DNA from: Hemileia vastatrix
Taxonomy: Eukaryota; Basidiomycota; Pucciniomycetes; Pucciniales; Zaghouaniaceae
NCBI GenBank assembly: GCA_030280995.1
Contig: JASXTE010000013.1
Span: 9,145,001-9,209,000, forward strand
Direction: 5' to 3'
DNA: 64,000 nucleotides
Of this stretch, positions 1 to 64,000 are shown piece by piece. A model generated the notes under the pieces. That model did no database searches, was not told the DNA's origin, and worked only from the letters and a program-made list of their open reading frames with translations. How positions within the stretch are numbered: the first letter of the stretch is position 1; each line of letters begins with the position of its first letter. Position numbers and translations under genes: made by a program.

Positions 1-642
1 AATAAAAATAAGTACTTGTCCCATACATATTTTATTCCCTAACACCGTGCTCAATAATACAGATGAGAGGGAATAATATTAGTACTAAAATAGAATAAAA
101 ATCTAAAAAAATTCAAATTCCTTTACTAATAAATTTAAATTTCCATTGAATCTACATTTTAAATCAAATATATTGTATTAAATGTGACAATCTAAGGGAA
201 CTCAAGTTTTATTTCTAATAAAATTAATATCTCTCTTGACGTACCATTCAGTATAGCTTTTAGTATTTCAAATACCCTCTTTATTTAGTTTTTTTTCCTC
301 TCACACCCTTTTATCAGGTGGTGTTAATTCCGTGTTTTATTTCTCACATTTTGCCTATAAAAGGCCCTTCCTTTTTGTACTTTTGATTCATTCCTTACTT
401 ACTCATAAATCATAAAATATATCAATTATATCCTTTATTTCTACACTTTATAACATTAGTACTTACATCAACATAACACTAAGCTATAATTTATATTAAT
501 ATTTGACTTCATCTCTTATAACTTGAGTAAACAATCAAAGAAGATTAAGAGATACGTACTTGCCTTTTGAAAGTCCATTAAACCACTTAGAATCCTCATA
601 GAACCTTCAGCTAAATCTTCTAGACCAAAAGTCCCCTTGACA
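1..642 (+). repeat. 5' LTR of copy A (3' portion)
   Basis: The sequence is nearly identical to 7677-8317 and ends in ...CCTTGACA, the same end as the other LTRs of this family. A TATA box, TATAAAAGG, lies at 356-364 and is at the same place in every LTR of the family, so transcription probably starts shortly after it. The primer-binding region should start at 643 (ATTGGAGGCC), but I could not match it to a tRNA. Confidence 0.93.
356..364 (+). promoter_or_regulatory. LTR TATA box (copy A)
   Basis: TATAAAAGG is embedded in GCCTATAAAAGGCC and is conserved in all LTR copies here, for example 49876-49884 in copy D and, reversed, 20198-20206 in copy B. It is the likely core promoter of the element. 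Confidence 0.7.
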
Positions 643-927
643 ATTGGAGGCCTTCCCGAATTACCGACAGCGCATTGTTAATTGAGACCAGATATTGAAA
701 GGACCATCACCATTGAGTTACCTATAAGGACGAGTGGATGATGAAAACAACAAACGTCAAACATCACGTGACTTAATTTTTTGTTGCGAACGGGAATCAA
801 ACCGCACTCTAAAACTTAAGCTTATATACTAAAAAATACTTATATTTTTTGTGGTAATTATTGATTACTATTTGTAGTTCACTTTGCACTCTTCATACTC
901 TGCGTATTTCCTTTTACTCAGCACTCT

Positions 928-1450
928 GTAAGTGACCTTAATTTGCTCATTTAACAGGTGGAGGTGACTAGTAAATTGGAATTAAAATTTATTATTATTA
1001 TTTATTTTGTTTTTCCTGGTTGACAAAGATAGAGCAATGGTGTTCTTAGTCCTAGAGGTAATAAATTATATTTTAAAAAAATTATTATTCATTATAATTT
1101 TCAGTTGACCTTTGTCCTGATATATTTAAATTTTATTTATTCCAGTTGACAAATTGTCCTGAAAATAATTTTTTTTATTAAATATTTCAGTAGACATTAA
1201 GTCCTGTTAATTATTAAATTCTCAGTTGATTCAAAATCCTGATAATAATTATCATAAAAATTGTTAATAAGAAATTTAAATTTAATTCTTCAGCTGATTA
1301 TTATATCCTGGTTTTAAATTGTTTTGAATTAATAAATTGATTGTTATTTTAGTTGATTTTATCCTGAAAATTTTATTTTATTATTTTTCTTTTAAATAAA
1401 AAGTAAAAATATAAACTAATTCATCTTATTTTCTCCCCCTCTCCTTGCAG
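928..1450 (+). other. Putative leader intron with small hairpin series (copy A)
   Basis: A GTAAGT donor at 928 and a pyrimidine tract ending TTGCAG at 1450 bracket the leader, 13 bases before the gag ATG at 1464. The same two sites are at matching positions in copies B and D. Inside, roughly 1102-1375, lie about six units of the form CAG-TT-GAY, 3-6 nt, RTC-CTG, each able to form a 6-bp stem with a two-base bulge. Both GAC/GTC and GAT/ATC versions occur, which keeps the pairing. Splicing itself is an inference from site conservation. Confidence 0.55.
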
Positions 1451-1463
1451 TGAAAAATTAGAA

Positions 1464-4400
1464 ATGACTGATAAAGGTGTCTCTGCTGCACGTGAAGATG
1501 GATTGGATTTAATTGATTATGATGAGGCTACTTCTGAGAGTTCTCATTTAACTAGTAAATTACCTCAAATTAATCAATTAATTCACCAATCAGGATGTAG
1601 AAATGGAGGAAGTGGAAATTCTGGTAGAAACAGCTCAAGAACAGAAACCTGTAATAAACCCCCCAGAAGAACTTCCAAAAGGCTTCAAGATAAAAAAGAT
1701 GCCACTACCTCAACAACTAAAGAACCTGTCAACACACATAAAGGAAATACAGACAGACAACTTGAGATTGAGGTCAATAGTAGATGCTCTAGAAGAAAAG
1801 GTAAGAAAAATAGATGCTTTTCTTCAAGAGAAGAGGAGACCTCCTCCCCCCAGGGATCTTCATCAATTGGCTCCCCAGAAGCCAGAGAAAGTGAAAGTAT
1901 CCAAGTGGCAGTGGGATTCGCTGAATACTCAGTGGGATTACCTGTCTCAAAATCAACAGACGCCCCAAGCAGGTCCATCAAGACACAGCCAAGTCAACCC
2001 CACACCTCCTCACCCCTATCAAGGAGGAAGAAGAAGAAAAAACAATATGATCTTGCCCAGAAAACCTTGGTAAGCCCCTCTATTGATTCTCAAGTACCAT
2101 TTCTTGTAACAAATTCAGTTCCCTCAGGTAATTCTGGAAATGGAGATAAGACTGTGAGACCTGTAGAGGCTGAGAACAGTAGACAAATTACTCAAATTTC
2201 AAATGTATATAATCCTTTAGTTCTAATTGCTACTTCAATTATAAATCCTGATATGGCTATTATTGATGAAACACTTCAACCTGAGTTTTATGAGAATCTG
2301 GAAAGTTACTCTGTTTCCTTACTGAGAAACATTCCAGATGTAGCTAACATCAATGATGAATATTTGAGAGATATTATTGCTAAACAAAATCATATCATGA
2401 ACAACATGCAATTGACTCAGAAATATATTAGTTTGTAAACTGAACAGGGTTATCAAGAATTGAGGAGTGAGTTACAGAGAGTTTCTGATGATTTGTTTCA
2501 TTACAAAGCAACCCATGAAAAGAAAGTTGCTTTATGGTAAAATATCGAAAATAATTTGTCTAGACTGAAAGATACTGTATCTACCTGTTTCCTGGAGCTA
2601 AAGGAAAATGAGATGAACCTGAAAAGATTAAGTGATCATTATTTATCTTTTCAAAATAAAACCCAGTTATCTTTTGCCACAGTCAATGAGAGTTTATCTA
2701 GTCTTCCAAAAGTGAAAACCAGACTAACAACCATTTAAGAAAAACTGAATTCATTGTTTAATGATCAAAAATATTCTGAAACTTCCTTGAAGGAACATAG
2801 GGTACAGCATGCTCCAAGTTTACCTGTTACTAGTTCATCTAAATTAAAATTAGATTCAGAATTGCCTGTTGATACTACTGAGTTTCCATCAAAAATTGAT
2901 GATGCACCAGGATCTTCAACAGAGGGATTAAAAAATGATATTACTGCACAACTAGAGAAGTTAAAGCTGCTACTTACCCAGAAAAAGGCTGGTACTAAAG
3001 AGACTCCTTCAAATCAAAAGAATTGGCCAAAACTTGACCAGTACCCAACATTTGATGGTGATTCTTCTTGTGATTGGTAGAAATTTATTTGCAGAATTGA
3101 TAACTTAAAAAATTCTTACAAACTCCCAGATGAGGAAATTGTGTCTAAGTTAATTTCCTTGTTTACCAATGTTACCCTAATGTGGTATGAATCTGTTCTC
3201 CTGGACAGAAATGACTACACATGGGATGATTGGAAGAAATTGATTAAAGCACAATTTGGTGGCTCCAAGTTCAGAATGGCTCAACAAAGGCAGTATGAGG
3301 AAACTAAATATAGCTCTTCGACTGATAAAATATTGAGTTCTTAATAAACTTGTAAGAATCTTAAGAGCTATGGATCCAAATATGGAGTTTGAGTTATGGA
3401 AGGACAGGATCCTTTATAAATTACCAATGTCTCTGAGAAACTTGATAGTGGCTAGGAATGAGTTCTCCAGAGAACCCTCTTCTTTCATTAATTCTTTCAA
3501 TGAGATCCTTCTAAACAACAAGTATGATGCCAGAGGATGAATTTATAGGACCCCTTTGGAGAAATCCTCCACTTACCAACAAAAACCTCAGGAAAAGGTT
3601 GGTAAACCTTTTTCCCCTGTTGCACCGAAAAAGTATGCAACAAACACTTGCTTCAAGTGCAACAAGCCTTGAAAGAAAGGCCATGTTTTTGACAAGAAGA
3701 TAAATCTTGTAGAAAAAATAGAGGAGCATGCTGATGACACAGTAGCACTGGATGATACGTCAAGTGATTGTGCCAGCAATATTTCATATGAATCTCAACA
3801 AGAAATCTTGATTCTGGAAGAGGATATTCATTATTTAAATACTATTGATATTGATAATAATGCTTTATCTACAGTTGAAGATGCTGAGATCATAAAGAAC
3901 ATTGAGGATAGCTCAATTGTTATTGCCCCTCTCAAGGCACCAGTCTTGATTAATGGAGCCAGCATTGAATTTGTTCTGGATTCTGGAGCTGGAGGAAGTG
4001 TAGTATCTGAAAGAGCACTTGTATAAGTGGATCAAGACTATAAATCAAAACTGATGCTTATCATTTCTGAAAATTGGAGAGGTAATGGCTCTGTTTTGTC
4101 CCCCATTGGTAAATACAAAGCCACAGTGTTTTTTTAAATATAACCATGGGTTTGTAAGAGCTATTTGTGATTTTCTTGTCATGAAAAATAATAACTTAAG
4201 CAATTGGTTTATTGTAGGGAATGATATTTTAACCAAGTATGGCATAAATTTGGATCCCTGAAACCAATGTTTCACAATGGGGATGAATGGGAAGAGAAAA
4301 TTTAAGATTTCTTTCTCCAAAGAATCATTAAAACCAGAATTGAACACATGTGATTCTGTAGTTCAATATAAAGGAAGATCTACAAAAGAAATGCATGCCC

Positions 4401-7400
4401 TTATGTCTGAGATTGACAATGCCTCTTTTGGAGAACAACTTTCTGGTGAGGATAAACATTCCATCATTAACTTGATAAAGTCTTTTCCTATGGCCTTTGC
4501 TCATGGGTCACATGAACTGGGATTAGTTTAAGAAGAGATGAAACTTTCCTTGTCTTGTCCATTAGCTGATATACCATCCAGCTTAAAGAAGAAGCATTAT
4601 CCTGCTTCTTGCACAAAGAGAAAAGATATTGAAGACAATATCTCTACCCTTTTAAAAATGAATATTATTGAAAAGGTAGTTGAAACACCTAAATATGGTG
4701 TTATCTCACCTGTCCTAATTTCTTATGAGAAAGATAAAGCCAGGTTATGTGGTGATTATAGAGCACTAAATACTTATACTGTTGATGATATCTATCCTTT
4801 GCCTAGGATTAGCTCTATACATGCTACCTTACAGGTGCTAAATATATCAGCCATTTTAATAGTAATAAAGATATCACCAGGTTCCTATTGAGAAAAATTC
4901 TCAGAGTTTTCTGATGATTGCTACTCATATGGGTATTTACAAGTATGTGAGGATGACATTTGGACCTAAAAATGCCCCTTCAGTTTTTCAAAAAGTCATG
5001 GATAACAAATTCCATCAGGAGATAATTGAAGGATGGATGATGGTTTATATTGATGATATCATTATATTCTCACAAAAATTTGAGGACCATCTCAACCACC
5101 TGTGTAAAGTGTTCCAAAAAATGGATGAGATAAATATAACACTTGCTTTGAATAAATTTAAATTTGGTTTCCATTCTTTAAAAATTCTTGGTCATGTTGT
5201 TTCAGGCTTACAGATATGTGTTGACCAAAACAAAGTGGCAGCCATGCAAAAGGAGAAGGCTCCTAATAAAGTTAGAGAGCTACAGAGTTTTTTGGGAATG
5301 TGTGGATACTATAGACAGTATATTAAAAATTACCAAGTCATAGCTTCACCCCTTACCCAATTAACTAGAAAGGATGTTGCTTTTTTCTGGAATAGTGAAA
5401 GACAAAGAGCTTTTGAAACTATGAAACACTGTTTGATGTCAGCAACTATTCTTGATTTACCTGACTTTAATCAGCCATTTGTTTTATATACTGATGCCAG
5501 TTTTATTGGTCTGGGTGCTGCCCTTCATCAAAAACAAGTGATTAATGATAAATTATCAGAAGTAGTAATTTGTTATATTTCAAGAACTTTGAGAAATAGT
5601 GAATTGAAATATGGTGCTACTTAATTGGAATGTTTAGCTGTAGTGTGGGCTCTAGAAAAGCTACATTATTACCTAGATGACCAGCAATTAGAACTTGTCA
5701 CTGACTGCAGTGCAGTTAAACCCTTTTAAACTTGAAAACACCTAACAGACATATGTTCAGATGGAAGTTAGCTGTTCAAGAATACAGAGGGAGAATGACA
5801 ATTATTCATAGGGCTGGTATTGTTCACTCAAATTTTGATATTTTATCAAGGTTGCCTTCACCAAATGATGACTCTAATCCTGCTTATGATCCTGAGGATG
5901 AAATTATTCATATTCATGGGATATATGTGGTTGATATAGAGGATGTGCTATTGCAGCTTATTCTGAATTCATATGATAAGGAAACTGACTTAAAAAATTT
6001 ATGCCCCATATTAAATGATCCAAAGAATGCTTCAATACAAGCATTAATCAAAACCCTTCCACCAAAGTACCAAAAAGATTTGGAAAAAGTAAATTTTCAA
6101 TTGATGAAGGATATCTATATTATAGAGGAAAGTTGAGTAATGTCATGGTTATTCCTCCTTCTATGAAAGAAATCATCTTGAAAATTTGTCATGATGACAT
6201 TTTAGCTGGAAATTTTGATCTTCAAAAAACAATGATCAGAATTAAAAACACCACTTGGTGGGTTAATATGTCTGAAGACACAAAATTATATGTTGAATCT
6301 TGTGATTCTTTCCAAAAATTAAAAAGATTGACTGGTAAAAGATCTGGATTAATGCAACATATTAAACCTCCTGATACACCATGGTAGATAATAAACATGG
6401 ATTTTGTAACAGGATTACCTATTGCTGGAAAATACAGTTATAACTCTTGTTTGGTTATTGTGGACTGATTCACTAAAATGTGTAAATTTATCCCTACTCA
6501 CAAGGATTTTCCCACTAAAGAATTAGCTTTCTTATAGTGGTCTCATATGTTTAATACTGCTGGTTTTCCTAAAGCCATAATCTCTGACAGAGACCCTAAA
6601 TTTACTTCTGAATTTTGGATGTCTCTGATGGATGTTTGTGGTTGTGATCTAAAACTCTATACTGCCCATCATCCACAGACTGATGGCTTAGCTGAAAGAA
6701 TGATTCAGACTTTAGAGGACATGATAAGAAGGTATTGTGCCTTTGGCCTTGAGTATAAAGATAATGACAGATTCACTCATGATTGGGTTACTTTACTTCC
6801 TGGGTTGGAATTTGCTTATAATAGCACTGTTCATTATTTTACTCAAAGAAAGCCTTTTGAACTCTGGCTTGGATATGTTCAACATACTCCTGCCCAAATT
6901 CTCAATAACAAAATACCTAAATTGGATATACATCCTGGTGTAAAGTCTTTTATTAAAATGCAACAACTTTTCAGAAATCATGCCCAAAAATGTATTAAAA
7001 AATCATTTGAATATGAGAAGAAGAGATGGGACAAATCCCATAAAGAATACACTTTTAAAAAGAGTGATGAAGTGTTGATTTCTACAGTCCACTTAAATTT
7101 ACAAGGTAATAAAAAATTGAAAGACCCATTTGTTGGTCCATTTGTTGTCAGAAGAATGATTGGAGATAATGCAGTTGAGGTTATTTTGTATTCTCCATAT
7201 GACAGAAAACATCCTGTTTTTCCAATATCTCTTCTGAAACCTTACACATCCAATAGTGATTTATTTCCAAAAAAGAGGGGAAGACCAAATAAAACCCCAA
7301 ATTAAATCACTGAAACAGCAGAAATTGGAAAAATTCTAAATGACAGAATAGTCACTTCTGACAAAGCTACAGAATACTTATTGATATTCAAGAATAAATC

Positions 7401-7485
7401 ATCTGAATATGATTCTTGGATACCTGGGAAGGAGATATCTAATCTTCCTACTCTACTAAAAAAGTATAAAAAGAAAAAATCATAG
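1464..7485 (+). pseudogene. Degenerate gag-pol polyprotein of copy A
   Basis: The start is the ATG of MTDKGVS, which aligns with MTDQ in copies B and D. Domains in order are a gag N-terminus with coiled coil (about 1603-2073 in the second frame), gag core (to about 3600), a zinc knuckle (C-F-K-C near 3650), protease with VLDSGAGGS near 3975, RT with YIDD near 5050, RNase H with LYTDAS near 5490, integrase with HHCC (6190-6330) and DDE (ISDRD near 6580, E in LAERM near 6690), and a C-terminal chromodomain (about 7315-7480). Many stops and frameshifts break it, for example at 2436, 2537, 2736, 3078, 4024, 4137 and 5622. It cannot make the full polyprotein. The gag 5' splice donor seen in copies B and D (GTAAGT) is mutated here to GAGAGT at about 1535. 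Confidence 0.92.
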
Positions 7486-7506
7486 CATTTTTTTTATTGT
7501 TTTTTT

Positions 7507-7518
7507 AGAGTGAGGGAG
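7507..7518 (+). other. Polypurine tract of copy A
   Basis: AGAGTGAGGGAG lies directly upstream of the 3' LTR start (TGTCAGCC at 7519). It is the expected site for priming plus-strand DNA synthesis, and the same tract precedes the 3' LTRs of copies B, C and D. Confidence 0.8.
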
Positions 7519-8317
7519 TGTCAGCCAGGCTACTAGACTTACCCAGTAAAATAATTGATTATCTTACTGAGGTGAAGCCACACCTTTGAAATCCTTATTA
7601 ATAATTAATTTTTTATTAACTACTTATGTATTACTTACAACTAACTATCTAAGTACACTAATTAATGTAGATAATTAATAAAAATAAGTACTTGTCCCAT
7701 ACATATTTTATTCCCTAACACCGTGCTCAATAATACAGATGAGAGGGAATTATATTAGTACTTAAATATAATAAAAATTTAAAAAAATTCAAATTCCTTT
7801 ATTAATAGAGTTAAATTTCCATTGAATCTACATTTTAAATCAAATATATTGTATTAAATGTGACAATCTAAGGGAACTTAAGTTTTATTTCTAATAAAAT
7901 TGATATCTCTCTTGACGTACCATTCAGTATAGCTTTTAGTATTTCAAATACCCTCTTTATTTAGTTTTTTTCCTCTCACACCCTTGTATCAGGTGGTGTT
8001 AATTCTGTGTTTTATTTCTCACATTTTGCCTATAAAAGGCCCTTCCTTTTTGTACTTTTGATTCACTCCTTACTTACTCATAAATCATACAATATATCAA
8101 TTATATCCTTTATTTCTATACTTTATAACATTGGTACTTACATCACCATAAAACTAAGCTATAATTTATATTAATATTTGACTTCACCTCTTATAACTTG
8201 AGTAAACAATCAAAAAATATTAAGAAATACGTACTTGCCTTTTGAAAGTCCATTAAACCACTTAGAATCCTTGAAGAACCTTCAGCTAAATCTTCTAGAC
8301 CAAAAGTCCCCTTGACA
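7519..8317 (+). repeat. 3' LTR of copy A (799 bp)
   Basis: It starts TGTCAGCCAGGC and ends CCTTGACA, with 5'-TG...CA-3' termini. It contains the family TATA box and matches 1-642 along its last 641 bases with scattered substitutions. Its end interrupts a Harbinger transposase codon series at 8317/8318. Confidence 0.95.
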
Positions 8318-8869
8318 GAAGCCCTCTGCTTGCATTACCTGAGATGATTCAAGTCGCTCTTCTTTTGTTGGCCAGGTGAGAAGTTGAGATTCCAAGGAGT
8401 TGATGGCAGTGATACATCGTTTGGTATAAGTGTTAACTGAACCATACCCTAAATCAAAGACATTTTCTAAACATTTCAAAGCGGCTCCATTACCATTTGA
8501 ACCCAAACGACATAGTGTGATGGCCAATTGAATTGATGGATGTCATTGTTCTTTTTGAGAATTATTGTGAAATATGGGATGATCCTGATTAAGCTCAAGC
8601 AATTTAAGGAAACATTCCTGAGAAGTCCTGAACAGCTGTCTAAAACTGGGTGTAGATAGGTTAAGAAGTGTTTGGATGGTGTACTTGGGGGTCTGAAGTA
8701 CTTGAGGCTTTTTGGGAAGAAGGTAACGTTTCTTGGCCATTTTTGATAAAAAGACAAAATCTTCTTCTAGATCAGAATCAGAATCAGAATCAGAGTCCAA
8801 GAGCAGCTCAAGAGCCATGAAAGTCATTGCTTTATGTAATTTATCACGAATTGAAAGTGATGAAGGCAT
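8318..8869 (-). pseudogene. PIF/Harbinger-type transposase, N-terminal part, cut by copy A
   Basis: The gene reads from an ATG at 8869. It starts MPSSLSIRDK, then an acidic serine-aspartate run, the helix LSTPSFRQLFRTSQECF, and after one in-frame TGA (8543-8545) it continues with LGSNGNGAALKCLENVF and ends in QVMQAEGF, where the LTR begins. The second Harbinger copy (10155-11231) has the same motifs in the same order and goes on after EGF with PGCLGFVDGT, the first catalytic Asp region. So the insertion removed all DDE residues. The missing C-terminal half should lie left of the window. The family assignment rests on this alignment and on the known DDE_Tnp_4 layout. Confidence 0.85.
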
Positions 8870-9177
8870 AACTCTTATATGACATGATATGAAGATGTAA
8901 ATGATGTATGATGTTTTGAGTTATGAAGGGTTATGCTGCAAAGTGCTGCGTATGAATGGGATGATGCTGACAAATCAGTGAAATGGGACTTGATGGTGAA
9001 ATCAGCACTTTTGGTTGAGAAAGTGCGGATTTGAGTGAAATAAGTGACTTTTTTCACTTTTGAAATCCACCAGTATTGTGGCTAATGTGTTTTGGAAATA
9101 CGCACTTAGATAAGGGCAGATTTGGTCAAATTTAAGTGCGGATTTGTAAGTGCGGATTTGCCAGAACTGACACCCCC
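8870..9177 (-). mobile_element. 5' terminal region of Harbinger element 1
   Basis: This is the stretch between the transposase ATG and the element end at 9177. The reverse complement starts GGGGGTGTCAGTTCTGG, which resembles the start of element 2 at 9776 (GGGGGTATCAATGTTC). Three copies of AAGTGCGGATTTG (near 9025, 9133 and 9148) lie just inside and are candidate transposase-binding subterminal repeats; element 2 has a related ATCCGCAATT just inside its end. I see no second gene here. Confidence 0.6.
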
Positions 9178-9337
9178 TATTTTATACAAAGTGTGACCTT
9201 TAAGAGTGAACTCTAAAGTATATCAAATAATTTGATATATAGTAAAAAATATTTTATTGACACAACCTTATAGCACACTTTTGTTATTTTCAATTCCTTA
9301 TTATTGGAAAGGTCTTTCTCTCAAACTCCTGTATGTA

Positions 9338-9775
9338 TGTCAGCCAGGCTATCTCAGGAGCCCAGTAATTTATATAATAAATTGCTGAAATCATGTAAGG
9401 AAATAACATAATGTATTATGTAGTTACAATAATTTATTTTATTAAATAATAAAATTATAAATATTTTATGAATAAGTAAAATAATTAATATATTTAATTT
9501 CATTATTAAATAAGTTTTATTACATACACAAATATTATATTCTATAAAAACATGGCACTTTTCTATGTATTTAATATTTCTAAGAAATTAATTAAACTAA
9601 TTATGATATTATAAGCTTAATTATATTTAAATTATAATGTAATTACCAATAAATTAACATGATTTAGATATTAAATTCAACTCATCATATAATATTATCC
9701 ATAAATATTGGGTGCTTTTTTTACCCTTAACTTTGTCAGTAAAGTTACTAAATAACTTAAAACACATATTTAATA
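9338..9775 (+). repeat. Truncated LTR-like fragment of a diverged Ty3 family
   Basis: It starts TGTCAGCCAGGCTAT and continues with CCCAGTAA and an AT-rich stretch, like the first 60 bp of the family LTRs but strongly diverged beyond that. No matching end or internal region is visible, and Harbinger element 2 begins at 9776. It is probably an old LTR fragment. The rest of 9178-9775 is AT-rich with no gene that I can see. Confidence 0.4.
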
Positions 9776-11231
9776 GGGGGTATCAATGTTCAGGGATCCG
9801 CAATTAAGGATCAGGAATTTTTTTTTCCGGGATCAGACATTATTAGTTGCAGAAGATTCTTATCCACTAGCCCCAGGGCTAGTAGATAAGGAATCCACAA
9901 TAACGCATTATTCCACCTCTAATACCCCAATTTCCATTCCTAATTCGTGATCCCAAACTCATCTCATCCATGATGGATTTGAAATAAAGTCATATGACTC
10001 ATAATTGCTGATTCCATCCTTAAGTCTTTCCTCACTCTATGCTACTTAGTTTTGGTGGAGAAAACTTGAGTTTTTTTTCTATCTACACACCCCAACTGCA
10101 CATTTGGCGGTAAATTCCCACTTCCCTCATCACATAACCCTTCCACCAGCAACAATGAAACAGCTCTCTACTAGGAAGCTAGTTCACTCAACAATGAATT
10201 CTATTACTTTTCTTTTAGTTCTTCACTATAAATCTGACTGTGATTTGGAAGATGCTTTAGCTTATATGTGTTTTCTTTCCAAAAAGCGTTACACCATCAC
10301 CAGGGGACCAAATCTTTATCATGATCCCCAATGTGATCTGGCCTCCATTCTCAACATTCCTCATTTTAACTTCACCCAACTATTTAGAACTTCTCCCGAT
10401 TCTTTCTTCAAACCTTATCAACTCATCTCCAATCATCCTATCTTTCATAACAATTCCCATAACAAACAGCGTAATCCTGCCATCCAACTTGCTGTTGCAC
10501 TATTTTGCTTTGGCTCAAAAGGAAACAGTGCTGCTGTAAGACATTTGGATAATCTCTTTAACATAGGATATGGTACCATGATATTATACACCAAGTTCTG
10601 TATGATTTCTATCCTTTCCCTCAAGTCTCAAACACTTGCTTGGCCAACTCCAGAACAGCAACTTGAATCCTCTCAAGTAATGCAAGCTGAAGGTTTCCCT
10701 GGCTGTTTAGGATTTGTTGATGGCACAACTATAACTTTGAGTCAAAATCCTGCTCATTATGGCAACCATTATTTTGATCACAAAAAAAGGTTTCTTCAAA
10801 ATCTTCTTCAATTTATCATCCTTCATAAACTAACTTTTTATCTTCTTTCTAGATACTCTATTGCCGTTAAACTTGTATGCAATGTCAATAAAAAACTATT
10901 TCTTTTTATAGTGGCTGCCCTGGCTCATGTCATGACTCTTCCATCTTCCAAAGAATGAGGATTTCTCAAACCCCTGACTCATACTTTGAAAAATCTCAGT
11001 ACCTCCTTGCAGAATCAGCATTTGCAAGTGGAAAGAAAATTATACCTGCTTTCCGTGGTGCAAGTTTAGAAAGTGACCCCTAAACTGCCTTTAATTATCA
11101 CCTTGCCCAATCAAGAGTACAAATTTATCATGCTATAGGTATATTAAAGGGACAAGTTCCTAGTCTTCGGGAGCTCAGAATCCAATTTCAAAAAAAACTG
11201 GAGATTAAAACAGCAAATCATTGGATCATGA
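9776..11231 (+). mobile_element. Harbinger-like element 2 (right end not found)
   Basis: The left terminus GGGGGTATCAATGTTC at 9776 follows TTAATA and matches the outer end of element 1 in its first bases. A hairpin with CTAGCCC/GGGCTAG arms lies near 9850-9885. A transposase pseudogene fills 10155-11231. After it the sequence turns into homopolymer T and the C/T minisatellite, and no inverted copy of the left end is recognisable, so the right boundary is set at the last coding similarity. Confidence 0.6.
10155..11231 (+). pseudogene. PIF/Harbinger-type (DDE_Tnp_4) transposase, broken
   Basis: The first ATG in frame is at 10155. N-terminal motifs LFRTSPDSF, PIFHNNS and GSKGNSAAV match element 1. 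The DDE domain starts with QVMQAEGFPGCLGFVDGT (about 10675-10735, catalytic Asp in VDGT). A likely GT-AG intron runs from AAAG/GTTTCTTC (10788) to CTTTCTAG (10852), joining HKKR to YSIAVKLV. A one-base loss near 10911 shifts the frame; the next frame gives GCPGSCHDSSIFQRMR with the second Asp, then YLLAESAF, one TAA near 11081, and HLAQSRVQIYHAIGILKG, typical of the C-terminal helix of this family. With a frameshift and a stop it is inactive. Confidence 0.85.
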
Positions 11232-11244
11232 CTTGCATTTTTTT

Positions 11245-11979
11245 TTTTTTTTTTTTGTAAGTCCTTTTTTTTATTTTCAAGGTTAGATTAATTTTTTTTC
11301 TTTTTTTTCTTTTTTTTTTTCTTTTTTTTCTTTTTTTTTACTTTTTTTCTCTCCTTCACCCTCTTTAGCTGCCTCATTTTACCCCATTTCCTCTCTCTTT
11401 ACCTGCCTCAAGTCACTCCTTCTCCCCTCTCTTTACCTTGCTCAAGTCTCCCTTATTTCACCCTCCTTGCCTGTCCCAAATCCCCCCTTTCCCCCCTCTT
11501 TAGGTGCCTCATGACCCCCCTTACCCTCTCTTTAGGCGCCTCATCAACCTCCTTCCCCTCTCTTTAGGTGCCTCAACACTCCCCCCTTCTCCTCTCTTTA
11601 ACCGCCTCAAAACCCCCCTTCCCCCCTTTTAGGTCCCCTACCATTTAGCCACCTCTACCCCCCCTTCTTCTTAAAGAACAATCGCTAACAATTGTTTTTT
11701 AAGTCAATGAATTGATAGCAATTCAATTACTTAACAAATGATTGCTAGCAATTGTTTATTAAGAAGGAGGAGGGGTTAGATGAGGCTTAAGTGGAGTTGA
11801 AGGGTGGATGGGACCTAAATGGGGGGGTGTTTGAAGCACCTAAAGAGGGGGGGAAAGGGGTGGGGTTTGGAAAATTTAAAGAATGGTGAGAGGGGGGGAT
11901 TTTGGGGGGTTTTGTGGCAATTAAGGAGGGGGTTTTGGGGGGATTTGATGGTGATTTTTAGGCAAGGAGGGAGGGATTT
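11245..11979. repeat. Fold-back minisatellite with C/T-rich and G/A-rich arms
   Basis: From 11245 there is T-rich sequence, then about eight imperfect units of roughly 40 bp with the core CTCTTTAGGTGCCTCA (11360-11640). The centre (11680-11755) is itself an inverted repeat, with CTTCTTAA and TTAAGAAG at its flanks and ATTGCTAGCAAT at 11741-11752. The right arm (11760-11975) carries the reverse complement of the left-arm unit (GCACCTAAAGAGGGG) and long G runs. The arms could form a hairpin, triplex or quadruplex. Reading frames in it are low-complexity and I do not call genes. Copy B begins exactly at 11980. Confidence 0.7.
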
Positions 11980-12803
11980 TGTCAAGGCTCACTTTTGGTC
12001 TAGAAGCTTTGGTACGGTGTTATATGAAGATTTTAAGGATTTATTTGACTCTCAATAATTAGGTACGTATTTCTCAATCAAAGATTATTCTTTTACTCAA
12101 TAATAAGAGGTAGATTTGAATATTTATATAAGTTATAGTTTAGAATTACGTCCTTGTAAATACTAAAGATATAAGATATAAGAAATAAGTGGTTAACTTT
12201 TGTAGTTGTAGTAATAAGTGAGTTGGTAAAAAGAATGATTAAAAGACAACAAAAAGAGAGGCCTTTTATAGGCAAAGGAGAGACAAAGCACGGCAATCAA
12301 ATTCTAAAAACAGTAGGAAGAGAGAGAGAAAAGAACATTCCAGAAAGAGTATTTCAAATAATAAAGTTATTCTAAAAAGAAGGCGTCAAAAAGATGTATT
12401 TACAGAGTATGTCAGAAATACATCAATATTTTTAATATTTACTGTAAAAGTTAATCCTAAATAAGAAATTTGATTTTTTTGTATATATTTAATATTATTT
12501 GAATATTTAAATCTTATTTTATCTTTATATTTATTTTTTAATATAAAATTTTATTTTTTCCCAACCTGTCAAATGAGCACGGTGTTAGAGAAAAATATAA
12601 GGGACAAAATTATATTTTTAACTTTAATTATTTATTTGATTAATTAATTTTTTAATTTTAACATTCTGTAATTAATTAATTTATCATAACTAATTTTAAT
12701 GTAACTAAATTATAATTAAATAATAATTAAAAATGATAAGGTGCGGCTTCATCCAGTAAATAATTAATTATTTCACTGGGTAAGTCTAGTAGCCTGGCTG
12801 ACA
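11980..12803 (-). repeat. 3' LTR of copy B
   Basis: On the + strand it starts TGTCAAGGCTCAC and ends GGCTGACA, the reverse complement of the family termini. The TATA box reads CCTTTTATA near 12262-12270. The neighbouring sequence CTCCCTCACTCT (12804-12815) is the reverse of the polypurine tract. Confidence 0.95.
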
Positions 12804-12836
12804 CTCCCTCACTCTAAAAAAACAATAAAAAAAATG

Positions 12837-15800
12837 CTATGATTTTTTCTTTTTATACTTTTTTAGTAGAGTAGGAAGATTAGATATCTCCTTCCCAGGT
12901 ACCCAAGAATCATATTCAGATGATTTATTCTTGAATCTCAATAAGTATTCTGTACCTTTCTCAGCAGTGACTATTCTGTCATTTAAAATTTTTTCAATTT
13001 CTGCTGTCTCAGTGATTTCATTTGGGGTTTTATTTGGTCTACCCCTCCTTTTTGGAAATAAATCACTATTGGATGTGTAAGGTTTCAAAAAAGATATTGG
13101 AAAAACAGGATGTTTTCTGTCATATGGGGAATACAGAATAACTTCAACTGCATTATCTCCAATCATTCTTCTGACAACAAATGGATCTTTTAATTTGTTA
13201 TTACCTTGTAAGTTGAAGTGGACTGTAGAAATCAACACTTCATCACCCTTTTTAAAAGTGTATTCTTTATGGGATTTGTCCCATCTTTTCTTCTCATATT
13301 CAAATGATTTTTCAATACATTTTTGAGCATGATTTCTACATAGTTGTTGCATTTGAAGAAAAGATTTTACACCAGGATGTATATCCAATTTAGGTATTTT
13401 GTTATTGAGAATTTGGGCAGGAGTATTAGGAACATATCCAAGCCAGAGCTCAAAAGGCTTTCTTTGAGTAACAGAATGAACTGTGCTATTATAAGCAAAT
13501 TCTAACCCAGGAAGTAAGGTAACCCAATCATGAGTGAATCTGTCATTCTCTTTATACTCAAGGCCAAAGGCACAATATCTTCTTATCATGTCCTCTAAAG
13601 TCTGAATCATTCTTTCAGCTAACCCATCAGTCTGAGGGTGATGGGCAGTAGAAAGTTTCAGATCACAACCACAAACATCCATCAGAGACATCCAAAATTC
13701 AGAAGTAAATTTAGGGTCTCTGTCAGAGATTATGGCTTTAGAAAAACCAGCAGTATTAAACATATGAGACCACCATAAGAAAGCTAATTCTTTAGTGGAA
13801 ACATCCTTGTGGGTAGGGATAAATTTACACATTTTTGTGAATCTGTCCACAATAACCCAACAAGAGTTATAACTGTCTTTACCAGCAATAGGTAATCCCG
13901 TTACAAAATCCATGTTTATTATTTGCCATGGAGCATCAGGAGGTTCAATATGATGCATTAATCCTGCTCTTTTACCAGTTAATCTTTTTGATTTTTGGCA
14001 AGAATCACAGGATTCAACATATAATTTTGTGTCCTCAGAAATATCAGCCCACCAACAGTGTTCTTAATTCTGATCATTGTTTTGTCAAGATCAAAATGTC
14101 CAGCTAATATGTCATCATGACAAATTTTCAAGATGATTTCTTTCATAGAAGGAGGAATAACAATAACATTACTCAACTTTCTTCTATAATATAGATATCC
14201 TTCATCAATTGAAAATTTACTTTTTCCAAAGCTTTTTGTTACTTTGGTGGAAGGGTTTTAATTAATGCTTGTATTGAAGCATTCTTTGGATCATTTAATA
14301 TAGTGCATAACTTTTTCAAGTCAGTGTCCTTATCATATGATTCCAGAAAAAGCTGTAATAGCTCTTCCTCCATATCAACCACATATATCCCATGGATATG
14401 GATAATTACATCCTCAGGATCATAAGCAGGATTAGAGTCATCATTTGGTAAAGGTAACCTTGATAACATATCCACATTTGAGTGACCAATACCAGCTCTG
14501 TGAATAATTGTCATTCTCCCTCTGTACTCTTGAACAGCCAGCTTCCATCTAAACATATGTCTATTAGGTGTTTTCAAGTTTAAAAGGGATTTAACTGCAC
14601 TGCAGTCAGTGACAAGTTCAAATTTCTGGTCATCTAGGTAATAATGAAGCTTTTCTAGAGCCCATACTACAGCTAAACACTCTAATTGAGTAGCACCATA
14701 TTTCAATTCACTATTTCTCAAAGTTCTTGAAATATAACAAATTACTACTTCTGAAACTTTATCATTTATCACTTGTTTTTGATGGAGGGAAGCACAAAGA
14801 CCAATGAAACTGGCATCCGTGTACAAAACAAATGGTTGATTAAAGTCAGGTAAAGCAAGAATTGGTGCTGACATCAAACAGGGTATCATAGTGTCAGCAA
14901 TGACTTGGTAATTTTTAATATACTTTCTATAGTATCCACAAATTCCCAAAAAACTCTGGAGCTCTCTCACTGTTGTAGGAGCTTTCACCTGTTGTATGGC
15001 TGCCACTTTGTTCTGGTCAACACATATCTGTAAGCCTGAAACAACATGACCAAGAACTTTTAAAGAATGGAAACAAAATTTACATTTCTTCAAAGCAAGT
15101 GTCATATTTATTTCATCCATTTTCTGGAATACTTTACACAGGTGTTTAAGATGGTCCTCAATTGTTGTTGAGAATATAATGATATCATCAATATAAACCA
15201 TCAGCCAGCCTTCAATTATCTCTTGATGGAATGTGTTATCCATTACTTTTTGAAAAACTGAAGGAGCATTTTTAGGGCCAAATGGCATCCTAATATACTT
15301 ATAAATACCCATATGAGTGGCAATCATCAGAAAGTTCTGAGAATTTTTCTCAACAGGTACCTGGTTATATCCCTTATTACCATCCAAACAGCTGATATAT
15401 TTAGCACCCTGTAAAGAAGCATGTATAGAGCTGATTCTAGGTAAAGGATAGATATCATCAACAGTATAAGTATTTAGTGCTCTATAATCACCACATAACC
15501 TGGCTTTATCTTTCTCATAAGAAATTAGGACAGGTGAGATAACACAATATTTAGGTGTTTCAACTACCTTTTCAATAATATTCATTTTTAAAAGGGTAGA
15601 GATATTGTCTTCAATATCTTTTCTCTTTGTGGGAGAAGCAGGATAAGGCTTCTTCTTTAAACTAGGTGGTATATCAGTTAATGGGCAAGACAATGAAAGT
15701 TTCATTTCCTCTTTAACTAATCCCAGTTCATGTGACCCATGAGCAAAGGCCGTAGGAAAAGATTTTATCAAGTTAATGATGGAATCTTTATCCTCACCAG

Positions 15801-18777
15801 AAAGTTGTTCTCCAAAAGAAGCATTGTCAATTTCAGACATAAGGGCATGCATTTCCTTTGTAGATCTTCCTTTATATTGAACCACAGAATTACATGTATT
15901 CAATTCTGGTTTTAATAATTTTTTAGGGGAGGAAATTTTAAATTTTCTCTTCCCATTCATCCCCATTGTAAAACATTGGTTTGAAGGATCCAATTTTATG
16001 CCATACTTGGTTAAAATATCATTCCCTACAATAAACCAATTGCTCAAGTTATCATTTTTCATGACAAAAAAATCACAAATAGCTCTTACAAAACCATGGT
16101 TATATTTAAAAAACACTGTGGCTTTGTATTTACCAATGGGGGACAAAACAGAGCCATACCCTCTCCAATTCTCAGAAATGATAGGCAACAGTTTAGATTT
16201 ATAGTCTTGATCTACTGAAGCAAGTGCTCTTTCAGATACTACACTTCCTCCAGCTCCAGGATCCAGAACAACTTCCATGCTGCTTCCATTGATCAAGACT
16301 GGTGCTTTGAGAGGGGAAATTAAAATTGAGCTATCCCCAATGTTCCTTATGATCTCAGCATCCTTAACTTTAGATAAATCATTATTATCAATATAAATAG
16401 TAGTTAAATAAGGAATATCTTCTTGCAGCATTAAGATTTCTTGTTGAGATTCATATGAAATATTTCTGGCACAATCACTTGAAGTATCATCCGATTCTAT
16501 TGTGTCATCAGCCTTCTCCTCATTTTTTTCAACAAGATTTATCCTCTTGTCACAAACATGGCTTTTCTGCTAAGGCTTGTTGTATTTGAAGCAAGTGTTT
16601 GTTGCATACTTTTTTTGTTCAACAGGGGCAGAAGTTTACCAACATTTTCCAGAGGTTTCTGTTGGTAAGTGAAGGATTTCTCCCAAGGAGTCCTAGGAAT
16701 GAATCTTCTTGCATCATACTTATTGTTTAGAAGTATCTCATTGCAAGTATTAATGAAATAAGAGGGTTCTTTGGAGAACTCAGTCCTAGCCACTATCAAG
16801 TCTCTCAGAGACATTGGTAATTTATAGAGGATCCTGTCCTTCCATAAATCAAACTCCATATTTGGGTCCATTTCCCTTAAGATTTTTACAAGTTTCATTA
16901 AAAACTCAATAGGTTTATCAGTAGAAGAGCTATATCTAGTTTCCTCATACTGCCTTTGTTGAGCCATTCTAAACTTGGAGCCACCAAATTGTGCTTTAAT
17001 TAATTTCTTCCAATCCTCCCATGAGTAGTCATTCCCATCCAGGAGAACAGATTCATACCACATCAGGGCAAAATTAGTGAACAAAGAAATTAATTTGGAC
17101 ACAATTTCCTCATCTGGGAGTTTGTAAGAATTTTTTAAATTATCAATTCTGCAAATAAATTGTTGCCAATCAGATGAAGAATCACCGTCAAATGTTGGGT
17201 ACTGGTCAAGTTTTGGCCAATTCTTTTGATTTGAAGGAGTCTCCTTAGTACTAGCTTGTTTCTGAGCAAGAATCAGCTGTAATTTCTCTAATTGTGCTGA
17301 AATCTCATTGTTTAATACTTCTGTTGCAGATCCTGGTGCATCATCAGTTTTTGATGGAAACTCAGTGTTGTCAACAGGTATTTCTGGATCTATTTTTATT
17401 TTAGATGAACTAGCCACATGTACTGGTTGAGAATCCTGCACTATATGTTCCTTCACAGAAATGTCAGAATATTTTTGGTCATTTAACAATGAGTTCAATT
17501 TTTCTTCAATGGTTGTTAGTCATGTTTTCATTCTTGGAAGACTAGATAAACTCTCATTGATAGTTGCAAAAGATAATTGATTTTTATGTTAAAAAGATGA
17601 CAAATGGACACTCAATCTTTTCAGATTTATCTTATCTATCTCTACCTCCTGGAAACAGGCAGATACAGTATCTTTTAGTTTAGACAAATCATTTTTTATA
17701 TTTTGCCATAAAGCAATTTTCTTTTCATGGGTTGCTTTGTAATGAGACAATTCATAAGAGACTCTCTGAGCTTCACTTTTTAATGCTTGATATCCTTGAT
17801 CAGTTAACAAACTATTATATCTCTGATTCAATTGCATATTGTTCATTATATGATTTTGTTTGGCAATAATATCTCTCAAGTGCTCATCATTAATTCTTGC
17901 TACATCTGGAGTGTTTCTCAATAAGGAAACTGAGTAGCTTTACAGACTCTCATAGAACTCAGGGTCAAGAGTTTCATCAATCACAGCCATATCAGGATTA
18001 ATCATTGAGGTAGCAATTAAAAGTAATGGATTAGATACATGAGATATCTGTCTACTATTCCCAGCCTCTATAGGTCTCAAGGTTTCATCCTGCCTTCCAG
18101 ATTTACCTGAAGGAACAGAGTCAGCCACAAGAAAAGGCACTTGAGAATCAATAGAGGGACATACCAGGGTTTGCTGGGTATCACCATATTGGGCTTCCTT
18201 CTTCTTTTGCCTTCTTGATAAGGGTGGGGAGGAGTGGGGTTGGCCTGGGTGGGCCTTGATGGACCTACCTGAGGTAACTGATGCTGGTTTTGAGCCAAGT
18301 AGTCCCACTGAGTGTTGAGGCAGTCCCACTGCCACTTGGACACTTCCACCATCTCTTGGGATTGGGGAGCCAATTGTTGTTGATCCCTGGGAGGAAGAGG
18401 TTTCTTCCTCTCTTGGAGAAAAGTATCTGTTCTTTTCACCTTTTCTTCCAAGGCATCTACCCTTACCTTTAGTCTCAAGCTGTCTGTCCTTAACTCCTTT
18501 ATGTGGGTAGACAGATTCTTTACCTGCTGAGACAATGGCATCTTTTTATATCCTGAAGCCTTTTGGAAGCTCTTCTGGTGGGTTTGTCATGGGCTTCGGA
18601 TCCTGAGTATTGTCCACTAGGATTTCTACTTCTTCCATCTCTACATCCTGTTTGGGGAAAGGATTTATTAGTTTGAGAAATTCTTCTTGTTAAAGGAGAA
18701 CTTACAGAAGTAGGCTCATCATAATCAATTAAGTCTAGTTCTTCTTCATGTGCAGCAAAACCAATTTGATCAGTCAT
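12837..18777 (-). pseudogene. Degenerate gag-pol polyprotein of copy B
   Basis: The ATG at 18777 begins MTDQIGFAAHEEEL. A canonical 58-bp intron (GTAAGT to AACAG, about 18628-18685) then joins PTS to DVEMEEVEILV, and the second frame runs through a coiled coil (IKELRTDSLRLKVRVDALEE). The gag core, zinc-knuckle region, protease (VLDPGAGGS, with Pro in place of Ser in the DSG motif), RT (YIDDIIIF), RNase H (LYTDAS), integrase (ISDRDPKF, LAERMIQ) and chromodomain follow. In RT/RNase H about 28 codons are missing in frame between YQVIA and DTMI (near 14895). Breaks occur near 17925, 17500-17590, 16435-16540, 14177-14238 and 13959-13978. It is not functional. Confidence 0.92.
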
Positions 18778-19915
18778 TTTAAAATTCTACTGAAATGAAG
18801 GAAAGAGACAAAATTAATTAGTCTTTATTTTTAATTTTTATTTAACAGAAATAAAATAAAAATAAATAAAAAATCTTTTTAGGATAAAAACAACTTAAAT
18901 AAAATTAATAAAAAATAATTTAAAACCAGGATAATACAATCAACTTTGGAAATAAATTACAATTTCTATTAATTTTTTATTTTCAGGATTTAAATCAACT
19001 AATTTATTACCAGGATTTATTGTCAACTTAAATAATCAAATATGAATCTTTATTAATTAAAAAAAATTTCTTTTAACTGATCACTTAACTACCAGGACTT
19101 AATGTCAACTGAAGTAATTAAATATGAAGTTTTATTTTAAAATTTTATTACTGATCACTTAACTACCAAGACTTAATGTCAACTGAAGTAATTAAATATG
19201 AGTTTTATTAATTAAAAATATTTATTGCATTACCACGACTCAAAGTCAACTGAAGTAATTAAATGTGAATTATTTATTAATAAAAATATTATTGTCAGGA
19301 CAATTTGTCAACTGGAACAATTAAAATTTAAGTTAATCAGGAAAAATGTCAACTGAAAAATTATAATGATTATTTTATTAATAAAAAAAATATTATTGTC
19401 AGGAAAATTTGTCAACTGGAACAATTAAAATTCAATTAATCAGGACAATTGTCAACTGAAAAATGATAATTAATAATAAAATATATTTATTTTATTACTT
19501 CTGGGACTAAGAACAGTTATTGCTCTATTATGGTCAACCAGGAAAAATAAAAAAAAATATAATAATAAAATTAAATTTCAAATTACCAGACACCTCCCCT
19601 GCAGAATGAGCAAATTAATTCCACTTACAGAGTGCTGAGTAAAAGGAAATACATAGCAAATGAGGAGTGAAGAGTAACCCACAAATAGTAATAACAATAA
19701 TTACCACGATATATACGATCTTTAGTCAATATATGAACTTAAGTTTTGGAGCGCGGTTCGATTCCCGTTCGCAGCAAAAACTTTTATCACGTGACGTATG
19801 ATGTTCGTCATTTTCTCGCCTCCACTCGTCCTTTACAGGTACTTGTACGCCGATGGTCCCCTCAGATACACCTCAAGTAACATTGCGCTGTCGATATTTT
19901 GGAAAGGCCCCCAAT
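18778..19915 (-). other. 5' leader of copy B with putative intron and hairpin series
   Basis: Reading on the - strand, a GTAAGT donor (19623-19628 reversed) and a pyrimidine-rich acceptor ending CAG (18790) define a possible 839-bp leader intron. Between about 18924 and 19460 about ten hairpin units of the CAG-TT-GAY/RTC-CTG type are found. Between the LTR and the donor, a GGTTCGATTCC word (near 19758, + strand) matches a Pol III B-box. Short reading frames here are not supported as genes. Confidence 0.55.
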
Positions 19916-20739
19916 TTTCAAGGCTCACTTTTGGTCTAGAAGCTTTGGTACGGTGTTATATGAAGATTTTAAGGATTTATTTGACTGTCATTAATTAGGT
20001 ACGTGTTTCTCAATCAAAGATGATTCTTTTACTCAATAATAAGAGGTAGATTTAAATATTTATATAAGTTATAGTTTAGAATTACCTCCTTGTAAATACT
20101 AAAGGTATAAAATATAAGAAATAAGTGGTTAACTTTTGTAGTTGTAGTAATAAGTGAGTTGGTAAAAAGAATGATTAAAAGACAACAAAGAGAGAGGCCT
20201 TTTATAGGCAAAGGAGAGACAAAGCACGGCAATCAAATTTTAAAAACAGTAGGAAGAGAGAGAGAAAAGAACATTCCAGAAAGAGTATTTCAATTAATAG
20301 AGTTATTCTAAAAAGAAGGCGTCAAAAAGATGTATTTACAGAGTATGTCAGAAATACATCAATATATTTAATATTTACTGTAAAAGTTAATCCTTAATAA
20401 GAAATTTGATTTTTTTGTATATATTTAATATTATTTTAATATTTAAATTTTATTTTATCTTTATATTTATTTTTTAATATAAAATTTTATTTTTTCCCAA
20501 CCTGTCAAATGAGCACGGTGTTAGAGAAAAATATAAGGGACAAAATTATATTTTTAATTTTAATTATTTATTTGATTAATTAATTTTTTAATTTTAACAT
20601 TCTGTAATTAGTTAATTTATTATAACTAATTTTAATGTAACTAAATTATAATTAAATAATAATTAAAAATGATAAGGTGCGGCTTCATCCAGTAAATAAT
20701 TAATTATTTCACTGGGTAAGTCTAGTAGCCTGGCTGACA
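19916..20739 (-). repeat. 5' LTR of copy B
   Basis: It has the same length as the 3' LTR (824 bp) with scattered substitutions, and carries the promoter that would drive copy B (TATA box reversed at 20198-20206). Its inner end reads TTTCAAGG instead of TGTCAAGG, a change in the terminal CA. Confidence 0.93.
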
Positions 20740-21177
20740 ATTTCACACAATTTGGTTGTTCATTTCAAATCATTCATAAGTTGATTCATAGAATCAACAA
20801 GGTAAAGAAAGATGGTAAAGTTAATCGATTTAAAAAAACTTTATCTAGATCCAAAAAGTATGGGGATTATATTTTTCATCAAAAATTATATATTTTTTCA
20901 TAAATTTTTAATAAATATTTTTTATATATCAATTTTCTCAAGTAAAGTGATGAGCCAACGACCTTTGGTTGTTTAACAGGTAATCATGATAACATTTATT
21001 TTTTTCATGAGGTTCCTCTAGCCTATACCTGTGGAAAGTCACAAACTTTTGTTTCTAGATTTGATCTGCATTTTGGCTTGAGGAATTGTAATTAATTTAA
21101 ACTAGGGAAATTGATATATATTAGATATTTATTTAATAATTTATGTAATTATATTAAATTTAGATGACTTCCACCAC
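20740..21177. other. AT-rich spacer, no gene seen
   Basis: No coding frame or repeat that I can support is present between the end of copy B and the tandem array. Confidence 0.5.
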
Positions 21178-21600
21178 TTACTTCAATAAAATGCAGGGGG
21201 GGGGGGGGTATTTCCAAATTTTCAAATCTGACATTCAAAATTGAAGACTTGTAAAACTTTTGGTAATACCCACCCCTTGCTTCAATAAAATGTAGGGGGG
21301 GGGGTATTGCCAAATTTTCAAATGTAACATGTAAAATTTTTGACTTGTAAATATTTTGGTGAAATTTTTTTGGTGATTCCTGTCCCTTACTTCAATAAAA
21401 TCCAGGGGGGGTATTGCCAAAATCTCTTATAAGACTTGTTAAATTCTTGACATGTAATAATTTTAGGGATACCATTAAAATGCAGGGGGTAGTAAAGCCA
21501 AAGTTTCATATAAGACTTTCAAGATTCATGACATGAAAGAATTTTGGTGATACCCACCCCTTACTTCAAAAAAATCCAGGGGTGGGGGATTGTCAAATTT
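21178..21600. repeat. Tandem array, about five units of 80-110 bp
   Basis: Each unit begins with TACTTCAATAAAATGCAGGG, then a G run, TATTGCCAAATTTTC and a tail with TTTTGGTGATACC. Unit starts are near 21178, 21278, 21388, 21468 and 21563. The G run varies from about 5 to 14. The word GGGGGGTATTGC also occurs in the terminal repeats of the giant element at 26308, which may be chance. Confidence 0.75.
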
Positions 21601-21759
21601 TCAAAGGAGACATGAACATTTTATTTAAAAAAAGAATATTTAACATTAAAATACAAAAATTCAAGTAATGATTGATAGAGTAATGAAATAAAGGAAATTA
21701 TTGTAAATTTTATGTAAAAATAAATATGAACAGTTGAAGTGTGAGAGAAATAAAACAAA

Positions 21760-23237
21760 CTAGTCATCAAAAAATTTCTTCAAATGTTCAATTTCCTCAA
21801 CAGATTTATTAGCTTTAACACATTCTATCAAGAAATCTTTCTTTTTGGAATTTTCTTCACCATCAAACTTATATTTCATCTGCTCTAATAGGTTTTGATT
21901 TTTGAGTGTTTTCTCCTCTTTTTTTGATTTTTCAATACTTAGAATTAACTCTAAATTCTTCTTCTCCAAATCTTGGGCACGACCATCCTTCTGTAAAGAG
22001 AGCTCATACTTCCTCTTCTCCAAATCTTGGGCACGATCATCCTTCTGTAAAGAGAGCTCATACTTCCTCTCTTCCAAATCTTGTAGACTATCATCCCTCA
22101 TTTAAGAGAGCTTTTATTTCTTCTTTTCAAAGATTAGAGTCTCTTTAACAATTTCCACTTGTTCTAGAGTGATAATAAAAATTAAGATAAAGTAGAAGGA
22201 AAGAAGAGTAAAGTAATAAGAGGTATGGTATCACTTACCAGCATCACATTTCTCTAAAAATTTCTCCATAGACAAAAAAGGGGTTTGTGATGAAGTATCA
22301 CTTTTTTGTCTTCTTTGGGAGTGAAAATTTAGACTACTTGAGGCCTATGCTTCTTGTTCAAGGTCATATTTTCTTCCTCATCATTGTCACTACCTTCAGA
22401 CTCAGTTGATTGAGGATCCTGGGTTTGTTTGTCAGCCTTTTAAGAAATAAGAAAAAGATAAGTAAATAAAAAATAGAATTGACAAGATAAAAGAAAAAAG
22501 AAACAGACGTAAGTTAGATTTTGTTGGGTTAAATATCCAATAGGATCTACAGAAAAGCTATCTAGATTTTTCTCATTCAAATGAGGGGAGGCTTGAGTGG
22601 AGGAAGAGGATGGGAAAAGATTTGCTTCAACATCATGTTTGGAGATAGGATCTTCTCCATCTAAAATGTTTACAGGATTAACATTGGCTTGCTCTCCAAA
22701 AATTGCATCCATCTTTTTAAATTAAGGACATAAAGATTCAAGTGTATCCTCTATGGATTTGATACCCTTTGTTATATCAATGTTGGTAACTCCAAAACCA
22801 GTGGAAATGAAAGAGCTTTTGCCTTCTTGTATTTGGCTTGGTAATGCTTGAAGCATTCAGACATCTATATAGGCAAAAGATCAATCCTTCCCTTGGTCTT
22901 ATTCCATAATTCATTTTCCATTAGAAGATAGCCATTAACATTTGATGCTGGGGGCCATCCTACTTTAGTTGCATACTCAGTACCAAAAACAAGAATCATA
23001 GTTAGATTTGGTTTTCAGCCAGTTGATAAGAATGAGATGATCATCTTTTTTTAATTGAACAGTCTTAGATTTCTTGGCTGAGCGGGGGAAAGCGGGAGTA
23101 GTGGGATTTGAAGAACAACTGGGTGATGGCTGCCTTTGAGAAGATCTAGGAGGATGAGGCATGTTAAAATATAAATAAAGATTAAAAGGAGCTGAAACAA
23201 GCAGATGAGATAGAGAGATGAAAAGGAGCAGAAACAA
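21760..23237 (-). pseudogene. Degenerate Myb-like / coiled-coil protein gene
   Basis: On the - strand from about 23154 the frame reads MPHPPRSSQR, a Ser/Pro-rich stretch, then VQLKKDDHLILINWLKTKSN, which resembles Myb/SANT-like N-termini expanded in rusts. One extra T after DSCF shifts the frame; in the next frame GTEYATKVGWPPAS and ECFKHYQAKYKKAK follow, with a TAG between them. Downstream exons include MDAIFGEQANVN (22712) and a canonical intron GTAAGTGATA...TCACTCTAG (about 22163-22240). The last exon has stops, then three related units of about 21 aa (core EKRKYELSLQKDGRAQDL) and a charged coiled-coil end. The family link is from memory of rust proteins and is moderate. It is probably dead. 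Confidence 0.55.
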
Positions 23238-23290
23238 GCATATGAGATATCAAGATTAAAAGGAGCAGAAACAAGCAGATGAGATGGTGA
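23178..23290. repeat. Short tandem repeat, about three units of 45-50 bp
   Basis: Units share AAAAGGAGCAGAAACAAGCA followed by GATGAGAT. They lie upstream of the Myb-like pseudogene start and may be part of its 5' region. Confidence 0.6.
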
Positions 23291-23334
23291 GGGGTTCTGA
23301 GTGGAAAGAATGAATATGATGGGATGAGAATGGG

Positions 23335-24137
23335 TGTCGGGTGGTCCTTCAAGTCTAGAAGATTTTTCAAGGTATTTCAAGGATAGCAATGGTGTATTTT
23401 GGAGGACTCAAAATAGTGTACGTATTTCTGTTTAATTTTTAAAGATTAATTACTCAAGGATAAGAGGTAGGATTTTAATTATTATTATAATTAATGACTT
23501 AGAACTACAAGATTGTAAGTACTAAAGACAATAATAAATTGTAATAAATATTTTAATGTAGTATTGGTTTTAATGATGTAAGTAAGTGCATGATCCTTCA
23601 AAAGCAAAAAAAGAGAGGGCCTTTTATAGGCAAAGATGTGAGAAATAAAAACACTGAGTTAAAACCACCTGATACAAGGATGTGAGAAAAGAAACTAAAT
23701 AAAGAGTGTATATGAAATAGTAAAAGATATACTAAATAGTGCGTAAATAAAAGGTATAATTTTTTTTGATATAAAAATTTGAATCCCTTGGTCCATCACA
23801 TTTAGTACAAAAACATTTGATTTAAAATGTTGATTTAACAAAATCTAAATAAAGGAATTTGAAAAGTTTTTTTCTTTTTATATTTTTATATTTTTAATAC
23901 TATTTTTATTCCCTCTCATCTGTATTATTGAGCACAGTATTAGGGATTAAAAATTTATGTGACAGTTACTTATTTTTATTAATTATTTACATTACTTATT
24001 GTACTTATCTAGTTAGTTGTAAGTAATACATAAGTAGTTAGTAAATAATTAATTATTAATAAGGATTAAAAAGCATGTCTTTATCTCAGTAAGATAATTA
24101 ATTATTTTACTGGGTAAGTCTAGTAGCCTGGCTGACA
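23335..24137 (-). repeat. 3' LTR of copy C (803 bp)
   Basis: On the + strand it starts TGTCGGGTGGTCC and ends GGCTGACA. It is a more diverged LTR, closer to copy A's than to B's or D's, for example in the region with CTCTCATCTGTATTATTGAGC. A TATA box is near 23612-23620 (reversed). Confidence 0.9.
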
Positions 24138-24178
24138 CTCCCTCACTCAAAAAATAAATAAATAAATAAATAAAAATG

Positions 24179-26307
24179 CTATGGTTTTTTCTTTTTATAT
24201 TTCTTAAGCAGAGTAGAAAGATTTGATATTTCCTTCCCAGGTATCCAAGAATCATATTCAGAAGATTGATTCTTGAATCTCAGTAGGTATTCTGTCCCTT
24301 TTTCAGCAGTAACTATTCTGTCATTTAGAATTTTATCAATTTCTGCTGTCTCAGTGATTTCATTAGGGGTCTTTTTTGGTCTTCTCCTCCTTTTGGAAAA
24401 CAAATCACTATTGGATGTATAAGGTTTTAAAAGAGATATTGGAAAAACAGGATGTTTTCTGTCATATGGAGAATTCAAAATAACTTCAACTGCATTATCA
24501 CCAACCATTCTTCTTACAAGAAATGGACCAACAAATGGGTCTTTCAATTTTTTTTTACCTTGTAAATTGAAGTGGACTGTAGAAATCAACACCTCATCAC
24601 CCTTCTTAAAAGTGTATTCTTTATGGGATTTGTCCCATCTTTTCTTCTCATATTCAAATGATTTTTCAATAAATTTTTGAGCATGACTTCTGCAAAGTTG
24701 TTGCATTTGAAGAAAAGATTTTACACCAGGATGTAAATCCAATTTAGGTATTTTGTTATTGAGAATTTGGGGAGGAGTATTTGGAACATATCCAAGCCAG
24801 AGCTCAAAAGGCTTTCTTTGAGTAACAGAATGAACCGTGCTATTATGAGCGAATTCCAACCCAGGAAGTCACTTAACCCAATCATCAGTGAATCTGTCAT
24901 TGTCTTTATACTCAAGGCCAAAAGCACAGTACCTTCTTATCAAGCACTCTAGAGTCTGAATCATTCTTTCATCTAATCCATCAGTCTGAGGGTGATGGGC
25001 AGTAGATAGTTTCAGATCACAACCACAAACATCCATTAGAGACATCCAAAATTCAGAAGTAAATTTAGGGTCTCTGTCAGAAATTATGGCTTTAGAAAAA
25101 CAAGAAGTATTAAACATATGAGACCACTATAAAAAAGCTAATTCCTTGGTGGAAACAAGCTTGTGAGTAGGGATAAATTTACACATTTTGGTGAATCTGT
25201 CCACAATAACCCAATAAGAGTTATAACTGTCTTTTCCAGCAATAGGTAATCCTGTTACAAAATCCATGTTTATTATCTGCCATGGTGCATCAGGAGGTTC
25301 AATATGTTGCATTAATCCAGATCTTTTACCAGTCAATCTTTTTCATTTTTGGAAAGAATCACAAGATTCAACAAATAATTTGGTGTCTTCAGACATATTA
25401 ACCCACCAAGCAGTGTTTTTAATTCTGATCATTGTTTTTTGAAGATCAAAATGTCCAGCTAATATGTCATCATGACAAATTTTCAAGATGATTTCTTTCA
25501 TAGAAGGAGGAATAACAATAACATTACTCAACTTTCTTCTATAATATAGATATCCTTCATCAATTGAAAATTTACCTTTCTCCAAAGCCTTCTGGTACTT
25601 TGTTAAAAGGGTTTTAATTAATGCTTGTATTGAAGCATTTTTTGGATCATTTAGTATGGTACATAACTTTTTCAAGTTAGTGTCCTTATCATATGAATCC
25701 AGAATAAGCTGTAATAGCTCTTCCTCCATATCAACCACATATATCCCATGAATATGAATAATTTCATCCTCAGGATCATAAGCAGGATTAGAGTCATCAT
25801 TTGGTAAAGGTAAACTTGATAACATATCCACATTTGAGTGAACAATACCAGCCGAATGAATAATTGTCATTCTCCCTCTGTATTCTTGAACAGCTAACTG
25901 CCATCTGAACATATGTCTGGTAGGTGTTTTCAAGTTTAAAAGGGATTTAACTGCACTGCAGTCAGTGACAAGTTCAAATTTTTGGTTATGTAGGTAATAA
26001 TGTAACTTTTCTTGAGCCCAAACTACAGCTTTGCATTCCAATTGAGTAGCACCATATTTCAATTCACTATTTCTAAAGTTTCTTGAAATATAACAAATTA
26101 CTACTTCTGATACTTTATCATTAATCACTTGTTTTTGATGGAGGGAAGCACCCAGACCAATAAAGCTGGCATCAGTATTTAAAACACATGGCTGATTAAA
26201 GTCAGGTAAAGCAAGAATAGGTGCTGACATCAAACAGTGTTTCATAGTGTCAAAGGCCCTTTGTCTTTCACTATTCCAGACAAAAGCAACATATTTTCTA
26301 GTTAATT
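24179..26307 (-). pseudogene. pol remnant of copy C (RNase H, integrase, chromodomain)
   Basis: RNase H motifs LNTDASFIGLGAS and ELVTDCSAVKSL, integrase zinc-binding region (HDDILAGHF ... ESCDSFQK, where the third Cys is Phe), integrase core (DFVTGLP, ISDRDPKF, QTDGLDERM) and chromodomain (IDKILNDR ... SWIPGKE) are recognisable. In-frame breaks lie near 25340, 25120 and 24862. The upstream edge at 26307 is the insertion point of the giant element. Confidence 0.9.
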
Positions 26308-26347
26308 CGCCACAGAAAATTTGGGGGGGTATTGCTAGCAATACCCC
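26308..26347 (+). repeat. Left terminal inverted repeat of giant element
   Basis: It reads CGCCACAGAAAATTT, then seven G, then TATTGCTAGCAATA and CCCC. The last 22 bases (26326-26347) are a perfect palindrome. Four TTGGRA-like words follow at 26361-26400 and may be subterminal repeats. Confidence 0.9.
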
Positions 26348-27202
26348 TCATTTAAAAATGTTGGGAAGTGGTTGGAAAGCTGTTGGAAGGCTGTTGGGAG
26401 TTCATTGTGAAACCAGATTTAAATTAATTGGACAAAGATTTTGTAATCAGTTAGACCTAGGTTCAACCAAACTCAATCACAGGTTTCTTGGAGCTTGGTG
26501 ATTACTTTGATTATGAGCTGAGCACAGATTGAGCAAAGCTTGAACATATCACTTAACATATCATAATATTCACTTTCCCATCTTGTGGAAAGCAAAATTT
26601 GATATTCGTTTTAAGAATATCTACATATATTTTCTTGCCAAGTTGGTAACAGAAGGTTAAACTGTAGTATCTCAATTATTACACTAGACTGCATAGATAT
26701 TTGATAAAACATACAATTCAAATAAATTTTAATATTATTGAGATCACCATAAGTGTCTGTCCAAAGACTTATAGAAAGTATGTTAGTATCAAGACATCGT
26801 TCTAGGTAGTAGTTTCAATTTGGATTTTGAACTGACATCTAAAGCATTTTACTATAAGACAGAAACATAAATAAGTGTAATAAGAGTGAAATTATTCTAT
26901 TTTGTGACTATAATGTAACAATAAAGCACATTTTTATTGAGAAAATTTTTCTTCCTCCACAAACCAAAATTTACTCTATAGGCTCAAGATTTATTTTTAA
27001 GCCATATTATTCATTTCAGTTATCATTGATTTACTTCCAATATTTATTAAAAAGATAATAATAATACATGTGAAAGAATTATGAGCTTAGCATAGCATAT
27101 GCTAAAAAGTTATTTTGTCGTTTTATTCAAAACTGATTATTCATTTTTTGCTTCAATTCATCTTTTAACAACCACTATCTTCAGATACTATTCTTACTTA
27201 AT
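26348..27202. other. Subterminal non-coding region
   Basis: Apart from the TTGG repeats near the terminal repeat, I see no gene. The 3' part is the likely promoter region of the SNF2 gene at 27203. Confidence 0.4.
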
Positions 27203-29472
27203 ATGTCAAGTCTCAGATGTGTTGGACAGTTCTCAATAACAATCAATCAAATTTATATGAATGTAATTTCAAGATTTCAAAACTCACCGACCCCCACGAT
27301 TTTACAGCAAGGCCATTCAAATGTTCATATTTTTGGACTATTTGAAGAAAGAAAACCAACCCTTGTTGGTAATCTTTCTCAAGTGCAGAGTCAGCACATT
27401 GGACCACTATTGGGTGACATTGGCTCTGGATCTCACCATTTAAACCAAAGAAGTGCCTTGAATCCTATGAAGCCTTTCTATTTTCATGCTTACTTGGTTC
27501 CAGTTTTTGGTAATCAGTATCAACTTTGGGGATGCCTATTTTCTTCAAGTACACTAATCAGTCTTGCTAAAGAAGCATTTTCTTCTGCTCAAATCAATTT
27601 ATGTCCGATCCTGAACTACGACTCCACTATCTTTTTTAATATCCCGCATGTAATTTTTGAAGGCTCTTTCCAAATATCTCAGAGTACTCAAGATTGGAAA
27701 GCTGATCAACTTATCCGAGGAATCAAAACAGTTCTCAAAACACATCAACTTCAAGCAATAAATTTTATGATTAACAATGAACGAATGTTAAATGAAAAGT
27801 TGGATATCATGTGGAGGCACCAGGACAACCATTGGCTTAGAACTGGATTCGATGACTATAAAGATCAGTTTCCTAACAATCAATTAACCCCTGAAGGAAA
27901 AGGTCAACACTTGCTGATGATATGTGTTTGGGAAAGACGCTTTCAACTCTTTCTCTTATAAGTGCAACTCAAGGTGAAGCAAGACAATTCCAGGTATCAG
28001 AAAATCAAGAAGGTATTAATCGGAGTTCAGCCACACTGATTATATGCCCCCTGGCAACACTATCGAATTGGATCAATGAAATAAGTGTGCACTTTGAAGA
28101 TAATGCGCTTCCTTTCAAGGTTCTTTATGGGAAGGATTGTCAAAATACTAATGTCAATGAGCTACAGGACACTGCTATTGTTTTAACGACCTATGAAATA
28201 GCTAGCCCAACGATGTCAAAAAATCAAAGCCAAAAAAAGATACCGGTGACTCAAATGCTCTTTTGGTATAGAGTTGTTTTAGATGAAGCTCAGTTAGTGC
28301 CCATTTCTATATCTAAAACTTAAAACTTAATTTTTATAATCAATTTGTATAAATATTCTTTTAGTTACATTAAAAATCCTTACTCGCAGAGAGCTCAAAC
28401 AATATTTGACTTGGAATCCCAACACCGACTATGCTTGACTGGAACTCCACTTCAGAACAGGCCCACTGACCTTCAAAGTCTCATATTTTTTCTTAGAATT
28501 GAAAAGTGGCAAGAAGACTGGTTATGGAAGAATTTCCTTTTTCCAGGTTTGCAAAAAGGAAAGGCTAATTCTATTAAATAAATCAATCACTTAATGAAAG
28601 TCATAAGGCTACGTAGAACAAAGGATGCAATTTTGTCTCTTCCAAAAAAGATTCAAAGGGGGATATCGGTTCAATTAGCAGATCCATGGAGGTCTAAACT
28701 TGATGTGCTTCAAGAAGGATTCACTGAGCGATATGGGCCCTCCAGAAGCACTGACTTCCCTTGGGACTCATCTGAGTTTCTAAGAGAGCTGATGATTTTA
28801 AGAAAATTCTGCAACCATCCAATCTACGAAAATCTGGATGAAACTCCAACTTTTGATTTCACCTGGCAGCATTCCACAAAGATTTGTCATCTTATAGGCC
28901 ACTTAAAAAACTTTTTGTCTGGTGAAAGGGGTATAAATTTTCCAAAAGCTGTTATATTCTCCAACTTTGCAGACTTTTTGCAGATGTAAGTGATTCTATA
29001 ATGAATTGTTTTACAAAATTGTGTTGGCTTATTAAAAACAATTTTCTAATATTTCAAAATAGAATAAAAATGGCTTTAGATGACCACAATATTAGGTATA
29101 CCCAGATTACAGGTGAACTCAGCAGGACAAAGCGAGACAAAAATATGCATGAATTCCATTTTAATAAAAATTGCCAAGTTTTGGTTGGAACGATTCAGGC
29201 TGCAGGAGTGGGTATAGATCTCAGGTGTGCTCAAAATGTATATATAATGGTGAGCTCAATGTCTTTTATTTCATATTAAGAACAAAAATATTAAATTTTT
29301 TATATGTTCAATGTTGAAATAGGAGCCAAATTGGAATCCAGCAGTTGAGCAACAGGCTGTTGATCTGCTGTATAGAATAGGGCAGCAAAATGAAGTAAAT
29401 GTTTTGAGTTATTTTGTACAAGGAAGTATAGAATTCAGCATGTATAAGATTCAAAGGAAAAAATGGAGCTAA
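27203..29472 (+). pseudogene. SNF2-family helicase-like ATPase (Rad5/HLTF-like, no RING seen)
   Basis: From the ATG of MSSLRCVGQF an N-terminal region of about 170 aa without a recognised domain leads into LIRGIKTVLKTHQLQAINFM. A frameshift near 27900 precedes motif I, LADDMCLGKT, where Cys replaces the first Gly of GxGKT. Motif Ia is TLIICPLATLSNW. Motif II reads DEA-H only after removing an intron (28293-28364), giving LDEAHYIKNPYSQRAQ. Motif III is LTGTPLQN. One TAA at 28579 interrupts NSIK/INHLM before RLRRTKD. The helicase C lobe follows after introns 28986-29062 and 29250-29322, with GVGIDL and EQQAVDLLYRIGQQ. SNF2 enzymes move nucleosomes or DNA-bound proteins. The frameshift, stop and motif I change argue against activity here. 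Confidence 0.85.
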
Positions 29473-29612
29473 CAATGTAAGCCAAATTTCATTTCTATAA
29501 ATTTTAATGATAATAGTAATCATTAAAATTATGTTTTTGTTTTCAGGGCTAAGTGTCCCAAACAGTAGAAATGAGGAGTATGAGTGTGCAAACCTATTAT
29601 TAAGGGAGTTTG

Positions 29613-30730
29613 TCAATCACTCACATTAGAGGAAGAAAGAATTTCAAGGAGAGCAGGTAAATTTATGGGATTTTGAGGATTTAAAAGTCTGAGTTGTTGA
29701 GGATTTTGAGATGCAAGATATAAGGGAGAATAACAGTCATTTGGCAAACCCCGGGGGACATGAGAAGGATTAAGGTTAGGGGATAATGTTGAAACCAAAC
29801 TGATTCTTTTGTACAAGGCCAAGTCCTTTAGCACACTTCCAGAGTAGGTTGAATTATCTCGAATATCAAAGTGTTGTTGGTCAAGATATTGTGCAACTTT
29901 AGAAAAATCTTCAGACCTCCATTGCATTAAGATACGTCTTAACGATCCATCATTATCAATTTCGGTGTCTGAACAAAACTTGATGTTTGTGAAAAGGTTG
30001 TGATAAGTTTCACAATTTGGAAGTTGTTTAAGAAGTTTAGTTCGGTTAACTGAATTCTAAGAATCTTTGTTATTTGAAATAAAGGTCATAAATAAAAACA
30101 GTTGAAAAAAAAGGGATTTTCATACTTTTTTTTTATTCTATATTTATGCTTTCTCACTTTGATTATTTCTTGAGAGCCATGAGAATCCTTCCCAAGTCTT
30201 AATCTATCAGCATGACCTAAAAACCAACGGTGAAGAACTCCTATTTGATTTGAGAAGCTAATTTGAGTTGAGTCAATTGGATATGCAATCAAATTATTGG
30301 TTAAGGCATTGTCCCAGTGTTTAATGAGAATATTTGCCAAGACCTGGTTCCATTTGTCAAACCAATCTAGGTTCCAAGCAAAAGTTGATCCTGGGAAACC
30401 ACACATGCGAAGGTGCTCAATAAAAGATTCACGGAAAATTTGTGGAAACTTTTCCGAAACCGCTGAATTTGATTCTGGATGAGGTAGTTCAAAGGCAATG
30501 TTGCAAGAATTCATGTCAAATGATGAAAATCTGTCTAATTGCTCTTCAGTAGGGTTTTGTTTCCATCCATTTGATTCTGGTGAAATATCCAAAAGTGAAC
30601 GACAAAAATTGTGTATAGATCTACAAAAGTGAGAATTGAATGGAGGCAAAGTCTCATTAAAAATTCTATTAAGTGTTCTTGTGTTTGTGGGCAGGTTTCC
30701 ATGAGGAAAGTAAGAGCTACTAGGGTTCAT
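29613..30730 (-). CDS. Uncharacterised cargo protein 1, two exons
   Basis: The ATG at 30730 starts MNPSSSYFPHGNL. One intron (30057-30125, GTATGA...TTCTTAG on the - strand) joins RIKKK to NSVNRTKLL. The product is about 350 aa with no stop or frameshift. Recognisable pieces are CGFPGSTFAWNLDWFDKWNQ, a basic helix, LPNCETYHNLF ... KFCSDTEIDNDG, and WRSEDFSKVAQYLD near the end. The same series of motifs (GF-x-F-x-W, LF with C-x-SD-x-E) is seen weakly in the gene at 35598, so the two seem distantly related. I associate such proteins with conserved uncharacterised families in basidiomycetes but cannot name a function. It converges with the SNF2 gene, 140 bp apart. Confidence 0.7.
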
Positions 30731-31806
30731 AAATAATTAGATTAAGAAAGTGTTGAATTAAATTAAACAAAGAGGAAGGATAAATTGTTGAGCTCCAAAA
30801 CTTTATGATCAAAGTTGATTTAAGGAGAAATATCACAAAAATTAAGAATAAGAAATATTTCAACTTTATGGAATTATAATATGCATAAATTATATTTTTA
30901 TATGCAACTTGAACTCAAAAGGAATGGTATAAAATAAAGAGAATGATTATGTGATAAAAGCAGACTCATTTAAGAAACGGATTTTTTTTTCTTTTCAAAA
31001 AATTCTTCCACAAAAATAATTTGTTAAATGTGAGGCTATGTTCATTTTTTGATTACCAAAAAATTATTTTTGGTCCAATATGATAGTAATACATATTCTA
31101 TTGAGTAATTTTTTCCAACCTGAATAAATAGACTAGAGTGTCACTTCATCACATTTATGTATGAAAAGTTATACAAGGTTTCAGCTTTTATGTAATTCTT
31201 TAAGGTTTACACTTTTGTAGCATCTATTATTTGAGTATTTTTGATTTTTTTCTTTATAGAAAATTCTACCTAGTACAGACCAATTTTCAAAGTAAAAGAA
31301 ATATGTTTGTGATTGTTTTTTACAAAATATTAACCTTATTTTTGGGTTTAACTTTGATTTTTGGGGTAATTTTTTAAATAATTATGTTAAAAATATGGAT
31401 TACTTTTCTTATAGTCCATAACTAAGAATTTTTATCAAAATCAAATAATTATAGGGTAGTTAGATATAACTCAGAAGGCATTTGATAGAAAAATAATTAA
31501 GATGCTTGTGCGTACAACAGAATTTTTTCTATGATAGAAAATATTCTGATAAACATGCATGCATTGTTGTACAAATGCAGAGAGTATACAGAATACAAAT
31601 AAAGTAGACTGCATAACTTTAAATTAATATATAATTTATCTGATTAAAAATTAAACATTTAAACTTAAAAAATTTCAACACATATTCCATCATATTCTTT
31701 TGATAAAAAAATGTAGCTTATATTAGCTAGTGCCTTTCAAAAAAAGGAATACCTTCAATCGGTAACTTCGAATAGCTAACTTATTCCTACAATTATCACA
31801 ATTACA
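30731..31806. other. Divergent intergenic region
   Basis: AT-rich sequence between two genes that read away from each other. It probably holds both promoters. No further gene or repeat is supported. Confidence 0.4.
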
Positions 31807-34800
31807 ATGCCTCCATTTTTTCATGTATGACAATGTCAAGATCTTGGATGTGTCAATAGAAAGTATCAAACTTCTTCTGGGTCCTTTGAAGTTGGTATGG
31901 CTTTCAAAAGCTCTAATTCTTATGCAAAACATCAAGAGGAAAGAAATAGGAAGGCCCAGATGGTTATTTCTTCCAACAATCCACTTAACATTGGAAGCTC
32001 CCGCTCCACAGAAACAGTAAGCTTTATATCTATAGTTCAATGTGAGAATTAAAGTCTTTATGATGTTTCAATGATTTATTACATAGGGGCAGTTGCTATT
32101 GGGGGCAGAAGTATCTTCAACAGTCTCTAGAAACTCAAATCTTGGGGAACGGTATAGCCAAATAATTATGTGGCAGGCAGCAAAGCTTTCTCTGATTCAT
32201 CATTTGAGCAAAGAAGGTTGTACTCAATGTTTGGATGAAGAAATTAAGAAGCTCAAACTTCTAGGTGATAGTGGAATACTGGATTCTGATATCATTTTCC
32301 GCCTGGTCCCACGCTCGATAGATACAGTTTTTAGTCGATTAAAGCTCAATCAATCATTTTTCACTAAACCATGCTGTCCTAAATGCTTTGCTCTTTATGA
32401 GTATAACTCTGAATCTCAACCATCTATACTATGTTGCAATCAACCGTTTCTTTCATCATCAAAGCGCTATTTAAAAATGTTTGGAGCAGGACAAATTGCA
32501 GTTAAATGTGATGAAAGGCTGTTTTTGATGGAGGAACATCAAGAACATGTAAAATACTTATCTCTTAAAACATTTCATCACCATTCTTTTATTGACTGGC
32601 TTAAGGAAAAGATCAAACTGTTCAAATTTGAGCTTCTGATTGAGAAGAAAAACCCTGTGGCAGAACGTGTAGAGTGTGATTTGATGAAGGATGTTTGTGA
32701 TGGTTCAATTTGGAAAAACTTTCCCATAACCACTCCAGCTCTGGATAGCAATGATTTTGAATATACGATAACTTCAGGCAACTTAATTTTTACTTTATAT
32801 GTCGACTGGTTTAGGCCTGGTGGCAATAGGATTGGAGGTCATCAGAAGTCTGTAGGCAATATTATGATGGTGTGTATGAACCTACCTCAAGAAGATAGAT
32901 ACAAAATGGAAAATCTTTTTTTGTATACTATTATACCTGGACCAACAGAACCCACAAGTGAACAGCGTAATCACCTTCTAAAACCACTGGTTAATGATCT
33001 ACAAACTCTATGGGATGGTATATTGATTGAAAAGACACATCTTTATCCACGAGGCCGGAAATTAAGAGTTGCATTGTTCTCTTTGATAGGTGACATTCCT
33101 GCAATACAAAAATTGGCTGGCTTTTCGAGTCACTCTGCAAAAATGTTCTGCTCTTTCTGTAATATCTCTAAAGATGAAATTAGTGAAAAGAATGTGGGAA
33201 ATTTTTCATTACGGAATCATGAGGATCATATGTGCTGGGCAACAAAGTGGAAAAATTCTAAGTCACATTGGGAGCGTGTATCAATTGTTCAAAATCATGG
33301 GGTACGATGGAGTGAGCTGAATAACCTTGAATATTGGCGTCCAACTGAATATTGCTCAATTGATGTTATGCATTCACATATGCTTGGCAACCTAAAAGAT
33401 CACAGTCTAAGCTATTTTCAAATCCAAAATGCAGCAAAAGATCTAGAAAGAAAGCTGGAAAAGGATAAAAATTGGCATGTAAGAGAAGAAGATGATGATT
33501 TCTTTTCTGATACTTCACTGCACAAACATTCGAAAAAAAGTAGAAGTAGCTTAAGCACCACGAATAATGATGATGATGATACAGGACACACGAGACAGCA
33601 CAAGCGGCAAAGACGTACGAGTTCAAGACAGTCATCAAGTCATCATGGACTAGATAATGAAGGATTGGGAACAAATTGATCAAGAAGCCAGAGTAGGTCA
33701 TCCAGCTCCAAATTTATTCCTCCATATAGCGATGTGGCCTCAATACAGTCTCACAGCAGTGACAGTAGGAATTCATTGTATAACTTAAGGCAAAGAAGCA
33801 TTAGCATATCACAGAGTGAAGGATCTCACTCATCAAATGAGACAGCTAGAGATGAAGAAAATAAAAGGAAAGGTAAGGAGAAAGAAAATGAAGGTAGTAG
33901 TAATCCACGAATCACAGCAGCAGAGCTACAGGTTGTATGGAAGATGATTGATCAAGTAAGAAGACCTTCCTGGCTAACACGAGTTCCAAAATCAGTAGGA
34001 TCTAAAAAGGCAGGATCCCTCAAGGCAGCAGAATGGCACATGCTGTATACTCTCTACTTCCCTTTGTCACTTATACCCCTTTGGTTTGAAAAATTTAAAG
34101 AATCTGAGTCTTCAGCTTCCTCAGCTGATAAACCAAGAGAATATTATCTTCTCAAGTCACTTGTAACATTATGCTCGATCACCAATTTTTTGACATTAAA
34201 AAATATACAGACTAATGAGCTTAAAGATCTAGATCAATTTCTGTTAGAGTATCGTGAGTGCCTTGAAGAGGGTTGGAAGAATATTAATGCAAAGCCAAAT
34301 CTGCATATCACTCAACATTATCCTGAAATGATAAAGCGTCTTGGTCCACCATCAGGTACAGCTACTTGGTCTGGAGAGCGGGTGAATCATATATTATCTG
34401 AAATTCCAAACAATCACCATCCACGTATGTAATGTTTGTAAGCAATGATTTAAAAACTCAGCTGTGCTAATTTATTAATATTTACCACAGGAGAGATACC
34501 GCTAACAATGCTCAAACATTGGTATTGGAAGTCTAGGGTATTAGATCTTGGTGAAGCTGAAGATAATGATCAATGTGAGACTAAAAAAATCCATATTGAT
34601 CTCGATAAACAAAATAAATGGATCCATCTAAGTATGGAATTATTTACTAAATGGGTAAGGGCACGAATGGGAAAAGAAACTTCAAGACGGGCTTTGACAC
34701 CATCGGAGAAAAGTGGGGATCGGGTAGTTGAAAATGTAGCAAGCATATTGATACATGGAAAGAGGTTTACTAGTTACCATCGACACATTTCTAATTCAAC

Positions 34801-35185
34801 AATTGAATTCTACTATGGAAAAGATAGCCAGTTTGGGCAAATTGATGATCTTTTCAGATCAAAGGAAGAGATTGATCAAATATATTTAATAGTAAGTCCT
34901 TTCAAAGAGCTCCGTCCAGAAGAAACATCAAAGGATCCCTATGAGCTTTTCCCACAAGTGCATTGTCGGTTAGTAAGAGTAGCCAAAGCAACTCAAATTG
35001 TGATTAAAAAAGATGAAATAATTGGACATGCAGCTACTGTCGAGCAAAAAAAAGGAATGTTTGTAATCAAAGACAAGGTTGTCACTGCCATTGGACTGCA
35101 GACAGTAGTGAGTGAAAAAATTAATCAAATTTATTTTCTGTTGACTAACATCTTTGTGTTAATTTGGGATTGGGAAAATTTGTAG
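31807..35185 (+). pseudogene. Tnp2-type (Transposase_21) CACTA transposase
   Basis: Exon 1 starts MPPFFHV at 31807, has an in-frame TGA as codon 8, then QCQDLGCVNRKYQTSSGSF, a Cys-containing N-terminus like other basidiomycete Tnp2 proteins. Introns are 32017-32086 and 34425-34490, both in phase. The catalytic domain shows LYVDWFRPGGNRIGGHQKSV (about residue 310), IIPGPTEPTSEQRNH, LLKPLVNDLQTLWDGI, FCSFCNIS, and GVRWSELNNLEYWRP with CSIDVMHSHMLGNLKDH (about residue 490). A second TGA (33677-33679) falls in a low-complexity acidic/serine linker, after which the frame continues with ITAAELQVVWKMIDQV and a C-terminal region. The length, about 1,080 codons, is normal for the family. It should cut at the terminal repeats, but two stops make this copy doubtful. 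Confidence 0.88.
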
Positions 35186-35597
35186 GATTGGTGATATTTG
35201 TAAATGGTGAAAGAAATAATTCAATACTTGATTAAAAAATGCAATGCATCCAACTTACCTTATCATAAATCAGTGAAAAATTACTTTGGTTGCTTTTATT
35301 GCGAGAGAACCCATGCTTTCAATGAGTCATTTTTATCTTAAATGTAAGAATGAAAGAAATAAAATCATGATAATGAGAAATATGATAAAATTTTTACTTA
35401 ATGAATGATCTTCTTGCTCATTTTTCTACTATAAATAGTTTGACCTTCCAACTTTAGCTGATAGCTATATATTATTCACTTTATTTTTCGACAAGAGAAC
35501 ATACAGGTTTACAAGATCTTTTTTTACTTTAGCTTTGATAGGTATAAATTTTAACAACTGATTATTTTTATTTTATTTTATTTTATTAAAGTTCATT
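35186..35597. other. Intergenic region
   Basis: AT-rich, no coding signal. It precedes the start of the next + strand gene and ends in a TTTTATTTTA run directly before its ATG. Confidence 0.4.
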
Positions 35598-37275
35598 ATG
35601 GATGATAATTTTGAAGGGATGTCTGTTGACCCAACCGATTCTGATTGTTTTCCACCTCAACATACTAATACTGGAAATACTCCTTCACCACCCTCTGCTG
35701 ATCCACCTCCAGATGCATCTCAATCTGTACCACATAATCCTAACCCACCACCTAATCCCAATCCAGGCCAAGAGTCTCATTCAGAACTGAGAAATTTTAA
35801 TCCCAATCATCCTTCTGCTTCTGAAAGTGCTGATCAGCAAGCTGATCAGCTAGGAAGAGATTGGGCTAGTGAAGTATTGAGGGAATTTTTCGGAGACCAA
35901 TCATCATCTTCTCAGCCTAACCAAGGAGCAAGCACAAGTGGAGCAGGTAAGTCAAATTTGTAGTGTATTCTTTTATTGAAAAATAACCAATTTAATTAAC
36001 TTATTTGAATTGTTAGTGAATCCCTCAATCATTATGGGTATCAGTGATTACCACAGACTCAATTCAGCAGAGTCTCATGAGCAAGAACAGGGGTTAAGGG
36101 CTGTAAGAGGCTTAGTTAGAAGGAATGATGTTCCCAGGAGCTCGGACAGTCTAAATAGAAATATTTACCACTTTCTGAAGTATTGTCTTGGGGGAACAAC
36201 ACAAATATCAAAATATCCTGCGATCCCAACACCTTTGGAGATTGAAAATTGGAAAGATTGGAGCCAATTCAAACTAAAAACCATTCAAACTGTCCTAACC
36301 CAAGTCCAATCTTCTAACCATGCCAATTCTGCAGCTGATTGACAATTTCTGATAACCAATTCTATAGCCTTCTTGCGATCCAAAATTCGACTACCCGAAT
36401 TTTTTCCAGCACCTGAGCCTCGAGGACTAAAAGGAGGAGCACCAATCCCACTTTCTGTCAAAAGAAACTTAGAGCGTGAATTGCAAGAAAAAGGTTTTCG
36501 GAAATTTGCGTTTGATTGGACTTGCCGTGATTTTTCATAATCAACTTGGAATCAAGTCATGGGAAGCATAGTATGCGACCATTGTACCAGATGGCTCACC
36601 ACCTTGAATACAATCGATCAGTCAAAGCTTCAGTTCACTCAATGTGTTATTGAGAAATGGGTAGTTAATAAGGGGGAGGAGATGATAAGGTTGTTTGGGC
36701 AAGAAGAGGAAAGGGTAGCAAGAGAAAAGATTGAAAAGAGGGCAAGGGCACAAGTAAAACGTTATCGGACCAAGGTAAGTTTTTTATTTTACTTTGCTTT
36801 TTGTTATTATGAAGCTGATTTAGTTGGAATTCAGATTGCTAGTGCACGCTACAAGTTAGCAAGAGATCTCTGCAGTGATGTGCCAGGTTTTGTTGTGCTT
36901 TTTCATGATACTATGTGCATCTCTGATATTGAGGAAGGCCCAGCACCAGCCCCAACTGCACCTATCCAAGCTATTCCTGGATGGCAAAATCCTGAACTCA
37001 ATGATTTGTTTAAAAAAATGGATAAGATGACAAAGGACTTAGCCCATACACCAGCTCAAAGAAAATCAGCATTAAAAACATATTCACGGTCATCAGAAAG
37101 GACAGTTGCACAAAATGGTATATTCAATGTTCCCAAATACCTCCCCAAGAATTGCTATTCAGCAACATTTTGGCAAGGATTATCTGTGAATGAACATGAG
37201 TCACTTGGGGTTGGAGCTGATATTGATCTGGTAAGGATTCGGGAATCAATTAATAGAGCATCAACATCATCATAA
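35598..37275 (+). pseudogene. Uncharacterised cargo protein 2, three exons with two stops
   Basis: The ATG at 35598 gives MDDNFEGMSVDPTDSDCF and a Pro/Ser-rich N-terminus. Introns are 35947-36016 (GTAAGT...TTGTTAG) and 36775-36834 (GTAAGT...ATTCAG, divisible by three). The middle exon carries DYHRLNSAESHEQEQGLRAV, then in-frame TGA near 36340 and TAA near 36538, with coding similarity continuing across both (LPEFFPAPEPRGLKGGAP; EKGFRKFAFDWTCRDFS; WNQVMGSIVCDHCTRW). A charged helix EEERVAREKIEKRARAQVK and DVPGFVVLFHDTMCISDIEE follow. The layout GF-x-F-x-W, W, then LF-x-C-x-SD-x-E resembles the gene at 29613-30730. I do not know its function. Confidence 0.65.
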
Positions 37276-37489
37276 CTTTGGTATAACGGTGATCTTCTGT
37301 GTAATATAGCTATCTTATATTGAATTTTATGTATTCTGTTTTTTTTCAAAGCAGCTTGGTAAATGTTATAAAGTGATATTGAGAGAGAGTAACATTTTAT
37401 TTAAGAAAAACAAATAATGTATGAGATATAAAAATGTATTTTAAACAAATTGATGGTCCATACCTCTTTATGTCACATTTATGTATCCA
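37276..37489. other. Spacer before palindrome array
   Basis: Non-coding AT-rich sequence, presumably the 3' region of cargo gene 2. Confidence 0.4.
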
Positions 37490-39430
37490 TATTAATTTCA
37501 ATCAAATTTAATGTTGACCAATACATAGTGAATACACGCTATGCCACTTATACTTGCCAGGCATTTCTACCATTAAATATGCCAGTATCAAAAATTAATT
37601 TCGATCGAAATTAATGAGCATGATAATCATGAATTTCTGGAGTCAACTGCTTATTTTTATGCATGGTGCCTTGCCAACATTAATTTCAATCAAAATTACT
37701 TTTTATACTGGCATATTGCATGGTGTCTATTCCTGGAAAGTGTAAGTGGCATAGTGTGTATTCATTACGTATTGGTCAACATTAATTTCAATAGAATTTA
37801 ATATTGACATTTTCATATTGAACCCAAACCAGCAAAAGACCCAAAAAATTCTTCATAAAACTGCTCATTAATTTCGATCGAAATTAGTGAGCACCATATA
37901 CATATTGAATGGTAGTTATATCTGGTGTGTGTGAGTTGTAAAGCTTGTGTTCAATGTTTATTGGTCAACATTAATTTTGATTGAAATTAATATTAATGTG
38001 TAGATGATATTTAAATGCTCAATATGCATTGTAATGTGTTTACTTAAGAATAGAGTGCCCTACTTTTCATCTTACATAAAAATGCTTGGTGGCATGTCAA
38101 ATTCAATTTTTATTAAAATTAATGTTGAAATGTTACCATGCATAACAGTAAGCAAATGACTGAATAAATTGATGATAATAATGAACCTTAATTTCGATCA
38201 GAATTAATGTTGCCAAGTGCAGATTGAAAAAAAGCTATGCCACTTACACTAGCCAGGCATATTTACTATTTATTATGTATTGGTCAACATTAATTTTTAT
38301 AGAAATTAATATGGATATGTAAATTTTATATTTACCCTCACCATGTATAGTAAATTTCAATACTTAAAAATACTTGCCTTCCTTTACATGTCATGCAAAA
38401 AAGCATTATATCATTTCAACATTAATTTTGATCAAAATTAATGTTGGCATGCCATTATGCATTGAAACAACTAACTGACTGAAAAAGTTCATGATCAAAA
38501 TGCTCATTAATTTTGATCAAAATTAATGTTGACCAATACATATTGAATATAAGTAATCTCCGCTTACTCAGACCAGATATAACTACCATTCAATATGTAT
38601 ATTGTCAGCCTTAATTTCGATCGAAATTAATGGGAAGTTTTATGAAGAATCTTCTGGGTTGTTTTCTGGCTTGGGTTCAATATGCAAATGTCAACATTAA
38701 ATTCGATTGAAATTAATGTTGACCAATACATAATGAATACACACTATGCCACTTACACTTTCCAGGCATATATACATGCAATATGCCAGTATCAAAAGTA
38801 ATTTCGATCGAAATTAATGTTGGCAAGGCACCATGCATAAAAATAAGCAGTTGACTCCAGAAATTCATGATTATCATGCTCATTAATTTCGATCGAAATT
38901 AATTTTTGATACTGGCATATTTAATGGTAGCTATGCCTGGCAAGTGTAAGTGGCATAGCATGTATTCATTATGTATTAGTCAACATTAATTTTGATCGAA
39001 ATTAATATGGACATGGACTATGCATAAAATTCCTATAAGTATAGGTAAGCTAAGCAGTTAGATAAACTGGTTTGATCAAGTACACCATATAAAAATTGAT
39101 GTTTTAATGCCTTGGTTAATTTCAATCAAAATTAATTTTAAGCCATGCATGTTGAATTTTATCTATGTCTGTGTAGTCCATGTGAAATGGCTTGTATTCA
39201 ATATGCAGGGGTCTATATTAATTTTGATCGAAATTATGAGGTTCATTGCCTCATAAATTTGATGGTTTCTGTCAGTGTTTCATGCATGGTGCCATATGAT
39301 ACTTGTTGATTCCTATCAAAATTAATTTCAACACCAATATATTGAATACAAACCATGGCACTTACAGTACTTGGTCATAGCTAAAATTCAATATGCTAGT
39401 CTCAAAATTCATTTCGATAGAAATTAATCA
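37490..39430. repeat. Array of about 20 palindromic iterons (20-24 bp, about every 100 bp)
   Basis: The consensus core TTAATTTCGATCGAAATTAA is a perfect palindrome, often extended by CA/TG on each side. I count about twenty copies, starting near 37491, 37594, 37680, 37780, 37867, 37968, 38100, 38188, 38288, 38421, 38503, 38610, 38695, 38797, 38880, 38983, 39113, 39217, 39308 and 39406. Spacing falls in classes near 85, 100 and 130 bp. Some are perfect, others differ at one to four bases. The spacers are related to one another and many occur in both orientations, giving a larger inverted repeat centred near 38249. No coding frame is present. It looks like a series of binding sites for a dimeric protein, but nothing here proves that. 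Confidence 0.92.
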
Positions 39431-40461
39431 GGATCCATGAAGTTTATCAATAGTGTATGAGTTAAGTTTCAAGTCATATGTTTCATCATTTTCTTGCACC
39501 CATTTCTAGGTTATCTCAACAATTTTTTTCAAGTTTTATTATATTAATCAAAACTGTGGTAAGTTGTGAAAAATTAGCTAATCCAAATCTCAAATTGAAT
39601 ATTAATATTTTAATAATTTTGAATGTTGCTTAAGGTATTTCATTGGGTGATTCATAATAATATTTTATCAACTTAGTAGTCCTATAACTTTTGAAAAGTA
39701 ACAATATTGGTATAGTTAGGGACAACAATGCAATATCTTGTGCAGACTAAGATATATTGCAAAATAAAACTATTCAATTTTTTTTTCCCTTAGTTGTATC
39801 CAAGTTTATCAAAGGTTTGGTCACAGTGCCCACACCCTAGCCTGACACTCCTCCTGTCACTTAAAAAACAAATTCTTATCTTAAATTCTAATGTTACCAA
39901 TTTTATATTTATAATTCATTTCTTTTTTGATGAGGCATATCAGTATATATGTGAATCTCGCATTGTCATCTGAAAGTAAATTTAACAAATATTCATAAAG
40001 GATTATCCTTTTTTTTCATATAATATACTAATTAAGTGTATCTCCATTGTTTAGGAGTAAATTCTAATTTAAAAAATTTTGTATTTACCCTTGGCAATTT
40101 GCATATGGGATATACATTTGTTATTATTTGTTTTTCACACTAAAAGTCCCCAAAGAATTCCTAGTATTTTCTGTTAGCTACATCAAATTTCGCTTCAATA
40201 TAAACAGATTGTGATTTAGCATGTTACTCAGTTTACCCCACTATGAATAATACATGTTAAAAAAAGCTCAAATAATATAAAATCCCCCTCTTTATGTTTT
40301 CTGTTTCTTTCATCCTCACTTTAATTTTAATCTTATTCAATTTTTTATCCTATTAAATTATCAACTTCAATTTTCTAGAATAGAGTTTCTTATAATTATT
40401 CATCATATTACATCATAATTTTTTGATATCAAATACTTTTTTTTAATATTCATTAATCAAT
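39431..40461. other. AT-rich region, no gene seen
   Basis: No repeat or reading frame that I can support. It is likely the upstream region of the gene at 40462. Confidence 0.4.
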
Positions 40462-42888
40462 ATGTCTAGTATACAAAATCCTACAACTCCACTTTGTATG
40501 TATATCATGTTCCTCTCTCTTAATTTATATATTTCACTTATGTTCTATATCTTTTTTTTCAAAAATTTGATTTTCCAGCACCCGAATGTGTTTCATCCCA
40601 CTCTCTGATTGATACTCGCTTTGAAGCTTTTGAGCTTGCACCATGTCTGCCACATGGCATGGCACCTAACCCTCCTGTACTTAGCAATGAGAGGCAGGAA
40701 ATAACGAGAGTTCAGTATCGCAACTTACTTGAATTGGCTAGAGATAAAACAGAAGAGCTTGTCAAGATCCTTAACAATAATCCTTCTCCTTCATATTTAT
40801 CTAACCCTTGTAATGACTTACTCCAATATGTGAAAAGCCTTGAAAAATGTATGTTCATCACCTTTTTTGTCTCCTTTTAAATTAGTAGATAATATTATTA
40901 ATATTTTTTTTCTTCATATATATTTGTAGCTTATGAGGAGGGTATGATTCCTCATGATGAAATCATTGTCATTAGGGATGATGATGAGACAGATGAACCA
41001 TCAGATTTAACTCATGCTTCAACTTCTAAGGAAAATCTTGAAACACCTGTTATCCGCTCCAAGAAAAAGAGATTATCCCAAGGCTCCTCTTTTGTTCGAC
41101 GTATTAAACCGGCTTCTGCTAATGAATTTTCTGATGTATCAAATAATAAATCTCAAAAAAAAAGTAAAGGTTTTGATAATGAGTATATTCTTGTTTCCTT
41201 TTTTTTTATTGTTATTCTTTTATCTTTAAAATTCTATCATATATCTCTTTTATTGCTTACATATTGTACTTTTTATCTTTCTTTTGATATTTTGTACCAG
41301 AAACTCACCTGCTGTAGATTGTTCCATCCATAAACGCCCTCTCCCTGATGAAGATGATAAAAAGAGCAATGAAAATAGCGATGATCAACTGTCAGAATAT
41401 GAAGCTATGCTTGTTCATCAAAAAAAGCAAAGTTTAAAATCTTCTTCAAGACATGTTGATATGTTTGATAAAGATGATGATTCAAACAGCTCATCACCGA
41501 ATTCTTTCATTTCTAAGAAGCAATACCCATCACCTCCTAAATTTCCTACTTTGACCACTTTGAAAGCTTCTCTACCAATGAAATCAACTCCAATCAAGAT
41601 ATCGAAAAAGCCTCTAACTTATTCACCCTCAGTTCTAAAAGAATCTGATTTTCAGGAGGAATTCTGTAAAATTCATAATTTTTATAAAGGTAGAATCAGC
41701 ATGGCAAAGGTCCTCAGGTTGTGGTTGGAAATTGTTACTCTCCTCAAATTACGCTCTTCTACTTCTTCCCAAGAACCCATGTCAAATATTCCAATGTTTA
41801 CTTTTCATTGGGAAAAATCTTGTGGAGAAGATTGGCTTTCAAAACTTACTAAGTTATGTAAGTTACCATAATTTTTAGTCTTGACTTTTGTTCTTTTACT
41901 TATTTTTTTTTCCTTTCTAAGCAAATATTTTTTTAGAGATTGATAGCTCACAGCTATGGGTACTTGATAATATTGATTTCAAAAAAATGGAAGATTTATG
42001 TGATCCTGATGGTTTAAATACTGAAATTCTTTCCTCAACAAAGAAAACGGATCACCCTGAAACCAATCTTATCCGAATGCTCATGAGATTAATGATCCCA
42101 AGTGACCACTGCCGTTCTTCATGGGTATCTCTTATATCATCTTCACTTTATCTGACCGCACATGAATTCAGCCAGCTTCCATCACATCAAAACATTAACT
42201 TAGATTGTCCAATTGAACGTGGTCTTCAGCTTCTAGCTCACCTTTCAAATCTGAAGAGTCCAATTTCTGATGGCTTAGAAGTTGGTCCCACTGCACTTCA
42301 AACCCGTGATATATCAATGTCAACTCTTCTTCAAATCAGCAATATTATCATTGATATAATTATGTCAATTATCATTCTTAAATCAAAATATTGTGCTGCA
42401 ACAATATCAAGTGGCAAGACTAGTGAAGCTCAACAATCAAGTGAGAAAAACGAAAATACTGAACTGACTATAATGAGAGAGAAACAAAAGGCTGCACTAA
42501 ACAAAATAAATTCTGAATACTCCCACCACCGATATCAATCTTTCACATTCTATATAATCGATGGTGTCCGTGGTTTATTTCTGAACTCTCAAGATCATAG
42601 ATTGGCTTCAGCAGCTGATTGCTTGGAGGTAATATCAGAAGTTAAGTTTCTTAATTTACATGAAAAAAAAATCATTTGATGGAAGAAATAATTTGGAAAA
42701 ATTTAAATAACTATATTTTAACATTAATAAAACCTTTTATAGGCAAGTGTGATCCATTTCCTTTAAAATTTGATACCCCAAGTCCTCCAGGAATTGCTAG
42801 GGCTATTTCTGCAGATTTTCTTAATCACTGGAGCTCCATTCAGCCAGTATCACCTTTTTTTGCTAAACATAGCCTTTCAATAAATTAA
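40462..42888 (+). CDS. Uncharacterised cargo protein 3, about six exons
   Basis: Exon 1 (40462-40495) starts MSSIQNPTTPL. Introns with good sites are 40496-40578, 40849-40929 and 41183-41300. The fourth is best placed at 41858-41921, because the nearer acceptor at 41936 would create a stop; the fifth probably ends at 42747. The protein is Ser/Asp-rich in the middle (DEIIVIRDDDETDEPSD, basic RSKKKRLSQG, HKRPLPDEDDKKSNEN) and more structured later (DNIDFKKMEDLCDPDG, LIRMLMRLMIPSDHCRSS, IERGLQLLAHLSNL). With these junctions there is no stop, so it may be intact. The basic cluster suggests nuclear location, which is inference. I do not recognise the family. Confidence 0.6.
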
Positions 42889-43686
42889 TATTCCAACATG
42901 TAAATAGATAAAGTTCTTTCTATATGATATATCTTGTATAATTCAAGTTATTTTCCTTCAAATACGTCAAAAATGTGACCATCTTTGAAATTTATTAAGT
43001 AACCTTTGACATGACTTTCTAAATTAATTATTAAAAAAAATTATTGTAAGTCCAGCAATAACAAAGATTTTAAAATCTACTTATATGATTTCAAATACTT
43101 GTATTAAATTCTTAAATATTTTATTGTTTATATAAAAATATGATAACTGCTCTAGTTTTGTTACTTTACCTTTAATATTATATAATCTATTAATTATTAC
43201 AAATATTTTCGTTGATTGTAACATTTTTAATCAGAAGAAGAACAATTTAAATAATTAAATGAGTACATTCTTAAAAAAATACAATTTAATCTATTATTGA
43301 TTCAAAATTCTTTCTTCAACTCTTTATTATTAACTTTTTTATTAATAAGCCTGTTTGACCTAAAATACTATACAGTTAATTTGGTAGCATTAAGAGCACA
43401 TTTTTATGGCTAATATATTTCAAATTCTTTATTATAGTTTTTTTATTTTAGAACCTTTGCTACCAATTTAAAAAAAATGACATTTAAAGATTTCACAACT
43501 TATATATTTCCTCAAAAGTAAATCAAATTTTCTTATAATATTATGAAAAAAAATTATTTTATTTCACAAATAAAAAAAATAGATAATACTATAATTATCA
43601 AAACTGAAAATGTTACAGCTACTCCCAGTATTTATCATGTTTAAATTTGCATTAAGTTGTGTATATAAAATATAAATTTTTAATAT
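42889..43686. other. Convergent intergenic region
   Basis: Very AT-rich sequence between the 3' ends of cargo gene 3 and the Tet-like gene. No feature seen. Confidence 0.4.
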
Positions 43687-44894
43687 TTATATATCTAGAT
43701 TTTTTAGATTTGTCTTAACATTAGATAAATAATACTTTGCTGATTCTATTTCTTCCTCTATTAAGTCATCTCTTTTCAAAAAAACTCTCAAAGCACTAAT
43801 CAAATATTCTAACCTAAATTTTTCTTTTTTAATTTCTAAGTATTCTGAAATATCAATATCAAAAACATTAAGCTTTTCTATAGCATGAAAAAGTCTAGTG
43901 CTGATTTGAATAGAAGAACCTATCCTAGTGAAGCCAGGAATTTCATGACATCTTGAGGTAAAATGCCTTAGTTGATTGGCAGGCCATAATGTCACTGTTA
44001 TTCCATTAGTTGCTTCAAAGTTGATTTTACTTCGAATTTCGGGAAACATAAGTTCTCCACCTATTTGTTGTGGTTGGGTCTTATCATACTTCATATGAAT
44101 GGTGTTTTTTTCTGTATCTTTAGGAAAAAATATTCCTAAAGTATACTCACTTGCATCCTTATCGAGATGAACCTCATTAGAGAACCCATTACCATTCCCT
44201 CCAGATGTCCAAGTTAAATTACTAGCAAACGGTACACCCTTTTCTTCACTAGAAACTTTTGAAAATCCAGGAATACCAAGTTTTGCGCAAAGATTAGTTG
44301 CCTCATTGTACTTTACATATGATATTTTTTTAAAAAAATATTAAAAGTACATTGCAATCCTCTTCATTCGTTTTTTATATTCATCCGTTTTTACAATATC
44401 ATCAGTGTATTCATCTGCAAGGAAAAGCATTCAAAAATTCAGTATTTAAATTAAAAAAAGTGATACTTACGAATATGTAAAGATTTCTTTCTATCTAAAA
44501 TAAAGCCACCACCAAACATTTTTCTAAAACCACCAGCTCTTTGATGATAACCATTATTTTTAATTTCATGTTTGCAGTAAGAAAGATCCTTTATGCATTG
44601 CACCGTAGCTTCTAACATATCTAGTTCTTTGAGCTCATGAATTTCAAAAGTCTGCACAAGAACATTAGGTATTAAGACACCTTTTGGTTTATAAATACTA
44701 CATCCAGGAAAAAAATTGTAATAATTATTGCAATCTGTCATATTATTTGCATAAGATCGTGCATAGAAATGTGGCTTCTTCCCGTTTGTATCCATTCCAA
44801 GAGCGTTTACAAGTTTCATTCCAGTAGCAATGTCTTTCGCCCACCTATTGTTAGAGTTCTTCCCTGGCTGTTTTTTTTTCAAATCGTTACTCAT
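43687..44894 (-). pseudogene. Tet-like 2OG-Fe(II) oxygenase, one in-frame stop
   Basis: The start chosen is the ATG at 44894 (MSNDLKKKQPGKN), which follows a possible acceptor, so an upstream exon is possible. One intron (44415-44470, GTAAGT...TTGCAG) joins SLHI to EYTDDIV. A TAA at 44341-44343 interrupts RIAMYF and KKISYVKYNE in the same frame. The double-stranded beta-helix core shows NEVHLDKDASEYTLGIFF with Fe ligands His (44167-44169) and Asp (44161-44163), GGELMFPEI, then the distal His in QLRHFTSR (43963-43965) and a likely 2-oxoglutarate-binding Arg in FTRIGSSIQIS. Layout and motifs fit the Tet-like oxygenase family expanded in rust fungi; TET enzymes oxidise 5-methylcytosine, but the substrate of fungal members is not settled. 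All ligand residues are present, so the stop may be recent. Confidence 0.8.
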
Positions 44895-46640
44895 TGATGG
44901 TTCAATCCTAAGAGAATTCAATTTTGATTTAAAATAGAAAAATATCAAAAATTAGAAAATAGTAACAAAATTTCAATTATCAGTCAATGATACCTTTAAC
45001 TTTATCATATCTTCAATATAAGAAATACAAAAGTTAGCATATCTAAATATTAGTAAATTTATATACTTTTTCTTTATTTCAAATATTAAGAAAGCGTTTC
45101 AAAGGTATACTTTATTAAATTATACATATAAAGAGTATAGCTTTATCCTGTATGCATTCAGCAAGTACGAGATTTGGCTCTACACTTAATATTAATAATA
45201 TAATGAAAGAATAACTCCAATACACTAGTAATATTAAAAAATTTACGGAATTATGATATCCACATATATAAAATTAAAAATCTTGCTCTGATCAATATAT
45301 TGACTTAGAAAGTTATACTTCAATAAATTATTAATTTTTAAATTGTAGCATTGTCCTGTATGCTTTCAGCAAGTACGAGACTTTGAAACAACTTAAAAAT
45401 CAATAAATTAAAGGTAAAGTACAAACAATCTAATTATTATTATGAAAAGAAAAACATTATCCTGTATGCTTTCAGCAAGTATGAGATGATGTTTTACTTT
45501 TCATATTAATAATATAATGGTTGAGAAAGTATTAAAGAAATATAGAAAAATGATAAGCAAAACATGAACTTACATGTCTATAAAATCTTCTTCCATTTGT
45601 AGCTGATTGATCAAAATTAATTATAAATTTTATTTTATAATCACTGTTTTAAAAAATAAATGGTTAGATAAATAAATTGAACATTTTTGATAAGGAATAA
45701 AGAAAAGTAAATTGACAAACAAATAAAAAAACTTTAAGTTAACTGAAAAAGAATTTTTTTATAATGAATCAAAAGGGTACAGTAAATGATACCATAAAAA
45801 TAAATTCAGAATTAGAATCATTAGATTAACTTGTCAAAAGTGTAAAAAAGTGTAACAAACCAAAATGATATGAAATGCAATAGCAAGAAAAATTTGCTTA
45901 CCGGTAATCAGATAAGGTCAAGAAAATAGTACCAATAATTCAAAATGATAAAGCAAAAATATGATTGATAATTTTTGAAAAAGGTAAGTGAGAAAGAGAA
46001 AGGAAAAATAAATTGGGTGGCAAACAGATGTATATATCATGAATTTTCACTGATCACATTTTCAAAAAAATGCAGCTCTCCAAGTCATATGATAAACTTC
46101 ATCTAAATTCAAAGAATGATGTTGCCAAGGCACTGTACACAGCATGATCATTTTTTCCTATGCATATACTAATTCCAGCTAGAATTTACTTGGCTGCATG
46201 TTGTACAGATGCACATTTGTGGAACACTGAATTTCACATCTAAAAACAATTGACACCACATAATTCTAGCTACCATGTTTCACGTAGCTAAAAAACATAC
46301 ACTCATCACATTTAAATTTACATTGCGCCAAAATTAATTCATTTTTGAATTTTTTTAAAGGGAAATATAATGTGCACCACCTATTTCTAAAATAAGAACC
46401 TCCGCACCATATTAAATTGGGAGACTTTTAATTATGCAATTTTTTTGCCGTGACCTTTTTCCTGATCTTACTTGGTTCAAAATATTGAAACATGGCCAAT
46501 GTTGATGAAAGAAACATTTGATTTTGTTTCTATGTGTAACAATGGAAGGCTGTTTCTTACTGGCTGAAGAGTGTTGTATATTTTATTTGAACACATTTTT
46601 ATTTTTTTATGTATTTTATTTAAAAAATTTACTTTTTATT
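44895..46640. other. Non-coding region with three 27-bp repeats
   Basis: Three near-identical copies of TCCTGTATGCTTTCAGCAAG plus TAYGAGA lie at 45146-45173, 45354-45380 and 45460-45486, all in the same orientation. The rest is AT-rich with no coding frame that I can support. It includes the upstream region of the Tet-like gene. Confidence 0.6.
45146..45486 (+). repeat. Three direct copies of a 27-bp motif
   Basis: The motif TCCTGTATGC, A or T, TTCAGCAAGTA, C or T, GAGA occurs three times with about 110-200 bp between starts, while the sequence around it is not repeated to the same degree. Such local conservation in otherwise drifting AT-rich DNA suggests a protein-binding or processing site. 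Confidence 0.75.
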
Positions 46641-47379
46641 GCAGCCAGATTTATACTGGCTGCTTTTTAGAAACCTTAATTTATGACCCAAGCCTTTGAA
46701 ATCGGCTTGGGTCCCTTACATTGCAATTTAGTACTTCCAGCCAGGTTTCCCCTGGCTGGAAGTGTCTCTTTCAAGCAATCAAAGTCGCTAAAAGCGACTT
46801 CGATTGCTTGCTGTAATGTTTGCCACCCTCCCAGCTAATTTACTAGGCTGGGAGGTGGCCAAAGCAGTGTGCAACGCGCGTTGCTGCTGCAAGTAACGCG
46901 CGTTGCACAATCGCTACCATATCTCATGCAGCTGATATCAAGTCAGCTGCATGAGATATGCACAGCACATGCAATGCGCGCTGCATGCAGCAGAAACGCG
47001 CGTTGCATGCAGCCTGCATTTCTGCTGCATGCAATGCGCATTACTTGCAGCAGCAATGCGTGTTGCATGTGCTTCATGCAGTGCATTGCACAGCCAGTTT
47101 TTTTCTGGCTGTGCAATGCACACAGAGAAACCAAAGTCCCTGCAAGGGACTTTGTTCTCTAAAATGGAAGCGACTTTCCCTACCAGGTGCAATCTGGTGG
47201 GAAAGTGAGAGAAACGTTAGACCGAAGTTGTTTGAAAGCAACTTCGGTCTTAAAAACATTAAAAATCATTAAAAAAAATGAGAAATGTAGAAAAAAAAAA
47301 TTAAAAATTAAAATGTGAGTATAAAAAAAAAATGAGTGCTAGTGATACCAAAAATCCAAGCCAATTTCATTTGGCTTGG
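46641..47379. repeat. Run of about 13 consecutive hairpins
   Basis: Successive near-perfect inverted repeats follow each other with short gaps: 46641-46663, 46685-46713 (10-bp stem), 46733-46763 (13 bp), 46772-46810 (9+8 bp), 46822-46859, 46869-46908 (14 bp), 46918-46960 (18 bp), a nested pair at about 46964-47073, 47081-47121 (17 bp, seven-T loop), 47132-47154, 47173-47205, 47219-47250 (12 bp) and 47356-47379 (9 bp). Loops are mostly 3-12 nt. Stem sequences mostly differ from one another, so this is not a simple tandem repeat. The block is clearly richer in G and C than its surroundings. Frames within it are artefacts of the palindromes. Confidence 0.92.
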
Positions 47380-49339
47380 TTATTTAATAATTATTTTTTA
47401 ATACATTAAATTTAAAATTCAAACACCATAAAATTTATGAATTTTTTTATATGAATATTATAAATTTAATCTACCTCTTTCTCATAATTATATTTATAAT
47501 TTTGTTTTTTTAATTTTTGACATTTAAGTTTATTTTTTGGAAATACAAAATTAAATTTTCAACTAAATTTTTTAGTAAGGTAAAATAAATTATAAATTTG
47601 ACATTTTGTAATTGAATAATGAAAAAATTTTTAAATTTATTTAAAAAATATTTTTGTTAGAAGAATACAAATATTTTAAGGGTAGAAATATGGTGCAAAT
47701 TGTAAGTAAAAAAATTATATTTTTTTTGTGAGGTGTTATTTCTATTTTTAAAAATATTTTTCAAAAACATTCATTAAATACTGAATTAAATTACTTTGAA
47801 ACTCAAATCTTTTGTAAAATAATTAAAAATTGAAGTAATAATATTGTTATATTTGATATAAAATTTGAATTGGTAATATTAATGTCTCTTTAAGTAAATT
47901 TGAAAATCATTTAAAAAGACCATGTTGATAAGTACTTCATTTTTGATATACAATGGTTATATATATATCGTATATATATTTCTTGAGTGTTATTTTTATA
48001 TACATTCAATAAAATTTGTAATATAAAATGCCATTTAATAATTAATTAATGTTCAACTTAGTTATAACAACTTCATATTTAATACCAGCCACTAGTATTT
48101 ACTTTTTAATTTAAAACTCCAATATAATATGAGAGTATCCTTATTTTGTCTGTATGTAATGAACAACAATAACAGACCATAAATGAGTGGGTAATTAATT
48201 ACAATAAATAGTTGAAGAATAACCTATAAGAAATGATAAGTTTATCAAAAAGAGTACATTAAAAAAATATACTTTTGAATTTTTTTTGATATAATTTGGG
48301 TAGTTAAATGAAAATTTAAATTATCAGACATCAAAATGGATAAAATCTAAAAGTGGTGTTTATATAATAAGACTCATATAAAAAAAAGTATAAAAAATCT
48401 ACTATGTAACTAAATTATTAAATATTAAGGTATTATTAAAATTATTGAAAAACTTATTTTACAGTTATAATGAAATCTAAATGTGAAAATAATGGTGGGA
48501 TAATAGTAAGACTATGTGGAAACACTTTAATTTATACATACTTTCAACTATGTTCAGATAAAAAAATTGTTAAAATTGTAAAATAACATCTATTTAATAG
48601 TGATGCAATTTTATTTAGATCAAGAATAAATTTTTCTGAGGAAAAACTAATTAAATTGAGATATGGCCATCTCCTTTCAAGAGATAGAATAATAATAAAA
48701 ATTTAAAAAATTATAATAAGTATTCTTAATCACCATTTTTGAAAAGTCTCTAGTAAAATTCATTATAATATATCATTCATTTATTACATTATATGGAGTT
48801 TTATCTTGAAGTAGTGATGTGAAGCTTTGAACTTATGTTATGAAAAACAAAAAAGTTAAAAAATATATAGTTATACTAATGAAAAAGCCAAAAATAAAAA
48901 TACTATTATAAATTAAAAAAATAAAACTACATAAATTTTATTCTGCTCTAATGATGGAAGGGTACTATGTATGAATTTCCACATGTTAAATCCAAACCTG
49001 CTTTAAGGCTAGTTTACAGGTAGAGCTATTAAGTTTCCTTAAATTCTAAAAATAACTTATGCATCTTACTAATTATTTTTTTCTTGTTTTCTTTCCAAAG
49101 TTGTTAGAGTTGCTTAATTAATACTTTTATCTTGATTGAAAGATATATAATTTTTTTTGAATACATGATTTATTGTTTTAAAAATTATATTATAAATTTA
49201 AATCATTAATTTCATTTTCTAAAGCTTCATTGTCAAAGACAGAACTCCATTTTCTATTACTTAACAAATATATAAAATGTGATAGTAAAATTTGAGGAAT
49301 TTTCTTTTTGAGAGGGTCAAACTATATTGTGAAGATTTT
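47380..49339. other. AT-rich region, no gene seen
   Basis: No supported frame over about 2 kb. A short alternating TA run interrupted by CG lies near 47958-47980. This is giant-element sequence left of copy D. Confidence 0.45.
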
Positions 49340-50167
49340 TGTCAGCCAGGCTACTGGACTTACCCAGTGAAATAAGGAATTATTTACTGGATGAAGCCGC
49401 ACCTTATCATCTTTTTTTAATTATTATTTAATTATCATTTAGTTACATTAACATTAGTTATAAATTAACTAGTTACAGAATGTTAAAATTAAATTAATTA
49501 ATTAAATAAATAAGTAAAATTATAATTATAATTTTTTCCCTTATATTTTCTCTAACACCGTGCTCAATTGACAGGTTGGGAAAAATAAAAACTTTATATT
49601 TAAAAAAAATAAAATACAAAGATAAAATAAGATTTAAAATATTCAAATAATATTTAATATATACAAATAAATCAAATTTCTTATTTGGAATTGACATTTA
49701 CAGTAAATATTAAAAATATTGATGTATTTCTGACATACTCTGTAAATACATCTTTTTGACGCCTTCTTTTTGGAATAACTTTATTATTTGAAATACTTTT
49801 TCTGGAATGTTCTTTTTCTCTCTTTTTCCCTAGTGTTTTTAGAATTTGATTTCCGTGCTTTGTCTCTCCTTTGCCTATAAAAGGCCTCTCTTTTTGTTGT
49901 CTTTTAATAATTCTATCTTACCAAACCATTTTATTACAACAATAACCAATAAAAACTTATTCTTATACTCTATATCATTAGTATTTACAATAGTGTAATT
50001 CTAATTTATAAATTATATTAATATTTTAATCCTACCTCTTTTTATTGAGTAAAACAATCATCTTTGAATTGAGAAATACGTACAAACTTGTTGAGAATAC
50101 ATTTAAACCTTATAAATCCTCGTAGAACTTCGTACCAAAACTTCTAGACTAAAAGCGTACCTTGACA
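49340..50167 (+). repeat. 5' LTR of copy D (828 bp)
   Basis: TGTCAGCC...CCTTGACA, with the TATA box at 49876-49884. The following bases, ATTGGGATCC at 50168, mark the expected primer-binding position. Confidence 0.97.
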
Positions 50168-50299
50168 ATTGGGATCCTTTCCGAAATATCGACGGCGCAA
50201 CGTTACTTGAGGCGTAATTGAGGGGACCATCGGCGTACAAGCACCTGTAAAGGACGAGTAGAGGCGAGAAAAACAACGAACGTCATATGTCACGTGATA

Positions 50300-50325
50300 A
50301 AAGTTTTTGCTGCAAACGGGAATCG
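50300..50325 (-). promoter_or_regulatory. B-box-like word in retrotransposon leader
   Basis: On the - strand the leader reads GGTTCGATTCCCG, matching the Pol III internal B-box consensus. It is conserved in copy B (near 19758) and, with one change, in copy A (near 797). The surrounding sequence does not fold into a full tRNA, because the T-stem does not pair beyond two bases, so this is either a decayed tRNA-derived segment or a short coincidence. Confidence 0.35.
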
Positions 50326-50455
50326 AACCGCGCTCCAAAACTTAAGTTCATATACTGACTAAAGATCGTATATATCGTGGTAATTATTGTGATTACTATT
50401 TGTGGGTTACTCTTCACTCTTCATTTCCTACGTATTTCCTTTTACTCAGCACTCT

Positions 50456-52477
50456 GTAAGTGGCATTAATTTGCTCATTTTGCAGGGGGAGGTGTCTGGT
50501 AATTGGAATTTATTTTTATTATTATATTTTTTTTTATTTTTCCTGGTTGACCATAATAGAGCAATACCTGTTCTTAATCCCTGTCAGTACAGCCTAGTAT
50601 ATAGGTATGATATAATAGTGTTATTTTATGGTCCTACTACTTATTAATAAATGATTTAGTGATTAAACCTCAGGGGAAGACTAATAGAATAGTTATACTC
50701 AAATTAAACTCACAATACTTGGATTTAAATGCGTGCTAGTGGTGGAAAATAGAATAATAAAATATAGTTATAGCTTTTATAAAGATAATATCAATTTATA
50801 AGGGCTTTATAATATATTTCTGAATGTTAATAATTGTAGTGTAATGTTTGTTTGAAGTGTAGTAATTGAATGATGATAATAAACCGTCAAAATCCCTCCT
50901 TACTTATACCCAAATCCACTGGAGTGCACAGACCTTCAATCCAGATGATGTCACTGCTATCCCCGGCAATTACAGCACTGTGAGGGCCCATCACCTCCCC
51001 ATGGCGTCCACTTCAAGCAGTTTCAACACCCAGACCTCCAGTAAGGACCCTCCATCACTATTAATAATAACAAAGAGTCATACCATAAATAGAAATCCCA
51101 GATAAAAGCGGATACCATAAAGAAACAGGTAAAATAAAAGATCAAAAAGAGATTTAATGAAACTAAAAGCATATAAAGGAAACAAATAAAATGTCCAAGC
51201 CCCCAATAACATCCCCAAGCATCCACATTAACCCAGAAACATCTTTCCAACCCATAAATCCGTGAATAACCATCCAAGGAAGTAATTTTAGTTGTCCAAA
51301 CTGGGTGTATGCGCCTGATATAGGTGTCTATGCTTCTGTAGGCGTTGTGAGTCCACAGATTTCGTCCACATGATCTAAAATAAGCAGAAAAACAAAGTTT
51401 ATAGGCTATTAAGAGGCTAAAACCCACTTATATACCAAAATATACATAATATACTGCATATTTCACTGAATATGAGATTTATGTATACATATAAGCTTAT
51501 GTATGTCAATAATTACTTCATATCACTTAAGATAAGTATATTATGACTCCATTAACACCTTAATAAGTATTATTAGGCCATGGATAAGCTATTTAAACTA
51601 TTATAAATTATATAATAGAATAATAATTATATATATATATAATAAAATAATATATATTATTATTTTAACCTTATTTTTAAGATATAAGCTTAATCTAGTT
51701 AAGGTTATCTTATTTTAAGCATAAGAAATACTCAGTCCTAAGGATATTTAGGCTGACAATCCCAGAGGTAATAAAATAATTATATATTAATATTAATTAT
51801 TATCATTTTTCAGTTGACAATTGTCCTGATTAATTTGAATTTTAATTGTTCCAGTTGACAAACTGTCCTGACAATAATAATTTTTATTAAATAAATTAAT
51901 TATTATAATTTTTCAGTTGACATTTGTCCTGATTAATTAATTGTTCCAGTTGACAAATTATCCTGACAATTATAATTTTTTAATAAATAATTAACATTTC
52001 ATTACTTCAGTTGACTTTGAGTCCTGGTAATCCAATAAATCTTTTTAATTAATAAATCTCATATTTAATTACTTCAGTTGACATTAAGTCCTGGTAGTTA
52101 AGTGATCAGTAATAAAATTTTAAAATAAAACTTCATATTTAATTACTTCAGTTGACATTAAGTCCTGGTAGTTAAGTGATCAGTCAAAATAATTTTTTTT
52201 TTAATTAATAAAGATTCATATTTGATTATTTCAGTTGACAATAGATCCTGGTAATAAATTAGTTGATTTAAATCCTGAAAATAAAAATTAATAGAAATTC
52301 TAATTTATTTCTACAGTTGATTGCATTATCCTGGTTTTAAATTTTTTTTATTAATTTTATTTAAGTTGATTTTTATCCTAACAATATTTTTTTTATTATT
52401 TTTATTTTATTTCTTCTGTTAAATAAAAATTAAAAATAAAGACTAATTAATTTTTTGTCTCTTTTCCTTCATTTCAG
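50456..52477 (+). other. Putative leader intron of copy D with hairpin series
   Basis: A GTAAGT donor at 50456 and a pyrimidine-rich acceptor ending TTTCAG at 52477 lie at the same places as in copies A and B. After the solo LTR, 11 hairpin units occur from 51811 to about 52380. Early units read CAG-TT-GAC, 4-5 nt, GTC-CTG; the last three read GAT/ATC instead, so both sides of the stem changed together. Units 4 and 8 have one mismatch. Confidence 0.55.
50582..51758. repeat. Solo LTR of a different retrotransposon family (1,177 bp)
   Basis: The insert starts TGTCAGTACAGCC and ends AGGCTGACA and is flanked by ATCCC on both sides (50577-50581 and 51759-51763). Copies A and B lack it: their leader runs straight from the matching left flank to the right flank. 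No internal retroviral genes are present, as expected after LTR-LTR recombination. Short frames within it are not supported as genes. Confidence 0.85.
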
Positions 52478-52489
52478 TAGAATCTTAAG

Positions 52490-55400
52490 ATGACTGATCA
52501 AAGTGGCTTTGCTTCACGTGAAGAAGAATAGACTTAATTGATTATGATGAGCCTACTTCTGTAAGTTCTCCTTTAACAAGAAGAATTTCTCAAACTAATA
52601 AATCCTTGCCCCAAACAGGATGTGGAAATGGAAGAAGTAGAAATCCTAGTGGACAATACTCAGGATCAGAAACCCAGGACAAACCCACCAGAAGAGCTTC
52701 CAAGAGGCTTCAAGATAAAAAAGATGCCGTTGTCCCAGCAGATAAAGAATCTGTCAACCCACATAAAGGAGTTAAAGACAGACAGCTTAAAACTAAAGGT
52801 AAGGGTAGATGCCTTGGAAGAATGGGAGAAAAGAAAAAATACTTCTCTCCAAGAGAAAAGGAAACCTCTTCCTCCCAGGGATCAACAACAATTGGCTCCC
52901 CAATCCCAAGAGATGGTAGAAGTGTCCAAGTGGCAGTGGGACTGGCTCAACACACAGTGGGACTACTTAGCTCAAAATCATCATCAATTACCTCAGGTAG
53001 GTCCATCAAGGCCCACCCAGGCCAACCCCACTCCTCCCCACCCTTATCAAGAAGGCAAAAGAAGAAGGAAACCCAATATGGTGATACCCAGAAAACCCTG
53101 GTACGTCCCTCTATTGATTCTCAAGTGCCTTTTCTTGTGGCTGACTCTGTTCCTTCAGGTAAATCTGGGAGGCAGGATGAAACCTTGAGACCTATAGAGG
53201 CTGGGAATAGTAGACAGTTATCTCATGTATCCAATCCATTACTTTTAATTGCTACCTAAATGATTAATCCTGATATGGCTGTGATTGATGAAACTCTTGA
53301 CCCTGAGTTCTATGAGAGCCTGGAAAGTTACTCAGTTTCCTTATTGAGAAACACTCCAGATGTAGCAAGAATTAATGATGAGCACTTGAGAGATATTATT
53401 GCCAAGCAAAATCATATAATGAACAATATGCAATTGACTCAGAGATATAATAGTTTGTTAACTGATCAGGGTTATCAAGCATTAAAAAGTGAAGCACAGA
53501 GAGTCTCTGATGAATTGTCTTATTACAAAGCAACCCATGAAAAGAAAATTGCTTTATGGCAAAATATAAAAAATGATTTATCTAAACTAAAAGATACTGT
53601 ATCTACCTGTTGCCAGGAGGTAGAGATAGATAAGATAAATCTGAAAAGATTGAGTGACCATTTGTCATCTTTTCAACATAAAAATCAATTATCTTTTGCA
53701 ACTATCAATGAAAGTTTATCTAGTCTTCCAAGAATGAAAACAAGACTAACAACCATTGAAGAAAAATTGAACTCATTGTTAAATGACCAAAAATATTCTG
53801 ACAATTCTGTGAAGGAACATATAGTGCAGGATGCTCAACCAGTACCTGTGGCTAGTTCATCTAAAATAAAAATTGATCCAGAAATACCTGTTGATAACAC
53901 TGAGTTTCCATCAAAAACTGATGATGCACCAGGATCAGCAACAGAAGGATTAAAAAATGAGATTTCAGCACAATTAGAGAAATTACAGCTGCTTCTTACT
54001 CAGAAACAAGCTAGTACTAAGGAGACTCCTTCAAATCAAAAGAATTGGCCAAAACTTGACCAGTACCCAACATTTGATGGTTATTCTTCCTCTGATTGGC
54101 AACAATTTATTTGCAGAGTTGATAATTTAAAAAATTCTTACAAACTCCCAGATGAGGAAATTGTGTCCAAACTAATTTCTTTCTTCACTAATGTTGCTCT
54201 GATGTGGTATGAATCTGTTCTCCTGGATGCGAATGACTACTCATGGGAGTATTGGAAGAAATTAATTAAAGCACAATTTGGTGGCTCCAACTTCAGAATG
54301 GCTCAACAAAGGCAGTATGAGGAAACTAGATATAGCTCTTCTACTGATAAACCTATTGAGTTTTTAATGAAACTTGTAAAAATCTTAAGGGCAATGGACC
54401 CAAATATGGAGTTTGATTTATGGAAGGACAGGATCCTCTATAAATTACCAATGTCTCTGAGAGACTTGATTGTGGCTAGGACTGAGTTCTCCAAAGAGCC
54501 CTCTTCTTTCATTAATACTTGCAATGAGATACTTCTAAACAATAAGTATGATGCAAGAAGATTCATTCCTAGGACCCCTTTGGAGAAACCCTCCACTTAC
54601 CAACAAAAACCTCTGGAAAAGGTTGGTAAACCTTCTGCCCCTGTTGCACCAAAGAAGTATGCAAAAAACACTTGCTTCAAGTGCAACAAGCCTTGGCAGA
54701 AAGGCCATGTTTGTGACAGGAAGATAAATCTTGTAGAACAAACAGAGGAGCATGCTGATGACACAGTGGCACTGGATGATACATCAAGTGATTGTGCCAG
54801 CAATATTTCATATGAATCTCAACAAGAAATCTTGATTCTGGAAGAAGATATTCATTATTTAAATACTATTGACATTGATAATAATGATTTATCTACAGTT
54901 GAGGATGCTGAGATCATAAAGAACATTGACGATAACTCAATTGTTATTGCCCCTCTTAAGGCACCAGTCTTGATCAATGGAACCAGCATTGAAGTTGTTC
55001 TGGATTCTGGAGCTGGAGGAAGTGTAGTATCTGAAAGAGCACTTGCCTCAGGTGATCAAGACTATAAATCTAAACTGTTGCCTATCATTTCTGAAAATTG
55101 GAGAGGGTATGGCTCTGTTTTGTCCCCCATTGGTAAATACAAAGCCACAGTGTTTTTTAAATATAACCATGGTTTTGTAAGAGCTATTTGTGATTTTGTT
55201 GTCATGAAAAATGATAACTTGAGCAATTGGTTTATTTTAGGGAATGATATTTTAACCAAGTATGGCATAAAATTGGATCCTTCAAACCAATGTTTTACAA
55301 TGGGGTTGAATGGGAAGAGAAAATTTAAAATTTCCTCCCCTAAAAAATTATTAAAACCAGAATTGAACACATGTAATTCTGTGGTTCAATATAAAGGAAG

Positions 55401-58400
55401 ATCTACAAAGGAAATGCATGCCCTTATGTCTGAAATTGACAATGCCTCTTTTGGAGAACAACTTTCGGGTGAGGATAAAGATTCCATCATTAACTTGATA
55501 AAATCTTTTCCTATGGCCTTTGCTCATGGGTCACATGAACTGGGATTAGTTAAAGAGGAAATGAAACTTTCATTGTCTTGCCCATTAACTGATATACCAC
55601 CTAGTTTAAAGAAGAAGCCTTATCATGCTTCTCCCACAAAGAGAAAAGATATTGAAGATAATATCTGTACCCTTTTAAAAATGAATATTATTGAAAAGGT
55701 AGTTGAAACGATTAAATATTGTGTTTATCTCACCTGTCCTAATTTCTTATGAGAAAGATAAAGCCAGGTTATGTGGTGATTATAGAGCACTAAATAATTA
55801 TACTGTTGATGATATCTATCCTTTACCTAGAATCAGCTCTATACATGCTACTTTACAGGGTGCTAAATATATCAGCTGTTTGGATGGTAATAAGGGATAT
55901 CACCAGGTACCTGTTGAGAAAAATTCTCAGAACTTTCTGATGATTGCCACTCATATGGGTATTTATAAGTATATTAGGATGCCATTTGGCCCTAAAAATG
56001 CCCCTTCTGTTTTCCAAAAAGTAATGGATAACACATTCCATCAAGAGATAATTGAAGGTTGGCTGATAGTCTATATTGATGATATCATTATATTCTCAAA
56101 AACATTTGAGGACCATCTTAAACACCTGTGTAAAGTATTCCAGAAAATGGATGAAATAAATATGACACTTGCTTTGAAGAAATGTAAATTTGGTTTCCAT
56201 TCTTTAAAAGTTCTTGGTCATGTTGTTTCAGGCTTACAGATATGTGTTGACCAGAACAAAGTGGCAGCCATACAACAGGTGAAAGCTCCTACAACATTGA
56301 GAGAGCTCCAAAGTTTTTTGGGAATGTGTGGATACTATAGACAGTATATTAAAAATTATCAAGTCATAGCTTTACCCCTTACCCAATTAACTAGAAAGGA
56401 TGTTGCTTTTGTCTGGAATAGTGAAAGACAAAGAGCCTTTGACACTATGAAACACTGTTTGATGTCAGCTCCAATTCTTGCTTTACCTGACTTTGATCAA
56501 CCATTTTTTTTGTACACTGATGCCAGTTTTATTGGTCTTGGTGCTGCCCTCCATCAAAAACAAGTGATAAATGATAAAGTTTCAGAGGTAGTTATTTGTT
56601 ATATTTCAAGAACATTGAGAAATAGTGAATTGAAATATGGTGCTACTCAATTAGAGTGTTTAGCTGTAGTATGGGCTCTGGAAAAGCTTCATTATTACCT
56701 AGATGACCAGAAATTTGAACTTGTCACTGACTGCAGTGCAGTTAAATCCCTATTAAACTTGAAAACACCTAATAGACATATGTTTAGATGGCAACTGGCT
56801 GTTCAAGAATACAGAGGGAGAATGACAATTATTCACAGAGCTGGCATTGGTCACTCAAATGTGGATATGTTATGAAGGTTACTCTTACCAAATGATGACT
56901 CAAATCCTGCTTATGATCCTGAGGATGAAATTATCCATATCCATGGGATATATGTGGTTGATATGGAGGAAGAGCTATTACAGCTTTTTCTGGAATCATA
57001 TGATAAGGACACTGACTTGAAAAAGTTATGCACCATATTAAATGATCCAAAGAATGCTTCAATACAAGCATTAATTAAAACCCTTCCACCAAAGTACCAA
57101 AAAGGTTTGGAAAAAGGAAAATTTTCAATTTATGAAGGATATCTATATTATAGAAGAAAGTTGAGTAATGTTATTGTTATTCCTCCTTCTATGAATGAAA
57201 TCATCTTGAAAATTTGTCATGATGACATATTAGCTGGACATTTTGATCTTGAAAAAACAATGATCAGAATTAAGAACACTGCTTGGTGGGCTAATATGTC
57301 TGAGGACACAAAATTATATGTTGAATCCTGTGATTCATGCCAAAAATCAAAAAGATTAACTGGTAAAAGAGCAGGATTAATGCAACATATTGAACCTCCT
57401 GATGCTCCATGGCAAAAAATAAACATGGACTTTGTAACAGGATTACCTATTGCTGGTAAAGACAGTTATAACTCTTGTTGGGTTATTGTGGACAGATTCA
57501 CAAAATTGTGTAAATTTATCCCTACCCACAAAGATGTTTCCACTAAAGAATTAGCTTTCTTATGGTGGTCTCATATGTTTAATACTGCTGGTTTTCCTAA
57601 AGCCATAATCTCTGACAGAGACCCTAAATTTACTTCTGAATTTTGGATGTCTCTGATGGATGTTTGTGGTTGTGATCTGAAACTTTCTACTGCCCATCAC
57701 CCTCAGACTGATGGTTTAGCTGAAAGAATGATTCAGACTTTAGAGGACATGATAAGAAGATATTGTGCCTTTGGCCTTGAGTATAAAGATAATGACAGAT
57801 TCACTCATGATTGGGTTACCTTACTTCCTGGGTTAGAATTTGCTTATAATAGCACCGTTCATTCTGTTACTCAAAGAAAACCTTTTGAGCTCTGGCTTGG
57901 ATATGTTCCTAATACTCCTCCCCAAATTCTCAATAACAAAATACCTAAATTGGATATACATCCTGGTGTAAAATCTTTTCTTCAAATGCAACAACTATGC
58001 AGAAATCATGCTCAAAAATGTATTGAAAAATCATTTGAATATGAGAAGAAAAGATGGGACAAATCCCATAAAGAATACACTTTTAAAAAGGGTGATGAAG
58101 TGTTGATTTCTACAGTCCACTTCAACTTACAAGGTAATAACAAATTAAAAGATCCATTTGTTGGTCCATTTGTCGTCAGAAGAATGATTGGAGATAATGC
58201 AGTTGAAGTTATTCTGTATTCCCCATATGACAGAAAACATCCTGTTTTTCCAATATCTCTTTTGAAACCTTACACATCCAATAGTGATTTATTTCCAAGA
58301 AGGAGGGGTAGACCAAAGAAAACCCCGAATGAAATCACTGAGACAGCAGAAATTGAAAAAATATTAAATGACAGAATAGTCACTGCTGAGAAAGGTACAG

Positions 58401-58513
58401 AATACTTAATGAGATTCAAGAATAAATCATCTGAATATGATTCTTGGATACCTGGGAAGGAGATATCTAATCTTCCTACTCTACTAAAAAAGTATAAGAA
58501 GAGAAAATCATAG
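52490..58513 (+). pseudogene. gag-pol of copy D, nearly complete chromoviral polyprotein
   Basis: The ATG at 52490 starts MTDQSGFASREE. A one-base deletion gives an early TAG. A 58-bp intron (GTAAGT...AACAG, about 52561-52618) leads to the coiled-coil frame (DVEMEEVEILV ... LKVRVDALEE); a further frame change near 53000-53100 returns to the gag frame. After the TAA at 53258 come INPDMAVIDETLDPEFYESL, the gag core (WPKLDQYPTFDG), a C-x2-C-x7-H-x-C knuckle (CFKCNKPWQKGHVC, about 54674), protease (VLDSGAGGS), RT (YIDDIIIFS, about 56070), RNase H (LYTDASFIGLG; CLAVVWALEKLH; ELVTDCSA), integrase HHCC (HDDILAGHF; ESCDSCQK) with DDE (MDFVTGLP; ISDRDPKF; TDGLAERM), and a chromodomain (EIEKILNDR; YDSWIPGKEIS). 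The chromodomain would direct integration to marked chromatin. Confidence 0.95.
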
Positions 58514-58536
58514 CATTTTTTTTTATTATTTTTTTT

Positions 58537-58549
58537 TAGAGTAAGGGAG
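58537..58549 (+). other. Polypurine tract of copy D
   Basis: AGAGTAAGGGAG lies directly before the 3' LTR and matches the tract in copy A with one change. Confidence 0.75.
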
Positions 58550-59377
58550 TGTCAGCCAGGCTACTGGACTTACCCAGTGAAATAAGGAATTATTTACTGG
58601 ATGAAGCCGCACCTTATCATCTTTTTTTAATTATTATTTAATTATCATTTAGTTAAATTAACATTAGTTATAAATTAACTAGTTACAGAATGTTAAAATT
58701 AAATTAATTAATTAAATAAATAAGTAAAATTATAATTATAATTTTGTCCCTTATATTTTCTCTAACACCGTGCTCAATTGACAGGTTGGGAAAAATAAAA
58801 ACTTTATATTTAAAAAAAATAAAATACAAAGATAAAATAAGATTTAAAATATTCAAATAATATTAAATATATACAAATAAATCAAATTTCTTATTTGGAA
58901 TTGACATTTACAGTAAATATTAAAAATATTGATGTATTTCTGACATACTCTGTAAATACATCTTTTTGACGCCTTCTTTTTGGAATAACTTTATTATTTG
59001 AAATACTCTTTCTGGAATGTTCTTTTTCTCTCTTTTTCCCTACTGTTTTTAGAATTTGATTTCCGTGCTTTGTCTCTCCTTTGCCTATAAAAGGCCTCTC
59101 TTTTTGTTGTCTTTTAATAATTCTATCTTACCAAACCATTTTATTACAACAATAACCAATAAAAACTTATTCTTATACTCTATATCATTAGTATTTACAA
59201 TAGTGTAATTCTAATTTATAAATTATATTAATATTTTAATCCTACCTCTTTTTATTGAGTAAAACAATCATCTTTGAATTGAGAAATACGTACAAACTTG
59301 TTGAGAATCCATTTAAACCTTATAAATCCTCGTAGAACTTCGTACCAAAACTTCTAGACTAAAAGCGTACCTTGACA
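58550..59377 (+). repeat. 3' LTR of copy D (828 bp)
   Basis: About six substitutions separate it from the 5' LTR, for example near 58655 and 58746, which marks a recent insertion. It ends CCTTGACA, followed by the duplicated ATTTT. Confidence 0.97.
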
Positions 59378-59576
59378 ATTTTTATCTAGAAATTCTTGTA
59401 CTCTAAAACCAAATAATTTTCTCCCTTAAGTAAGCCATTTCAAAAATATGAGAATATAAACAAGAATATTAACTTATCTTATTTTTATTTTCTTTACTGA
59501 AAGTTTTAGTTCAATCCCTTTTTTTATATGACATTATTATAAAAACATGGTTAAATGCTACTATATAATTAATTTT

Positions 59577-59621
<45 letters not shown>

Positions 59622-61330
59622 TTAGAAGGTCATCCTTTTTTATTTACTTTAATAAATGGCTCAATTATAATACCCAACACTTATTAATGTTTCCCAAACT
59701 CAATAACAAATTTCTCATATGAAATATTAGCTTCTAATATAAGAAGTTTATCTATAGATGATATTCAACATGTGATTTTACTTTTTAGATTCAGCTAAAA
59801 TTAAACAAAAGGAGAAATCATGAATATGTGTATAAATGGTAACCATATGTTACTTAGAGGATTGTGAAATTCACTCATCAGAATGGTTTAAGTATTAAAA
59901 AAAATTGAGGTCATTATTTTCTAGTATTTGAAACTAATTAGGAAATTATTCTAAAAATATATTGTAATGTGTATCATGTTTAAAAAGTTGGAAATATGAT
60001 TTTTGAAAATTGTGAGTTTCTTATGAGATACCAAGCTTTAGTTTTCATTGTTTCAAGTAGAATAGAATTTTAGTATTAGAAATTGAAAGCAATGTACCAT
60101 TATCAGATTTTAACTGTGTTCTACTTATAGAATGATTACATAACATTAAACATTATTTAAATCAAAAAGGTTTAAAAGATATTTAGAATTTTGCCAAATT
60201 TCACCATTTATTAATCTTTGATTTGAAAACAAACTATGATGTTCACTCACTAGAAATAAGCAATCCCAATTTTAACATAATTTATCAATCCAAAAATAAT
60301 GAGTCAATTAACATGAAAATATATATTATTTCAAAAGCAAATCTCTAGATTTAAAATATGATGCTTTAATGAAAAATTATTACAAAACTTTAATGCAATG
60401 AAGTCTCTTAAAAAATTCAAAAATAGAATATCAAAACAAGTAATTTCTGCAAAAAAAACTACTAACTATTGTAGATAAAGCATAAAAATAAGTCATATTT
60501 TTAAAAAAAATGATCTAACAATATTTATTTTTGTTAAAAAAATCAAAACATTGTTAAGTTTGCTTGTTATAATAATGTTAAAATCCACTAAACATTATCT
60601 AAAGGTGGTAAAATATGTTAAAAATATGTTGAATTTTGTGAGATAAAAATCAACAATTTTGTATCATTTCCTGTTGTGCTATGACTTTATTCCACCCTTT
60701 TTATCTGATTCTTTCAGTATTACTTTGCTATGATCACTAGTTTTCAAGTTAAAATTTACAAATGTTCATTATACTTGATAATATGAAAAATAACTCAAAC
60801 TTTTATAACTAAAAAATAAGATTTTGTAACTCCTTCTTTCAATCAATATTTGAAGAAATTTTTAGTTTATTTGAGTAATGATTTTAAGAATAACAAAAAA
60901 TTTGAAATTCACAAGGAATTATTTCCAGAGACTATAATTATTTACTTGTGTAATGCATGAGCTACTTATCAATGATGTAAAACATCAGAAAAGTAAGTTA
61001 TAGTTATAAATCTACATATTATACTGTTTCTGGTATATATATCTTCAATAAATCTTTTAAACTTATCTTAGCCTACATACCACACAATAGAAAATCATTA
61101 TATTAAAAAAGGAAAAAATTCTATGATAATATCATAAAGAAGGGTAACCATGGATTAATATTCCATAAAAATGGTTAATAAAATTTTAAGAGAACCTAAA
61201 TCAGTATTCTTTCATCAAAATATATCCTTTTTGTCTTTGTAATTTATTCCAAACAAATTTTTTGAAAGTTGAATCTATATATCTAATGCCAAAACCACTA
61301 TTAAGTTCCCTCTTAGACTTTTTAAGAAAT

Positions 61331-61361
<31 letters not shown>

Positions 61362-63266
61362 TATTTATCAAAAATTGAAATAAAGAATAAAAACATAATT
61401 TTATTTACCTTTAATTATTTAAATATAGAGTATTTTCAGAATGCATTGTGGTTACTTGTGAAGGTTAGAAGATTTGAAGTTGGATTTATGAGTTTTTAGA
61501 AGGGCAAATATTGTAAAATTCTTTCATAAATATTTATTTCATAGTTTCAAATGTTGAAATCTACAAACTAATGGGATTTAAAATTATATTGAGATTTAAA
61601 ATCTGTTTTCCACTCAAGTAAAATAAAATAAAATGATGATATCAAAATTGAAATTAAGTTTAAACTTTTGATATGCTCTATCTTCAATTTTATTGATAGT
61701 GCATCAAAAATTTAATAATATTTTTTTCCTTCATCACTTTTTACATAAAATATAGTTTTATCATTTTATGAATTAAAGATTGCTTATATAAATTTAACAT
61801 TTATGTCAACTGTTTATGACTATTAATCTATATAATAAATTTTTTAGAAGAAAAAATAACATCAGTATATACTGACTTTGAAATTATTAAATTTAAAATA
61901 GTTTACAGGTAGATAATGAAGGGTGATTTCATTTTTGAATATGAATGATAGAAGTCTTCTTTTGTCAATTTTAATTTTTTTTGAGCTCAAATGTATCCAC
62001 CTCAACTTATGTAAGAATAAAAATTATTTTTATTGAAATTTACATGAGAAAGTATGCCTATTATTCAAAATCAAACTTGCTCTAATGGTGTTTTTCAATC
62101 ATTATTTCCATTCATAACAATAAAAAACATTTCAATTTGCTGATGTTTTAGTTTTTGATATCCCCAAGTTTATATCTCAGGTGTACTATTCACAAAATTA
62201 TTAAAAATATAATTTTCAAAATACATGATAAACTTGAAAGTGAGGGGGCATTAAATTTTAAAAAATGAATTCTAAATTCAGGATGGATAGTATTTTTTCT
62301 ATTTTCACAAATGAACAATTTTTTGTTTCAATTAATCCAGAAAGAAAATTTTGTTGTAAGCATATTATATTATATTTATTATGATTTTAAATACTATATT
62401 TTCAAGATTTGTGTTTAATATTTCCTGTGAAAGTTAATGATAATGTGAGTTTTAAGTAAGCTTGAAGAAATTTAATCAATAGGCATATTGGATATTTAAA
62501 ATAATATTTTGCTCCAATCTTGAATCATCCTGAGCTAAAAAATATCCCAAATAAGGTTTTTGTGGGTCAATTTGGATTTAAGTAGGATTAAGTGAGGTTT
62601 AATAAAGAACAGATAAAAGGCTAAATTCATTACTAGTGACTTTTTTCTCAAAATAGTTATAAAATATGTATCATTCTGGAATCAAGCTTCAATAAAGTTG
62701 AATTGAAACAGAGATAATTTCTAGCAGCACAACACCATATTTACAAAGGTGTAAAATACCTCAAATATTACTCATAATATAGGAAGGCAAGGAATCTACA
62801 AAATTCACATTTCAAACGAGGATTTATATTTTGAATTTGAAATTGAAAAATGGAATATTATTTTCCAATTTAAATATCTATTAGTCATTTTACCAAAATT
62901 TTTCAGTAATCAGATTGAATTTTGATGGTATTTTGTTGTAGATTAATCATTTTGATGAGCCATTTACTCAAAATTACTGGTTTCGTTTCTAATATTCCAT
63001 GTGAAATTCATTACAAATCTTTTTGAAAGTGAATAGTTGACATATTGGATATGGAAAAGCTTATGTTAGATCAAAGTGAGATCAAAGGGAGTTCAACTGA
63101 TGATCAAATTAGGATTTTACAAGATCAAATGGTGATCAATGTAGGTTCATCTTGAGCTCAATTTGTGACAAATCTCTTACTAAATGTAAGGCCAAACAAT
63201 TTCCTACATGGTGATGATGTGTGCATAATTCAAGCATAGATTTGTGGCTCAACGGAGTTCAAGCAA
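59378..63266. other. Right part of giant element, no gene seen
   Basis: About 3.9 kb of AT-rich sequence without a supported frame. An alternating TA run covers about 59579-59613 and a shorter one about 61331-61361. Close to the right terminal repeat, five GATCAA words occur in 75 bp (63067-63141), possible subterminal repeats. Confidence 0.5.
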
Positions 63267-63306
63267 GGGGTATTGCTAGCAATACCCCCCCAGTTTTTCT
63301 GTGGTG
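63267..63306 (-). repeat. Right terminal inverted repeat of giant element
   Basis: The reverse complement reads CACCACAGAAAAACT, seven G, TATTGCTAGCAATA and CCCC, matching the left repeat at 37 of 40 positions. The inner 22 bases (63267-63288) are the same perfect palindrome. Confidence 0.9.
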
Positions 63307-64000
63307 ATTGGGTAAGTGGTAAAGCTATGACTTGGTAATTTTTAATATAGTGTCTATAGTATCCACAAATTCCTAAAAAACTCTGTAGCTCTCTAACTGT
63401 ATTAGGAGCCTTCACCTGTTGTATGGCTGCCACTTTTTTCTGAACATCCATCAGAGACATCCAAAATTCAGAAGTAAATTTAGGGTCTCTGTCAGATATT
63501 ATGGCTTTAGGAAAACCAGCAGTATTAAACATATGAGACCACCATAAGAAAGCAAATTCTTTAGTGGAAACATCTTTGTGGGTAGGGATAAATTTACACA
63601 ATTTTGTGAATCTGTCCACAATAACCCAACAAGAGTTATAACTGTCTTTACCAGCAATAGGTAATCCTGTTACAAAGTCCATGTTTATTATTTGCCATGG
63701 AGCATCAGGAGGTTCAATATGTTGCATTAATCCTGCTCTTTTACCAGTTAATCTTTTTGATTTTTGGCATGAATCACAGGATTCAACATATAATTTTGTG
63801 TCCTCAGACATATTAGCCCACCAAGCAGTGTTCTTAATTCTGATCATTGTTTTTTCAAGATCAAAATGTCCAGCTAATATGTCATCATGACAAATTTTCA
63901 AGATGATTTCATTCATAGAAGGAGGAATAACAATAACATTACTCAACTTTCTTCTATTATATAGATATCCTTCATAAATTGAAAATTTTCCTTTTTCCAA
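63307..64000 (-). pseudogene. Ty3 fragment E: upstream half of copy C, rearranged
   Basis: Reading on the - strand from the window edge, integrase sequence (GKFSIYEGYLYNRRKLSN ... HHCC ... MDFVTGLP ... ISDRDPKF) runs to MSLMDV near 63450 and is then joined directly to the RT C-terminal segment KVAAIQQVKAPNTVREL ... YQVIALPLTQ, which normally lies upstream of integrase. It stops at 63307 exactly where copy C resumes. So the interrupted copy already held a partial duplication of pol (integrase core fused back to RT). The 5' remainder is beyond the window. Confidence 0.88.

What the first reader, a model, noticed from the sequence alone, without database searches (positions are those of the whole stretch)
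26308..63306. A 37-kb CACTA-like transposon with multi-gene cargo splits a Ty3 copy
Seen directly: 40-bp terminal inverted repeats (37/40), flanking ATT on both sides, and a retrotransposon frame that resumes at the exact next codon across the gap. A Tnp2 transposase and at least five other genes lie inside. Known CACTA elements have 3-bp duplications and CAC-type termini, but this size and cargo (SNF2, Tet-like oxygenase, palindrome array, hairpin run) are far beyond a usual CACTA element. It resembles in concept the giant cargo transposons of ascomycetes, with a different transposase. I am not aware of a description of it.
Basis: partly seen in the sequence, partly recalled or inferred. Interest (0 to 1): 0.95.

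Follow-up and report, generated by a model that had tools for sequence, protein, structure and literature searches.

The report
27-kb gene-carrying fungal CACTA-type transposon
A very large cut-and-paste transposon, probably from a rust-like fungus, has jumped into an older retrotransposon; it carries genes that may help it resist DNA-methylation silencing, and is a large, unusually loaded relative of elements already known from rust fungi.

Summary
26308-63306 has 40-bp inverted termini (37/40) flanked by ATT inside one Ty3 copy. Two uninterrupted Ty3 copies in the window supply the empty site: rejoined flanks match at 114/120 and 111/120, frame open, with a 3-bp overlap.

Corrections. The 37 kb includes a later Ty3 (49340-59377, own ATTTT duplication), so the transposon proper is about 27.0 kb. 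It holds six predicted genes: Tnp2 (CACTA/EnSpm) transposase with its catalytic motifs, Rad5-like SNF2 helicase, TET-like oxygenase, an orphan, and two diverged copies of one unknown family. In-frame stops suggest that this copy has decayed.

It is not Starship-like. TET-carrying EnSpm elements with 3-bp duplications and CAC..GTG ends are published from rust fungi (PMC12730594); its length table and figures were not visible to me. Not seen in the text I read: SNF2 cargo, the duplicated accessory gene, the 19-palindrome array. Element gene spans keep about nine times more CpG (relative to GpC) than Ty3 bodies: consistent with TET protection, not proof. Second genomic copies could not be sought; the genome search did not complete.

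The parts
26305..26307 (.). target-site duplication, left (ATT)
   Evidence: 3-bp overlap with two intact Ty3 copies
26308..26347 (+). left terminal inverted repeat (CGCCACAG...), ending in the 22-bp perfect palindrome GGGGTATTGCTAGCAATACCCC at 26326-26347
   Evidence: hairpin z -3.1
27137..29480 (+). SNF2-family helicase gene, several exons (3' end approximate); one in-frame stop and one frameshift in this copy
   Evidence: PF00176 and PF00271 on stop-free pieces; 2.5e-51 and 1.9e-13 on the pieces joined with X; best solved match RAD5 1.6e-41; motif VI exon near 29323
29613..30736 (-). accessory gene, copy 1 (no Pfam family at its cut-off); two stop-free pieces, but the one donor and two acceptors tried did not join them in frame
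   Evidence: homologous to copy 2 (local score 99 against shuffled 37.5, s.d. 5.2); 98%-identical relative P0010 over 55% of the query; splice attempt
32087..35185 (+). Tnp2 (Transposase_21) CACTA/EnSpm transposase; one in-frame stop at 33677-33679 in a low-complexity linker (an intron there is not excluded); a likely intron after about 34425
   Evidence: PF02992 3e-15; D/D/CxxC in the first piece, HxxxH and E in the second; for the splice-like sequence
35598..37275 (+). accessory gene, copy 2; two in-frame stops in this copy
37491..39428 (.). array of 19 near-perfect 22-bp palindromes (type ATTAATTTCGATCGAAATTAAT) with about 63-, 81- and 110-bp spacers, some of them in both orientations
   Evidence: 19 matches, 0.13 expected, all 19 in this stretch; spacers between 20 positions, the union
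40524..42679 (+). orphan predicted gene of several exons, no Pfam family at its cut-off
   Evidence: open frames; Pfam scans of four pieces
43687..44951 (-). TET-like 2OG-Fe(II) oxygenase gene with HxD (HLD) and a downstream H; pieces stop-free, exon borders not settled
   Evidence: PF20515 4.2e-21 on the last piece, 1.6e-21 with upstream pieces joined by X
46866..47067 (.). GC-rich hairpins
   Evidence: I25; fold z -6.3 for 46866-46912
49340..59377 (+). nested, younger Ty3 retrotransposon (not part of the transposon proper), TSD ATTTT at 49335-49339 and 59378-59382
   Evidence: LTRs 99.3% identical over 831 bp; flanks; RT, RNase H, integrase and chromo domains
59383..63266 (.). AT-rich (23% GC), CpG-poor tail of the transposon without an ORF of 150 aa or more
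63267..63306 (-). right terminal inverted repeat (CACCACAG... read inward), with the same palindrome at 63267-63288
   Evidence: hairpin z -3.4
63307..63309 (.). target-site duplication, right (ATT)
23417..26307 (-). left (3') part of the interrupted Ty3 copy
   Evidence: RNase H and integrase domains
63307..63442 (-). right (5') part of the interrupted Ty3 copy, collinear for 136 bp only

Best explanation
A CACTA/EnSpm-type cut-and-paste transposon of about 27 kb, belonging to or near the TET-carrying EnSpm elements of rust fungi, inserted into the pol gene of a Ty3 copy and made a 3-bp ATT duplication. Another Ty3 element inserted into it later. Shown: inverted termini, duplication, empty site, the Tnp2 transposase with its catalytic motifs, TET-like and SNF2 genes, the paralogous gene pair, the palindrome array. 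Inferred: the RAG-like DDE transposase recognised the terminal repeats (perhaps through the 22-bp palindrome) and moved the whole unit. Also inferred: the TET-like enzyme, perhaps helped by the SNF2 remodeller, keeps the element's genes from being silenced and mutated through 5-methylcytosine. The paired accessory genes and the palindromes would then be the element's own DNA-binding protein and its sites (weakest step). The confidence below is for the identity and structure; I put the TET-protection step at about 0.35.
For: Termini and duplication. Empty site in two intact Ty3 copies with the same 3-bp overlap, rejoined flanks 114/120 and 111/120. Tnp2 PF02992 3e-15, conserved D, D, CxxC, HxxxH and E. 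TET PF20515 4.2e-21. SNF2 PF00176 2.5e-51. A scan for exact inverted arms of 12 bp or more, 800 bp or more apart, with a 3-10-bp duplication gave 25 pairs, none longer than 14 bp, so no sign that genes came in on a second nested DNA transposon. CpG:GpC 133:376 in element gene spans against 15:389 in Ty3 bodies of the same window (odds ratio 9.2). Published rust TET+ EnSpm elements have 3-bp duplications and CAC..GTG ends (PMC12730594).
Against: The left end is CGC rather than CAC. Subterminal 8-mers are not enriched. The tail at 59383-63266 is as CpG-poor as Ty3 (3 CpG: 49 GpC), which element-wide protection would not predict. The contrast is weaker when whole Ty3 copies with their LTRs are taken (CpG observed/expected 0.07-0.21 against 0.33-0.45 for the element without its tail). 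CpG retention could reflect recent arrival or different selection rather than TET, and the four Ty3 copies are related, so sites are not independent. In-frame stops in Tnp2, SNF2 and accessory copy 2, plus a frameshift in SNF2, argue that this copy is inactive. A single array unit does not fold better than shuffles (z -1.3). No second genomic copy was seen because the genome search did not complete.
Confidence: 0.82

Rival explanations
1. A composite: an ordinary-sized CACTA element that became large by passive accumulation of other elements and gene fragments, with SNF2, the accessory pair and TET not serving the transposon.
For: A Ty3 has inserted. About 8 kb of the rest (45.0-49.3 and 59.4-63.3 kb) is AT-rich with no ORF of 150 aa or more. 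Three genes are broken in this copy.
Against: No second terminal-repeat pair with a duplication around any gene block (exact arms only; diverged arms would be missed). TET in EnSpm elements recurs in several rust families (PMC12730594). The accessory family is present twice, on both sides of the transposase, and a 98% relative exists in other public data, which may be the same species.
Confidence: 0.25
2. Misassembly: two unrelated element ends joined through Ty3 repeats.
For: Four Ty3 copies in 64 kb and a real Ty3 discontinuity at 63442/63443.
Against: A misjoin in repeats would not be expected to place both breakpoints on one 3-bp Ty3 site with matching inverted termini and an ATT duplication. 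The Ty3 jump is outside the element and between non-homologous Ty3 positions.
Confidence: 0.04
3. A Starship-like giant cargo element.
For: Size above 25 kb, several genes, a defined insertion site.
Against: DDE Tnp2 transposase; no tyrosine recombinase among the protein pieces scanned (20 of the 76 ORFs of 55 aa or more listed).
Confidence: 0.01

Closest known systems
TET+ EnSpm (CACTA) families of Puccinia striiformis and related EnSpm families of other rusts including Austropuccinia psidii (Kojima 2025, PMC12730594)
   Same: EnSpm-type transposase of the CMCT clade with CxxC and HxxxH, 3-bp duplication, CAC..GTG end (right end here), TET/JBP-like gene with HxD
   Different: SNF2 has 0 occurrences in that paper's text. 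Lengths, accessory genes and the drawn termini are in a table and figures that I could not see, so they may overlap with this element. The left end here is CGC; I saw no palindrome array in parts 1-5 of the text.
PlavakaB elements of Agaricomycetes (same paper)
   Same: Related transposase group, 2- or 3-bp duplications, some carry TET
   Different: Termini CATCA..TGATG there, CRCCA here; the TET of Plavaka is listed as PE type (HxE), here HxD
Kyakuja-Dileera-Zisupton TET+ transposons (same paper)
   Same: Fungal DNA transposons carrying TET/JBP genes
   Different: Other transposase, 7- or 8-bp duplications
Starship elements
   Same: Large fungal element with several genes
   Different: Tyrosine-recombinase captain there (PMC13066641 passages), DDE transposase with terminal inverted repeats here

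Membership tests
[quoted passage not shown]
   PF02992 3e-15; D336 and C355/C358 invariant among 9 sequences, the earlier D (LYVDWF) shared by the 8 sequences that reach it; H209, H213 and E233 invariant among 4. Calling these the catalytic residues follows the motif description in PMC12730594; the paper's alignment figure was not visible.
CACTA/EnSpm (CMC/CMCT) | 3-bp target-site duplication (2-5 bp in the wider clade, PMC12730594) | tested here: met
   ATT on both sides and 3-bp overlap with two empty sites
CACTA/EnSpm (CMC/CMCT) | 5'-CAC..GTG-3' termini | tested here: inconclusive
   Right end CAC, left end CGC
CACTA/EnSpm (CMC/CMCT) | subterminal repeats (recalled from plant CACTA elements) | tested here: not met
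   Top 8-mer counts 3, 3 and 4 in 300, 600 and 1000 bp against random internal pairs averaging 3.5, 4.8 and 6.2; not given as a defining feature of the fungal families in the parts of PMC12730594 read
TET+ rust EnSpm (Kojima 2025) | TET/JBP-like 2OG-Fe(II) oxygenase inside the terminal repeats, HxD type | tested here: met
   PF20515 4.2e-21; HLD motif and downstream H in the translation
TET+ rust EnSpm (Kojima 2025) | transposase groups with those families in a tree | not testable with these tools
   Their sequences are in supplements that could not be opened
PlavakaB | termini 5'-CATCA..TGATG-3' | tested here: not met
   Ends are CGCCA and CACCA
Starship | tyrosine recombinase captain | tested here: not met
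   No such Pfam hit among the pieces scanned, which cover 20 of the 76 ORFs of 55 aa or more in 26308-49340
KDZ transposons | KDZ-type transposase and 7-8-bp duplication | tested here: not met
   Tnp2 transposase and 3-bp duplication; no KDZ Pfam hit among the pieces scanned

The most novel reading that the evidence does not exclude
A CACTA lineage that grew to about 27 kb by assembling its own anti-silencing kit. TET oxygenase, SNF2 remodeller and a duplicated element-specific protein with palindromic sites would act together, and the element's genes would therefore keep CpG where the TET-less Ty3 elements beside it have lost nearly all of theirs. That would be a natural, testable footprint of transposon-encoded TET activity.
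Probability: 0.22. Interest if true: 0.75.

Novelty: new variant of a known kind. Interest (0 to 1): 0.5.

Why it matters
Why fungal transposons carry TET genes is not experimentally validated; the published proposal is escape from methylation-based silencing and mutation (PMC12730594). One window here holds a TET-bearing transposon nested in, and interrupted by, Ty3 elements in which no TET was found. Its gene spans have CpG:GpC of 0.35 against 0.04 in Ty3 bodies. Repeated across a genome with methylation data, this comparison would test the escape idea directly. The element also shows an insertion of this class with a unit of about 27 kb.

Tried and rejected
Four scans of viral contigs gave no relative: the transposase (no pattern match), its alignment (20 pattern matches, none confirmed), the terminal repeat (none), the accessory protein (2 pattern matches, none confirmed). 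One scan of genome contigs (bacteria and archaea) for the 22-bp palindrome gave none. The protein database search with the TET piece gave none of 123 candidates; the one with the accessory pair scored only the 7994 candidates sharing most words and gave one hit.

Structure models of the transposase piece (mean pLDDT 50.6) and of accessory copy 1 (47.8) were too poor to use; no fold search was made. Rfam: no family at gathering score in the window. Weak Pfam hits below the curated cut-off were set aside: Tim54 on the orphan gene (0.0049), DUF6241 and KELK on the accessory pair (0.12 and 0.031), Dsl1_N on an SNF2 piece (0.0057). The solved-structure search with TET gave two chance-level hits with the last piece (0.38 and 0.98) and none up to E = 1 with the longer form. 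LTR-pair differences do not show CpG-specific decay (transitions with CpG in one copy: 1 of 14, 0 of 11, 0 of 1). Between Ty3 copies, CpG sites of D read TG, CA or TA at 4 of 8, 4 of 7 and 8 of 17 in C, B and A, the reverse at 1 of 5, 3 of 5 and 3 of 10: few sites, so not leaned on. The host was not identified: 2-kb GC from 0.21 to 0.40 and dense Ty3 resemble Austropuccinia psidii (33.8% GC, PMC8063080 passages), an inference only.
Full report
OBSERVATION. The two ends at 26308 and 63306 match as inverted repeats at 37 of 40 positions, and both are bordered by ATT. Both ends contain the same perfect 22-bp palindrome, GGGGTATTGCTAGCAATACCCC (26326-26347 and 63267-63288), with no other exact copy in the window. 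Because a palindrome matches itself in inverted orientation, the outer 18 bases carry the independent evidence; 15 of those 18 match.

EMPTY SITE. The window holds four related Ty3 copies: A (before 1 to 8317), B (11980-20739), C (23417-26307 plus 63307 onward, interrupted) and D (49340-59377). The left flank of the element aligns to D 56385-56492 and the right flank to D 56252-56387, sharing three bases. Copy A gives 5359 onward and 5226-5361, again three bases. Joining 60 bp from each flank and dropping one ATT copy gives a sequence matching D at 114 of 120 and A at 111 of 120 positions, with the pol frame open. This is an insertion with a 3-bp duplication, judged against two uninterrupted copies. 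One blemish: 136 bp to the right of the element, Ty3 homology jumps from D 56252 to D 57664 (57107-57664, 99.3% identical). The jump is outside the element and joins non-homologous positions, so by inference it is more likely a rearrangement between Ty3 copies than a copy switch by the assembler.

SIZE. D lies inside the element, has LTRs 99.3% identical over 831 bp, carries reverse transcriptase, RNase H, integrase and chromo domains and is bordered by ATTTT on both sides. It is a separate, later insertion. Removing it and one 5-bp duplication leaves about 26.96 kb. A scan for exact inverted arms of 12 bp or more, at least 800 bp apart, with flanking duplications of 3-10 bp gave 25 pairs, none longer than 14 bp and all at 25% GC or less, so no further nested DNA transposon is evident; diverged arms would be missed.

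GENES. Exon borders below are my reading of open frames. (i) SNF2 helicase, about 27137-29480, plus strand. Pieces hit PF00176 and PF00271. Joined with X they give 2.5e-51 and 1.9e-13, and the best solved relative is yeast RAD5 (1.6e-41; 75 distinct sequences at 1e-10 or better). (ii) Accessory copy 1, 29613-30736, minus strand. (iii) Tnp2 transposase, 32087-35185: PF02992 3e-15. The first piece aligns with eight relatives of unnamed organism and keeps the D-containing blocks and FCSFC; the second keeps HITQH and GERVN. The relative with the highest identity, P0002, is 48% identical over 38% of the first piece and 41% identical to the second. (iv) Accessory copy 2, 35598-37275. Copies 1 and 2 are homologous: local score 99 against a mean of 37.5, s.d. 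5.2, maximum 64 in 1000 shuffles; BLASTP of their pieces gives 3e-5 and 0.001. No Pfam family passes its cut-off. The one database relative, P0010, is 98% identical over 55% of the query, from a 1098-bp contig, and differs at several residues, so it is another copy or allele, perhaps of the same species. (v) An orphan predicted gene, pieces between 40524 and 42679. (vi) TET-like oxygenase, 43687-44951, minus strand: PF20515 4.2e-21, with the HxD form of the iron-binding motif. Pfam scans covered 20 of the 76 ORFs of 55 aa or more that overlap 26308-49340.

STATE OF THIS COPY. In-frame stops interrupt collinear frames once in Tnp2 (an intron there is not excluded), once in SNF2 and twice in accessory copy 2; SNF2 also has a frameshift near its first helicase motif. 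The pieces of TET and accessory copy 1 are stop-free, but the splice tried for copy 1 (one donor, two acceptors) did not join its pieces in frame. This copy is probably not autonomous now.

REPEATS. Nineteen near-perfect 22-bp palindromes fill 37491-39428 (19 found, 0.13 expected). Taking the 20 positions found together, spacers are about 63, 81 or 110 bp, and the 81- and 63-bp kinds occur in both orientations. A single array unit folds no better than shuffles (z -1.3), whereas the termini (z -3.1, -3.4) and the GC-rich hairpin at 46866-46912 (z -6.3) do. Subterminal 8-mer repeats are not enriched.

CpG. Element gene spans (introns included) have 133 CpG to 376 GpC; the four Ty3 bodies have 15 to 389 (odds ratio 9.2, Fisher p 2.7e-22; other DNA left of D, without array and hairpins, 31 to 154). 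Each of the six genes has more CpG per GpC (0.29 to 0.50) than the Ty3 bodies together (0.04). Against a simple protection model: the AT-rich tail has 3 to 49; D's LTRs keep CpG (observed/expected 0.70), so whole Ty3 copies contrast less (0.07-0.21 against 0.33-0.45 for the element without its tail); neighbouring non-Ty3 DNA lies between (0.21 and 0.115); and the Ty3 copies are related and so not independent.

MECHANISM. Shown: insertion with inverted termini and a 3-bp duplication, and a transposase of the right class. Inferred: cut-and-paste movement of the whole unit by that transposase. Inferred with less support: TET oxidises 5-methylcytosine on the element, the SNF2 protein opens chromatin, and the accessory proteins bind palindromic sites.

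LITERATURE. Kojima 2025 (PMC12730594; I read parts 1-5 of 7 and searched passages) describes TET+ EnSpm families of Puccinia striiformis with 3-bp duplications and CAC..GTG ends, and related EnSpm in other rusts including Austropuccinia psidii. It proposes escape from silencing. The full-text count for SNF2 in it is 0. Its table of lengths and its figures were not visible, so whether this exact family is listed there is unknown. Searches for a fungal CACTA with SNF2 cargo, or a giant basidiomycete element of this kind, were 10 of 10 papers listed; 12 of 12; 5 of 5; 15 of 73; 10 of 15. None of the titles and abstract openings listed describes one; the Kojima paper is the nearest. Iyer et al. 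2014, which linked fungal TET genes to transposons (recalled, and cited in PMC12730594), is not held. Starships reported from the basidiomycete Tremella (PMC13066641, passages) are found by their tyrosine recombinase and are a different kind.

VERDICT. A real, very large, gene-rich CACTA/EnSpm insertion; a new variant of a known kind rather than a new class of giant transposon.

Noticed in passing
window 63442/63443: Ty3 homology jumps backward by 1.4 kb and from about 90% to 99.3% identity with the inner Ty3, a rearrangement junction 136 bp outside the transposon.
   Followed up: partly
window 12837-18545, 4869-7305, 53260-58513, 24179-26307: Ty3 bodies of four copies are almost free of CpG (15 in 15.5 kb) although D still has long open frames, while the D LTRs keep CpG (observed/expected 0.70): either CpG avoidance or very rapid loss.
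   Followed up: partly
window 21171-21622: A tandem repeat outside the element shares the 13-mer GGGGGGGTATTGC with the terminal repeats (5 matches at up to 1 mismatch in the window, 3 of them here, 0.03 expected); possibly a related small element.
   Followed up: partly
window 37491-39428: Palindromes separate modular spacers, two kinds of which occur in both orientations, as if segments between palindromes had been inverted.
   Followed up: partly
window 11361-11634: C- and T-rich tandem repeat of 32-66-bp units between two Ty3 copies.
   Followed up: no
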